64,000 bases of DNA from Clavelina lepadiformis (taxonomy: Eukaryota > Chordata > Ascidiacea > Aplousobranchia > Clavelinidae), in the NCBI RefSeq assembly GCF_947623445.1, contig NC_135246.1, positions 20,270,288-20,334,287 on the forward strand. Direction: 5' to 3'. The translations under genes were made by a program, and so were the position numbers. Below, in pieces: positions 1-64,000 of the stretch. Position 1 is the first letter of the stretch; each line of letters opens with the position of its first letter. The notes under the pieces were generated by a model, which was not told where the DNA came from, did not search any database, and was given only the letters and a program-made list of their open reading frames with translations.

Positions 1-1887
1 TCACTCTATGAGTCGCTTTCCTGACTACATGTGTACTATGAAGTACTTCAGTAATTCTGCATCAATCAACCAAATATTTCATTTTTCGCTGCGCGGTGGA
101 TCGAATAATCAAGGCCGTTGTTGCCAACACGCACTGGGAAAAACGAACGGGAAAAAGTGAAAAATCTGAAAAGGCTTAGAACGTACTTAAAAGTAATTAA
201 GATAGTAATAACACAGGACAGTACTTGTATTTACGTTAACAAAAAATTATCCATAAAATAAAATTGATTTTGTCCTTTTTATAAAGTTCCTTGTCCTAAC
301 GTTACAATACGGGTATTCCCCCAAGCAATTGCAGGAACAATGGGAAATGGTAATCTTGTATTGTTTATTTTTTTGCATTGCGACAATTTTAAAATAAAAC
401 TCAGCATTTCGAAAACAACTCGTGACTCGTATTGTATTGTTTATTTTTCGACATTAATAATACAATACAAAAAAATAAACAATGCAAGATTACCATTTCC
501 CGTTGTTCCAGTAGTTGCTTGGGGAAATCTTTTTTGAGTTTTGCTCCTTCCTGGAGAAATGTTTATACTTTATTCGATCATGGGCGGAAAAACTGTAGGG
601 TACGTGAGTAGCATGTCCTCCCAATGCGTATGCTTGGGGGCGAAAAAGTTAGTCGTATAAGCAATTGTTGTTGGTTGTAGCTAAATGTTGCAACCTTTTG
701 GAGTGCTTCGGTTGGTATTGAGTTACATTAGTAGATTGACAAAGGCCCAAATAGAATGTTTATACTATATGAGTAATATTAATGAGCTACTTTGGGCATA
801 AACCAATAGTTAATATACAAAGGTTTTTTGTTAGCACAAGAAGACACATCACAAAGAATTAAATATAAGAGCGACATAAAACGAAGCTGTAAACGTTTGA
901 CAGGAAATTGTTTGCAGGCACTATACAGAAGCCATATGTTATGGCATGTGTTCTGGAAAATATATTTCTTGCAAGAAAATGCAAACGTATAGTTACTGAA
1001 GTCACATAATTTTATTCAATATTTTGTTTCACTGTTGATTTGTAATTCTTCATCTTTATCTACGTCATAGCCCTTTAATATCTGACTTGGGAGTTGGAAC
1101 AGATTGAAGTTCAATTTCGTTGCAACTGTCATTTACAGAAAAGATCACCTTTGCTCAAAGCTGCACCATGCACATACTGACATATTAGCAAATTGCAAGT
1201 ACCGGTAGAAATGTTATTGAGGGGACCATTTACTATTACTAGCCTATGCTGGATTGCTTGGCTACTACATTCAGATATTAGGCCTGTAGACCTACTCTGC
1301 ATGTAGGCTACTATGCTCCAGAGTACCCCTGTAGTAGAAAGTGTGCATGGCAGCTACACAGTGCACACACGACATTTATCAACATGCACACCAAATTTTT
1401 TGTCTTGCTGTTTCATAATAAAAAGATAGAAACCCTGGTTTATTAATTTTATTTATAATTTATTAAATTAATAATAATTAATTTATATTAAGTTTAAACA
1501 AAGAATTGAGGCTTTGGTGCACGCTTTCATGCCAAAATTTACATGTTTGATTTATCATCGAAATCTGCCCTGATATCCTTCCGAGACTATGTAGCAACTC
1601 GGTAGCGTACAGCCCAGTATTTCGAGTGCTGGCCCCAAAATAAATGCAGGCTTGTGTAACGTGTATTGGTATGATATTTGTTTATTTTATGCAAATTTTG
1701 AATTGTTTCCGCTTACATATTTCCAATTGGTGCAAACAGGCACTGAAGTTCCAACTTTGATTATTGTGCAGCTTGTCTTGCAAAGTTATGCACACACTCG
1801 AGATCAAGTAGTATGCACACATTTTAAATGTTGGATAATTTTTCCGCAATTTTATGTTAATTGTTATCAGCCTTTATATTATCTAGC
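1..1887. other. Intergenic; one hairpin MITE, no gene seen
   Basis: No supported coding exon. The stretch is AT-rich, with an especially AT-dense patch near 1435-1500. The only structured element is the inverted repeat at 315-528, annotated separately. The promoter of the downstream HTRA2-like gene should lie here, but no clear core element can be named. Confidence 0.6.
315..528. repeat. Hairpin MITE with ~60-bp inverted arms
   Basis: The left arm begins ATTCCCCCAAGCAATTGCAG and runs through the GGGAAATGGTAATCTTG segment. The right arm ends with the reverse complement, GTAGTTGCTTGGGGAAAT. The arms pair over about 60 bp with few mismatches, around a ~95-bp centre that itself has a shorter inverted repeat (TTGTATTGTTTATTTTT against its complement). 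There is no coding capacity. This is a typical non-autonomous fold-back element; I did not find a clear target-site duplication, so the superfamily is open. Confidence 0.7.
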
Positions 1888-3000
1888 ATGAAAATATTTT
1901 ATCAAAGCTGGAAATATTTGAGTCCAAGTGCAAAGAATTATGTTTGGGGTGAAAATGAAAACCTCCTTAGAGCGATAACTTGCAGGATATTGTTTGAGAA
2001 AAAAGTAGCTAACACTCTTCATACTAACTTTTGTTGGAGGCGATCTTATTCCAGTGATGATAAAAGCAGAGGAAGTTTTTATGGCAAGCTGAAAGCCCCC
2101 TTATGTGCTGGTCTTATAGCATCTTCTTTGACGATAAGCGTTCTGAAAGATAATCTGTCAGCTTACGCAGCAAACCCAACACAATTTGATCGATCATTTG
2201 CTACAGGTGGGTGCCTACTACCGTGGGTGAAATTACATCTGAATTGAAGCTGACTGCTAAGCAGTGACAGGCTTTGTCTGCTCATCATTGAAGGGTCTGT
2301 TTTGGTCCATTCAGTATTTCTAGGTTTAATAGTTTTTATGATCGAATGTTATATCTCGGCAAATTCTACTTTTAGGTGGTGGTTTCACAGGTACCAGGTA
2401 CATCGGCATCACCATGCTGCCTGTGACCGGGGAAATATCTGCCGCTCTCCGATCAACTTATCCTCAACTTCAGCATTGCTCTGGTGGAGTTTTAGTTCAT
2501 GGTGTGCAGCACAACTCCCCAGCTCACCTGTAAGCTTTTCATTTCGCATCATTGGTTTTTTTCTACGTACTTGTGATGTCATAGAACTAATTATTTATAA
2601 AGCGCAACAAGGGTCCTTCCAATAATGTGAGTGCAATGGTGTGGTTATGTGCAGATGTGGGAGCTTCAGTTGGACATGTCGGCACATAGCTGTACATAAC
2701 TCCCAATACATAGGCACATTTAGGTGGGCAGTGAGTGCTTTGAAAGTATCGTCAACAATGGTGCCGCTACTTGGCTTACAAAGTATTAAATATTATGGCT
2801 TACAACTTAACTGCTTACAAAATATTTGCAGAGCTGGGTTACAAGTGGGGGATGTCATACTAAAAATTAACGGAGAAATCGTGCAAAGTGTTGATGAAGT
2901 GAAGAGAGCAATTGCTCGCAACAAAATTCTAGAAATGGAAGTTTACAGGAATGGAGAAGTTATGTCGGTAAAGGTTTACACAGAAGTGTCCGTGCATTGA
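1888..3000 (+). CDS. HTRA2-like mitochondrial protein lacking the protease domain (3 exons)
   Basis: Exons 1888-2206, 2376-2529 and 2832-3000; phases join exactly and give about 213 aa. Exon 1 encodes a basic N-terminus with an RRSYSS stretch, fitting a mitochondrial targeting sequence, then a hydrophobic segment (APLCAGLIASSLTISVL). Exons 2 and 3 encode a PDZ domain of the HTRA2 type: the RYIGITML binding-loop strand, then GVLVHGVQHNSPAH, then AGLQVGDVILKINGE and a C-terminal TEVSVH. Known HTRA2 proteins carry a trypsin-like domain (His-Asp-Ser) of some 200 residues between the membrane anchor and the PDZ. Here the intron between them is only 169 bp and has stops in every frame, so no protease is encoded. 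It may be a truncated paralogue, a non-catalytic regulator or an assembly deletion. An AATAAA at about 3566 could serve as a polyadenylation signal. Confidence 0.75.
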
Positions 3001-3748
3001 TGTTTGTACTGATTTAATCCAGAAAAAAGTCGTAGCGAATTGTATTTTTGATTCAGCGTCTTACTCGTTTCAATTATCGACCCAATGTTGAAAAACGTTG
3101 AGATGAAGTCTATATTTGAATGTTCGACTTCTTGCTTTGTTCCATTGATAAACGCCAATTGATTTGTCTTTATGCTTAAACTTGTCATTGCAATTGTCTT
3201 TTTTTACTGGAATATCTTGGTTTAAATACAGTGCTTACCACAATGGCTAATCCACTGTCATTATAGACATGTCATTTATTTGAATGTTTCGTAGGAATCT
3301 CTATTTTTAAGTATCCTCAGTTTTTGATAGATTTTTAGCTGAACATGTTCTGTATATTCTGAAGTAAATGCGTGCGGTATGACCATGAACTCGTACTGTT
3401 GTTGTCGTTTCATTTTTTGTGCAATTTTCATTTTTGTCCCGGGACCATGCAAACATTCATGATCCATATTTTATTATATGTTTAGATGTTTTCATTGAAA
3501 ATCAGTTGGTGTCCTGGTTGACGTCATGCAGTCTTCAAATTTTACTCGACGTATTTTATTCAGTTAATAAAAGCGTCACAAAAACGTGGAGTTCCTCACC
3601 GTGAACCGCTACTCCCTTTCGAAGGAGCATTATTCTTCTACTGTCGCGTCTCACGAGTCCTTTGTTTCGCCGGTTGTTCTAGAAGTTGCTTGTTTTTCGT
3701 GTCTGCGCCGGCATGTCATTGCAGTCCTAAGATCTGGTTGCAACCAGT
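3001..3748. other. Gap between convergent genes
   Basis: It holds the 3' UTR of the plus-strand HTRA2-like gene and that of the minus-strand receptor. An AATAAA lies near 3566 on the plus strand. Small open frames here have no splice or domain support. Confidence 0.5.
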
Positions 3749-6095
3749 TTATACCAGCGTGGTTGACGTCTTGATCGATGACGTCAACTTGGAGCTGTTT
3801 ATTCTTCGCTCGCACGGGTTTTTCTTCTTTGCACAGCAGGGCACCAACCGTTGCTGCCAATCTGCGAAGGAACCGACGATGCAAAGGACGTTGCAGACCA
3901 GGTTGGCGTCATAAATGTAGTTGATTATGATGAAAGAAGCGGAGTGAAACAAGCTCATAGTCAGGATGAAAGCGAGAGCATCGGCGGAAATACAAAGCGC
4001 GGTGGTGACCAGGGATCGCTTCACAAGATTCACGAGTAGTTTGTCAGATGGCCTTAAAGGAAAGAACAAAATATTGCGCTTGAGAATTTATGTTCGCTTA
4101 AAATCACGTTCTGGGGTAAGACAGGCACAAATCAACATGAATATACATGACATGACAGAAACGATCAAGAATCCTCGCCGAGTTTAAGGAACAAGACAAT
4201 GGTGGCTCAGTTTAATAACTTGACGTCGGTTATCAAATATCTTCTTCCATTCACCAACAAATTTCTAACAATTGTTTACGCTGTCTGTTAAATACTCATT
4301 TTTTTATTGAACATACATTGAATCGTTGACAAATCTTGCGTGACGTTTCAACGGGAAGACAAAAAGTCCAAGAAGTGTGAGTTGCATCGCCACCGATCCG
4401 CTGAACAGAACAATGAAAGGAACCCGATTCTCTGACGTCTCCACGCAGCCCACCTCACTGCCTTCAAATGTCCACAAGGTGGCGGTAAGGGCCATTCCTG
4501 GAATACAAGAAAACAAAATGTTAGTTTTGGTTATCCATGGTTGGCCATAGCGGGGCCTCGTGCACTCATCCAAGCAATGAAATCGTTTGAATCAGTTTAA
4601 CCGAGCACACCACTTTCACAGAATTGAATGGCTGCTCCCATTCATGAGGGACATAGCCCACGAAGCCATATAAAGCGACAGAGTCCGTACCTGCGACCAT
4701 CATGACAAAAAAAACTGGCAAGATTGTTGAGCTGAGCACTGTGAGCAACTTGCTGTACATCTGGGCGAGGGTGGGGCTTTTATAACAAGCTCTCTGTCGC
4801 AGCCAGAGAAAGGTATAAAGACTCGTGATTCCGGCCGCGTAGAAGATGAAGGAAAAACACTAATGAAGTAAAATTAATTCAATGCTAGCAATTTAAAGTC
4901 ATTTAAGTGGTTGCAGTTCTCCAACCACTCGTTCCTCAACCGCGCTTTAACAGCAAATCCTTTAACTTCACGTCCACAGCGAGCTCCATTTGCATCTTAC
5001 CTGCATCACTTTGCACGTTAAACTCGACACATCCTTGGTGTACATTGTCGGATGGTCACTTAAGCAGTTCAGGAAAGCGAAGACGGCGGCTATTAAGCTC
5101 AAGTTGTCCAGCCAAGGCGACGAGCTTCCTGGAAAGAGTCGTTCATTGAAGCACAAGCTCACAATAAGAGAACACATTTCATTTCGAGACGATTTTAAGC
5201 GTTTTTTGAGGCGTAAAAGCGCAAAATGCTGCGTTCACTAAATTTTGAGCGAGGTGGGCAGAGGCAGAAAATTTAGACCAAGCCCCTTGGACGCAATTTT
5301 AAATTCGCCAGCAGGCCCTTCCACTTTGAAAATGGTTCAGTTGATGTCTGGCGCGTGAAAGTTGGAAAGTGAAGCGTTGTCGCGTTAAATACACTTTCAG
5401 GTCATTGAATATTAGTTGGATAAGTTTTACGCAAGAATAACGCCAGTGTGATGTCATAATGAACTCATATTCATCAATTTAAACGACCAAGAAAGTCGTT
5501 GAATGATGACTTCTTAAAAATATGACGTAGTAACACCTTTCCATCTCACCTTTCAGCTTTCTGCCACGCGTTGACTCACTCTTACGTAACAATGTCTCTT
5601 TCTTTTTTCGCTTGTGTGTTCGATAGCGGTGGTAGGCGAGCGCGATGATGACATACAAGGATACCGTGGAAAGGAACAAACCGATGACGTAGAAAGAGAT
5701 TTTATCCTTCTCTGTAATGCCGACGTCATCGATGACATCACTCGACTCAGATTTGGTTAAGGCGACTGGAAGAGAAAACATTTTCTTTGTGACCAGATGC
5801 TTGGGAAGTCATTTTCCGCCAGCGGTTGTTGACGTCACGTTTACAGCATGCGTGTGAATATTTGCTATTGTAGATATTTGCGTCAAGGCATCTTTATCAG
5901 TGGAAAAGCACTGACACCATTCCATGGCGCGCGTTTTAATTGACGCTTTGTTTCAGGTGCACCTGGAGCAAAGTCCGCCCAGGTGTGGAGAAAAGAATTT
6001 CGAAAGTGAAGCTCACCTGTGCTTGTTGTGGTGAGCTGGAATCGATGAGAAATGTTGAACCGCTGCATCGTCGTCAGCAAGATCCTTTCTTCCAA
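3749..6095 (-). CDS. Seven-transmembrane receptor-like protein, unrecognised family (6 exons)
   Basis: Minus-strand exons 6095-6017, 5765-5550, 5128-5001, 4859-4691, 4497-4317 and 4052-3749 join in phase to a 358-aa protein; every intron is GT-AG. A short extracellular N-terminus with an N-glycosylation site (NIS) precedes TM1 (~49-70) and a strongly basic loop (HRYRTHKRKKKE). TM2 (~104-121) follows, then a cysteine (SLTCKVMQ, ~138) at the position of the conserved GPCR TM3 cysteine. TM3 ends in LYTFLWLRQRACY, where a DRY-like motif would sit. TM4 (~180-196) and an extracellular loop with a second cysteine (GCVETSE) precede TM5 (~224-245), TM6 and TM7 (~270-315). The tail is basic and cysteine-rich (PCCAKKKNPCERR). 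The topology supports a GPCR, but there is no DRY, CWxP or NPxxY motif, so I assign no class or ligand. Reading through the fifth intron gives an immediate stop (MYVQ), a possible truncated isoform. Confidence 0.72.
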
Positions 6096-9000
6096 CCTCG
6101 TCTAATGTTTCCAGATTATAACTTAATGTTTAGCAATATACGGTAAAAGCTGCTCTCAACTCTAGGAAGTAAACTTGGCTAAAAATATCAAGCTTTCGAT
6201 AAGTGGTCGTTGCGGTCCACTTCACTACCTTTGGTTTATCTGCCAGTTGATGGCGCCGCCACCTACCCGTGATAATTACATCTCATAGTTCCGACATTAC
6301 ACGATATTATTGAGACATTCAATAAAGTGACATCTCCTAATTTCGAGGTTGGAATTATGCCGGTACTACGATTAACGATTAATTCATCCGGTTCCATTAA
6401 CAACTTCCCTAGCCTTGAGTCGACAACACTTCTCACCAAATGCAGGCTAGAAACTTCTTCTAGAAATCTAGAAGAAACTAAGTTAGTTCTTAAAAGAGAC
6501 TTACAACGCAACAGATGAGCCGTCTTGTGTTTAGAATCCGCTCAAGTTTTTTGAAATTTCTGCATTTTCCTTAAAATCTAATGGTTCTGTAAATAATTCG
6601 TTGGTGATTTCACTGAATGATAGAACTTTCACTGAACTTTTTATCTGCCACAAGGCCACAACTAGCTGTAGCCTACTTATACCTAAAAATTTATAAACTT
6701 TAATCTATCGGCTGCCCATATTTGTAGATTTACAGTAATAGATAAAAGTGTACACCATCCCAGCTCACAGCGCTAGTTCTTGTACGATAAAGCCCGAGAA
6801 GACGACACAGTTCGCCGTTTATATATAGCGCCTGTGTTGTGCCAAATAGTTAACAATAATTAACCTGGGCGACTCACCAAGCAAATAAAACAGAAGTCGT
6901 GGTGAGGCGCAGTGTCACGTGAGCATCTCCACTTCGGGCCGCTTTCCATGAGATTGCTCCCTGGATCTTTAATAATATATGGGCCAATAAATCAAGAGAC
7001 ATTAAAGCGGTAAGATAGCTGAGCAAACTACCGTATGTACCAAGCATGTTTACTTGGTAGTGTGTGAGCTACTTGGACAAACCTATCACCTGATGTTTAG
7101 ATGTGCCCGGAATAATTCATGTTCTCTGTGATAAAGGCGATGTGGAAACACCAGCAAGCTCACTTGGAAAGGGAAATGCAACTTGAACTTATGCTGCATT
7201 GCTTGGGTTTCCTTGCATTTGATACATTATTCAAACAAACTTTCCGAAAGTGCAGTTTGCTCAATTACGTTTGTTTCAATGCGCACTCGAACATGCTGAG
7301 TGCGACCTATTCAAACGTTATGCGGTGAAAGTTGAAGCCCAAAGCTGCAACAAAAAGCAACGAGTAGACCAAGGAGTACAACTATTTATCCCAATCGTCC
7401 ACAACGTACAAGTGTAATGCTTCTGAGGGCCAGAAAACAATTCAAATGGAACCACCTGGCTGGACATGACTGACGTAGCTGACCATCTTCTACTTCCTCT
7501 CACAACTGACCTGTGTAAAAGATTCGTACCGCGTATACAGGCCACCTGAGCGTGACTCTGATCCCGTGGATGGAGTTCATTTTAGTTGGGTTTTTCTCCT
7601 TCCATCCAGACATACAGGTCGGTTCCATCTTGACGATGACACAACGCTTATGTCCTGTCAAACTATCAGCGTAAATTTTGTTTTATATTAAATGTGTTTA
7701 AATTACGTGTTTTTGTGTTAAATTATGTTTAAATCATGTGTTTATAATTTGGGTTTGGTGGCCGTGTTGATGCTAATAACTCTTTTACATTCTCTGATTG
7801 GTCCGTAACGCACGTTTTTGCCCTCGTGACCTTGTCACATTTGCCCGTCCAATTTGTGGAAATTATTGTCATTAACTTCTTATATGTTTGCGACCACCTG
7901 CGTCAGCACAATTTTTTATTTCCCACATTGAAGACGAAAAATAAAATGGATGAATGAAAGAATGAAAAAGTATTTAAAAATAACAGACTATACTTGATGA
8001 AGTGTGTGCGGGAGGCGTGCCACCTAAGTAGTTTGCCACCTAAGTGGGCTGTATCTTGCACGCCTGTGGAGTAGACCGCTGCTGACATCGATGACTTCAG
8101 GTTAATGTTTTGTTCTATTCTGCTCACAAATTATGCACATCAGGACAATAATAGCTCGCGGATGCAGCTCTCATCATTATATTTTGCATAACTAGTGGAC
8201 CATCGCTCGAACAACCATCCGTTGGTACTTAGCACAATCGTCTTTGTTGACATCACACAGTAGATTCGTGATAATACAACTCAAAATAATATTTGACAAC
8301 AATCAGGCCAACTGATGATCCTTAACTCTCGTAGGATTTCATCCTACGAGCTCCTTCCTTGCAATCGAGAACAGTCATCACATTCAGGTGACGTCACAAT
8401 CTCCTTTGCGTTAAATAACTATTTAACTTGTTGTACAAGACTGCTTGCGTTTTTCGTTTTGAATTATACTCAAACAAAAACCGATTATACCGTTTGTTTG
8501 TTGTGATCACGTGACATTCCGTGCAATAAATGAATTTTGAAAGGGGAACTATTTAATCATAGATCAAATAGCCCGTTGTTAAAGATTGCCGGCCAGGTTG
8601 GCAGAACGAATATGCAGAAAGTTCTTTGCTGTTGTTTGTTTCTGTCCGAAACATCTTAGTTCTCGTACATTTACGTAATAAAATCTCGTACAATATGCTT
8701 AATAAATTATGTTTCCTGCTCCAGTTGCTTTGTTCGCAATTTTATTGTATTTAATAAGATATCTTTGGAAGGTTTTTCTCCCATTATTTTTTCGCCACTT
8801 GATCCCCTGCGAGTTCGTTCACCATCGGACAGGTTGTTCCGCTTCACTTCTCTCGTGCAATAGAAGGCGACGCGCTGGAGTGGTATCTTGTAATGGAAGG
8901 TAGAATAATAGAACACCATTTCCCGTCATTTTGAGGCGGCGATAATGACTTGTTTTGTATCGTCACGAACGGAAAAGGTCATTCAAGCAGCTCAGAGACG

Positions 9001-10303
9001 TAAAAGGATTGTTTGACAGGCTCAGCTGTACAAGGAGGTTAATTGAAGTTAGAAAAATAAAATGATCGAGTTTCATGCTTGTCAACATGAACAACGCATG
9101 TTCTACTCCAACGCATTTCGTCAAAACTCGCGTTATTAGGCATAACAAGAATGTGTTGCGCCGGTGTGTGACTGTCACCGTTTAAACCTGTGGAGCCAGG
9201 TTCCCATTGGCGAGAACATTGTTAGCTTTCTTGTATGAGATTGGTATAGCTATATGAAGGTTGGAATAAAGTCATTTTGTCACACAAGGACGTTTAATTT
9301 AGGCTTCTGTCGTCAGCCAGCGTTATGCTGGCCTGATATAGAGTTTGGTGTCACAGGATATCTTTACAAGTTTGGTTCTTGTTAGTTTTATCGATCTATG
9401 TTTTATTACAAGCAGCTTAGAATCCATTCAACGCTTGACAATTTTGAAGTCATTTTGTATTTGTATTTGCCGTCTCCTCAATAATCGCTTGTTAACGGAT
9501 AATTAGTCAGACTCGGCTTACCTGACCAACAGCGAAGGACTAGAGACGTTTTCGTTTTGATAACAAAAAGCTGTGGGCCGCCTTGAACTGTTATTGTTAC
9601 GTAACAAAGAAAACGAGCGTGCGTCCTATTGTCAATACAAATTTAAATTATGAAAGATATCAGTGTTTATCAGGCGCCTGGGCATAATGACTCTGCGTCC
9701 ACTTCATTAAGTTGGTGTTTTAAATCTGGAATGTTGAAAATCTACTTCGCTGATAGAAGGTAGAACTTTTAGAATCGCGACAGACTTTTGTTTCCGATCC
9801 TGTCGCTCTTGAGGAGAAATGAGTCATCGCTAAGAGAATGAAAGAGAATAAGAAATCGCTCTCGCTCAAGGTTTCAATGTTCGCTCTCTGACGTATGAGA
9901 CAACCGTTCTTAGTGAAGCGTGACTACTTTATATTGATCGGGGCTTGTGTTTGTCATTGCATCGATTTTTACGTCACAATTCAAGATGAATAGCAATTGC
10001 AAAATTTATGTTTTATGAAATCCCCTTCACAGCGAATCCATTGTTGCGTCACATTAACTGGAAAGTTTATGAGCCAGCAGGCAAATAGAAATTAGTCTGT
10101 TTATGTTCATTGCAGACAATTTACGACGTTAAACCTTATATTGAATGAGTTTAAGTTCTTAAACGGCAACCTGCTGTTCCTTGTGCTGCCAAGTCCAGCG
10201 CAATATATGAGTAAGTATCCGGCTTTTTGTACCATCGCGAAATTTTCTGGTTTTGTCAAAACAAAGTTAACTTTTTCAGCATCTATCCACAAACTGCCTA
10301 CTC
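6096..10303. other. Intergenic, 4.2 kb, no supported gene
   Basis: Upstream region shared by the minus-strand 7TM gene and the plus-strand TGFBR2 gene, which point away from each other. Several short open frames exist; one at about 6276-6518 (+) runs 80 codons without a start and reads like protein, but no splice partners or family could be identified. Multiple ACGTCA-like motifs occur, but these are common throughout the window. Confidence 0.5.
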
Positions 10304-13300
10304 ATGCCTGACGTAACAACACCTTTTGCTGATATGACATCATTCATTTACTTGTCATTGGTTTGTGTTATCTTCATATCGGTCCAAGCTTCAGAGTTCG
10401 ACTGTTGCCGATCGCAAGGTGTCGCGGCAGAGTGCAACAGCACGCACTGCAAGGTTCCCTGCGAAGATCGCGACTCGTGCGAGACAGGACTCTGCAACCT
10501 TGACCTTTACTTGAACATGACCTCTGGCGTCACCTCTTTCAACGCATACGCCTTTTGCCAGGTATATTGACGTCATTCACGTCATCATTGCTACGCTTGA
10601 CTGACGTTTTACTTCGCTTTTCATTCTTATTTTAGTCCTCGTTACAGAACGGAAAGCAAAAGCAGGAAGATCTCTTCTCGTCTGACGACATAAAGGGCTA
10701 TTGTAGCGACGATGACCAAGGCCACTTGTTTTGCATTTGCGGATATGACGTTTGCAATCACGTCATCAAACTTCCGAACGTCCCATCGACCCCAGTACCA
10801 GGTAGAGTCTGCATGGAACAACAAGAAAGATTTTTGGGAGGTCGTATTGTGATGTAGTGATGACGAAATAGAAATATTGCGAACGAAGTTAACGCGACTC
10901 TTTGTCTTAGGCTAGGGACCACAAATTCATTGTTAGTGTTCAATTGAAGTTAAATGCGCAACGTTAACATATTTAAATGCTTGTGATGGTTTCTTGAAAC
11001 AAGACAGTATCGATCAGGCCGAGTGCTTCCGCATTCCGAACGCGCTCGGCCGCTTTCGTCAACAGCTTAACTACATGACGTAATTGGAGCGAGTCCACTC
11101 CTCGCTATTTTATTGGTCGTGCGTCGATAAACAGAGCAAGCGATGAAAGTTGGCGGCAACCGTTGCAGAAATATGAGGCAAAAGACGTTTGTCAACAACT
11201 TGTTTATTTGCTGGAAAAAACGAATTCAATATTTTCGTCGTTTAATCATTGACAAATAGTTGTTTTATTGCCGTTGATTCTAAATTACCTTTTGTGTTTG
11301 TTGCCACTAATAACCAAGCATTCATTTTTGTTAAGATCAACCAAAAACCAACTCGATGACTCCGATAATTATCGGGGTGTCCTCCGCTGTCCTCCTCATC
11401 CTGATCTCCATCTTCCTTGTCCGCTGCTGCATCCGGAGGCAAGCCAGGATCAAGGATGACGAGTACGATTGCAAGCTGACCGCTGGGAGTCGCCTTTCTT
11501 CCGATGACGCGAGTTTGGTCGACGGAGGACTGTGGGATGAGAGCGGCAAGCACAGCTTCTCCGCATACAAGTGAGTGGGAGACTGTTTGGAGCAATTAAT
11601 TAGAATCTAATGCAAAAGTCGAGCCACCGACAAAATGACTATTTTTGTGACGTCACATCCTATTTGTTGTTAAACTGCGGTTATACTAGGATCCATGTGC
11701 TGCTAGGACACGCGCAGCATCACAATATTTGGCCAAATATGCTAAAAATTCAAGTTCTTGCTTGTAACCGTCACCCAAAGATGGTGATGACCTTCATAAC
11801 TTGTTCTTTCTTCACGCAGGTACTCCTCGAGCGTTGCTACGCAATACAGCAGAGGTTCAAGAGGAAACAGTGGTTGCCATAGCGACCAACTTCTTCCGAT
11901 CGACCTTCAAACTATAATAGGTATGACGTAATGTATTTGAAATGACGTGAATCTGTGAGCAGGTCCTTGTAAGTTGCGAGATAACGCACGTGAGAAAATA
12001 CCATCGTGCACATAGATGCCGTAGATAGATGATGATCACGTGATAGAAGGAAGCAGTGTTTTTATGGTTTCGCGATCGCCAAGAAATTTTTCGAGACCGC
12101 GACTTTTGAACACTTACTGTTGACTATCTGCTGTAAGCTGATTGGCTGCTGTAGTTGTAAAAGTATAAATTTTGAGAGACTGTTTCGGTCCCCAAAAACT
12201 CCTTAAAACATTGAGTGGCAAATTTATATAATGGAAAGACTTGAATAGAAAATATTTTTAATCGCCCCTTCAATGGATCTACAAATTACATTTCACATAA
12301 GAATCGCAAAATTTTACTTTGGTTTAATCTAAAATGTTAGTCAGGGCCGTTCAAGATGGCTGAAGCTACGAGAGAACAAATAAAATTATTATTGTTTTGT
12401 TTGTTGCCCCCATGTATGAGTCACAAATCGCAACACTTCCCTGTCAGAGCATTTATATTCTTTTGTGTATTTTCAGTTTTGAAATAATAGAAATCTATGT
12501 TTTGAACAGGTCGTGGTCGTTTCGCCGAGGTCTGGAAAGGCAAGCTACAGCAAGACGCTTCCAGTTGTCAGGTGGTGTCGGTGAAAGTTTTTCGACTTCG
12601 AAATTACGGCGCATGGAGACAGGAGAAGGATATGCTCACTGAGAGGTCGGTCTGATGAGATTTCACCAAGAACCTATCCGCCATCTCATCCAAAAATCCT
12701 TCTCAACCGTCTCATAAACTGATTACTTTTAAACTAATTATTACTGATCCTCCGCAGGAAGACGTGACACGAAATAACGAACTCTTTTTAAAAATCACTG
12801 AAATTTGATTGATTGATTGAAATTGAGAGTTGATTTTACTGTGCAGAGTTTTGCTGTTTTCATTCTTTTTGTATTTTTATATCTAGAGATTGTCAACGCT
12901 TCATGTTTGTTCTTCTTTATTATTACGTAGCTGGATGCGTCATGACAACATCATCGAGTTCTACGCATCGGAGCAGAGAACGGTGAAGGGCCGGCTCCAG
13001 TACTGGCTTGTCACCGCCTACTACCAGCAAGGCTCCCTGGCCGAGTTCCTTCGCTCACACATCCTGGGCTGGCTGCAGTTCTGCGATATGGCGATATCAA
13101 TCGCAAATGGCAAGTTCTCGAGTCGTGGCTTCATGTTTTAATACTTGCAAAGTTTGTCAATAGAACCAGTCGAATTGCGAATAGATCAGAGATGAGAGCC
13201 GGGCTCGTGTCTCCGCACCAACACTTTTTTACAATATTAGAGATCAGTGGAATTATCAATTTCAAATTATTTAGTATTAAGTCGCTTTTATTTTTTGCGT

Positions 13301-15111
13301 CTAAACTTCACATCGTTGACTCATCCGATAAATTTGTTTCCGAGATTAAAATTAAACGTCTGGATTGGGTCTCACACAGTCGACCAATTTCCATCTCTAA
13401 AACAGACGAAAAACTTTGTTAATTTCGACCGGAATGTTTCCTCAGCTGCTACTTTGGTTATTCCCCCACAACATTCTACTCGGGATTTTCTTCAACTACA
13501 AACTCTTTTCCAGGTCTGGCCTATCTCCATGTTGAGCGCGACTCGGCCGGGAGAGCAAAGATCCCGATCGCGCACCGCGATGTGAAAAGCTGCAACATCC
13601 TGGTGAAGGACGATTGCAGGTCGTGTGTCCTCGCTGACTTCGGATTGTCGCTCAAACTCGACCCAGAGCTATCAAGAGATGAACTCTCAAACGCAGGTAA
13701 ACTTAGTTGGAGTATAGTCGAGTGTCATCTGCAACTTGCAGCGTATCATGCATGCTACCGCCTATTACGTATACTTTCCCAGTGAAAGTTTGTTGAAAAT
13801 TTTTTCAAAACTTCTGATGTTTGCAGGCCAGGTTGGAACCTCCCGCTACATGGCGCCAGAGCTACTTGAAAGATTGGTCAATTTAACCGACATAGAAATG
13901 TTCAAGAGGGTTGATGTCTATGGCATGGCGCTTGTCATGTGGGAGATGGCAAACAGATGTGACGCCACTGAAGGTAATTCAGTCGATGACTTATGGAAGT
14001 GTATGACGTAATAAAAATAACGCTGGAGGCGTATGGGTAAAATAGTGCAATTATTTGGTTTGTTTCATTGGTGAGTGAAATCCTGAAAACGCATTTATTC
14101 AAAAACCTGGCATAGGGATCGCTGGTAGCTGCATGTGAAGTGAACATGTTTGAGCCTGCCTCATACTGGAACTAAAATCGCTTTTCTCAAACTCTAGTTA
14201 CAGAGGACCAAAATGAAAAGTAAATTGTTTGGTCTAAAAACGCACATTTTCTTTTTTTTCATGCCGTTTTATTAGCAACAATCTGCATAAAACCAGGAAC
14301 TTTCTATCCAGTCAAATGCTACGGTAATTCCCCGGTTATAGAACTGCACCGGTATTGACGAACCGTGGCTGGTCTAAACGGATGTTTCAACCCTACGTAA
14401 AACTCTAACGAAATCATAACAATCCTATTTTTTACCCATATGCCCCCTAAAATGTACAATCTTAAACCTTCGACCATGACAAAGGTTTCCACCGATATTC
14501 TGACGTAACAATCGGGGAGCACAAGTCCTGCTACCGTGGTGGCTGAGGTGGAGGTAAAACTGATGCGACCGAGTTTTAAACTTTTTCGTTTACCCAGGGA
14601 TGGCCTCCACTTATTCGCCCCCATTCGGCAACAAGATAAACGACCACCCCACCAAGCAACAGATGCTGCTCCTGGTATGCCGAGAGAGGCAACTTCCGGA
14701 TATTCCGGACATCTGGAGGAGCCACAAGGTCAGTCATAATTGCTTGCAGCGATTGTTTATGACGTACTGGTTTGCATGGTGCCCGTCGACCGCAGTTAAG
14801 CTCCTGTTTGCGAACAATGGAAGACTCGGGTTCACATCTATTGCGCATAAAAGAAAATTTAGCAAAAAATTTGTAACTGAAGTTCATTTTATTCTGATCA
14901 GGGTTTATCCATATTTGTCGATGAAATCTTGACCGAGTCCTGGGAGTACGAAGCAGAAGCTAGAATCACCGCTAGATGCGTCTATGAACGATTGCTACAT
15001 TTGCGTGACCTTGACGTCACTTCCGATAGCGACGAGGCGGCGAGACTTCGGGAGAAAGTGGAAAATGAAGTCAACAAACTTGCCAACTCTGTTATTTCAA
15101 CCGTGGTTTGA
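10304..15111 (+). CDS. TGFBR2: TGF-beta receptor type II, serine/threonine kinase (10 exons)
   Basis: Exons 10304-10561, 10636-10801, 11336-11570, 11820-11920, 12510-12645, 12931-13109, 13514-13696, 13827-13973, 14598-14728 and 14902-15111 join in phase to 581 aa, close to the vertebrate length. The signal peptide (best start at MTSFIYLSL, 10334) is followed by a cysteine-rich ectodomain ending [11 protein letters not shown], like the activin-receptor three-finger fold. A TM segment (~149-170) precedes the kinase: glycine loop [11 protein letters not shown] (~254), catalytic Lys in VSVKVF (~279), HRDVKSCN (Asp ~381), ADFGLSL (~400), GTSRYMAPE (~425-431), [13 protein letters not shown]. The absence of a GS box and the [17 protein letters not shown] activation loop fit TGFBR2 rather than a type I, ACVR2 or BMPR2 receptor. 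The family binds TGF-beta and phosphorylates the type I receptor at the plasma membrane. Intron 6 uses a GC donor. AATAAA at 15251 is a likely poly(A) signal. Confidence 0.93.
13954..14380 (+). repeat. Source copy of a 427-bp duplication (TGFBR2 exon 8 end and intron 8)
   Basis: It contains the last 20 bases of TGFBR2 exon 8, its splice donor and about 400 bases of intron 8. The segment recurs in the same orientation 2160 bp downstream with only a handful of differences. Confidence 0.85.
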
Positions 15112-16113
15112 ATTCTCACGGCTTTCGTCGTTATGGCGGGATACATTGCTTTTTATTCCCATGCAAGACTGATGGACAACCGCCAAGCATCGCGATTTGG
15201 GAGTTTCTTGTTCTACCTCAAAATCAGAATTTCGTGAGTGGTCATCGACAAATAAAACTTTATCTCACATAGACACATTATACTTCGTTTACTTACACTT
15301 TACACGTGCTTTTTATTCGTCCATATTTTTGTACAATCCTTGCGTTTAAGACTGAGTTTTGTTTCCGCACAACGCCGTAGAAAGGTGTCGGCTAATCCCT
15401 ACCAGGGACGTGTCCATGTACCGTAAAGTCAGGCTTTTGCGATGTAATCGATTGAATTATATAGTTTGAATGTTGTGGATATGAAATAACTTAACCTCAT
15501 GCAATGATTTAATTAAACGCAATTTTGTGTGGCTCTAGTGTTTGATAATAAGGCTTCTTAGGGCAAACTACTACTACGGTATAGCGGATGTTGGTGCCAG
15601 TGCTTTTAAGGCGTTTTGAGGAACCGAAGCTGTCTCTTGAATTTCTCCAGCTCCCCGCAAAAGTTTCAAATTACGTGATAGTCTGAAATGCATAAAAATT
15701 TGCTTTTTTTTCAACATGACAACCAGCCCAAATTTATTTTGTGCTTCTCTTCTCAGTTTGCAGGAACGGACCAATTCACACGGAGGTTCGATTTGCACAA
15801 CTCCCCCCTATTCTAAATACAGCAAATTAGCATTAACCAGTCTTGTCCTGAAAAACAGCGATTGGTTAACAATATTACTCGTATGCTATCTTTGTTCTTC
15901 GGAGCGCGTGTGCACAAACAGGGAGACCCCTCTTACCCTAAAGCCACTACTGGTTACATAGACTAATCTCATCTTGCATCAATAAAACTAAGTTCGGATA
16001 AAGATTGAAAATTAATAACTGTGACGATTTAACCACCAAAGTTTTTAAGAAAAAAAGTGTACATATATTTGGGTATGTCCCTGAACCGAAACTTAAGAAC
16101 GTTAGATTCATAG

Positions 16114-16540
16114 CAGATGTGACGCCACTGAAGGTAATTCAGTCGATGACTTATGGAAGTGTATGACGTAATAAAAATAACGCTGGAGGCGTATGGGTAA
16201 AATAGTGCAATTATTTGGTTTGTTTCATTGGTGAGTGAAATCCCGAAAACGCATTTATTCAAAAACCTGGCATAGGGATCGCTGGTAGCTGCATGTGAAG
16301 TGAACATGTTTAAGCCTGCCTCATACTGGAACTAAAATCGCTTTTCTCAAACTCTAGTTACAGAGGACCAAAATGAAAAGTAAATTGTTTGGTCTAAAAA
16401 CGCACATTTTCTTTTTTTTCATGCCGTTTTATTAGCAACAATCTGCATAAAACCAGAAACTTTCTATCCAGCCAAATGCTACGGTAATTCCCCGGTTATA
16501 GAACTGCACCGGTATTGACGAACTGTGACTGGTCTCAACG
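16114..16540 (+). repeat. Downstream copy of TGFBR2 exon 8/intron 8 segment
   Basis: About 98% identical to 13954-14380, starting CAGATGTGACGCCACTGAAG and carrying the intact GTAATT donor. It lies 1 kb past the TGFBR2 stop codon and is a partial-exon fossil, not a functional exon, because no acceptor or frame precedes it. The break points are sharp (flanks unrelated), as expected for a segmental duplication or fill-in repair event. Confidence 0.85.
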
Positions 16541-16768
16541 CCAGATTGGAAAATTTGCTTATTGCCCGGGAGATTAAAATTAATAGGAAGTGACTATTTC
16601 ACCGTTATATAGGTCACGCAGCCCGTTGTTAAATATAGCCTATATGGACAACTAATTATGAGTATGCAAAGAGTTAAATTTAGCTGTGTAAGGTTTTATT
16701 GGAGTTAGCTTTAGTGGCCTAGTATAAAAGTGCAGGATTCCTTTGTATACTACGCTAGGTCCCAGCTA

Positions 16769-17104
16769 CCGTATTTTCTTGAATAGAAACCGTGGCTACT
16801 ATTATTTATTTTTGAAGGTTTTGTGCGGCTTCTATTCGAGGGCGGCTTTTATTCGAAGGCGGCTTTTATTGTTAGTACATGAAGTACCGGTAGTGTTGAT
16901 TAGATGACAATAAAATTCTGTGCTCTTTTTTGACAAAAAAGTTTTATTCTATTACTACGCTATCCGATCACTACTGTAATGTGACAACTGCTTTTTTTTG
17001 CATGTGCAAGCTCTCAATGACAGCCTTTTTATTACACCGAAGCGATTTAAGCATTGTCTTCTGCTGTTTCTATTCGAGGGCGGTTTCTATTCAAGAAAAT
17101 ACGG
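16769..17104. mobile_element. MITE with perfect 24-bp terminal inverted repeats
   Basis: The ends are perfect 24-bp inverted repeats beginning CCGTATTTTCTTGAATAG. Subterminal copies of the TCTATTCGAGGGCGG/TTATTCGAAGGCGGC motif lie inside at 16828-16865 and 17069-17083. It is 336 bp with no transposase, hence non-autonomous. A TA flank is possible but not certain. Confidence 0.8.
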
Positions 17105-20100
17105 TGTATAAAATCTGACGTCATTAAGGCCCTGCAGCCTGCAGAGTATGTCATGTGCACACCGGAGATTTTTTGGTCCATAAGCGCTTGCACACCCAGC
17201 TACTTTGGTTAAAATCACCACGCAAAATATTGTACTTAATGGCTATAGCTTAGCAGTATAGGTATAGTATAGGCAGTAGGGTACAGTATATATATCTATA
17301 TACCTAAATAATATATCTAAAAGGTTTAGAATCATCAAAAACTGACAAATGAGCACGGCTGTCTTCATCTATTTAGGCCTAGTCATAGTGATTGGCCAAA
17401 TTTTGATGAGAATCGATTAAAATTTATCCGGCCCAAAAGGTTTTTTGATGGTGTTTGAAAAATCTATAGTTACAAGTGGATGACCTAGGTATGTATAATA
17501 GCGGTGAAAGATTGAATAATTGAATGCTAGGCTAGACATTAAACACTTACAGACCAGAATTAGCAGATCTCGGCAAAACTTGCCATAAAATCCAGACTGG
17601 TCCAGCAGGGCTGCACTCGCTGTACTAAAGAATCTGCTACTTTTTTTTCTTAACGCTGAATTTTAACAAACAAACAAGGTCAATTAATGGTTCTAATAAT
17701 AAATAAAAAAAATCCGTGTTCTGGTGAACAGTTTAAAATTTGAGCAATACATTATATTAAAATTATAAAACAAAAATTGTGTGTCTTTATGGCTGAAGTG
17801 CGCAAAAACAAGCTTAGTAGCCTGGGCATGAATGATAACAAAATATCGCCGAGTCATGCTAAGACTTTCCTCAGTCCAAGGATAAAGATTTTGATGCCGT
17901 ATAAGTTTAATAGGTAGTTTTTATATAATTTAGTGTGCTCTTTAACTTAAATATTCTCAAACGCAAAAGATATATGGACAAACATCCTAAATCGGGCGCA
18001 CACTGATTTGTTCCCAAAAAATGCGCACCGGTCATTATAAAAAACAAGCAAAAAATAAATTATTGTCTTTTATGTAATTGTTGACCTATCTTTCATCTAA
18101 CCATATGCTAGAAATAAGCTCATTGCATGTGTTCTGACCTTCTCATCTGAACGTATTTTGTCAGGCTATTGATTTTAGGCCAATAACATGTTTCGCATTG
18201 GCTGTCTGAACTTTGTTGTGGGACGTTCTATGCTTGTAAATTCTAAAAAGTTTTAATTTTATTTTCTAATGGAAGGTTTTAGTCTTCGATCACAAGTAAA
18301 ACATTTTCAAATCTTCTTCAGAGTTAGAAGCAATAATGTGCGTTTGGCTTTGGTTGTATTTTTGTATTTATGTATTTTGCGGTTTGTACTGAAGAAAGCA
18401 ATAAGTGGTCTTGAGACATCTATTCGCGTGACTGAAGTTTTTTCCTATTTTTCTTTGGTGTCTTTTAAAATATAAATCTTTATTTCGTAAAATTCCAAAA
18501 AAATTGTAAAGGCTACCAAGAGTACCGTTTATGAACGTTTCTGTCTATTTTTTCTTTATTTAAGCCAGCATTTCGTTTATGACGTAACACTAGACATAGA
18601 ATCCGACATTGTTTTCAGGTATAGATTCTATACTCTATGGCAAACGTGGTCAAAGTGCGCCTCGCCGACATGTTTGTTATGGGTCTTCTAGCTGAAAAGT
18701 AAAAATCCCAAAATGGCTACTAATAATATAATAACAAAATTGACAATCATTACTGATTTTGCCGCTCGCTGGTGTTTATAGTTTTCCGCAAGTGACTCTT
18801 TCACTGAACAAGTTTGCCCACCGCTGCCTTATAACTTCAAAATCACTCAACCTTATCATTTTCACTTTCAGTGTGGTGAGTAATAAAAACTCTATCGATT
18901 GGAATGCAAAAGATGATATCATAATCGTGGTGACCGCAAAAAGAGAAGTTATTGGAGTATCGTTACGGACTTTCGGCTTAATCGAGATTAGGGGAGACAC
19001 TTAGTCTAGGCTAGCAATTTCAGAATTTAGTAATGAATGTTTAAACTGAAATATACCGGAGGGTTCCACAAAAAAACTAATACAGTGGACCGATGAGGAC
19101 ATGAAAAATGCTGTTGATAAATTTCTGAAGGTAAAGGGAATTGCGGAAGTATTGCAGTTAATTATAACATGAATGGAAGCATTTTACGCAAAAGTTAGAT
19201 TTGCCAGGTAGACACCGGGTAAACTTGTTTATGCAGCAAAACAAAACCTCACTAAAGAAGGCAAACCTCATTATTGCAGCGCGATATACATTTTTTTCTA
19301 TCTGCAACATATCAGAGGTCCCTCGGGGATAGAACCGGGGGGGGGGGGGGGGGGGAAAGGAAGCAAGTGGCGTATTTGTTACAGTGAAGGGTGAATTCAA
19401 TGATGTCAAGTCTATAAATAGACTAAAGGTGGCAACGTAGCTTTTGATATTAATAGCTCGTGTGTTGTTGTTTGTTTGCTTTGCAACGTTTTGCAGCAAT
19501 CTTAATGCTATTTATTATTTATGGATGCTTTTTTTCTTTTTTATCAGGTGTTACGCCTCACTTGTTTTCATTATTTTCAGTTTTCAGTCACTAGTTAAGT
19601 ACCGAGAGTAGTTGTACGTTATAGTATTTAGTTGTGCATCGTCTGTCTCGTTTGTTTGACACTTTCCTCGTGAAACAAATCGAGTGAATCGTTTTTTTAA
19701 CATCTACACTCACCACGTCTGTTAGCGGACCAGTGCGGCTAATTTGATGTTTTGGCCCGAAATAAAATTGCAGTGCAAATTACTAATTACACGAAAAGTG
19801 GTTGCTGTTACTTAAAACTTTTATTATTACTAAGTATAGGTAGGTACCATCTTCCACCCAAGTGTGACTTATTGCAAGTTGATGCACAAGCTAACTTGTA
19901 ATTAGAAAGTTCCCAAAAAATTGCGCCTAATTGGGACGTTTGACCACATATGCTAATTTTATGGAGACTGACAAGGCTAAACTTTGCAGTTTTCAGATGG
20001 GCAAGTTGATTAAACTGGATTAAAACCAACCACTTTCTGTTGATTGTTTTTCCCAAACCTCATGAAAATACACTGTGGGTTTTTTTGGAAATGACCTTAC

Positions 20101-20107
20101 GCACAAC

Positions 20108-25160
<5,053 letters not shown>

Positions 25161-25989
25161 AATATTTCCATGTTTGGATGCATTTGAGTGGTTTTGTTTG
25201 GTGTAATCTGCTCGATCGATTATTTTTCTTTCCTGAACTTTAAAAGGTTTCGATTTGACCACCAAAGTGTATGAGCTTGTATTTTCTTACCTCCTGATTA
25301 TTTTTTGTTTTAATGTTAAATTAATTACTCCACCATGTTGCATCGTGCTTGTAATTGTTTTCATTGCATCTCTCTGCTTAAATCTTATCCGACTGTGATT
25401 GATTGCATTACATTTAGCAGTATATTATTCTAAATCAGGTGAAATATATTTACTATGCAGTGTTTGCGAAATATGTCTTTCATACGTTACAACGTGATCG
25501 AATTTTACTTCAGTGTTTGCATAAAGCCCATATGGCTCTCCAAACGAGGAAATTTTTACATCCTGTCTTTCTCATCCTGCCTCGTGTGTACAACTTCTCA
25601 ATTATAAGCATACTGGTAATTCGTATACGAGTAAAAAAGGGACTTCTTGTTTGTTTAGTGTTGTTCACGATTTTCCATTTTATACACGTTCTGGTTTATC
25701 GCGTTTTTGAGTTATTTCATTTCAATTTAGATGCAGTCTAAAATTGGTAACATTCTGGATCGTTGCCTTTTCCTGTCTCCGGTTGTGGTTTTAATCATTT
25801 TCCACTTTTGATTCTTGCACTTTGTTATCGTATTCTTTTTGTCAAACCGTGTGACCTGTCTCTTTTTATTACTTGTAGTTCTCTTCCCATGACCTTTGGT
25901 CGTCTACTGATGAATAGCTGCCAAAGTTTACACTGTTTGAGGACAAAAAGCGTTTAAGTTGCATTAGCTATGTTACATGTTAGGTAGCG
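25161..25989. other. MFSD9 3' flank
   Basis: No supported gene. One 100-codon frame at 25439-25741 is hydrophobic and AT-rich with no domain or splice support, and is probably chance. Confidence 0.5.
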
Positions 25990-28200
25990 TGTGAATGAGT
26001 GATAATTGCAGATCAACCAAGAAAGAGTTCCTTTCACAAAAAAATCTCCTAGAAAGTAAGTAATTCCTGTGTTTTCTTGTGTAAGCCTTGCATGGTTTCC
26101 AAAAGTATAGCAATAGATTTAAACATATGGACTGGGATAGGTTTTAAAATTGTTTGTTTCCTACGAACTTTCCTTTCATTTCCTTTACTCTGAACATTTT
26201 GGAAAGGTCTGATGTAACACGAAAAAAGTTGAAAAAAGTCATTTTCATTGAAATAACGAGAGATGAGCGTCTGGCACCTAATGTGCTTGCCTTTTCTATT
26301 ACGCAGTTAAAATGTAGTTGGTGATTATGCGATTTGAAGCTTGGGAGCCAGTGTTTCGCAAAAGTTCACAACAAAGCCCGGTATGGCCTCTCAACTAATT
26401 GCAAAAAACAATCAAAATTTAAAAACTTTTTCCAGATCAAGCGAACAAAGCGATGTGAAACCTGAGAAAAAGAAACGGATTAGACCGAAGAAAAAGTGTC
26501 CGTAAGTTCTATTATAATTTCTGCCAACTTTCAAGTATGAAAGGAAGATAATTTGAAATATTTCAACTTTTCAATACTGTGTTTGATTATTATGTGTAAA
26601 ATAAAACAAAAGCCAAACATGTCCAAGACCAACGACATAATGGTGGTAGTAATTGTTGTAGATACTGTGGTGTCATGAATTCGAATATCTCGCGCCACTG
26701 CAAAGTCGTGTACGATAAAGAACATTATGGGGAAGGTGATTTTGAGTGCGAACTTTGCGGTAAGCGACTGACTTCTTGGAATGGCCTCGTGAGACACCTA
26801 CGTGGCAAGTGTCACGCTGGTCAACCCGACGCAAAGGAGACACGAAGAACGGGTAGCCCAAGATAAAGTATCACTTATGCAAAATATAATGAAAGATTGT
26901 GATTTCAAAACGTTGGAGTCCATTAACCTGGACACATATACAGAGAAACATGTGCAGGTTAGGACGTAATGTTAATTTTGATAAGTTACATACAATATTC
27001 TTTGGATATACTACAGATAGAATCCACTACGTAATATACTCAAAGAATGTATATATACAAAGTCTTAGCAAATTTAGTTGTATTTAAAAATAAAAGGAGA
27101 CCATCTTGCTGTATTTTAGAAATTACAAAAGGAAAATAAGACTCCGTCAACATTCATATCCCACTCTAATGCCATGACGAGCTTCCTCAACTTTTCATTA
27201 ATGAAGAAGCTGCCATTGACCTTCAATGTGGGGGAGGCCCTTATTAACTTGAAGAATAGAAGGGCATCTTACAGAAAATTTAAAAAAAAGGTGATTACAA
27301 GCACCGCCTACATATAACCTTTAAACTGTTGGATACTTTACTCGTGTTGGTATCTGAAAACTAGTTTTGTTATTGCAAGTAAAACTACTTCCATGTTAAT
27401 AAATATACGTTTGTTAACCACTCTTGATTACCTAAAATTTTTGTGTTTTCTAGGAGGCGAGTTATTAAGGAGATTGATCGCAGAAATGCGTTGGACCCAG
27501 CAGAAGTGAATAGAGTGAAGAAAAATCCACTTTTTCATAAAGCTGCGCTAACCACAAAACGTAAATGACAGTTACAGTTGTTTGATATTTTTACATTATT
27601 TCATTTTTCGTTGAAAGGGTAACTCACTATATTCTACAAACATGCAGTCTGGGAAAACGACCCCGGAGCCGAGGTGAGAAGAGCCCACGGGTAAATCCTC
27701 ATGGCCTATCTGATAATCGAAAACTCGCAGCGGACAAGTGCAGTCCGCAACATGCTCGTGGAAGAGCTTATACATGGCTGCCGGACCAGGAAAGGACGAT
27801 GGATTAATTATTTGTGTAAGTCACCACATTCTCCTTTCATGTAGAAAACTATTAAAAATGGATGTTTTTAATGCAGGTGCGCGATCACAAAACATTCTCA
27901 AGATATGGGGATGCAACAATTGTAATGCCCGGCTGGTTGAAGGAGGGGCTTGACAACCTTGTCCGGTTCAACGGCGAAGGTTGTGAGATTGTATTTCCCA
28001 TAAAGGAAAAAAAAATCTTTCAAGTTCCGCTGCAGCAGAAGCAATACAGCGGGTGTGGAAGTTGGCCGGAGGTCGCGGAAAATTTACAGCGATTACAATT
28101 TCTATTCTTGGCAACGAAACAATTTCTTGTCAATGACAGGTTTGTTGTGAACACACGCTTCCTCCAAGCAAATGGTTGTTCGTAAAAATATGAATTATGT
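25990..28200 (+). pseudogene. Zinc-finger tyrosine recombinase, copy 1 (5'-truncated, decayed)
   Basis: Exon-like blocks: 26436-26501 (basic KKKRIRPKKKCP), 26662-26957 (CxxC...H...H finger YCGVMNSNISRHCKVV, second C2H2 finger FECELCGKRLTSWNG, then NLDTYTEKHVQ), 27120-27290 (KTPSTFISHSNAM), 27454-27560 (RRNALDPAEVNRV), 27648-27815 (box I arginine in ENSQRTSAVRN) and 27877 to about 28131 (HKTFSRYGDATIV). Each block aligns with an exon of copy 2 at 30.9-34.2 kb. Decay is visible: frame changes near 26840 and 27690 and after 28010, and the box II arginine region reads FTAITISILGN where copy 2 has LTATMVRK. Introns near 26.0-26.5 kb are also similar to copy 3 at 53-54 kb, so the copies spread as genomic DNA rather than by retroposition. 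Confidence 0.7.
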
Positions 28201-28796
28201 TTTTTAATCGCAGTCGTGCAGTTCGGCTGGTGGCACCGAAACAATAGCCGCATCAACTGAATGAAGCCCATATGCTGAACGAGTTGCACCAGCTGGTGAC
28301 GTTTCATCAGAAGAAGGTTCGTCAGCTGCAAGAAGCCCATCTGCTGAAGGAATCTGATTAGCAGAAAGAGAAAAAACATTACAAATTCGCCGAAACAAAG
28401 ACGGTGGCCCACAAAAATCGGTCCGGGAAAAAATAGTTGAGCCCCGTGTTGTTCTGCAGCAGGTAAATTACTTGAAACAATCTGTTAAAAAACAATCGTG
28501 GCAGTTTTGCAATTTTTGTTTTATAAATAACCTCTCTAGTGTAGCAGGTCTTTCGAAGCTGCCAGTAAGTTAAAATTTAGTTACGACTTCACAATGAACT
28601 ATGGTTTTATTGATATCATTTCATGTCACTCCATGTGCTTTATGTGTCCAATGCATGCATCAATCAAGCATGGGTTAATAAAATATATATGTAGTAGTCA
28701 CACATATTTAGATGAAAAGTAGAAATTTGCTTGATATACCAAAAGTTCTTTTAATAATATAGGAGAGCCCCAGCACATCTTCAACACCCTCTAGAA

Positions 28797-29437
28797 CAGT
28801 TTTTCCAATTCCTCCCTTACCAACCAAAACACCGTCAATTCCTCCCCCCCAAAAAATCACAAAAAATAATTTCCAAAATTTGACACTATCTGAATATTGT
28901 CCCTGGATGATGTCTTTTGAAGATTTATCTCAGGAATAAAATTCAAAATAGCAAAAGAAACTTCTTACAAAATAACCAAACAAATCGTTGCTCATTGTTA
29001 GTGAGAACCGTGAGCCTCATGTTGAGAAGTTAATAAAGAAAATCGAGGAGAAGAGCGTGTGAGTTTTGCTCGAAGGTCTCCGCAAATATCGTGTGTTCCT
29101 CTTTTTTTCATCACTAGCTTACTAGCTAGTTCTATAAGTACCTTACTAACAATAAAGAGAAAACAATAGCCATTATGAACCAAACAGACACGTTTATAAC
29201 GTCAGTCACTGCAGTTAAGGAGCTTGTCCTCGCGCACTATTGTAGACATCTAAACAACCTCTCCGAGAGGATTTTTCTGTTACAAATAAAATTAGAAAAT
29301 TAAAGTTTTTTTTATATACAGTTTTTCGTCCCCAATTCCTCCATGGAGAAAATTTCCTCCCTGGAATTAAAAATTCCCCCCCTGGAATTAAAAATTCCCC
29401 CTTTAGTGAGCCAAGTGGCCCGGTTTGAGAAGCACTG
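28797..29437. mobile_element. hAT-type non-autonomous element
   Basis: Exact 8-bp target duplication CTCTAGAA at 28789-28796 and 29438-29445. The ends are CAGTTTTTCCAATTCC and GGTTTGAGAAGCACTG, imperfect inverted repeats starting CAG. The interior has short AATTCCTCC-type repeats near both ends and no transposase frame. Confidence 0.82.
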
Positions 29438-29583
29438 CTCTAGAAAGAGGAAAAGGAAAGCTACTTTCGCTCATTATAGTTTCTCGGTAAGTACTATTCT
29501 AAACATTTTAGTATATTGTAATATATAGCATATATATTTACATATTTCTAAGTAAAGTAAAGGATAAGGAAATAATCTACAAA

Positions 29584-30270
29584 GTGCACGTAAGGGAACA
29601 TTTTTCGTGGTATGACAAACCAAAAAGTCTTAACCCCAAGACTTTTACAATTAATACGTCAAATTGGCCCATTGGAAAAGTACTGTGTGATTTCGATCGA
29701 TATGGTTTCCCAATGCCCCTACACACCGTTCCAGGATGGAGAACTTGTCCGGATACCATTTCCTACGATACTAACCCTCAATTTTAAGGGCGCTTTCACC
29801 CCTAACCCTAACCCCTCAAATACATTGGGTCATTTTGCCAGATGCGACCGGTCATTAAGTTCTAACTCTGAAGATTTAGAAACCGGTATTGTCTTTATTT
29901 TAGAGCCTAAGGAACTATCTTTCCGGCCATAATGCAAACAAGCAGTAAGCCTAACAACTTCGACACTCAAATTGACAGCTCTGACGATCAGAAAAAGCCG
30001 ACCCCATTAAAAAGGTTCGCGTACCATTTCGGTCGATATGGAATTGCAATGCCTCAAAATACAGTTTGTCGATGGAGAACTTGTCCAGACACCATTTCCT
30101 ACGATACTAACCCTCAATTTTAAGGGTGCTTCACCCTTAACCGTAACCCCTCAAATAAATGGAGTCATATTGCCAGATACGACCTGTCATTAAGTTCTAA
30201 CCCTGAAATTTTAGGGTGACTATATCTTCTTTATTCTAGGGCGTAGGGGAACGTCCTTCTGGCCAGAGGG
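29584..30270 (+). repeat. Two-copy tandem duplication, ~345-bp unit
   Basis: Unit 1 (about 29584-29931) and unit 2 (about 29932-30270) share GGAGAACTTGTCC, ACCATTTCCTACGATACTAA, CCCTCAATTTTAAGGG and CATTAAGTTCTAAC. Each also carries short CCCTAACCC-like stretches. Divergence is clearly higher than for the other duplications here, so it is older. Confidence 0.75.
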
Positions 30271-30878
30271 CAAACATTATTGTAAGAATAAGTGTAGTTA
30301 ATTTCAAGGTGTAAAAATCCATTTTAAATTTTGACGACTCTGCTTGTCGAAATCAGGTCATGTAGAGATCATAGAGCATTCTGAACACGAAGTATTTTTC
30401 AAACATAAAGTGCTCTAACACAAATTCTACTCAAAGAAATTCAACCAAACTCGCGTTGCCGACGCACACTGTGACGATCTTAAACATAACTAAATTTGAG
30501 TGGTTTTGCTTTAACCTGACGCATATAACATAGCGAACAAGAATGAGAAACATTTTTCCAGTTTTCGACACCGCAAAAGTCGTAACCCCAAGTCGTTGGG
30601 GTTAGGATTTTTTAAGTTACTACATATTGCATTTTTCCTCCTTGCTTGGGTTAAGCATTTTTCCTCTGCCGTATTGAACAAGATGCTTCTTATTTTGTTG
30701 TCTATGCATTCTCGTGATAGCAGTATATCTCTTAGTTTCCAGTGCTAGGACGTTTGGCTTAGGAGTAGCCTATTTCCCGTGTTTCGTCATGGAGGTGGTC
30801 AAAGATTTTTACATTTCAAAAGTGAACTCGAGGCTTTGTAAAGTCCATGCCGTATTTTGCATGTTTTAAAAATTTGAT

Positions 30879-33800
30879 ATGGCGTCTCCATGCAGAGAGA
30901 AGTTGTTTCCGGTTAAAAACGTTGTTGTCGCTGATGATAGTTCAAGTCCTGTCGACGACAGTGACTTGGACAGGGATTTCCATCCAGGGCTATCCAGCTC
31001 GTCGTCCAATGACGACATGGAAACCATTGTCAGTCCCTCAAAGCTTCCCAAAAGAGTTCGTAGTTTGATTTTTCGTTTTGTAAATTCTGTTGATTAACAA
31101 GTTATAAAATGTTGTTATTTTATTTTGCAGATTATTGAAAGAAAAAGAAGAAAAATTCCGAAAAACTTTCATGTTACAAGCCCTGGGTATTTTGAAACTC
31201 GGCAGAAGGAAATGAGAACGTATGTGCAAGGGTTTAGGTAAGAGTTTTCACTTTTTCTTTCACTCTGTTCTTGACACAAATTCATACAGATTTTTTCCTT
31301 AAACTCTGTGCCAGTTAGCAGAAGAAAAAGGTGAAAAGTTTTTTTTGCAGATCAGTTCAAGAAGGCCGTGATTATGGGATAAAAAGTAAAGACCTACAAC
31401 AGTCTAATTTCGGCCAAGCCGCAATCGAGAGTTTTGGCGAGTTTGGCCAGGAGTTGAGTTCTGCTTATAAGTAAGCCCGTTAACGTTAGCATTCAGATTG
31501 TTTGTTTTTATGTATACGGACAGAATTTGAGTTAAATTCTTATTTTAATTGACAATATTTGCAATTTTTGGTAAGTTTTTCTACGTCTGCCGTTTTAGGA
31601 ACCTCAGCGACTCTACGGCCGAAGCCGTAGCAGCGAGAGAAATTGTGGCAAAAGTAATGCTAGAAAGAATCGACAGTAGTCTGTGAGTAAAATGGCTTGA
31701 ACTTATGCGAGATTTTAAAAATTACCATGCTCTATGTAAACTGTGATGACTTAAAATGCTTTGTTTTATGATGAAAGCGAAAGGAAAAGTATCGAAAAGG
31801 AATCAGAACAAGAGATGGAAGAGGCAGCAGGGCAAGAAGTGTCGGAGAGAAAAGAAGATGAGATGGTGGTGGATGATGATGGGTTGCTGGTAGATGGTGG
31901 GCAATCTGACGGGTTGGAAGGTGACGCGGAGGAAAATGCTGCAGAGGAGGTGCAACGGAAGAAGCCTGACTCCAAAAGAAAGGCAAATTATAAATTCTCT
32001 CGTGAAGGCAAGGACAAATGCCCCTTATGCGATAAATATGTAAAGCATCTGGTGAAACACCTGAAAGGTGCGAAACATAAGGATGACGCACAAGTGAAGG
32101 AGCTAGTAATGTCGCTTGATAAACGGCGACGTGATAATACAGCAAAGGTAATTGCTTGTCTAGACATGTATGTAGCAATATTTAAAGAGAAGAAGTGCTT
32201 CAAGAACATGATGCGCTTTTAGTTGTATGTGTATTGTTATATCACTTATTGTCTGTTCAGTCGCCTGAACCAAAGAGTCCCACTTTTTCCTGGACTGCCT
32301 GCTTGAAAAATTTCTCGGGTTATCTACAATCCGTGTACGGAGGAGGAAAACGGTTGGTTGATGCAGAAAAGCAGAAATCTATTCTGCAAAGAATAGTTTC
32401 TAAATGTAATTTTGAAGATTTGCAAGCTTTCACCTTGGACACGTACCAAGCGAAGCACGTTAAAGTAAGTACCTGCGTAGAATTTGCTTCATTTGTGGTT
32501 TGTTGCGTTTACTACAGAATTCATTGGCAGTTGCTTGAGGAAGGCAGCTGCAAGCCTTCAACATTCATAGCTCACAATCCGCAGTAGTTGCATTCATAAT
32601 TTTCTTGACTATGAGGCATGCGGCAGAGTGCAGCTTTGAATTTCAACCAACTATGATAAGAATAAAGCAGTGGAACGAGTTTTACCGGAGACGCCTCCAG
32701 GAGCGGTATGTTATTGGTTTGTTTAAAGTTTTGTTCAAACTTTGATGTTGCCGAAAATTGTTGTAGACGCCACGAAATCAGGGAGAGCGATAGAAGAAAC
32801 GCAATTCGGACCGAAGATGTAAACAAAGTTCTTCATTCAAGATATGTTATGAGATGCCTTCAAGACATGCGACGTAAGTAGTGTGACGCAAAACTCGTAA
32901 AGCGGGTTTACAGTAAAGCCTTTTCCATTATCTACAGTCATGGTTGAGCATCCAGGACTTTCGCGGATGCGCGTATACGGGGAAGTCCAATTTTGGCGTT
33001 TGAAAATGCCCAAAGACCAAGTGCGGTCAGAGGCATGATGGTGAATGAAGCCAAGGCGGCCGAAAAAGGACAGAAAGGACTTTCCGTGATTCGAGTACGT
33101 ATTGCTGGTCATTTTGTTGGCTGTCAAGTTTGTAAGTGATTGATAACTACTCAAAGTTTTGACAGGTGTTGCATCATAAGACCGGCCTGACCTGCGGGCC
33201 GGCTCAAATTGTAGTAAGACCACCGGTGATGGAAGCCCTTTTATCGTTCATCCGTGTGAGCGAAGAACAAAAGTATGTTTTCGAGTGGCGCGGGGAGCAA
33301 TTTTCCAGTTCCCACGCCGCTAAAGCTATGCAGCACGTGTGCAAAGCTGCAGTGCCAAAGGGCCGGAAACTTACAGCGACCATGGTTCGCAAATGCACAG
33401 CCAGTCAGGTTTGCTTTCCTCATCTACTGTAGTACGTGTAACTATTTCTTATACCCTGTTGGGTGTTTGCAGTATGACAATGCACATACTATTTTGCAGA
33501 TCCGCGCAAAAAACCCGCAACAGCGGGAAATGGTGGCAGGCCATATGGCGCACCTGCCTTCGACGCAGGAGGCGCACTATATTAATCCGCTCCAATGCGA
33601 TGAGTCAGTCGTCGCTTTTGAAGCAATCCAATCACTTTATGTAAGATTGCAGCCTCAAAGAAATAAATGCTTTGTGTGTCCCATAAATGTTGAACTGGAA
33701 CTACTGCAATTATTGTGTTTTAGGGTCGTGATACCATCAATGTAGAAGGATAAAGAAGGCGAAACTTGAAGGAGGAAGGCGAAACTTCTCGAAGTGTCCT

Positions 33801-34238
33801 TCCAGAACCAAGTGCAGGACCGTCACAACCGAGCTCTGAACCTCACTCCGAATTAACTTCTCCGGAGGAAGTGAGAACTACGGACGAGCCACAAAATAAA
33901 GACAATCCCGTTACACAAGCCGATGTGACAGAATATATAAGTTACAAAGAAACTGGAGCTTTGAAAGTTATTTAAGTAAGTAAAACCCTGGTATTAGCTA
34001 ATGTTACTGTTTGGTGTTTCAGAAAAAATGAAAGCAATTTTCTAAAGAAGAACTGTCTGAAGTAAAGTGTTTCTTTGCCGAAAAAATCCACAAAGGGGAA
34101 AGAATATTCCTCAAGGATGCAAAGGCTGCATTAGCGAAGGGGGACCTAACTTGTTGTGCAAAAAAAACCCCGAAACAAATTCAAGACCGTGTGGCAGCCT
34201 TTATTAGAACGGCACAAAGGCTGGAAAAAAAAAACTGA
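30879..34238 (+). CDS. Multi-exon zinc-finger tyrosine recombinase, copy 2 (Crypton-like, ~13 exons)
   Basis: Exons: 30879 to about 31060, 31131-31237, 31351-31470, 31599-31682, 31778-32147, 32261-32464, 32531-32705, 32767-32873, 32938-33094, 33166-33408, 33500-33640, 33724 to about 33972 and 34023-34238. In order they encode: acidic N-terminus; acidic linker and a C2H2 finger (CPLCDKYVKHLVKHLKGAKH); a SAM-like core-binding helix region (SWTACLKNFSGYLQSVYGGG...LDTYQAKHVK); then the tyrosine-recombinase core. Core residues visible: box I Arg (ENAQRPSAVRG), Lys (HKTGLTCGPAQIV), box II Arg (LTATMVRK, His replaced by Thr), His (GHMAHLPS) and nucleophile Tyr (TQEAHY). A C-terminal basic helical domain ends IQDRVAAFIRTAQRLE. 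Frame breaks at about 32590 and 32960 and an in-frame TAA at about 33751 suggest recent decay, unless splice choices avoid them. Such enzymes cut and rejoin DNA at specific sites; no reverse transcriptase is nearby, which argues against DIRS. Confidence 0.68.
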
Positions 34239-34262
34239 TTTGAATTAGGCTTAAATGTTTTT
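34132..34262 (+). repeat. 3'-end segment of recombinase copy 2, first copy
   Basis: The coding end and 3' flank of the recombinase gene (GAAGGGGGACCTAACTTGTT onwards). It is repeated almost identically at 34672-34802, in the same orientation. Confidence 0.85.
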
Positions 34263-34671
34263 GTATCATTGTGTTCTGCGTTCTTCAACTTTCATTCATT
34301 GTAATTTTCTTTCATTTATTCAATTGTTAAATTTTCAATTTTCATCTAGCATTTTTCATTGTTTTTATGCGTTCATATCTTCCATCTTAAAAATAGAATT
34401 CGGAGAACATTGCTTCCTTCACATCTGACAAAATTTACCTTTATCTGAAAAAAGTTACTTAGGGGTAGGGTTAAGACCATTTGAGTTGTCGAGGTATGGA
34501 AAAACGCTTCCCTGAGTGAACAGTGGGGTTAAGTCCAATAAAGCAAGCCGCAGATGGAAAAAAGTATCCTTGTTTGGGGTAAGGACCAATAAGTTTGTGA
34601 AAATTGGAAAAGCGCTTCTCTGAGTAAACACTGGGGTTAAGGCCAATAACACATGCAGTCTGGATGCATGC

Positions 34672-34802
34672 AAGAGAAGGGGGACCTAACTTGTTGTGCA
34701 AACAAAACCCCGAAACAAATTCAAGACCGTGTGGCAGCCTTTATTAGAACGGCACAAAGGCTGGAAGGAAAAAAAACTGATTTGAATTAAGGTTAAATGT
34801 TT
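34672..34802 (+). repeat. Second copy of the recombinase 3' end
   Basis: Nearly identical to 34132-34262, including the last codons and a stop; the similarity extends into the following AT-rich flank (to about 34910 versus 34390). The ~240 bp between the copies contains an imperfect repeat with GGGGTTAAGRCCAATAA motifs (34465-34650). It is either a local tandem duplication or the remnant of a second element's terminus. Confidence 0.82.
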
Positions 34803-34919
34803 TTGTATCGTTGTGTTTTGCTTTCTTCAACTTTCTTTCATTAATTGTTAAATTTTCACTTTCTTCTAGCATTTTTCATTGTTTTTATGCGTTCGTTTCT
34901 TACGTCCTAAAAATTGATT

Positions 34920-35300
34920 TCGGAGAAAATTTAGGCTTACCATACGTCCCGGTTTAGCCGGGACAGTCCCCCTTTTTAACGTCTTGTCCCGGCGTCCCGA
35001 TTTATTAGCCAAACGTCCCGGTTTGGCACTCAGTCAGCCAGCATAGGCATACCGCATAGAAGCCATACACGAACATTAGCATGTTCTTATTATTGTTTTT
35101 GCTATGTAGCGTACCGTTTCTTCTTGAAGAAGAATTCGTGATCTTGTTTGTTATTTATTTCATTGTATGCAATAAAAATGTTATTGTGACGTCATTGTTA
35201 GCGGATAATTGGTACAGCTTGTTACTTTGGCTAGTGGCTTCATTGTTAGCTAGTTCAGCTAATGCTGTGGTAGCTTGTAGAAATATACGGTGTTCTTTTA
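34920..35300. repeat. Remnant with CGTCCCGG repeats
   Basis: Begins TTAGGCTTACCATACGTCCC and repeats GTCCCGGTTT-type motifs to about 35027, resembling the left end of a hAT-type element. No matching right end or target duplication was found, so it is only a fragment. Confidence 0.4.
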
Positions 35301-35841
35301 GTACAGGGGTGTGCAACCCGCGGGCCAAATGCGGCCCGCAAAGAAAAAATATGCGGCCCGCGGAGAAGTGACAATTTTGAACGGTGTGTGGCCCGCGAAA
35401 CGAGTTTTAATTTAGTTTAGTCTGCTATGTGCAATCAATTCCAATCCCCTTGCAGTGCTGAATCAAACCTTGGCTGAATGTCTGTGACGCAACAATACCC
35501 TAACCGTTGGATATTGTTGCGTCACAGACAGACGATTAGGGCCTAACGGCTAGCTTGTGCATTTCAAGGAAAATGTAGACGCTGTTAAATAAGTAAGAAA
35601 GGGCAATTGAAGGTTAAGCAATTAGTAAATAGTCTATTGGAAAATGGACTTCGAATTGCTAGCACTTCCTTTGAAGCAAATTTGGAAAAAGTCGTCGGGA
35701 AAATGAGCCAGTTGCAAATTTCTCACTGAATTCGTTTAAAGCGGGTGTGACAATAAATTTAAATTGCAGTTTTCTTTAGAAATTCCTGCGTCTTAACTTA
35801 TATTTCTGCAAGGAGATAACCCCTAATAAAGTCACAAGACC

Positions 35842-36513
35842 TGCAGAGGTCACTGCTTGTCTTAACTTACGTTATTCGGACTTAATTTACCTGCCGAATT
35901 AATGATCTGACTCCGTGGTTGCGTGCGGTTAGAATGCTCTAACCTTACGTCTACTAACCGCAAGTTCTTACGATTAACAGATACAGTTTATCAGAAGCAA
36001 TCCTTTATTGTAGGAACTGTACAGGTTCCGATTATAATACATTCACAAACTTAACATTCATCATTTAAAACAAGTTTAACGAATTACAATTTCGCGAATA
36101 ACGTAGCACGCGTTCGTACGATTCAGTATCTCTCTGTCTGAGCTCTTACTCGCGTATCAGCTCGAGTTTATAAAGCGGAGCGATGTGAACGGAAATATTC
36201 AACACAATATACACGAACATTTCAGAATGTGTGAACGATAAAAACAAAGCGTTGGCACTGGGAATTACATTCAGTTAAAACTGGAATGTTATGAAATCAC
36301 CTGGTAACGCACTAAACGGCGTTTTCACATAAAGTTATTTAGGGCAAGTTTCCAAATATTACATTACGATTGCAGTTTTATCAAGTTGCAGCTGCAGCCA
36401 AATATTAAATGCTAGCTGCAGTTTTATCAATGAACAATGTTTCAATAATTAAATGGCGCATACGTTTCCACAATTGATATAACGGTATTGAAAGCGGCTC
36501 CCAGGCCGCTACA
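35842..36513 (-). repeat. 3' LTR of gypsy element
   Basis: 672 bp. On the minus strand it runs TGTAGCGGCCTGGG...CTCTGCA, with TG/CA ends. It differs from the 5' LTR by roughly a dozen substitutions and a 2-bp indel, about 2%. The flank is GACC (35838-35841), nearly matching GACG (47679-47682) beyond the other LTR, a probable 4-bp target duplication with one mutation. A polypurine tract (GCGGGGGAGGAA on the minus strand, 36514-36525) abuts it. Confidence 0.92.
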
Positions 36514-36626
36514 TTCCTCCCCCGCTACGGAAGGAAAAAAATTGACAATTAAAAAGTGACATCCTGATTACAACAACTGTGGGCGTGAACAAACCACAGA
36601 ACGACTATATACAGATACCCGAATAA

Positions 36627-37421
36627 TTACATGTTGGTCGGAATCTCAGACAGCAACAGGCTTTCCAGATAACTTTTGAACTGTTCGTAAAATTGGGTTC
36701 CTGTTGGCATATTGATTCTAAGGAGGCCGACAAACCTTAGCAAGTCGGTTGAATGGACAGCAGGTGTGGCTGCTATCATTGTAAAGATTCTTGTCTCACA
36801 ATCAGCTTGCGGAACCAGTCCGAACAGTGCTTCCAGTCGTTGGAACCAAAGCCTTAGGTCTTCCGCCGACGTGGCCGGTGGTCCGGGAAATGCCAGGATC
36901 TGCGGTGAAATATCTGGTCCCCATATTTCATAACGTTTGTATACCGGCTTTAATGCTGTTTGTTTCCAACCCGCCAAATCCTGCCGCCTGGGAAGGAGGA
37001 AACTAGAGCCATGTACGCCAGGCCTGATGATTGACTGTTGCGGAGCGGGGGTTGCCTGTTCGTCCGGTGAATCCGGTGAATCGGGAATCGGTGAGTCGGG
37101 CATCGTTTCATCCGGTGAGTCCGGTGAATCGGGAATCGTGAGGTCGATAAACGTAACCGCCGTCGAAGGGGCAGCCTGTGTAACCGACGGTTTACTGTCC
37201 ATTTGAAGGTCAGGGGTCGAATCCGGGAACCACGACATGGTGGAATTGTTTGGTAGGAAGGGTAATGATGGCAAAGTCTGTGGAGAAACCAGAGGGTGGA
37301 GGGTTATTGTTTGGTTAAAGCAGGTCATGCGCGAAAAACGTAAACAGGTAATGTGATGGAAAATCGGTAACGATACAAGTACAAGGCAAGGCGACGCAGC
37401 AAAGAGAAGGTTATTACGCAT
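36627..37421 (-). CDS. Fourth ORF downstream of env, gag-like
   Basis: 264 codons; the likelier start is the internal Met at 37238 (MSWFPDSTPDLQ), because the part upstream is an unusual hydrophobic run. The middle has PDSPDSPDE-type acidic repeats. The C-terminal ~80 residues (AEDLRLWFQRLEALFGLVPQ, then MIAATPAV) resemble the N-terminal capsid half of this element's own Gag (NPEAWISHLEHKFSLYRIAS, then AVEAIPAT). Inferred to be a truncated, diverged Gag capsid duplicate placed after env. Function unknown. Confidence 0.65.
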   Translation of the reverse strand: MRNNLLFAASPCLVLVSLPIFHHITCLRFSRMTCFNQTITLHPLVSPQTLPSLPFLPNNSTMSWFPDSTPDLQMDSKPSVTQAAPSTAVTFIDLTIPDSPDSPDETMPDSPIPDSPDSPDEQATPAPQQSIIRPGVHGSSFLLPRRQDLAGWKQTALKPVYKRYEIWGPDISPQILAFPGPPATSAEDLRLWFQRLEALFGLVPQADCETRIFTMIAATPAVHSTDLLRFVGLLRINMPTGTQFYEQFKSYLESLLLSEIPTNM

Positions 37422-37542
37422 GCACTAAGCGAGAGATACACTAAAATTGTCGGCGCCGACAACTACAAAGGGAAATGGTAAAAGGCTACATGCATAAGAC
37501 ATTAACGGCACCGAAAAACACGTTGATACAAAAAAATGAAAC

Positions 37543-38661
37543 TCAAAGTGTGTGTGTGTCCGCGAACTCATCACGGGACGACACAGCGGGCGGCGCGTCA
37601 TCGGAAGATCCAGAAGAAGACGGTTGGTCACGAGAACGTCGAAGCAAAGGCGACGGTTGAGTGTGTTGTGGACGTGCATCTCGTGCCTGTTGTTGCTGGC
37701 GCCCAGCGCGAATACGGGATACAAGAGATCTGGCATACCGCAAATGCTGCGGAGATGATCGGATAAACCCGATGGTATTGAAGAAGGCCCACATCATGGC
37801 AAGGAGTTGCAGGATGAATATAAGGGCTGAGAGAAATGGATTCGTAATCTGTGACAATGCAAGCAGTAACGTTTGTTTTGCGGCGTGCGCGAATGTGTCT
37901 GCGACGTAGGAGCCGTTGATCATAGTTTTATCAGTAGTAGTAAGACTCGTTATGACATGTCGCATTTTCTCCTTAAGCAGGTTGGCTTCAGACATAGAGC
38001 TGAGCAGCGATTGAAGGTCAGTGAACGAGTCGGAGTCAGGTAGCTCGTTGAGAATCTTCTCGTAGTCGGGAGCGTTGTAGTTGATGTGTATAGCCGACAA
38101 AGGTAAATTGAGTTGGTGCACCTGCACATGTTCGTGCGATAAAGTGTAGTTGTGATAAAGGACAGTGTGTCCCAGAACTCGGAAGACAAAACTTCTAGCT
38201 GGTCGATACGATTCCAGCAGATGTACTCCCGGTAAGACAATGTTGTCTGAGATGAGTTGGCCGTATTGACTGTGGCCGTTTTGATCGCGATATTGGATGA
38301 GAGGACGTTGGCTAAACGCGTTGCGGTACGCAAGTGACGGTAAGACGGTACCGTTGATAGAGTGACATGTTGCTCTGGACATAAAATCTCCGAGGCTGGA
38401 ACCCATGGTTTGATGTCCAAGAGTGGAAGACAGTATCTCAGTAGGGAAGATCTTCCCAACTGCTTTGTAGAGTGTGCCAATCAGCTTCGTGAGTTGACAA
38501 TGTAGGAACTTGTTCTCTTCATTGAAAGTAGTGAGAACTTCGGAAATGAGATCGTCCTGTTGTCCGTCGAAGGTTGCAAGAAGTCGCGAGAATTCAGAAT
38601 GTGGCGTTTGAGAAGACACACGCCTTGGCAGATTCGGGCGAAAAAGAGCGAGTCTGTCGAG
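37543..38661 (-). pseudogene. env: env-like gene, C-terminal part (separated by hAT insertion)
   Basis: The open frame resumes directly after the hAT insertion and runs about 370 codons. It carries N-glycosylation sites (NGT, NYT, NGS), a heptad-like helical stretch, a single membrane anchor (FLSALIFILQLLAMMWAFF) and a basic, proline/serine-rich cytoplasmic tail ending ADTHTL. This layout is that of a virus-type membrane glycoprotein. A segment with the spaced motif RPLIQY...YGQL...E resembles class III fusion proteins more than retroviral class I Env, but this is judged by eye. The gene is broken and cannot make a full product as it stands. Confidence 0.7.
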
Positions 38662-39239
38662 CTCTGTACCAGAGTTGGATCAATTACATTATTTCAGTTC
38701 AATTACAATTACAATTACAATTACAATTACAATTACTCCCTTACATGTTTCAATTACATTACAATTACTCCGTGCTAAAAATATCAAATTACAATTACAA
38801 TTACAATTACAATTATAACTACTGTTAAACATGTAATTGATTAATCATAAATTCAACTTCGGTAGAGAGGTGCTCTTTGAAAACCGTAGCGACGTAATTA
38901 GCAACAATCACAAACTATTCATGTTTCATTCATGATACGTAGAATACCCTTTAATTAAAAAAAACTCGAACGTTTTCGAATATTTCAACTATTCCTAATC
39001 ATGAGTACTGAAAAATACAAACACAGAAAAAAATTTTTAAGCGACTGTTAACAACCAAAAGTTTGAGCGACTGGCAACGACTAACAACGAATAGGCTACA
39101 AGACAGGCAATGAAATGTAATCAAACGAATACACAAAGCTGATAGCGGTAAGGCGCCAGCGATAAGGTGTGTAAAATTAAAATAAATGCAAAAGGAAAGA
39201 AGCTCCTGATAACTACAAATTACAAAATTTTGTTCGCAT

Positions 39240-41128
<1,889 letters not shown>

Positions 41129-41456
41129 TTTTTGAAATATTAAGATTTAGACTATATTGTAATTTACTAAGTTTTCTGTTGCTGCTGAAGTATGCTAAAG
41201 CATGGCTGAATTATCTAGTTAACGAGGCACGCATAGCACATCTATGTAAATAGGCTTAATTATTTTATGTTGTGCTTGTCAGGTCTCAATAACAATGTAA
41301 TTGAAATTGTAATTAGGCAAAAATTTTATCAAATTACAATTACAATTACAATTACACAAAATAAAAATGCTTCAATTACAATTACAATTACAATTACATG
41401 AAAAATGTAATTAATTACATTCAGCTCAATTACAAATTACAATTGATCCAACTCTG

Positions 41457-42275
41457 CTCTGTACATTGCTGGTAGCGATAGATAAAGTTGTTGTTGTCGC
41501 AGTGAATCTGCTCGCCATAGTAGCTTTTCGCACGTGTGGAACATTTCCTCCAGTGATGTACGGAGATTCCCAGGTCAGGTAAGGAAACTCTATACAAAGA
41601 CGTAGAGTTGTAATGAAGTAGCATCTTATGTGATCCAAGTAGTTTGGTGGGGGGGCAGTTGATTTTCGAGGGTACTCGCCATATAAACATACGATTGCCT
41701 GTTAAGCAATATCCACGCTCGATTGAGCACGATGCTAGCGATCCCAGCGACGACGTCATTGTGTCCGTGACGTAATCGTAGTAGATTGTAGTGTGAAACA
41801 GGAAGTCGTTGGTTACAGTCCCTGACGCTGAAGTCGGCCAGACAAACTTGTAATGGACGGCATTCCGTGTGGAGTACGCTGCAGGATTAGATTGGATGAG
41901 TGGGCCATTCGATGAAACTTTGGTTTCATTCCAAGACGTACATTTTTGATTGTAAGGTGGGTGTGCGTCAATGGTATTGGCCGATTTTTGATAACTCCCA
42001 AAAAAGAAGTAAATGGTGCTCCAGGACGTAATCTGTGAAGTGCAAACTGTTGCAGGAATCTTCTGGAGATGCAGATCTGGAGAAAACACGGTAGCAGAGC
42101 AGTTGTGTATGGTGAAGGGTGTCTGCTTTTGGCAATGCATGTCGTCATCAAAGGTATACAACCCAAGAGAGTGTGATCGTTGGCATAATAGAAATTCTTG
42201 GTCGGCTTGTTGGAAGTTCCTCTGTTCGGCTGATGAGAACAAGCAGAGGCACGAAAGCATCAAGCAAATGAACAT
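41457..42275 (-). pseudogene. env: env-like gene, N-terminal part (fused in frame to pol)
   Basis: The Met at 42275 opens a signal-peptide-like segment (MFICLMLSCLCLFSSAEQR), followed by about 270 codons with paired cysteines and N-glycosylation sites (NCS, NET, NST). No stop lies between the end of integrase and this Met, so pol and env share one open frame. A separate env product would need splicing or cleavage. The reading frame is cut by the inner hAT at 41456. Confidence 0.7.
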
Positions 42276-45200
42276 GTTGCTTTTATAATTTGCGAAACGT
42301 TTCGGTGGAATAATTTTGCGACCAGTTCGAGACGTCTTTACAACCGTAGGAGGTTTTGTTGGCTCGGGAGCAGTAACAGTCGGTGGTACCGTTTGTCGTC
42401 TCGTTGAGGAGGAGGGCAGTGACTGCGGAGCAGGATCTTGCGTCTGCAAAGAAAAATTCTGTTGTTGATGCGAAGGTGTTGATGTTAAAGGGGCATCAAT
42501 ATCGATAGTGTAGCTAGGCTTTAGACGGTCGAGGGAAACGCGGTCCGGTTTGCCCTGGCGAGAAATAACAAAATACTTTTCGTATCTCTCCAATACTGGA
42601 AACGGACCAACATACGGGCGTTCTAACGCTCTTTTGACATGGTCACAGCGCACATAGACGCGGTCACAATGTTTCAAATCCGGGTGAACGTAGGACTGCA
42701 TGAATTTCGTATGAGCGGTCGTTGGTGTAAACTGAAGGTCGTTGATGAATTCTCGATATGCACCGAGGTAGCTGGATGTAGGAACTGCAGAGGCAAGCTT
42801 GGCGTCTGAGAAGAAACCACCAGGGAGACGTAAGGTGTGTCCAAAAGCTAACTCAGCGGGTGTACATTTCAGGTCCTGAAGATAGCGATTACGCAGAGCT
42901 AGGACAATAAAACCCAATTTGTGAAACCAACGCTCAGGTTCATCGGAACACTTGATGTCGCGCTTGATCTCCGCATTTGCACGTTCCGTAATTCCATTGG
43001 ACATGGGGTGGTAAGCAGTTGTCAGCTTATGTTGAATACCTAGAGAGCGCATAATTTCCGCCCAAGCAGAACTTGTGAAACACGGTCCACGATCACTTGT
43101 GAGGATGATTGGAACGCCGACCAAGGAACACCAGTGATTTACAAAGTAAGCGGCGACGGTTTCTGTGGTGGCATCCGGAAGTGGTATGGCTTGAACGAAC
43201 CGAGTATATCGGTCAATACATGTAAGGATGTATTTGTAACCATGTGAGGTTGGAAGTGGTCCAATCAGGTCAATTGCAACATCGGAAAATCGACCTTCAG
43301 GAACTTTAAATGTCCCTGGTGCGGTTTTGGTGTGGCGGAATATTTTTCCTTCTTGGCAGTTTGGGCATTGCTGGACCCAGGTAGCGATTTGTTTACACAT
43401 CCCTGTCCAGATAAATCGTTCCTTGATGAGCTTGATGGTGGCTTTCTTTCCAGGATGCGATAAGTTATGTAAGTGCAGAAAGACTTGACGTCGGAAGGAG
43501 GACGGAACCAGAACACGCTCTGTCTCGGCGGACACGTCACAAAGAATGGTTACGTCGTTATTGGGCAGCTTGCAGTCTTGGAGTTTGAGTGCTGTTGTCG
43601 CGGCGCGTAGTTTCTGAATGGCAGGATCAGTGATTTGAGCTTGTGCTATTTTTTCATATTCTAAAGGCGGCGGAAAATTGGAAATAGCATTAATGTCGGG
43701 TGTTGCATTATGCGACCTTGACAAAAGGTCCGCCACCACGTTATCAGAACCTTTGATGTGTTCCACGGTTGTCGTATATTCTGAAATGAACAACAATTGT
43801 CGGAATTGTCTTGGTGAGTAGTGTTCGGAGAGCTTCCCGAGACTAGAAACCAGAGGTAGATGGTCAGTACGTAAGGTGAATTGACGGCCTGTCAAGAAGT
43901 AGCGAAAATGTCGAATGGACTTGTAAGCGGCCAACAGTTCTCGGTCAAAGCAACTGTATTTCTGTTGACTTGCAGTCAGCTGTCTTGAAAAGAAGGCTAA
44001 CGGGACAAGTTGGTTTCCTTGTTGTTGTTCCAACGTTGCTCCAATACCGGTCAATGAAGCGTCAACTGTTAAATAAGTTGGGGCGTGGAGTTTCGGAAAC
44101 GCCAAAGTGCTAGCATTTGCAATAGCTTGTTTGCTATCAGCGAACGCGCGTTCTGCATCCGCATTCCAATGTAAAGGGGCGCGTTTGTTTCGATTGCCTG
44201 AAACTAGTTTGTACAGCGGCTGCAACATGGTAGAGCAATGCTTCAGGAAACGAAAATAATAGCAATAAACGCCCAAGTAACTTTTCAGCTGTTTGCAGGT
44301 TTTTGGCTGAGAGTAATCGAGAATGGCTTGCACTTTTTCTTGAGTTGGTCGTATACCCTCAGAACTTATGTGATGTCCTAGGTATTCAAGAGACTTGCGG
44401 TTGAATTCACATTTGCCGAAATTCAGCGTTAAGCCGAATTCATCAAGCCGTTGAAAAAGCATCTTAAGGTGTTCAAGATGTTCCGACAGATTACTACTTC
44501 CAATGATGATATCATCGAGGTAGGCAAAGATTCCAAGGTGCTGAAGAGGGCGTACCACTTCTCCTATGAGTCAGGAAAACGTCCGTGGCGCGACGGACAG
44601 ACCAAACGGAAGTCTTGTATATTCAAATTGTCCAAGGAGGCAAACAAATGCCGTCTTATGAACATCCTCAGGAGCCACCTCAATTTGGTGGTAGGCGGCC
44701 TGGAGATCTAACTTGGAGAAGACAGTCTTACCATACAAGACATCTGAAAAGCTGTGTAGGAACGGAAGAGGGTAACAGCTGTCGGTTGTTTGTTTATTGA
44801 CCAGTTTGTAATCAATGACAAGACAATACTTGTTGCCTGACGAGCCTTTAGGAACGAGTAACGCTGGACTTCCGTAAGGCGAATCACTGTAGCGGATGAT
44901 TCCCCGTTCCAGCAAGCTGTCGATTTCTTTCTTCAAGATTTCCATTGTTTCTGGACTATAACGACGCGGGCGTGAACGCACAGGCGGACCTGTGGTATGA
45001 ATATGGTGAACGATGGAATGTTTCACCGGTTTAACAGCAGCTGACAAGGGTTGTAGCAGGTACGGGAATTGATGTAGCAGATCGCCCACAGGATTTATCT
45101 GACTGAGAATGGATATTCGAAGCGGGTCATGTGCAAAAGGCTCTAACGTGTATTGTTGTTGGTTCGGTACATCTATCAGCTGTTTTGCTTTAAGGTCCAA

Positions 45201-45635
45201 GACAAAGTTGTAGTTAGTGAGAAAATCCAATCCCAGGATGCAAAAGGGTGTGTCCGCCAGCACAAACTCAAAGGGATAAGAAAAGCGAGGATGCAGAGAA
45301 ACATTAAGCTGTTTAATGCCATACGTAGTAATAAGCGTGTTGTTGGCTGCAAAAAGCGGCGTTTTTGGTTCCCGATTTAATTTGTCAGCTGAACTAGCCG
45401 ATAACAGCGAAGTTGCGGCCGCGCTATCAACATAAAAATGAATATCATTGCAGTAATCATAAACAGTCAACAAAGGGCAGCCTCTTATGGCAGCTGATGC
45501 GATCGACGGGGCTGAGCGTTCTATTGTTGCGTCGACCGCCAAGCGTTTTTTGTCGCTTGTGACTGTTTTTTCCACATGTAGCATGTTGGGTGACAGCGGC
45601 GCGCATCCCTTCCAAAACGCGCGTGATAGTAACAT
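42276..45635 (-). pseudogene. pol: pol: protease, reverse transcriptase, RNase H, integrase
   Basis: The frame is -1 relative to gag, with a 115-nt overlap (45635-45521). Domains in order: aspartic protease (FYVDSAAATSLL, DSA in place of DTG; ILGLDFL), reverse transcriptase (FSKLDLQAAYHQI, LPFGLSVAP, then the YLDD active site in FAYLDDIIIGS), RNase H (LTVDASLTGIGATLEQ, FDRELLAAY, RTDHLPL), integrase with zinc motif (HNLSHPGK...CPNCQEG), DDE core (AIDLIGPLP; TSDRGPCF; GITERANAEIKR) and a GPF/Y-type C-terminal module (YVGPFPVLERYEKYF). An in-frame TGA at 44573-44571, within RT just before the active site, is the only stop; its CpG context would fit a C-to-T transition. Confidence 0.93.
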
Positions 45636-46732
45636 AAGCCATCAGAACCACGGGAAGCACCAGGGTAATCACCAGGGGAAGCACCATCGTAATTGTTGCG
45701 TTGATATTCTCGTTTCGGAAAGGTGGCAGGCGAATTTGAGAACCTGTCGTTGCGTTTGTTCGTGAAGGAAGAACCGCGTGGTCGTTGGTCATCTCGATCA
45801 CAGACGTTGTAGTTGCCTGATTCGTGGAACCGTCCATTGTTTGCGTGTGACGATCGTTGTTGCCAAGTCGCGTTGAATGCTTTGCGTTGGTTTGCTGGAT
45901 TTTCGTTGGAGTAGTAAGGATTTCTTGGTCCGAAACTCTTCGTTGCATGTTGTTGTCCTTCCGTATTAGTGATAGCAAGCGAAAGGTTGTTCCGTGCAGT
46001 TTGCGGTTGTTTAAGCAACAATACTTCGTGCGCTTTGTTTGCGAGGCTCTGTAGATTTTCATGTTCCACGCTGGCTAGCGCAATTGCGACGTACGGCGGT
46101 AACGCTTTGAGAAATTTCGCACGAATTAGTTTAACCACTGGCGGAGTAAGATTCTCTTGACCTACTGCACTCATCAATTCCCGCATTAAATGTTTGGGTG
46201 ATTGACCATGCAGCGTGAGGTCAGCCAACAAAAAATCCAAATGATCCTCACGTTTATCAAAGTTCCTCAAAATTTCGTTGATCAAGGTGTCGTAACAGTC
46301 CTGAGCCGACGCAGAAGGCAAACGAAGTAATGCAAGGTCTGTAGCCGGTATTGCTTCTACTGCTAGCAAGTAACGGTTTGTTTGCGAAGCGATGCGATAC
46401 AGAGAAAATTTGTGTTCCAGGTGGGAGATCCATGCTTCAGGATTGAATTTCCAAAAGGTAGGAAGCTTGACGTGTGAAAACAAATCGTTCCTCGAGGTAG
46501 TGTCCTGTGTCCGCACACTTATCAGTTCTTTCCTGTCAGCCCCCAGACCAGAGGGTCCGGCCGCCTCATTGCTGGAGGGCTCTGCCGATTGTTCTTCGTT
46601 TTCGTTCGACATGGTCGTATCCTGAATTGACTCGACGGGCCTTGTGGTTAATCGTGTGCTAATGTGATACTCTGACTTAGCTTTGCCTGGTAGAGAAGTA
46701 ACTTTTCGTAGTGTCGGCAACGGTTTTGGCAT
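45521..46732 (-). CDS. gag: gag polyprotein of gypsy element
   Basis: 403 codons from the Met at 46732. The capsid region (LPTFWKFNPEAWISHLEHKF through KLIRAKFLKALPPYVAIALA) has the usual retrotransposon Gag helices. The nucleocapsid end has an arginine/asparagine-rich stretch and a compact metal-binding-like motif, CYYHARFGRDARRC followed by HPTC, common in invertebrate gypsy Gags in place of a CCHC knuckle. It assembles the particle and packages RNA. Intact in this copy; pol is reached by -1 frameshifting in the overlap. Confidence 0.9.
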   Translation of the reverse strand: MPKPLPTLRKVTSLPGKAKSEYHISTRLTTRPVESIQDTTMSNENEEQSAEPSSNEAAGPSGLGADRKELISVRTQDTTSRNDLFSHVKLPTFWKFNPEAWISHLEHKFSLYRIASQTNRYLLAVEAIPATDLALLRLPSASAQDCYDTLINEILRNFDKREDHLDFLLADLTLHGQSPKHLMRELMSAVGQENLTPPVVKLIRAKFLKALPPYVAIALASVEHENLQSLANKAHEVLLLKQPQTARNNLSLAITNTEGQQHATKSFGPRNPYYSNENPANQRKAFNATWQQRSSHANNGRFHESGNYNVCDRDDQRPRGSSFTNKRNDRFSNSPATFPKREYQRNNYDGASPGDYPGASRGSDGLCYYHARFGRDARRCHPTCYMWKKQSQATKNAWRSTQQ

Positions 46733-47008
46733 TTATCAGAACCGATAAAAAATTCGCCGACACCGCGCAAAAATGTTGGGCACAAAAGATCCCGAAGAAA
46801 AAATTTCACGACAAAACTTTTATTGCATATTACAGCGCGGTGTAAAATGATAGCCTAAGCCAAGTGAGCATGCATTACGAGCTGGTGGGCATGCATTACA
46901 AACTAGGGTTGCAGCTATTTGTAAAAAGAACATGCAAAATCCACTTACCAGTGAAGAACGGGGCTGTAGGGATTGAAACACGTCGTGTCAACGTCGGGGT
47001 CACCAAAA

Positions 47009-47678
47009 TGCAGAGATCACTGCTTGTCTTAACTTATGTTATTCGGACTTAATTTACCTGCCGAATTAATGATCTGACTCTGTGGTTGCGTGCGGTTAGA
47101 ATGCTCTAACCTTACGTCTACTAACCGCAAGTTCTTACGATTAACAGATACAGTTTATCAGAAGCAATCCTTTAATGTAGGAACTGTACAGGTTCCGATT
47201 ATAATACATTCACAAACTTAACATTCATCATTTAAAACAAGTTTAAGGAATTACAATTTCGCGAATAACGTAGCACGTTCGTACGATTCAGTATCTCTCT
47301 GTCTGCGGCGCTACTCGCGTATCAGTTCGAGTTTATAAAGCGGAGCGATGTGAACGGAAATATTCAACACAATATACACGAACATTTCAGAATGTGTGAA
47401 CGATAAAAACAAAGCGTTGGCACTGGGAATTACATTCAGTTAAAACTGGAATGTTATGAAATCACCTGGTAACGCACTAAACGGCGTTTTCACATAAAGT
47501 TATTTAGGGCAAGTTTCCAAATATTACATTACGATTGCAGTTTTATCAAGTTGCAGCTGCAGCCAAATATTAAATGCTAGCTGCAGTTTTATCAAAGAAC
47601 AATGTTTCAATAATTAAATGGCGCATACGTTTTCACAATTGATATAACGGTATTGAAAGCGGCTCCCAGGCCGCTACA
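47009..47678 (-). repeat. 5' LTR of gypsy element
   Basis: 670 bp, the same structure as the LTR at 35842-36513, with a few substitutions such as TTATTGTAGG versus TTAATGTAGG. The promoter should lie here; on the minus strand it directs transcription toward gag. A candidate TATA (TTTATAAA, around 47333-47340) reads the same way on either strand. Confidence 0.9.
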
Positions 47679-48197
47679 GACGAAAAACGAAAGAAACTGT
47701 TATTGATTTTGTGCTTTTAACTACGTGTATGTTAATTAAAGGTGTGGCCCGCGGTTTCAACCAGTTGTTGGGATTTGGCCCTCTTGTACAAAAGGTTGCA
47801 CACCCCTGTTTTAGTAGATTAGGCTTGCAGGGCTGTAGGCTTGGGTCGCTAGGTTTTTGAATAGACTTATTCCTTAAACATATTTGGGCAAATTTAAACC
47901 GGTTAGAACTGGTTTGAAAATATTTCCAAACATTTTTAAATATTTGAACATATTTGTGCAAATGTAAACCGGTTTGAACCGTTTTGGAAATATTTCCAAA
48001 CATTTTGACATATATGGACATTTCTGGCGAAATTTAAAACAGCTTTAACCGGTTTGGAAATATTTCGAAAAATTTTAACGTATTTGGGCAAATGTAAACC
48101 GGTTAAATGCAAATGTGAAACGTAAACCGGTTTGAAAATATTTCGAAACATTTTGACATATTTATTATCTTAAAATATTTTGGAAGAATTTTGAAAT

Positions 48198-48590
48198 CCT
48201 GTTCATTTATGTTCAGATAAAATACCAGGAGGATCTCAAAATGACAAAAGGAAGAGCGATCAAGGTCGTCGATGAGTTTTATTTGAGGAGAGTCCGACAA
48301 GCAACGAGGATATCGAGTGATCTGGAGTACAAAGGACTGAAGAACAAGCAGCAGGAGCGCACTCCCGAAAAATGTAAAGAAAAAAGTTTGAATCATTTAG
48401 TGTGAGAATTCCAGATTCAAGAATTTGCTCAAAAAACTGCATTAAGTCCTTTTATCCTACATCTCGGCGGATACAAAACTCAGCGAAGTGACCGGGCTTG
48501 TTTAGATGGTAATTCAAATTGAAAAATGGTACTTTGCATTGTTTAACATAAGGCTTCGGATAGGACTACAGACCCTTAATATGTTTGGGC
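48198..48590 (+). repeat. Cassette 1 in satellite: nebulin/LASP-like module
   Basis: A possible exon spans 48217-48373: acceptor TTATGTTCAG, in-frame IKYQEDLKMTKG, then VVDEFYLRRVRQAT, then SSDLEYKGLKN, donor GTAAAG. Nebulin-family modules are ~35 aa actin-binding units marked by SDxxYK; here SDLEYK, with KYxEDxxxxKG and VVD...RVxxAT at the expected spacing. Unspliced, the frame ends at a TGA at 48405. Two nearly identical copies follow. Confidence 0.6.
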
Positions 48591-50397
48591 AAATTTAAAC
48601 CAGTTTGGAATAATTTGGAAACCTTTTGACATGTTTGGAAATTTTCGCCAAATTTAAAACAGCTTTAACCAATTTGGAAATATTTGGAAACATTTTGAAA
48701 TATTTGAACAAATTTTGGCAAATGTAAACCGGTTTGAACTGGTTTGAAAATATTTGGAAATATTTTGATATAATTGGACATGTTTGGCCAAATAAAAGAT
48801 TTTACTTGTTTGGAAGTCTTTGGAAACATTTTGAAATATTTGAACATAATATGTTCAGATATTTAAACATATTTGGGCAAATGTAAACCGGTTTGAACTG
48901 GTTTGGAAATATTTGGAAACATTTTGACATATTTATACATTTCTGGCCAAATTTAAAACAGATTTTACTGGTTTGGAAATTTTTAGAAACAATTTGAAAT
49001 ATTTGAATATATTTGGGCAAATGTAAAGCAGTTTGAAATGGTTTGGAAATATTTTGATACATTTTGACATATTTGGACATTTCTGCACAAATTAAGATAG
49101 CTTTTACCAGTTAGGAAATATTTCGAAACATTTTGTAATATTTGAACATATTTGGGCAAATTTAAACTGGTTTGAACTGGTTTGGAAATATTTAGCAATA
49201 TTTTGATATATTTGGACATGTTTGGCTAAATTTAAAAAAGCTTTAACCGGTTTGGAATGATTTGGAAACATTTTGAAATATTTGAACATATTTGAACAAA
49301 TGTAAACCGGTTTGCACTGGTTTAGAAATATTTGGAAACATTTTGAAATATTTGAACATATTTGTGCAATTGTAAACCGGTTGGAACTGGTTTGGAAATA
49401 TTTGGAAACATTTTGACAGATTTGGACATTTTTGGGCAAATTTAAAACAGCTTTAACCGGTTTGGAAAAATTTCGAAACTTTTGAACATATTTGAACAAA
49501 TGTAAACCGGTTTGAACTGGTTTGGAAATATTTCGAAACATTTGGACATATTTGAACATTTTTGGCCAAATTTAAAAAGCTTTTACCGGTTTGGAAATAT
49601 TTTGAAACATTTTGAAGTAGTTGAACATATTTGGGCAAATGTAATACGGTTTGAACTGGTTTGGAAATATTTTGAAATATTTCAATATATTTGTGCAAAT
49701 GTAAAATAGCTTTAACCGGTTTGGAAATATTTCGAAACATTTTGAAATATTTGAACATATTTGTGCAAATGTAAACCGGTTTGAACTGGTTTGGAAATAT
49801 TTTGAAATATTTCAATATATTTGTGCAAATGTAAAATAGCTTTAACCGGTTTGGAAATATTTCGAAACATTTTGAAATATTTGAACATATTTGGGCAAAT
49901 GTAAACCGGTTTGAACTGGTTTGAAAATATTTGGAAACATTTTGACAGATTTAAACATTTCAGGCTAAATTTAAAACGGCTTTTACCGGTTTGGAAATAT
50001 TTTGAAACATTTTGTAATATTTGAACATATTTGGGCAAATTTAAACCGGTTTGAACTGGTTTGGAAATATTTGGAAACATTTCGACAAATTAGACATTTC
50101 TGGCGAAATTTAAAACAGATTTTACTGGTTTGGATATATTTGGAAACATTTTGAAACATTTGAATATATTTGGGCAAATTTAAAACAGCTTTAAACGGTT
50201 TGGAAGTATTTCGAAATATTTTGAAATATTTTTACTTATTTGGGGAAATGTGAACCGAACCGGCTTGAACTGGTTTGAAAATATTTGAAAACATTTTGAC
50301 ATATTTGGACATTTTTTTGCCAAATTTTAAACAGCTTTAACCGGTTTGGAAATATTTCGAAACATTTAGAAATATTTAATATTGAAATATTTTAAAA

Positions 50398-50791
50398 TCC
50401 TATTCATTTATGTTCAGATAAAATACCAGGAGGATCTCAAAATGACAAAAGGAAGAGTGATCAATGTCGTCGATGAGTTTTATTTGAGGAGAGTCCGACA
50501 AGCAACGAGGATATCGAGTGATCTGGAGTACAAAGGACTGAAGAACAAGCAGCCTGAGCGCACTCCCGAAAAATGTAAAGAAAAAAGTTTGAATCATTTA
50601 GTGTGAGAATTCCAGATTCAAGGTTTTGCTCAAAATACTGCATTAAGTTCTTTTATCCTACATCTCGGCGGATACAAAACTCAGCGAGGTGACCGGGCTT
50701 GTTTAGATGGTAATTCAAATTGAAAAATGGTACTTTGCATTGTTTAACATAAGGCTTCGGATGGGACTACAGACCGTTAACATGTCTGGGC
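50398..50791 (+). repeat. Cassette 2 in satellite: nebulin/LASP-like module
   Basis: Near-identical to cassette 1 over its whole length, including the non-coding downstream part (GGATACAAAACTCAGCGAGG, then AAGGCTTCGGATGGG). The possible exon starts at 50418. Coding changes are few (VINVVDEF instead of AIKVVDEF; KQPER instead of KQQER), so the frame is conserved. Confidence 0.6.
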
Positions 50792-52027
50792 AAATTTAAA
50801 CCAGTTTGGAATAATTTGGAAACCTTTTGACATGTTTGGACATGTTTGGCCAAATGTAAACAGTTTAGGAAATACTGGTGAACAGTTTTACATATTTGAA
50901 CATTTTTGGGCAAATTTAAAACAGCTTTAACCAGTTTGGAAATATTTCGAAACATTTTTAAATATTTGATCATATTTGGGCAAATGTAAACCGGTTTGAA
51001 TTGGTTTGGAAATATTTGGAAACATTTTGACATATTTGGACATTTCTGGCGAAATTTAAAACAGCTTTTACTGGTTTGGAAATATTTCGAAACATTTTGA
51101 AATATTTGAACCAATTCGGGAAAATGCAAACCGGTTTGAACTGGTTTGGAAATATTTTGAAACATTTGGACATATTTGGACATTTTTGGCCCAATTTAAA
51201 AAAGCTTTAACCGGTTTAGAAATATTTGGAAACATTTTGAAATATTTGAACATATTTGGGAAAATGTAAACCGGTTTGAGCTGGTTTGGAAATATTTGGA
51301 AACATTTTGATATATTTGGACGTTTTTTACCAAATTCAAAACAGCTTTTACCAGTTTGGAAATATTTCGAAACATTTGAATATATTTGGGCAAATGTAAA
51401 CCGGTTAGAACTGGTTTGGAAATATTTCGAAACATTTTGAATTATTTGAACATATTTGGGCAAATGTAAACCGGTTTGAACTGGTTTGGAATTATTTCTA
51501 AACATTTGAATGTATTTGGGCAAATGTAAAACAGCTTTAACCAGTTTGGAAATATTTCGAAACATTTTGAAATATTTGAACATATTTGGGCAAATGTAAA
51601 CCGGTTTGAACTAGTTTGGAAATATTTAGAAACTTTTTGAAATATTTGAATTTATTTGTGCAAATGTAAACCGGTTGGAACTGGTTTGGAAATATTTGGA
51701 AACATTTTGATATATTTGGACCGTTTTTGCCAAATTGAAAACTGCTTTAACCGGTTTGGAAACATTTCGAAACATTTGAACATATTTGTGCAAATATAAA
51801 CCGGTTTGAACTAGTTTGGAAACATTTGCAAACCTTTTTACATATTTGAACATTTTTTTTCAAATTTAAAACAGCTTTGACCGGTTTGGAAAAATTTTAA
51901 AACGTTTGAACATATTTGGGCCAATGTAAACCGGTTAAATGCAATTGTCAAATGTAAACCGGTTTGGAAATATTTCGAAACATTTTGACATATTTATTAT
52001 TTTAAAATATTTTTGAGGAATTTTAAA

Positions 52028-52422
52028 ATCCTGTTCATTTATGTTCAGATAAAATACCAGGAGGATCTCAAAATGACAAAAGGAAGAGCGATCCAGGTCG
52101 TCGATGATTTGAATTTGAGGAGAGTCCGACAAGCAACGAGGATATCGAGTGATCTGGAGTACAAAGGACTGAAGAACAAGCAGCCTGAGCGCACTCCCGA
52201 AAAATGTAAAGAAAAAAGTTTGAATCATTTAGTGTGTGAATTCCAGATTCAAGAATTTGCTCAAAATACTGCATTAAGTCCTTTTATCCTACATCTCGGC
52301 GGATAAAGAACTCAGCGAGGTGACCGGGCTTGTTTAGATGGTAATTCAAATTGAAAAATGGTACTTTGCATTGTTTAACATAAGGCTTCGGATAGGACTA
52401 CAGACTCTTAATATGTTTGGGC
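52028..52422 (+). repeat. Cassette 3 in satellite: nebulin/LASP-like module
   Basis: Third copy; the possible exon starts at 52049. It has VVDDLNLRRVRQAT and SSDLEYKG. The TGA that ends copies 1 and 2 is changed to TGTGAA here, so the unspliced frame runs on to 52306. The spacing of cassettes (2.2 and 1.6 kb) is set by the number of 70-bp monomers between them. Confidence 0.6.
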
Positions 52423-52590
52423 AAATTCAAACCAGTTTGCAATAATTTGGAAACCTTTTGACATGTTTGGATATGTTTGGCCAAATTTAAAACAGCTTTA
52501 ACCGGTTTAGAAATATTTGGAAGCATTTTGAAATATTTGAACATAATATGTTGAAATATTTGAACATATTTGGGCAAATGCGTTGCTGTC

Positions 52591-53138
52591 TCTGTAATGT
52601 TTCTTCAAATCAACACCAACTTCATAAAGTTTAATTGTTATATTGTCCGAATAGGTTGTATCGAATTAGAAATATTTACACCATCTTTCCACATTTAAAC
52701 AAAGCTATAACTCAAATTCAGTAATGATTCCAATTCCGAATAATTCAGCAATAACTTCAATTCAGCAGAACAGAAAAAATACCCAAGATAAGAGAGGTAC
52801 TAGCCAGTCCTGAAGGGACTAGCCCTCCAAGACTAGCCAGCCCGAGCAGAACGATTTCAACCAAGTTTAACCTTTTATATCATACACCTCAACCAATCAG
52901 CTAACGCCATGTTATATTTATCATTGCTACGTATATATGTGTAATATCTATTATTCTTCGTCATCCAAACATTTCATCAAGTACACTTCAAACTTTACGC
53001 CGTAAATACAAGGTACTTGAAATACTTATATCTGCGTCCAATATGTCGGTTTAGAATTCCTTGTTTAAATAAGAGCTTAGCACGAAATACGCAGCTTTGT
53101 AAACATTACATTATCTAAACTGGAGAAAATACAAAAAC
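52591..53138. other. Spacer after the satellite array
   Basis: No gene seen. A short repeat of ACTAGCC (52800-52847) is the only pattern noted. Confidence 0.4.
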
Positions 53139-54567
53139 TCATGCAAAATGCCAAATTGTATAGATTATTGCAATTATTATCACGAACGCCACAACTCTAT
53201 CCACTTCGGCCGGGTTCAATGCATTCTTGCGGTCCCAAAAGCTTTTGAAGTCGTTTATAACCTCGTCCCAGTTTAAGCAGTTAATTCGTTGCTGTAAAAA
53301 GTAGCGAGGATTTGTGTTAATCATTGCATGAGTTGTTTCAACTGTACAGTCAGTTTGTACTGTATGTATTTAGCGAAACTTACAATTGGGACGCTTTTCC
53401 GGCGGCGATCCATAGAATCAGCCATCTCCTTTGCCTCGGGTTGATCAGTGTGACACTTGCCACGTAAGTGTCTCACGAGGCCATTCCAAGAAGTCAGCCT
53501 TTTTTTGCAAAGTTCGCACTCAAAATCACCTTCTCCATAATACGGTTTATCGTGCACGACTTTGCAGTGGCGCGAGATATTCGAATTCATGACACCACAG
53601 TATCTACAACAATTACTACCACCATTATGTCGTTGGTCTTGGACATGTTTGGCTTTTGTTTTATTTTACACATAAAAATCAAATACAGCATTGAAAAGCT
53701 GAAAGTATTTTAAATTCGCTTCCATTTATACTTGAAAGCTGGCCGAAATTATAGTAGAACTTACGGACACTTTTTCTTCGGTATAATCCGTTTCTTTTTC
53801 TTCGGTTTTACATCACTTTGTTCTTTTGACCTGGAAAGAGTTTAATAAAATTTTGACTGTTTTTGGCAATTAGTTGAGAGGCCACAAGAAAACACAGGAA
53901 TTAAAATTACTCTCTCAAGAGATTTTTGCGTGAAAGAAACTCTTTATTTGCTTATCTGCAGTTATGTTATGAAACAAATTTTAAATCAAACGCTTTCAAA
54001 GTGTACGTGTCAATGATGGTTTTCACAAAAGCTCTACTTACCCAGAAGGATTAATGGCCTCGTTTGCCATATCCTGTACAAACTCTCTGAAAAAGTACAA
54101 TCGTTAGTATTTTCTGTTACAATTTGTTACACATAATTCGGCATACCTGGCACCCGTTTGAGTCGCAACCTTTTCGGCTTCGGTTATGCCACTTATTGAC
54201 GGGATATCGTCAAGTTGGTCAAGTTCAAACTCGTATGGATCGCGTCTTTCTTCTTCTTGTCCCCCCTGCAGAAGTAGGATTAAACCGGTATGTTAAATTT
54301 TTGCCAGTAAAGTTGACATTGTCTTTATTATTTTATCGATAAAAGCAACCAACCCGATGCTTCCTCAAACGGATGCCAGACTGCTTTGGGTCCTTTTCTT
54401 CTTTACGATTCTTTCCTGCACAATTCTCTTCCCCTAGAAACGAATAGCAGACTATTTAACACACGTACATGGCTACATAAGTACGCACTCGATTCCACAA
54501 GCTAGTGTACATTACCTGATGTCACAAATTCAACCATCTCCATGTCTGTCATTTCGTTCATATTCAT
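53139..54567 (-). pseudogene. Zinc-finger tyrosine recombinase, copy 3 (5' part only)
   Basis: Minus-strand exons: start 54567-54516 (MNMNEMTDMEMVEFVTSG), then at about 54434-54346 (EENCAGKNRKEEKDPKQS), 54270-54150 (DPYEFELDQLDDIPSI), 54088-54044 (REFVQDMANEAINPS), 53832-53767 (SKEQSDVKPKKKKRI...KKKCP), 53602-53385 (two C2H2 fingers: YCGVMNSNISRHCKVV and FECELCKKRLTSWNG) and about 53300-53190 (WDRKNALNPAEVDRV). All introns start GT and end AG. It supplies the N-terminal exons missing from copy 1 and shares intron sequence with it, but the recombinase core is absent; the sequence changes to other DNA at about 53.14 kb. Lysine-rich KKKKRIIPKKK is a likely nuclear localisation signal. Confidence 0.68.
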
Positions 54568-54698
54568 TTTCGTTAATTTGTTTTTTGATATTACCTGTGT
54601 AAATTAACTGATGCATTTACTTTGGCCACTTTTTAGCGAATTAGGGAAAAACATTACATGTCTTTGAGCCCTATCTGATCAAAGACTATGGCTAACAA

Positions 54699-55042
54699 TT
54701 GAAAATAGCTAAAAAGACTGTAAAACTTTCGGGCCAAGCCACGTGTGTTCTTTCAGCCGCCTGGCAAGCTGTACATAAAACTGGTCTTCTAACAAAACCT
54801 GAAGCCTTATGTAGCCAGTTCTCACTTGATAATACGCTGCAGGAGATGAGAAGAAAAAATGACCCAATAAGGTCATATATGCTGCTGGGTTTGACAAAAG
54901 CATAAAATTTACAAAAGAAATGAGAAAATGGACGTCGCCAGCAAAGTCGCAACGGGATACAAGAAGAATTAATGATCCAGAAAGTTATCAATTTTACGGT
55001 CGTGAGTTTAGAACTGAAGAACCTAACAAAGGCGCTCTATAA
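54699..55042 (+). pseudogene. Unidentified coding remnant with a frame change
   Basis: The frame from 54699 (KLSGQATCVLSAAWQAVHKT, KPEALCSQFSLDNTLQEMRR) ends at a TAA after SYMLLGLTKA. In an overlapping frame a second coding-like stretch continues (AAGFDKSIKFTKEMRKW, RRINDPESYQFYGREFRTEE) to a TAA at 55042. Composition looks like real protein in both parts, as expected for one gene with a frameshift near 54890. I do not recognise the family. It starts 130 bp beyond the recombinase copy 3 start, on the opposite strand. Confidence 0.35.
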
Positions 55043-56349
55043 AGAGATTGATTGAGTAAAATAATCGATTTTTCCTCGGGTAATTAAAAAGTGTGGAAAA
55101 AAGATACTGTAATAAGCAAACAATCAGAGACCCATGTTTTAAGGTTTTAATTAAATAAAAATAGGATACACATCTAAAAACAAACAAAAAGGTTAACAGC
55201 TAGGTTACAAAATAACACACGCCTTAATGTGATGTTTAGTTTATGTCACCCTAAACTCATTCATTCGTTATTCACCCTGGAAATGTTTTATTTATGCCCG
55301 GGCCACCAGCATTAGGTCTTATGCGACTACCCCAAGGTACAACAACTGTTTGTTGTTGCATTCACTAAGCGCGTTATACTTTTTATGAGTCGACCCGAAC
55401 TCTATATAATCTATTATCGACCATTTAATAGCGCGAATTAGGTATGTGGAGTTACTATGTAATTCTCAAGGTGCATTGACTTTAAAGATTAAATCACTAC
55501 GGACGTAACCGCCTTTCCGCCCTTTTCATTTAGGCTTAAACAGGTGTTTCAATTTTGTTAGTTTTTGGGTACTACCAGGCATGCATTCCTTGTTTCAGAA
55601 GCAGTGTGAAATCATTTCATGACAAATATATATAACAATGCTTTAAAGCGCATTATTAGACTTGATTACAAATTACTGTAGATCAATTGCATTGTTAAAT
55701 TTACGTCTTCTTAATTCAAAAGGGAAAGATTATAAGTGTTTGTCCACGGCGCCGCCTACAGCAAAATCGGTAAATGTTTCCGCTGTGCTATCTGAAGTTA
55801 TGTTTTAAAAACTTGTTCTCCTGATAAACGACCAGAACTCAGAGTCATATTGAACATTGTTGATTTGATTTCATCCAATTCATCACATTATGTTGCGTCA
55901 TGTAGCTGCATGGGAAAAAAGTTACGCCTAATTAGATCTCGCGGTAGATTTGGAATTTTTAGTTCTCTCTGGGGAATGAAGATTTTACCGTTTTGACTAT
56001 ACCAAAAAATTAGTCGCATTTCATTGGCTTCGACTGTAATGATTAATGATTGGAATTGACGTGGAATTCGAAAAAGAAAAAAAGGCAAGTTTGAACAAAA
56101 TTTAGTTAAACTAAACCATAGCATGGGTTAATTATCACTACCAAATCTTTCGGTTAAGATGAGTATAAAAACATTCCCTGTACGTTGAAAAATGTTTTTT
56201 AGTGTTATTCAAACACAGGTAGGCAGAGATCATAAGGACATTTTATCAAGTTACTGAAATAAACAAGGATAATGCAGAAAAAGCGATTAACAAAGGTGGG
56301 ATAAACATGGAAAAGACGCGACACACAACACAGAGCATGACGTTTCTTC
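55043..56349. other. Intergenic, no gene seen
   Basis: AT-rich; short open frames only. No inverted repeats with target duplications were recognised. Confidence 0.45.
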
Positions 56350-59300
56350 CAGCAAATCGGCGCAAATATTTTATTTGATAAACTTTAACGTAAACGAATT
56401 ATTGCAGTTTATGTTGGCGATGCTTTCATTTGGATAAACCACAAGTTTCACGAAAAGCGGACCTTGAGATGCCAAAGGATAAGTGAATTTTTAAAAGTGA
56501 ATATTTCGGTTCTTCTGTTGCTGCAATCTAATTATCGTTGCCTAAATATTAAATCCATTTCAAAACTGGATCCATTTCGGACAGAAAACGAAAATTACAA
56601 AGAATCAACATCATTTTCGTGACGTCAAATGTAACCATTTGTCAAAAAGCCACTAATCGACGGATTTAAAATGGTCGCAATCCCAACGATTATATTGCAA
56701 TTATTTTGAAAATCTGTTGCACGAAAACATTAAAAATTGGCATCCTTCCACTCACCTACAAGATTAAGCCTTAGTCTTTTTGTATTGAGCAAGAAATCGC
56801 GAAACATTAATTGGAAAATTTTTAAACAAACTAGAGGCTTCCAGCTACCGAACGAGCACATATACTTGTAACAATCAAAAAACTTTCCAAGTAAAGCTTT
56901 TTATTTTGCTCTAGTTTATTTCGTTATGTAATCATTGGCCGAAATATGAAAATATTTCTAATTGACTTTTCTGACAAAGTTAATTGAAAATTGCTCTTCC
57001 GAGAATATACAACGTTGTAACTTAGCTTGTAGCCGGCAGGTATATTATCATTTATAAAAACTACGAAACAAATTTAAAATACATTTCAATTGACAATTGG
57101 CAACGAAAAACTCCTAACCCTGACCCGGAAAGTTAAACTTGTCACGAAATCTTTAATTTTTAAATTAAAGACGTGAAACCTAAGACAAACCGTGATTGTT
57201 GTGCCGGCAACGTTGGTACCAATTTTTGTTACGATAGACTGTGACATAAACGAATTGTTGCAGTTTATGTTGGCGATGCTTTTATTTCGATAAACTACAA
57301 GTTTCTCGTATAGCGGACCTTGAGATGCCAAACAAAAAGTGAATTTTTAAAAGTGCATATTTCGCTTCTTCTGTTGCTGCAATCTAATTGTCTTTGCATA
57401 AATATTAAAACCATTTCGAAACTGAACCCATTTCGGACAGAAAACGAAAATTATAAAGGCTTAACTTAATTTTCGTGACGTCATAAGTAACTATTTGTCA
57501 AAAAGAAATTAATCCACGGATTGAAAATGGTCGCAATCCCAACGATTATATTGCAATTATTTAGGAAACATCTTGCACGAGAGAATTACAAAATGGCAAG
57601 CGATTGAGGCTGCTTTGTCTTTCCACTCACCTACAAGATTAAGCCGTAGTCTTTTTGTATTGAGCAAAAAATCGCGGAAATTTAACTGCAAACTTTTCAA
57701 ACAATCTTGACATTTCCAGCTATTAAATATGCGCTTAAGCTCGCAATAAGCGAACAATTTACCAATTAAACCTTTTCATTTTGCTCTAGTTTATTCCGTT
57801 AAGGCCTTACTGGCAGAAATATGACAAAACTGCTTATTGTTTTTCCGGCAAAGTTGAGTGGAAAAGAAGTTTGGTTTGTAGCCAACAGGTGTATTCTTAC
57901 TTAAGAGAAATTCTGGAGCTATTTTAAAAGACATTACAATTGACATATGACAATACAAACGTTCGACCTAGTTGCTGATAAATGAACTTTTGAGAAACAG
58001 ATATTTTTTTATGCATAGACCTCATAGATGACTGAAAGCATGATTGTGTCGGTAGCAACGTCTTTTAAATTCTTAAACAAGTTTATACTGCCTTTTTATC
58101 ATTTGGCTACCGATGGTAACCTTTTGCTATTTAAAAATGGCTACTTCGAGTTACCAATTGCTAAATAGGGTTAACAAATGGCTGCTGAGTGTAACCATTT
58201 GCTAAATAGGGTTAACAAATGGATACTGAGTATAACCATTTGCTAAATAGGATTAACAATTGGCTTCTGACCGTAACCATTTGCTGAATAGGGTTAAGCA
58301 GGAGTTTCATATTCTTGAGATTAATCAGAGGTAGTAAACTGTTTATTAAAATGTCAAGCTATTAAGTGCAAATTGTTAATACCGATAAATCATTTTTAAC
58401 TTAAAGACGTCATAATTATCACAAAGCGTGATTGTTGTGCGGGCAACGTCCGGGCAATTTTTTCTGTTGATAAACGCTAACATAAACGAATTATTGCAGT
58501 TTATGTTGGTGATGCTTTCATTTCAATAAACCACAAGTTTATTAAGTTATATTATTTATATATTTATTTATTAAGTTATTAGTTATTAAACCACAAGTTT
58601 ATTAACTGTAACCATTTGCTAAATAGGCTCAACATTTGGCTACCCATGGTAACCTTTTGCTATTTACAAATGGCTACTTCCAGTTACCAATTGCTGATGA
58701 GAGTTAACAAATGGCTACTGATTTTTTCTGTTGATAAACGCTAACATAAACGAATTATTGCAGTTTATGTTGGCGATGCTTTCATTTGGATAAACCACAA
58801 GTTTCATGTATATCGGACCTTGAGATGTTGTACGCATACGAAATTTTTAAAAGTGAATATTTCGGTTCTTCTGTTGCTGCAATGAAATTTTCTTACGATG
58901 AATATTAAATCCATTTCAAAGCTGGACCCACTACAAACAGGAAACGAAAATTACAAAGGATTAACTTAAATTTCGTGACGTCACACGTAACCATTTGTGA
59001 AATGGCGGGTTTTCGAGGAACTTAAAATGGTCGCAATCCCAACGATTATATTTCAATCATTTTGGCAATCTGTTGCACGAGAGAATTAAAAATTAGCATG
59101 TAATTGAGGCTGCTTCATCCTTCCACTCACCTACAAGATTAATCCTTGATATTTTTGTATTGAGCAAGAAATCGCAAAACATTAATTGGAAAATTTTTAA
59201 ACAAACTAGAGGCTTCCAGCAACCAAACGAGCACACATACTTTTAACAATCACAAAACTTACCAAGTAAAGCTTTTTGGTTTGCTCTAGTTTATTTCGTT

Positions 59301-60100
59301 ATGTAATGATTGGCCGAAATATGAAAATATTTCTAATTGACTTTTCTGGCAAGGTTAATTGAAAAATGCACTTCCGAGAATAACGAACATTGCTTTGCGA
59401 TTTGTAGCCAACAGGACTTTTATCATTTATGAAAAACTACCATACAAATTTGAAAAACATTACAATTGACAATTGGCAACGAAAAAGTCCTAACTTTGAC
59501 CCGGAAAATTAAACTTGCCACGAAATCTTTAATTTTAAAAGTAAAGACGTGAAAGTTAACAAAAATCGTGATTATTGTACCGTTAACGTCTGTACCATTT
59601 TCTGTTCCGATAGACTGTGACATAAACGAATTATTGAAGTTTATGTTGACGATGCTTTTATTTCGATAAAACCACAAGTTTCTCGTATAGCGGACCTTGA
59701 CATGTCAAACGAAAAGTCAATTTTTAAAAGTGATTATTTCGGTTCTTCTTTTGCTGCAATCTAATTGTCTTTGCGTAAATATTAAAACCATTCCGAAACT
59801 AGACCCATTTCGGACAGAAATCGAAAATTATAAAGGATTAACTTAATTTTCGTGACGTCATAAGTAACCATTTGTCAAAAAGAAATTAATCCACGGATTG
59901 AAAATGGTCGCAATCCCAACGATTATATTGCAATTATTTAGGAAACATCTTGCGGGAGAGAATTACAAAATGACAAACGATTGAGGCTGATTTATCCTTC
60001 CACTCACCTACAAGATTAAGCCTTAGTCTTTTTGTATTGAGCGAAAAATCGCGGAAATTTAACTGCAAACTTTTCAAACAATCTTGACAAGCCATGGCAA
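56350..60100. repeat. 2.37-kb tandem duplication built of four related units
   Basis: Four units share TTATTGCAGTTTATGTTGGC and GGTCGCAATCCCAACGATTA: about 56390-57060 (U1), 57240-57900 (U2), 58740-59410 (U3), 59620-60110 (U4). U1 resembles U3 (AAACAAACTAGAGGCTTCCA) and U2 resembles U4 (ACTGCAAACTTTTCAAACAA), offset about 2.35-2.39 kb, so a two-unit block was duplicated. Each carries, on the minus strand, a copy of the transposase exon end (NFRDFLLNTKRLRLNLV) with its GTGAGT donor. Confidence 0.8.
58100..58300 (+). repeat. Minisatellite around AACCATTTGCTAAATAGG
   Basis: About four degenerate units of ~50 bp with the alternating core GTAACCATTTGCTAAATAGG and GTTAACAAATGGCTACTGAG; more units recur at 58608-58710. 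The two half-units are partly inverse complements, so single strands can fold. Confidence 0.75.
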
Positions 60101-60830
60101 CTCCGCTACCAAAACCATTGTTTCGGCATAAAACTGCAAGATGCAATCGACCAGGTATGGTGTTTTCGAAATGCCTGCCTTTCGGCAGCGTTTTCGAAAA
60201 TGTAGCGTTTACACTTTCGCACTTGTTGGTGGTTTTACCTGAACGGATTTTACCCAAAATCCGTTGATTGAAGTATTTGGCAACGGTCTGTAGGCAAAGC
60301 GTTTTTGATTCGTCATTTAGTACAAGACCTACTTTGTTATTGTTCCATAACCGTGGTCGCGATTTACCACGGCAAACGAAAGAAAACCGTCGACATTCAT
60401 TCGCTGTGATCATCTTGCAGGCCGGCTAAAACAGCTTCTGTTGCGTTGTTTAGCAGACTTGTCACAGTTTTAATATCCTTTTCACGTGCTTTTCGATGCA
60501 GGCTTCGTACTGAGCAAACAACCTCGACTGGAAATGGATGGCAAACTTCTTTCGCGAACGTGCTTTCATCGCGCTGTTAGTGTCTTCTTTTGGAAAGAAC
60601 TTACCCATGCGAAGCTTTCGAAAACGCCGACCAAGGAATGGAAAAGTATGGACACAGCTTGTCTCACATGTTACCGGTTGTTCTCGAGTTGATTGCATTT
60701 GCTTGGAAAAGCCGTTAAAAACGTTTAAATCGTTGTCAGTTGTGAGAACGTTAACGACCAAGCCATCACCTTGTAAATCTTTAAAAATGTTTAAATCTTT
60801 GGCAAGGTTCTCCCCTAGGTCGCGCTCCAT
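59934..60830 (-). pseudogene. DDE-type transposase gene, decayed
   Basis: Two adjacent minus-strand frames, 60830-60462 (MERDLGENLAKDLN, NVLTTDNDLNVFNGF, MKARSRKKFAIHFQSR) and 60413-59934 (ECRRFSFVCRGKSRPR, TTNKCESVNATFSKTLPKGR, GRLHLAVLCRNNGFG, then QDCLKSLQLNFRDF). The order TTDND...HxxC-like...NKCESxN...LPK...R.H.A...NNG resembles a Mutator-like/PHIS-clan group of cnidarian, fish and tunicate transposases; the exact superfamily is uncertain. A stop or frame change lies at about 60420-60460. The last exon ends at a GTGAGT donor near 60010. The same exon end is repeated in the tandem units downstream, so they derive from this element. Confidence 0.55.
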
Positions 60831-62387
60831 GTTGCCTTACAAAACCGAAATAAATACGATCGCAGTTTTTATTTTATCAGTAGGTGTGTCTTGTCTATGT
60901 TAGTGCTAGACGTCGTCTTCCTACGACTTTCCTGCGAGCGCTCCTAAGATAATCTGGCAACTCGCATAAAATCGCCTTTTTGCGAGATCCTGCTGGCGTA
61001 TTGTTGAATTATAATCTTGTTCCAGGCTTCCTGCGTTTCGCCATGTCGTACACAACGCATAGATTTTCAATGGGACTAAATTACTTGTGGCTGGTCCAGA
61101 ATTTTAACCTTAATTGATGTCCTTTAACCAATTAAGGATGTCTGTGCTCTAATCTCCACCTAGCAGTTAGTGTAAATTTGCTCTGTTTGATAAACGTTCG
61201 AGCTCTTTTGGATAAAGATGACAAATCTTTCGCGCATGCTGCACTTTCAGTTGGTATGTACTAATGCAAGCGTCTTTAACCTCAGACAGTTGGATTAAAA
61301 AACTCCCCTATAAGGGGTCACTTCCCAATACAAAGACAATTTTGAGCCGGCAACACTTTGATTATTACGTGTTCGCACTCAATGCGTCATATTAAAAAAA
61401 GTAAGAAGTTTTCCGGTCCAATGCGCATGTGACGTCGATGCGGAGTAAATTTTTGTTGTTTTGGCGACAGCTGGTTCCAGGTTTAGGCTAAGTTGTACAT
61501 TTTTTGAGGGTTTGATTTTTTGCTTTTTTGGAATATTTGTGCTAAATTTTAAGTTCAAAACTTGCTGTAAAGTTTAGGTAGCTGTTATAGAAAACTGAGT
61601 ACATGGATTTTGTCCAAATTAATACTGCGGACAGACATAACCTAGATCTCGTTGCAAGCCAAAATTCAGAATAGGTTTATGATGTGGAATTGCGACAGGA
61701 GCGTCTTGATTTAATGTACTTTGCATTGAAAAGCCTATCTCTTTGAATTCGGATATGACCCCTTAAAGGAAGCATTTACTGTGAAGAACCGCGGTTTATG
61801 GAGCCACTCAAAATTTTGCTACTCGAAACAATTGCAGTGTTTTGGGGCGCGTTTAGACGTTTCCAAACGGGACAGAAGAAGCTGTTTCTCTAAAAATCAA
61901 ATGATTCTTCGGGACACAATAGGGATTCTTTTTAGGTCACACGATTGCCAAAAGGTCTCCGGTCGTTTCTTGTCCTTAAATTGCGCGATTCTAATTTCAT
62001 TGTGACGTGCACAATATATAGAAAATGACACCCCATTGCTTTTCGATACAATAATTCCGGTAACAAGCGCTTATTTATCACGCACGAGAAATGGAAACCT
62101 GAATTCATTAGGGTGTCTCCTGCTATTTTGAAGAAATTTGTTTTGTTTTCTACATTTAGCCACTGCTGTTACCGACGCCAGTCAATAGCATTCCCTCGAT
62201 TAATTTGAACAGTCTTTCTCCACCCGATCAGCGTCGATTTCGTCCAGAGATTCGCACCAAGACTGAGTCTTCCGTGCAAGGTTAGTTTCAACATCATTGC
62301 CCAACATAAAGTTTCAAATTGAAACGTGTCTATACGTAAAAAAATAAAAAAAGCACCAGGCAGGAACAACGTGGCTTGTTTTTTTCA
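60831..62387. other. Intergenic; one candidate exon
   Basis: Mostly nothing recognisable. At 62161-62280 (+) a stretch between a good acceptor (TTCTACATTTAG) and donor (GTTAGT) is open in one frame (NSIPSINLNSLSPPDQRRF), but its phase does not fit the next candidate exon. Confidence 0.35.
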
Positions 62388-62831
62388 GTTGTTGCGTGAC
62401 GTTTACAGCGTTTATATTGATGTACCGTTATATCATGCAAGCAGCAGGCGAACATCTATGCGAACGCAAAATGGAGCCACACTCCAACAGCTTGGTTAGA
62501 TCAAACAAATCATACAACCGCCAATGCCACAAAGAGGGATACGGCAAACTATGTGATAGAGCTGATGGCGGCGTCCAACTTCGGCTCACGTCTCTGACAA
62601 ACGTTGAAGAAAGAAAGTCGTCTTCAGAGGTAATTCGTGCAGTTGTTATTTGATTGTGACGTATAACAATTTTCTAATATGGTTTGCTTTTGACTTTTCA
62701 AACAGCTCCCGCGAGAGCTTACCTTGGACGAAAATAGCTTGCATTATCAGTTTATCACTCGCCGACGTCCCCTTCGTGATTACCTGTTTTGCCGCATATA
62801 TAGCAATTGTTAACGTTCAGCAGCCTGGCGT
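62388..62831 (+). CDS. Candidate exons of a multipass membrane protein
   Basis: Exon A, 62388-62630: preceded by TTTTTTTCAG; encodes a hydrophobic segment (CCVTFTAFILMYRYIMQAA), then a basic loop (ERKMEPHSNSLVRSNKSYNR...EERKSSSE) and a GTAATT donor. Exon B, about 62710-62831: LPWTKIACIISLSLADVPFV, then ITCFAAYIAIVNVQQPG, with donor GTAAGT. Together they look like TM5-loop-TM6 of a 7TM protein. The simplest splice (CAG before CTCCCG) does not keep the frame; an internal acceptor (GCGAG before AGCTTACC) would. No other exons are secure, so this is a tentative gene fragment. Confidence 0.3.
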
Positions 62832-62879
62832 AAGTAATAAGTTGGCCCGGAATGAAGGCAAGGTCTTCGGAAGATGACT

Positions 62880-64000
62880 AAGAGCGTATTCTTGTATATT
62901 CCTTACGGGTTCGCGAGCCTTTGAGAAAAGGATTCCACCTTTGATAAAGACATTGTTTTGTCGCTGCTATCATTTAACACACAGATGCCGACCTGAAGTT
63001 TTTAAGACTAGCAAACGATTACCCACGAAATTCCTGCAGTTCTTTTTAGGCAGTCCATTTACTAAAGATATAAAATTATTGCGGAAAAATCTAGTATGAT
63101 AATAATTAAAACTTAACCGCATAAAACGATTACATAATGCGTTACGTGAATTACCCTCATTTTAGTATAAATCATGATCAATGAACTGCGGTTTGGACTT
63201 AGTGACGTATACCTCATTGTTGTTCATTTATACGCTTATAGCAGTGCAACAACTCGATTATATATTTCGCATGAGCGTCAAGTGCTTTCAGAACGTCCCC
63301 TAATCGTATTGTTTGTTTCCTAAGTGTTGGCTTGGTGTAATCTATAAATACACCACAGCCGTAGGGAATTTCATTTTCATTACATTGTTTGAAAATTTTT
63401 GTCCCAGGAAATTTTATTGTTTTTTTGCATGGCCTCTAGTAAAGCTATGAGTGTCATTGTAACATTGTTGGCTGACGTCCAATTATAGTCACATTTTTGG
63501 AGCTTTAGGTTCAATCAAAGAATCTTAACCGTTTTAAATTTCGTAGTGTTGAAAATTAAGACTTCCGTGCAGTGATAGGACTATACAGAATGTTATTAAA
63601 AGAAGTAAGTGTTTCCAACCAACCAACCTTAATATCACTCCTTACACAAAAAGTCCGCTTAATAGATAAGACGCAGTTTAATGGAAGGTACGGAAACCTG
63701 GCAATTATGCTACTTTTAAAGTCGTGAAGTAACCACCACATTTGAATAAGTAAGCAACGACCAAACAAATACCGACACCCACGTAAGTTGGTACGTATAA
63801 TGATGTATTGTGGGCCTGTTAATGGGTAATAAAACAAGCTCTTCACTGCCGACCTGTAGGACGCTGGCCTTGACGAAATTTGGATAAGTTTCCTTGACGT
63901 ATCGACCGCCGATTGTTTTTTGTGAACATATGCCTGTCACATTTCCATGTACTTACTTTTTATTACACAATCGTGTACACGGATTTAGTTTCCGTCCTTA
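62880..64000. other. Right end of window, no supported gene
   Basis: A minus-strand frame at 63940-63716 (CSQKTIGGRYVKETYPNFVK, ending in a hydrophobic stretch WVSVFVWSLLTY) has a possible acceptor and a donor at about 63858, but no partner exons. Otherwise AT-rich DNA. Confidence 0.4.

Follow-up and report, generated by a model that had tools for sequence, protein, structure and literature searches.

A large, intron-rich family of putative zinc-fingered tyrosine recombinase genes concentrated towards the chromosome ends of an ascidian

Endogenous nimaviruses of crustaceans carry telomere-associated tyrosine recombinases that combine C2H2 fingers with a SAM-like domain and are inserted in telomere repeats; a related 28S-associated recombinase group is predicted to be multi-exon and has non-viral relatives in decapods (PMC10871703). 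By the time of PMC3212892, every eukaryotic tyrosine recombinase that had been found belonged to a mobile element, and no human DUF3504 protein retains the catalytic site (PMC3212892). In fungi, the Starship captains are described as eukaryotic tyrosine recombinases of large elements (PMC12134995).

The window analysed here, a stretch of 64,000 nucleotides from Clavelina lepadiformis, ends 114 kb short of the end of chromosome 7. The best reading of its sequence is that it holds members of an extensive gene family, rich in introns and located near the chromosome ends, whose predicted products are zinc-fingered tyrosine recombinases. An earlier note on this DNA suggested that such genes may be undescribed. 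Judged by literature titles and the openings of abstracts, in which the family was not found, this may hold for Clavelina, whereas the account of the nimaviruses (PMC10871703) already describes C2H2 telomere-associated recombinases.

Gene architecture and assignment of the core

All three copies in the window are broken, copy 2 belonging to clade A and copies 1 and 3 to clade B, while intact-looking gene models of both clades are found outside it. The clade A model (L009) has 14 exons and encodes 823 amino acids; it stops at 20436984 on C7, about 7 kb from the telomere, where the terminal TTAGGG repeats start at about 20443899. All 13 of its introns are GT–AG once exon 1 is made to stop at the correct base. 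The clade B model (L023) has 15 exons and encodes 715 amino acids. These relatives bear out the intron-rich genes of the earlier note, and its shared splice phases hold between the intact genes, whose introns agree in position and phase over exons 6 to 12; the window copies are themselves damaged. The cores of the two clades are 38–40% identical and the catalytic set is present in both.

In the intact models the predicted protein starts with an N-terminal region, whose clade A version is acidic, followed by a pair of C2H2-type fingers, the recombinase core and a conserved C-terminal domain. The core comprises a putative SAM-like core-binding domain, assigned from the span of the hhalign match, and a catalytic domain that has the residues R, K, R, H and Y but a Thr in place of the box II His. 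The clade A fingers were identified by eye. In the intact clade B protein PF12874 matches one finger above its cut-off (23.4 bits against 21.2) and co-occurs with PF00589, in agreement with the proposed C2H2-finger recombinase.

By two sequence tests the family core is that of a tyrosine recombinase, and this part of the earlier note stands. The clade B core matches PF00589 with an E-value of 2e-5 and 24.9 bits over profile positions 27–168 of 172, below the cut-off of 27.1 bits; three of the eight core sequences match this profile at any level and none above the cut-off. Two of the eight match the phrog_216 integrase (best E-value 1e-4). Comparison of eight family members with 52 XerD-type sequences by hhalign gives a probability of 88.7% and an E-value of 2.5e-6 over 211 columns, in which box III and the two Arg boxes line up, while five decoys reach at most 0.7%. 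In this match the Lys lies inside a gapped stretch and the alignment ends just short of the Tyr, so these two residues are assigned by eye and from the stretch that the Pfam profile covers in one clade B protein. The clade A protein by itself gives no Pfam match, searches of the PDB with a clade A core or with the profile of the family retrieve no recombinase, an NCBIfam search is negative and comparison with single E. coli XerD or FimB sequences is not significant.

In the eight-row alignment Arg I, Arg II, the first His of HMAH and the Tyr are present in every row and the second His in seven. The Lys is present in six, the other two rows having a stop at this position or lacking the stretch. 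The His of the box II HxxR motif is absent throughout, with Thr in seven rows and Ala in the degenerate L010 row. This position also varies in other recombinases, and a Thr does not by itself exclude membership.

Codon comparisons show purifying selection on the family in both clades. Five of six clade A pairs have dN/dS values of 0.23–0.38, and the closest pair has 0.64. Two copies on C1 differ over 623 codons by 19 nonsynonymous and 19 synonymous changes (p = 0.003, with an assumed neutral nonsynonymous share of 0.72). Introns diverge less than synonymous sites; why low intron divergence should accompany high divergence at synonymous sites is a further puzzle in its own right.

The copies in the window

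The features of the window are collected in Table 1. Exon-by-exon alignment to the intact clade A gene gives copy 2 a gene span of 30879–34235 on the forward strand, and blastn homology extends from 30593 to 34376 against L013 and over 30834–34430 against L009. Exon 1 would end three bases earlier if a GT donor is used. The core residues claimed for this copy are all kept (R in AQRPSAVRG, K in HKT, R in TATMVRK, H in GHMAH and Y in EAHY), and the reported loss of the box II His is correct, a Thr taking its place. The Lys of HKT is encoded at 33178–33180 and Arg II at 33388–33390. Exon 12 encodes His residues at 33542–33544 and 33551–33553, either of which is a candidate for box III, and the Tyr at 33578–33580, nine residues after the second His. 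Besides the loss of finger 1 with the exon 5/6 junction, exons 8 and 10 carry out-of-frame length changes. Downstream, 34673–34774 is a 96% direct repeat of 34133–34234.

Table 1. Features of the window and the basis of their assignment.
Feature	Position	Strand	Basis
Copy 1, broken clade B gene, exons 6–11 and bits of 3' exons	26487..29547	+	blastn against L023
Copy 1 C2H2 finger exon (exon 6), 3' end truncated	26663..26851	+	tblastn; DNA 93% like copy 3
Repeat units separating copies 1 and 2, containing telomere-like CCCTAACCC motifs	29556..30514	+	Common to other family loci
Copy 2, clade A gene (broken), including flanks common to C3 and C7 relatives	30593..34430	+	blastn extents
Copy 2 exon 1, acidic N-terminus	30879..31058	+	Homology to L009 exon 1
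Copy 2 exons 5–6; junction with finger 1 deleted, finger 2 CPLCDKYVKHLVKHLKGAKH kept	31773..32147	+	
Copy 2 exons 7–8, putative SAM-like core-binding domain, exon 8 frame broken	32261..32703	+	
Copy 2 exons 9–10, catalytic Arg I in AQRPSAVRG, exon 10 frame broken	32768..33094	+	
Copy 2 exon 11, open frame	33166..33408	+	Codons checked
Copy 2 exon 12, His and catalytic Tyr	33500..33640	+	Codons checked
Copy 2 exons 13–14, linker and C-terminal domain, stops in both	33724..34235	+	
Second partial last exon and 3' flank	34673..34913	+	L009 match over 34673–34913
Separate LTR element with RT frames and rve integrase	35842..47575		
Copy 3, clade B gene remnant	53190..55507	-	Homology; inverted repeats with copy 1

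Copy 1 matches the intact clade B gene by blastn at 87–91% in three blocks within 26487–28090, with exon matches at 26663, 26841, 27120, 27455, 27650, 27877, 27999 and 28214. A deletion fuses exons 6 and 7, exon 10 contains a stop and exon 12 with the catalytic Tyr is missing; direct reading also reveals a frameshift in exon 11 and no box II Arg. What remains of copy 3 is a 5' flank (55507–55086), exon 6 with its finger, and portions of exons 7 and 9 that have become fused. An exon-level homology search finds no catalytic domain in it, and both clade B copies lack the Tyr. The extents first given to these copies were too short, because weaker pieces of copy 1 continue to 29547 and the 5' flank of copy 3 is homologous as far as 55507. 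The intron sequence that they were said to share is real (exon and intron DNA with 93% identity along 280 bp and 87% along 141 bp), and the exon similarity among the copies holds on alignment. The common exon order applies to copies 1 and 2 from the finger exon to exon 11. The window contains homologous genes of a multi-copy family, as had been claimed, with none of the three copies intact (frameshifts, stops and lost exons).

The repeat units between copies 1 and 2 match the L009 locus at 29556–29872 and 30071–30514 and contain a direct repeat (29690–29795 and 30026–30131). The reverse transcriptase frames found in the window belong to the separate LTR element. An origin as a DIRS or Ngaro retrotransposon was rejected, the exons of both intact genes being devoid of reverse transcriptase and RNase H.

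Chromosome ends and the spread of the family

A genome search finds exon 11 in its clade A form at 55 places and in its clade B form at 86, which makes the three copies of the earlier note a gross undercount. A stop is present in 31 of the 86 exon-11 places, and many of the 86 are partial. Zones within 500 kb of a chromosome end make up 4.3% of the chromosomes and hold 49 of the 86 places, or 37 of 45 when C1 is excluded. Exon 11 occurs in these zones at 14 of 18 ends, and the start of C6 is a fifteenth by way of exon 9 plus its intron. Remote places are found on C4 (17.0 and 23.9 Mb) and C3 (23.75 Mb). The C1 block extends 2.8 Mb inwards, with further pieces as far as 4.2 Mb, and some of this array may be an artefact of the assembly. 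Within 100 kb of an end, 20 of 23 copies point towards the telomere; within 500 kb the bias is weaker (33 of 45), with a telomere-ward majority at 11 of 14 ends. Six loci (the window, L010, L018, L026, L027 and L113) have a gene or remnant of clade B and, downstream of it on the same strand, one of clade A, again as a gene or a remnant. Some of these six loci are copies of one event.

The copies are concentrated at chromosome ends, as whole or broken parts of duplicated segments. In our view the three broken copies of the window probably belong to a recombinase family that is subtelomeric, under constraint and spread by duplication of chromosome ends. Duplicated copies retain their intron sequence, in line with the proposed spread as DNA with introns. 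Of the two origins that the earlier note offered, a gene family grown by segmental duplication is a better fit than a discrete transposon, because L012 and L013, the pair traced to both ends, share 6.4 kb at 96% far past the gene limits, no shared ends were found and most of the family is subtelomeric, with a common orientation. Among the clade A copies compared, left homology ends differ between pairs and no transposon termini, terminal direct repeats of 4–6 bp or discrete element were found.

A telomere-targeting mobile element, whose present or recent integrase would be the recombinase and whose insertions and wrecks would be the subtelomeric copies, appears somewhat unlikely. It would carry its introns along since it moves as DNA, and its architecture would match that of the nimaviral recombinases inserted in telomere repeats (C2H2 and SAM-like; PMC10871703). 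Integration into an oriented repeat would likewise produce the telomere-ward bias, and at the ends of C9 and C8 truncated clade A copies enter TTAGGG-like repeats at an identical point in intron 9. Against this stand the pairwise variation of the homology ends and the L012/L013 segment that reaches past the gene. When the C1 repeat unit was sampled in two stretches of 10 kb, an array of C2H2 fingers and an inverted duplication were seen, no viral gene being recognised by eye in the open frames of these stretches, and no relatives were confirmed in the viral or prokaryotic contigs searched.

Constraint on both clades and retention of the catalytic residues would also suit a host recombinase domesticated for programmed rearrangement or maintenance of subtelomeres, its A and B forms perhaps paired like XerC and XerD, as would the B-upstream-of-A order, though not all six loci are independent. 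We find this very unlikely given the high copy number and the many wrecks; adjacent A and B pieces are on opposite strands at L015 and L017, the B piece is downstream at L011, and an active element would show constraint too. Such a gene would also have no known precedent among the Crypton-derived DUF3504 genes, because these have lost their catalytic residues (PMC3212892). We give next to no credence to a dead, degenerate repeat amplified passively with the subtelomeres: the broken window copies, the stops and partial matches of exon 11 and the dN/dS of the closest clade A pair agree with it, but two multi-exon models are intact and an excess of synonymous changes is seen even between recent C1 duplicates.

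In the preferred reading of a constrained family spread by end duplication, the fingers and the core would bind DNA, with target sites in subtelomeric DNA, and four subunits would bring two sites together in a synapse and use the Tyr for strand exchange, by analogy with XerD or Cre. Ectopic exchange or break-induced copying of the ends may carry copies from one chromosome end to another, and the proposal accommodates such transfer whether or not the enzyme starts it. That a chordate has an active, spliced, zinc-fingered recombinase acting on its own chromosome ends and driving or controlling subtelomere exchange, with the two ancient clades possibly forming a heteromeric pair, seems to us quite unlikely. 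A constrained family of 14–15 exons near most chromosome ends that is catalytically complete by sequence would be either a host-kept recombinase lacking a known precedent among DUF3504 genes or a new telomere-dwelling element, the latter then being in tunicates, the sister group of vertebrates. Clavelina RNA-seq data (ERR10908613) are listed in PMC10884593. These data, together with the intact models and the gene that lies 7 kb from a telomere, make it possible to test who employs site-specific recombination at the ends of animal chromosomes.

Comparison with known recombinases

The DUF3504 profile PF12012 matches three places in the genome and none at the family loci, where splitting by introns lowers its sensitivity; the spliced family proteins do not match it either. 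One genomic DUF3504 gene, L019, reads as ZMYM-like. By profile, XerC, XerD and the phage integrases resemble the family in core and catalytic residues, and XerD also has nine residues from His to Tyr. The Clavelina genes differ from these in being eukaryotic and intron-split and in having zinc fingers, a box II Thr and an extra C-terminal domain.

Cryptons are likewise DNA transposons with a tyrosine recombinase and no reverse transcriptase that are copied as DNA (PMC3212892), whereas the Clavelina family has a C2H2 pair, 14–15 exons and a location mostly at chromosome ends. The Crypton-derived genes (ZMYM2/3/4, QRICH1, KIAA1958, KCTD1 and WOC) are also metazoan genes with a recombinase-derived domain, in which the catalytic residues were lost (PMC3212892) while the Clavelina family retains R, K, R, H and Y. 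Starship captains are similar as eukaryotic tyrosine recombinases, but no cargo element with defined ends was found in Clavelina. Judged by architecture, the closest described analogue would be the C2H2 telomere-associated recombinases of crustacean endogenous nimaviruses (PMC10871703). The two agree in the combination of C2H2, SAM-like domain and recombinase core and in their association with chromosome-end repeats; the nimaviral recombinases belong to large-virus cargo in telomere repeats, whereas those of Clavelina are encoded by genes of 14–15 exons in subtelomeric duplications.

Window copies and intact relatives

A search of the genome (209 Mb in 95 contigs) places the window 114 kb from the end of chromosome 7 (C7; chromosomes are labelled C1–C9). 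According to the genome publication, the kaClaLepa1.1 assembly of Clavelina lepadiformis comprises 210.1 Mb in 102 scaffolds (PMC10884593). The three-copy recombinase family that the earlier note proposed is real, well beyond chance, but all three window copies are wrecks. Copy 2 belongs to clade A and retains the core residues claimed for it when the codons are read in the sequence, with the box II His replaced by Thr. Deletion has taken out its finger 1 and the exon 5/6 junction, the frame shifts in exons 8 and 10, and stops interrupt exons 13 and 14. Copies 1 and 3 form a second clade, B. A deletion in copy 1 has removed the end of exon 6 and the start of exon 7, and its catalytic part has a stop in exon 10, an exon 11 that is out of frame and no exon 12, the exon with the Tyr. 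Copy 3 consists of the finger exon and scraps.

Intact members of both clades are found elsewhere, in models predicted from homology, open frames and splice signals. The clade A model L009 on C7 has a full reading frame of 2472 nt including the stop, which encodes 823 amino acids in 14 exons, and all 13 of its introns are of the GT...AG type. The clade B model L023 on C1 encodes 715 amino acids in 15 exons, again with every intron GT–AG; one of these introns, in our reading, carries a LINE-like insertion. Across exons 6–12 the positions and phases of the introns are identical in the two clades, and small differences in exon length are multiples of a codon.

Coordinates of features in the window and near the C7 end (window positions unless marked C7)
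Feature	Position	Strand	Remarks
Window	C7:20270288-20334287		C7 length 20,448,514 bp
Copy 2, homology to L009 (C7)	30834-34430	+	intact clade A relative
Copy 2, homology to L013 (C3)	30593-34376	+
Inverted arrays	21724-21842 and 22542-22832		16-bp unit (GAATCGTCCGCGGGTT); about 0.7-0.8 kb apart
Ty3-like LTR element	35842-47575	-	RT, RNase H and integrase frames
LTRs of this element	35842-36410 / 47009-47575		about 98% alike
Frame within this element	37546-38619		herpesvirus glycoprotein B ectodomain PF00606, E 5.3e-10, just below cut-off
Long satellite array	47833-52307		~70-bp units
300-bp blocks of the array	48176, 50377, 52008		95-96% alike
Repeats of several hundred bp	56367-60087		71-95% alike; short pieces also flank clade B L023 on C1
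End of intact L009 gene	C7:20436984
Start of terminal TTAGGG repeats	C7:~20443899

Identity of the recombinase core

The proposed assignment of the core to the tyrosine recombinases is borne out by matches to tyrosine-recombinase and phage-integrase models (PF00589, phrog_216 and a XerD-type profile). In an alignment of eight family cores picked from 13, three are matched by the phage-integrase profile PF00589 (best E 2e-5, 24.9 bits, below the curated cut-off of 27.1) and two by phrog_216, a family of phage integrases (best 1e-4). Comparison of the family with the single E. coli sequences of XerD or FimB was not significant (an unrelated control was also run), and a profile of 52 XerD-type sequences was therefore built. 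The family profile matches it with a probability of 88.7% (E 2.5e-6) over 211 columns that cover the core-binding domain, both Arg boxes and box III, while one reversed and four column-shuffled decoys reach at most 0.7%. The Lys falls in a gapped stretch of this alignment, which ends just short of the Tyr; the span of PF00589 on the clade B protein extends across the Tyr.

The full clade B protein contains a C2H2 finger (PF12874, 23.4 bits; cut-off 21.2) and also matches PF00589 (23.0 bits). On its own, the clade A protein matched no Pfam family; its finger patterns, C-x2-C-x9-H-x4-H and C-x2-C-x9-H-x5-H, are recognized by eye and have poor Pfam support. No Pfam family matches the C-terminal domain significantly. 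Searches of PDB sequences gave nothing relevant and no sequence relative of the family, the NCBIfam search likewise gave nothing relevant, and PF00589 had zero matches across the unspliced genome.

Distribution, orientation and constraint

The genome-wide count that the earlier note had proposed, made here with the catalytic exon 11, gives 86 places that are concentrated at chromosome ends. All exon counts are lower bounds: the clade B form of exon 11 occurs at at least 86 places (93 candidates), the clade A form at 12 by DNA and at least 55 by protein (59 candidates) and the C-terminal exon at at least 90 (96 candidates), and 40 of 172 candidates were scored for the clade B finger exon. The exon is nearly full length and stop-free at 38 of the 86 places. 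Of the 86, 49 lie no more than 500 kb from a chromosome end, in a zone that makes up 4.3% of the chromosomes (the lengths of C2, C5 and C6 being taken from PMC10884593). Fourteen of the 18 ends bear exon 11, and the start of C6 joins the occupied ends through exon 9 and its intron. Places away from the ends include C4 at 17.0 and 23.9 Mb and C3 at 23.75 Mb. On C7, a last-exon fragment lies closer to the telomere than the intact L009 gene.

C1 holds 41 of the 86 places, 35 of them in its first 2.9 Mb. Some of the C1 copies are evenly spaced, for example by 62,675 bp (three copies) and also by about 625.5 kb, and these equal spacings indicate either recent segmental duplication or an effect of the assembly. 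The first 2.9 Mb of C1 (loci L022, L023, L030 and L031) are ampliconic, with an inverted duplication within L031; this region is either a real amplification or a haplotype duplication in the assembly.

For orientation, the 86 places were merged to 80, and copies that share a chromosome end are not independent of each other (C2 and C6 lengths again from PMC10884593). Up to 100 kb from an end, the direction of transcription is telomere-ward in 20 of 23 copies, and this direction is in the majority at 11 of 12 ends; up to 500 kb, the corresponding numbers are 33 of 45 copies and 11 of 14 ends.

Among clade A sequences, dN/dS lies between 0.23 and 0.38 in five of six pairs and is 0.64 in the closest pair. 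Between two clade B genes on C1, 19 of 623 codons show synonymous and another 19 nonsynonymous differences, and the whole exons and introns of the two are equally diverged (2.1%). Homogenization was weighed against constraint by comparing introns (splice signals trimmed), 3' flank and fourfold sites, within the family only. Between copy 2 and L009 the introns differ by 8.5% and the fourfold sites by 26.0% (p = 5e-11); between L009 and L012 the values are 18.1% and 53.9% (p = 4e-21). After correction for multiple hits, the introns of the five older pairs within clade A (L009, L012, L013 and copy 2) are about three- to fivefold less diverged than synonymous sites, and low intron divergence persists when CpG-type sites are left out. 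The closest pairs point weakly in the same direction (p = 0.085 for clade A, not significant, and p = 0.042), and clade B L023 and L025 differ by 28% in exons and 17% in introns. Copy 1 compared with L023 and L024 shows the opposite direction in total divergence, as we read it because one intron is misaligned across the copy 1 deletion. The 3' flank tracks the introns in copy 2 versus L009 (4%) but not in L009 versus L012 (40%). Introns that are more alike than synonymous sites have a precedent in the snake venom phospholipase genes.

Mode of spread and comparison with known systems

L012 at the start of C4 and L013 at the start of C3 share 6.4 kb at 96% identity, with a left boundary by exon 1 and a right boundary about 3 kb past the 3' end of the gene. 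In other pairs the homology ends elsewhere, pair by pair. Two loci close to chromosome ends, L026 on C9 and L027 on C8, have a fragment of clade B (exons 10–11) joined to exon 1 of clade A. In both, the clade A sequence breaks off at the identical point of intron 9, at a TTAGGG-like repeat; DNA matches on C6, C2 and C1 (at 4.2 Mb) also stop at about that point. These boundaries look like the product of subtelomeric exchange and breakage rather than of an element with fixed ends. Of the two origins first considered, a transposon or segmental duplication of a gene family, we thus favour spread by subtelomeric duplication; what is duplicated may be a host gene or a telomere-dwelling element.

Cryptons end in short direct repeats, and the Crypton-derived DUF3504 proteins have not kept the catalytic site (PMC3212892). 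Filing the family with the Cryptons is rejected, as the DUF3504 profile was negative and the comparison of clade A copies revealed no termini. DIRS elements are likewise rejected: the gene models are without RT, and the RT frames in the window are part of the LTR element. The 62,675 bp spacing of the three C1 copies suggests a large repeated unit, and a giant element or virus was considered as a possible carrier. Two sampled stretches of this unit contain an array of C2H2 fingers and an inverted duplication, with no virus gene recognized by eye, and relatives sought in viral and prokaryotic contigs gave pattern matches of which none was confirmed by tblastn.

Subtelomeric duplication is the favoured route for what is a large, real family of zinc-finger tyrosine-recombinase genes with many introns at chordate chromosome ends, with intact and constrained members. 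We infer that the enzyme may act on subtelomeric DNA. The suggestion that the family may be undescribed holds as far as the literature listings reach: no published account was among the matches listed, which comprised titles and the starts of abstracts and covered few subscription papers. The eukaryotic tyrosine recombinases found by the time of the Crypton study were all carried by mobile elements (PMC3212892). Endogenous nimaviruses that insert into telomeres are described as encoding recombinases with a C2H2 domain that are not close to those of Cryptons or DIRS, and a related group of multi-exon recombinases has decapod relatives outside viruses (PMC10871703). By architecture and place, and likened by description rather than by sequence, these nimaviral recombinases are the nearest described kind to the Clavelina family.
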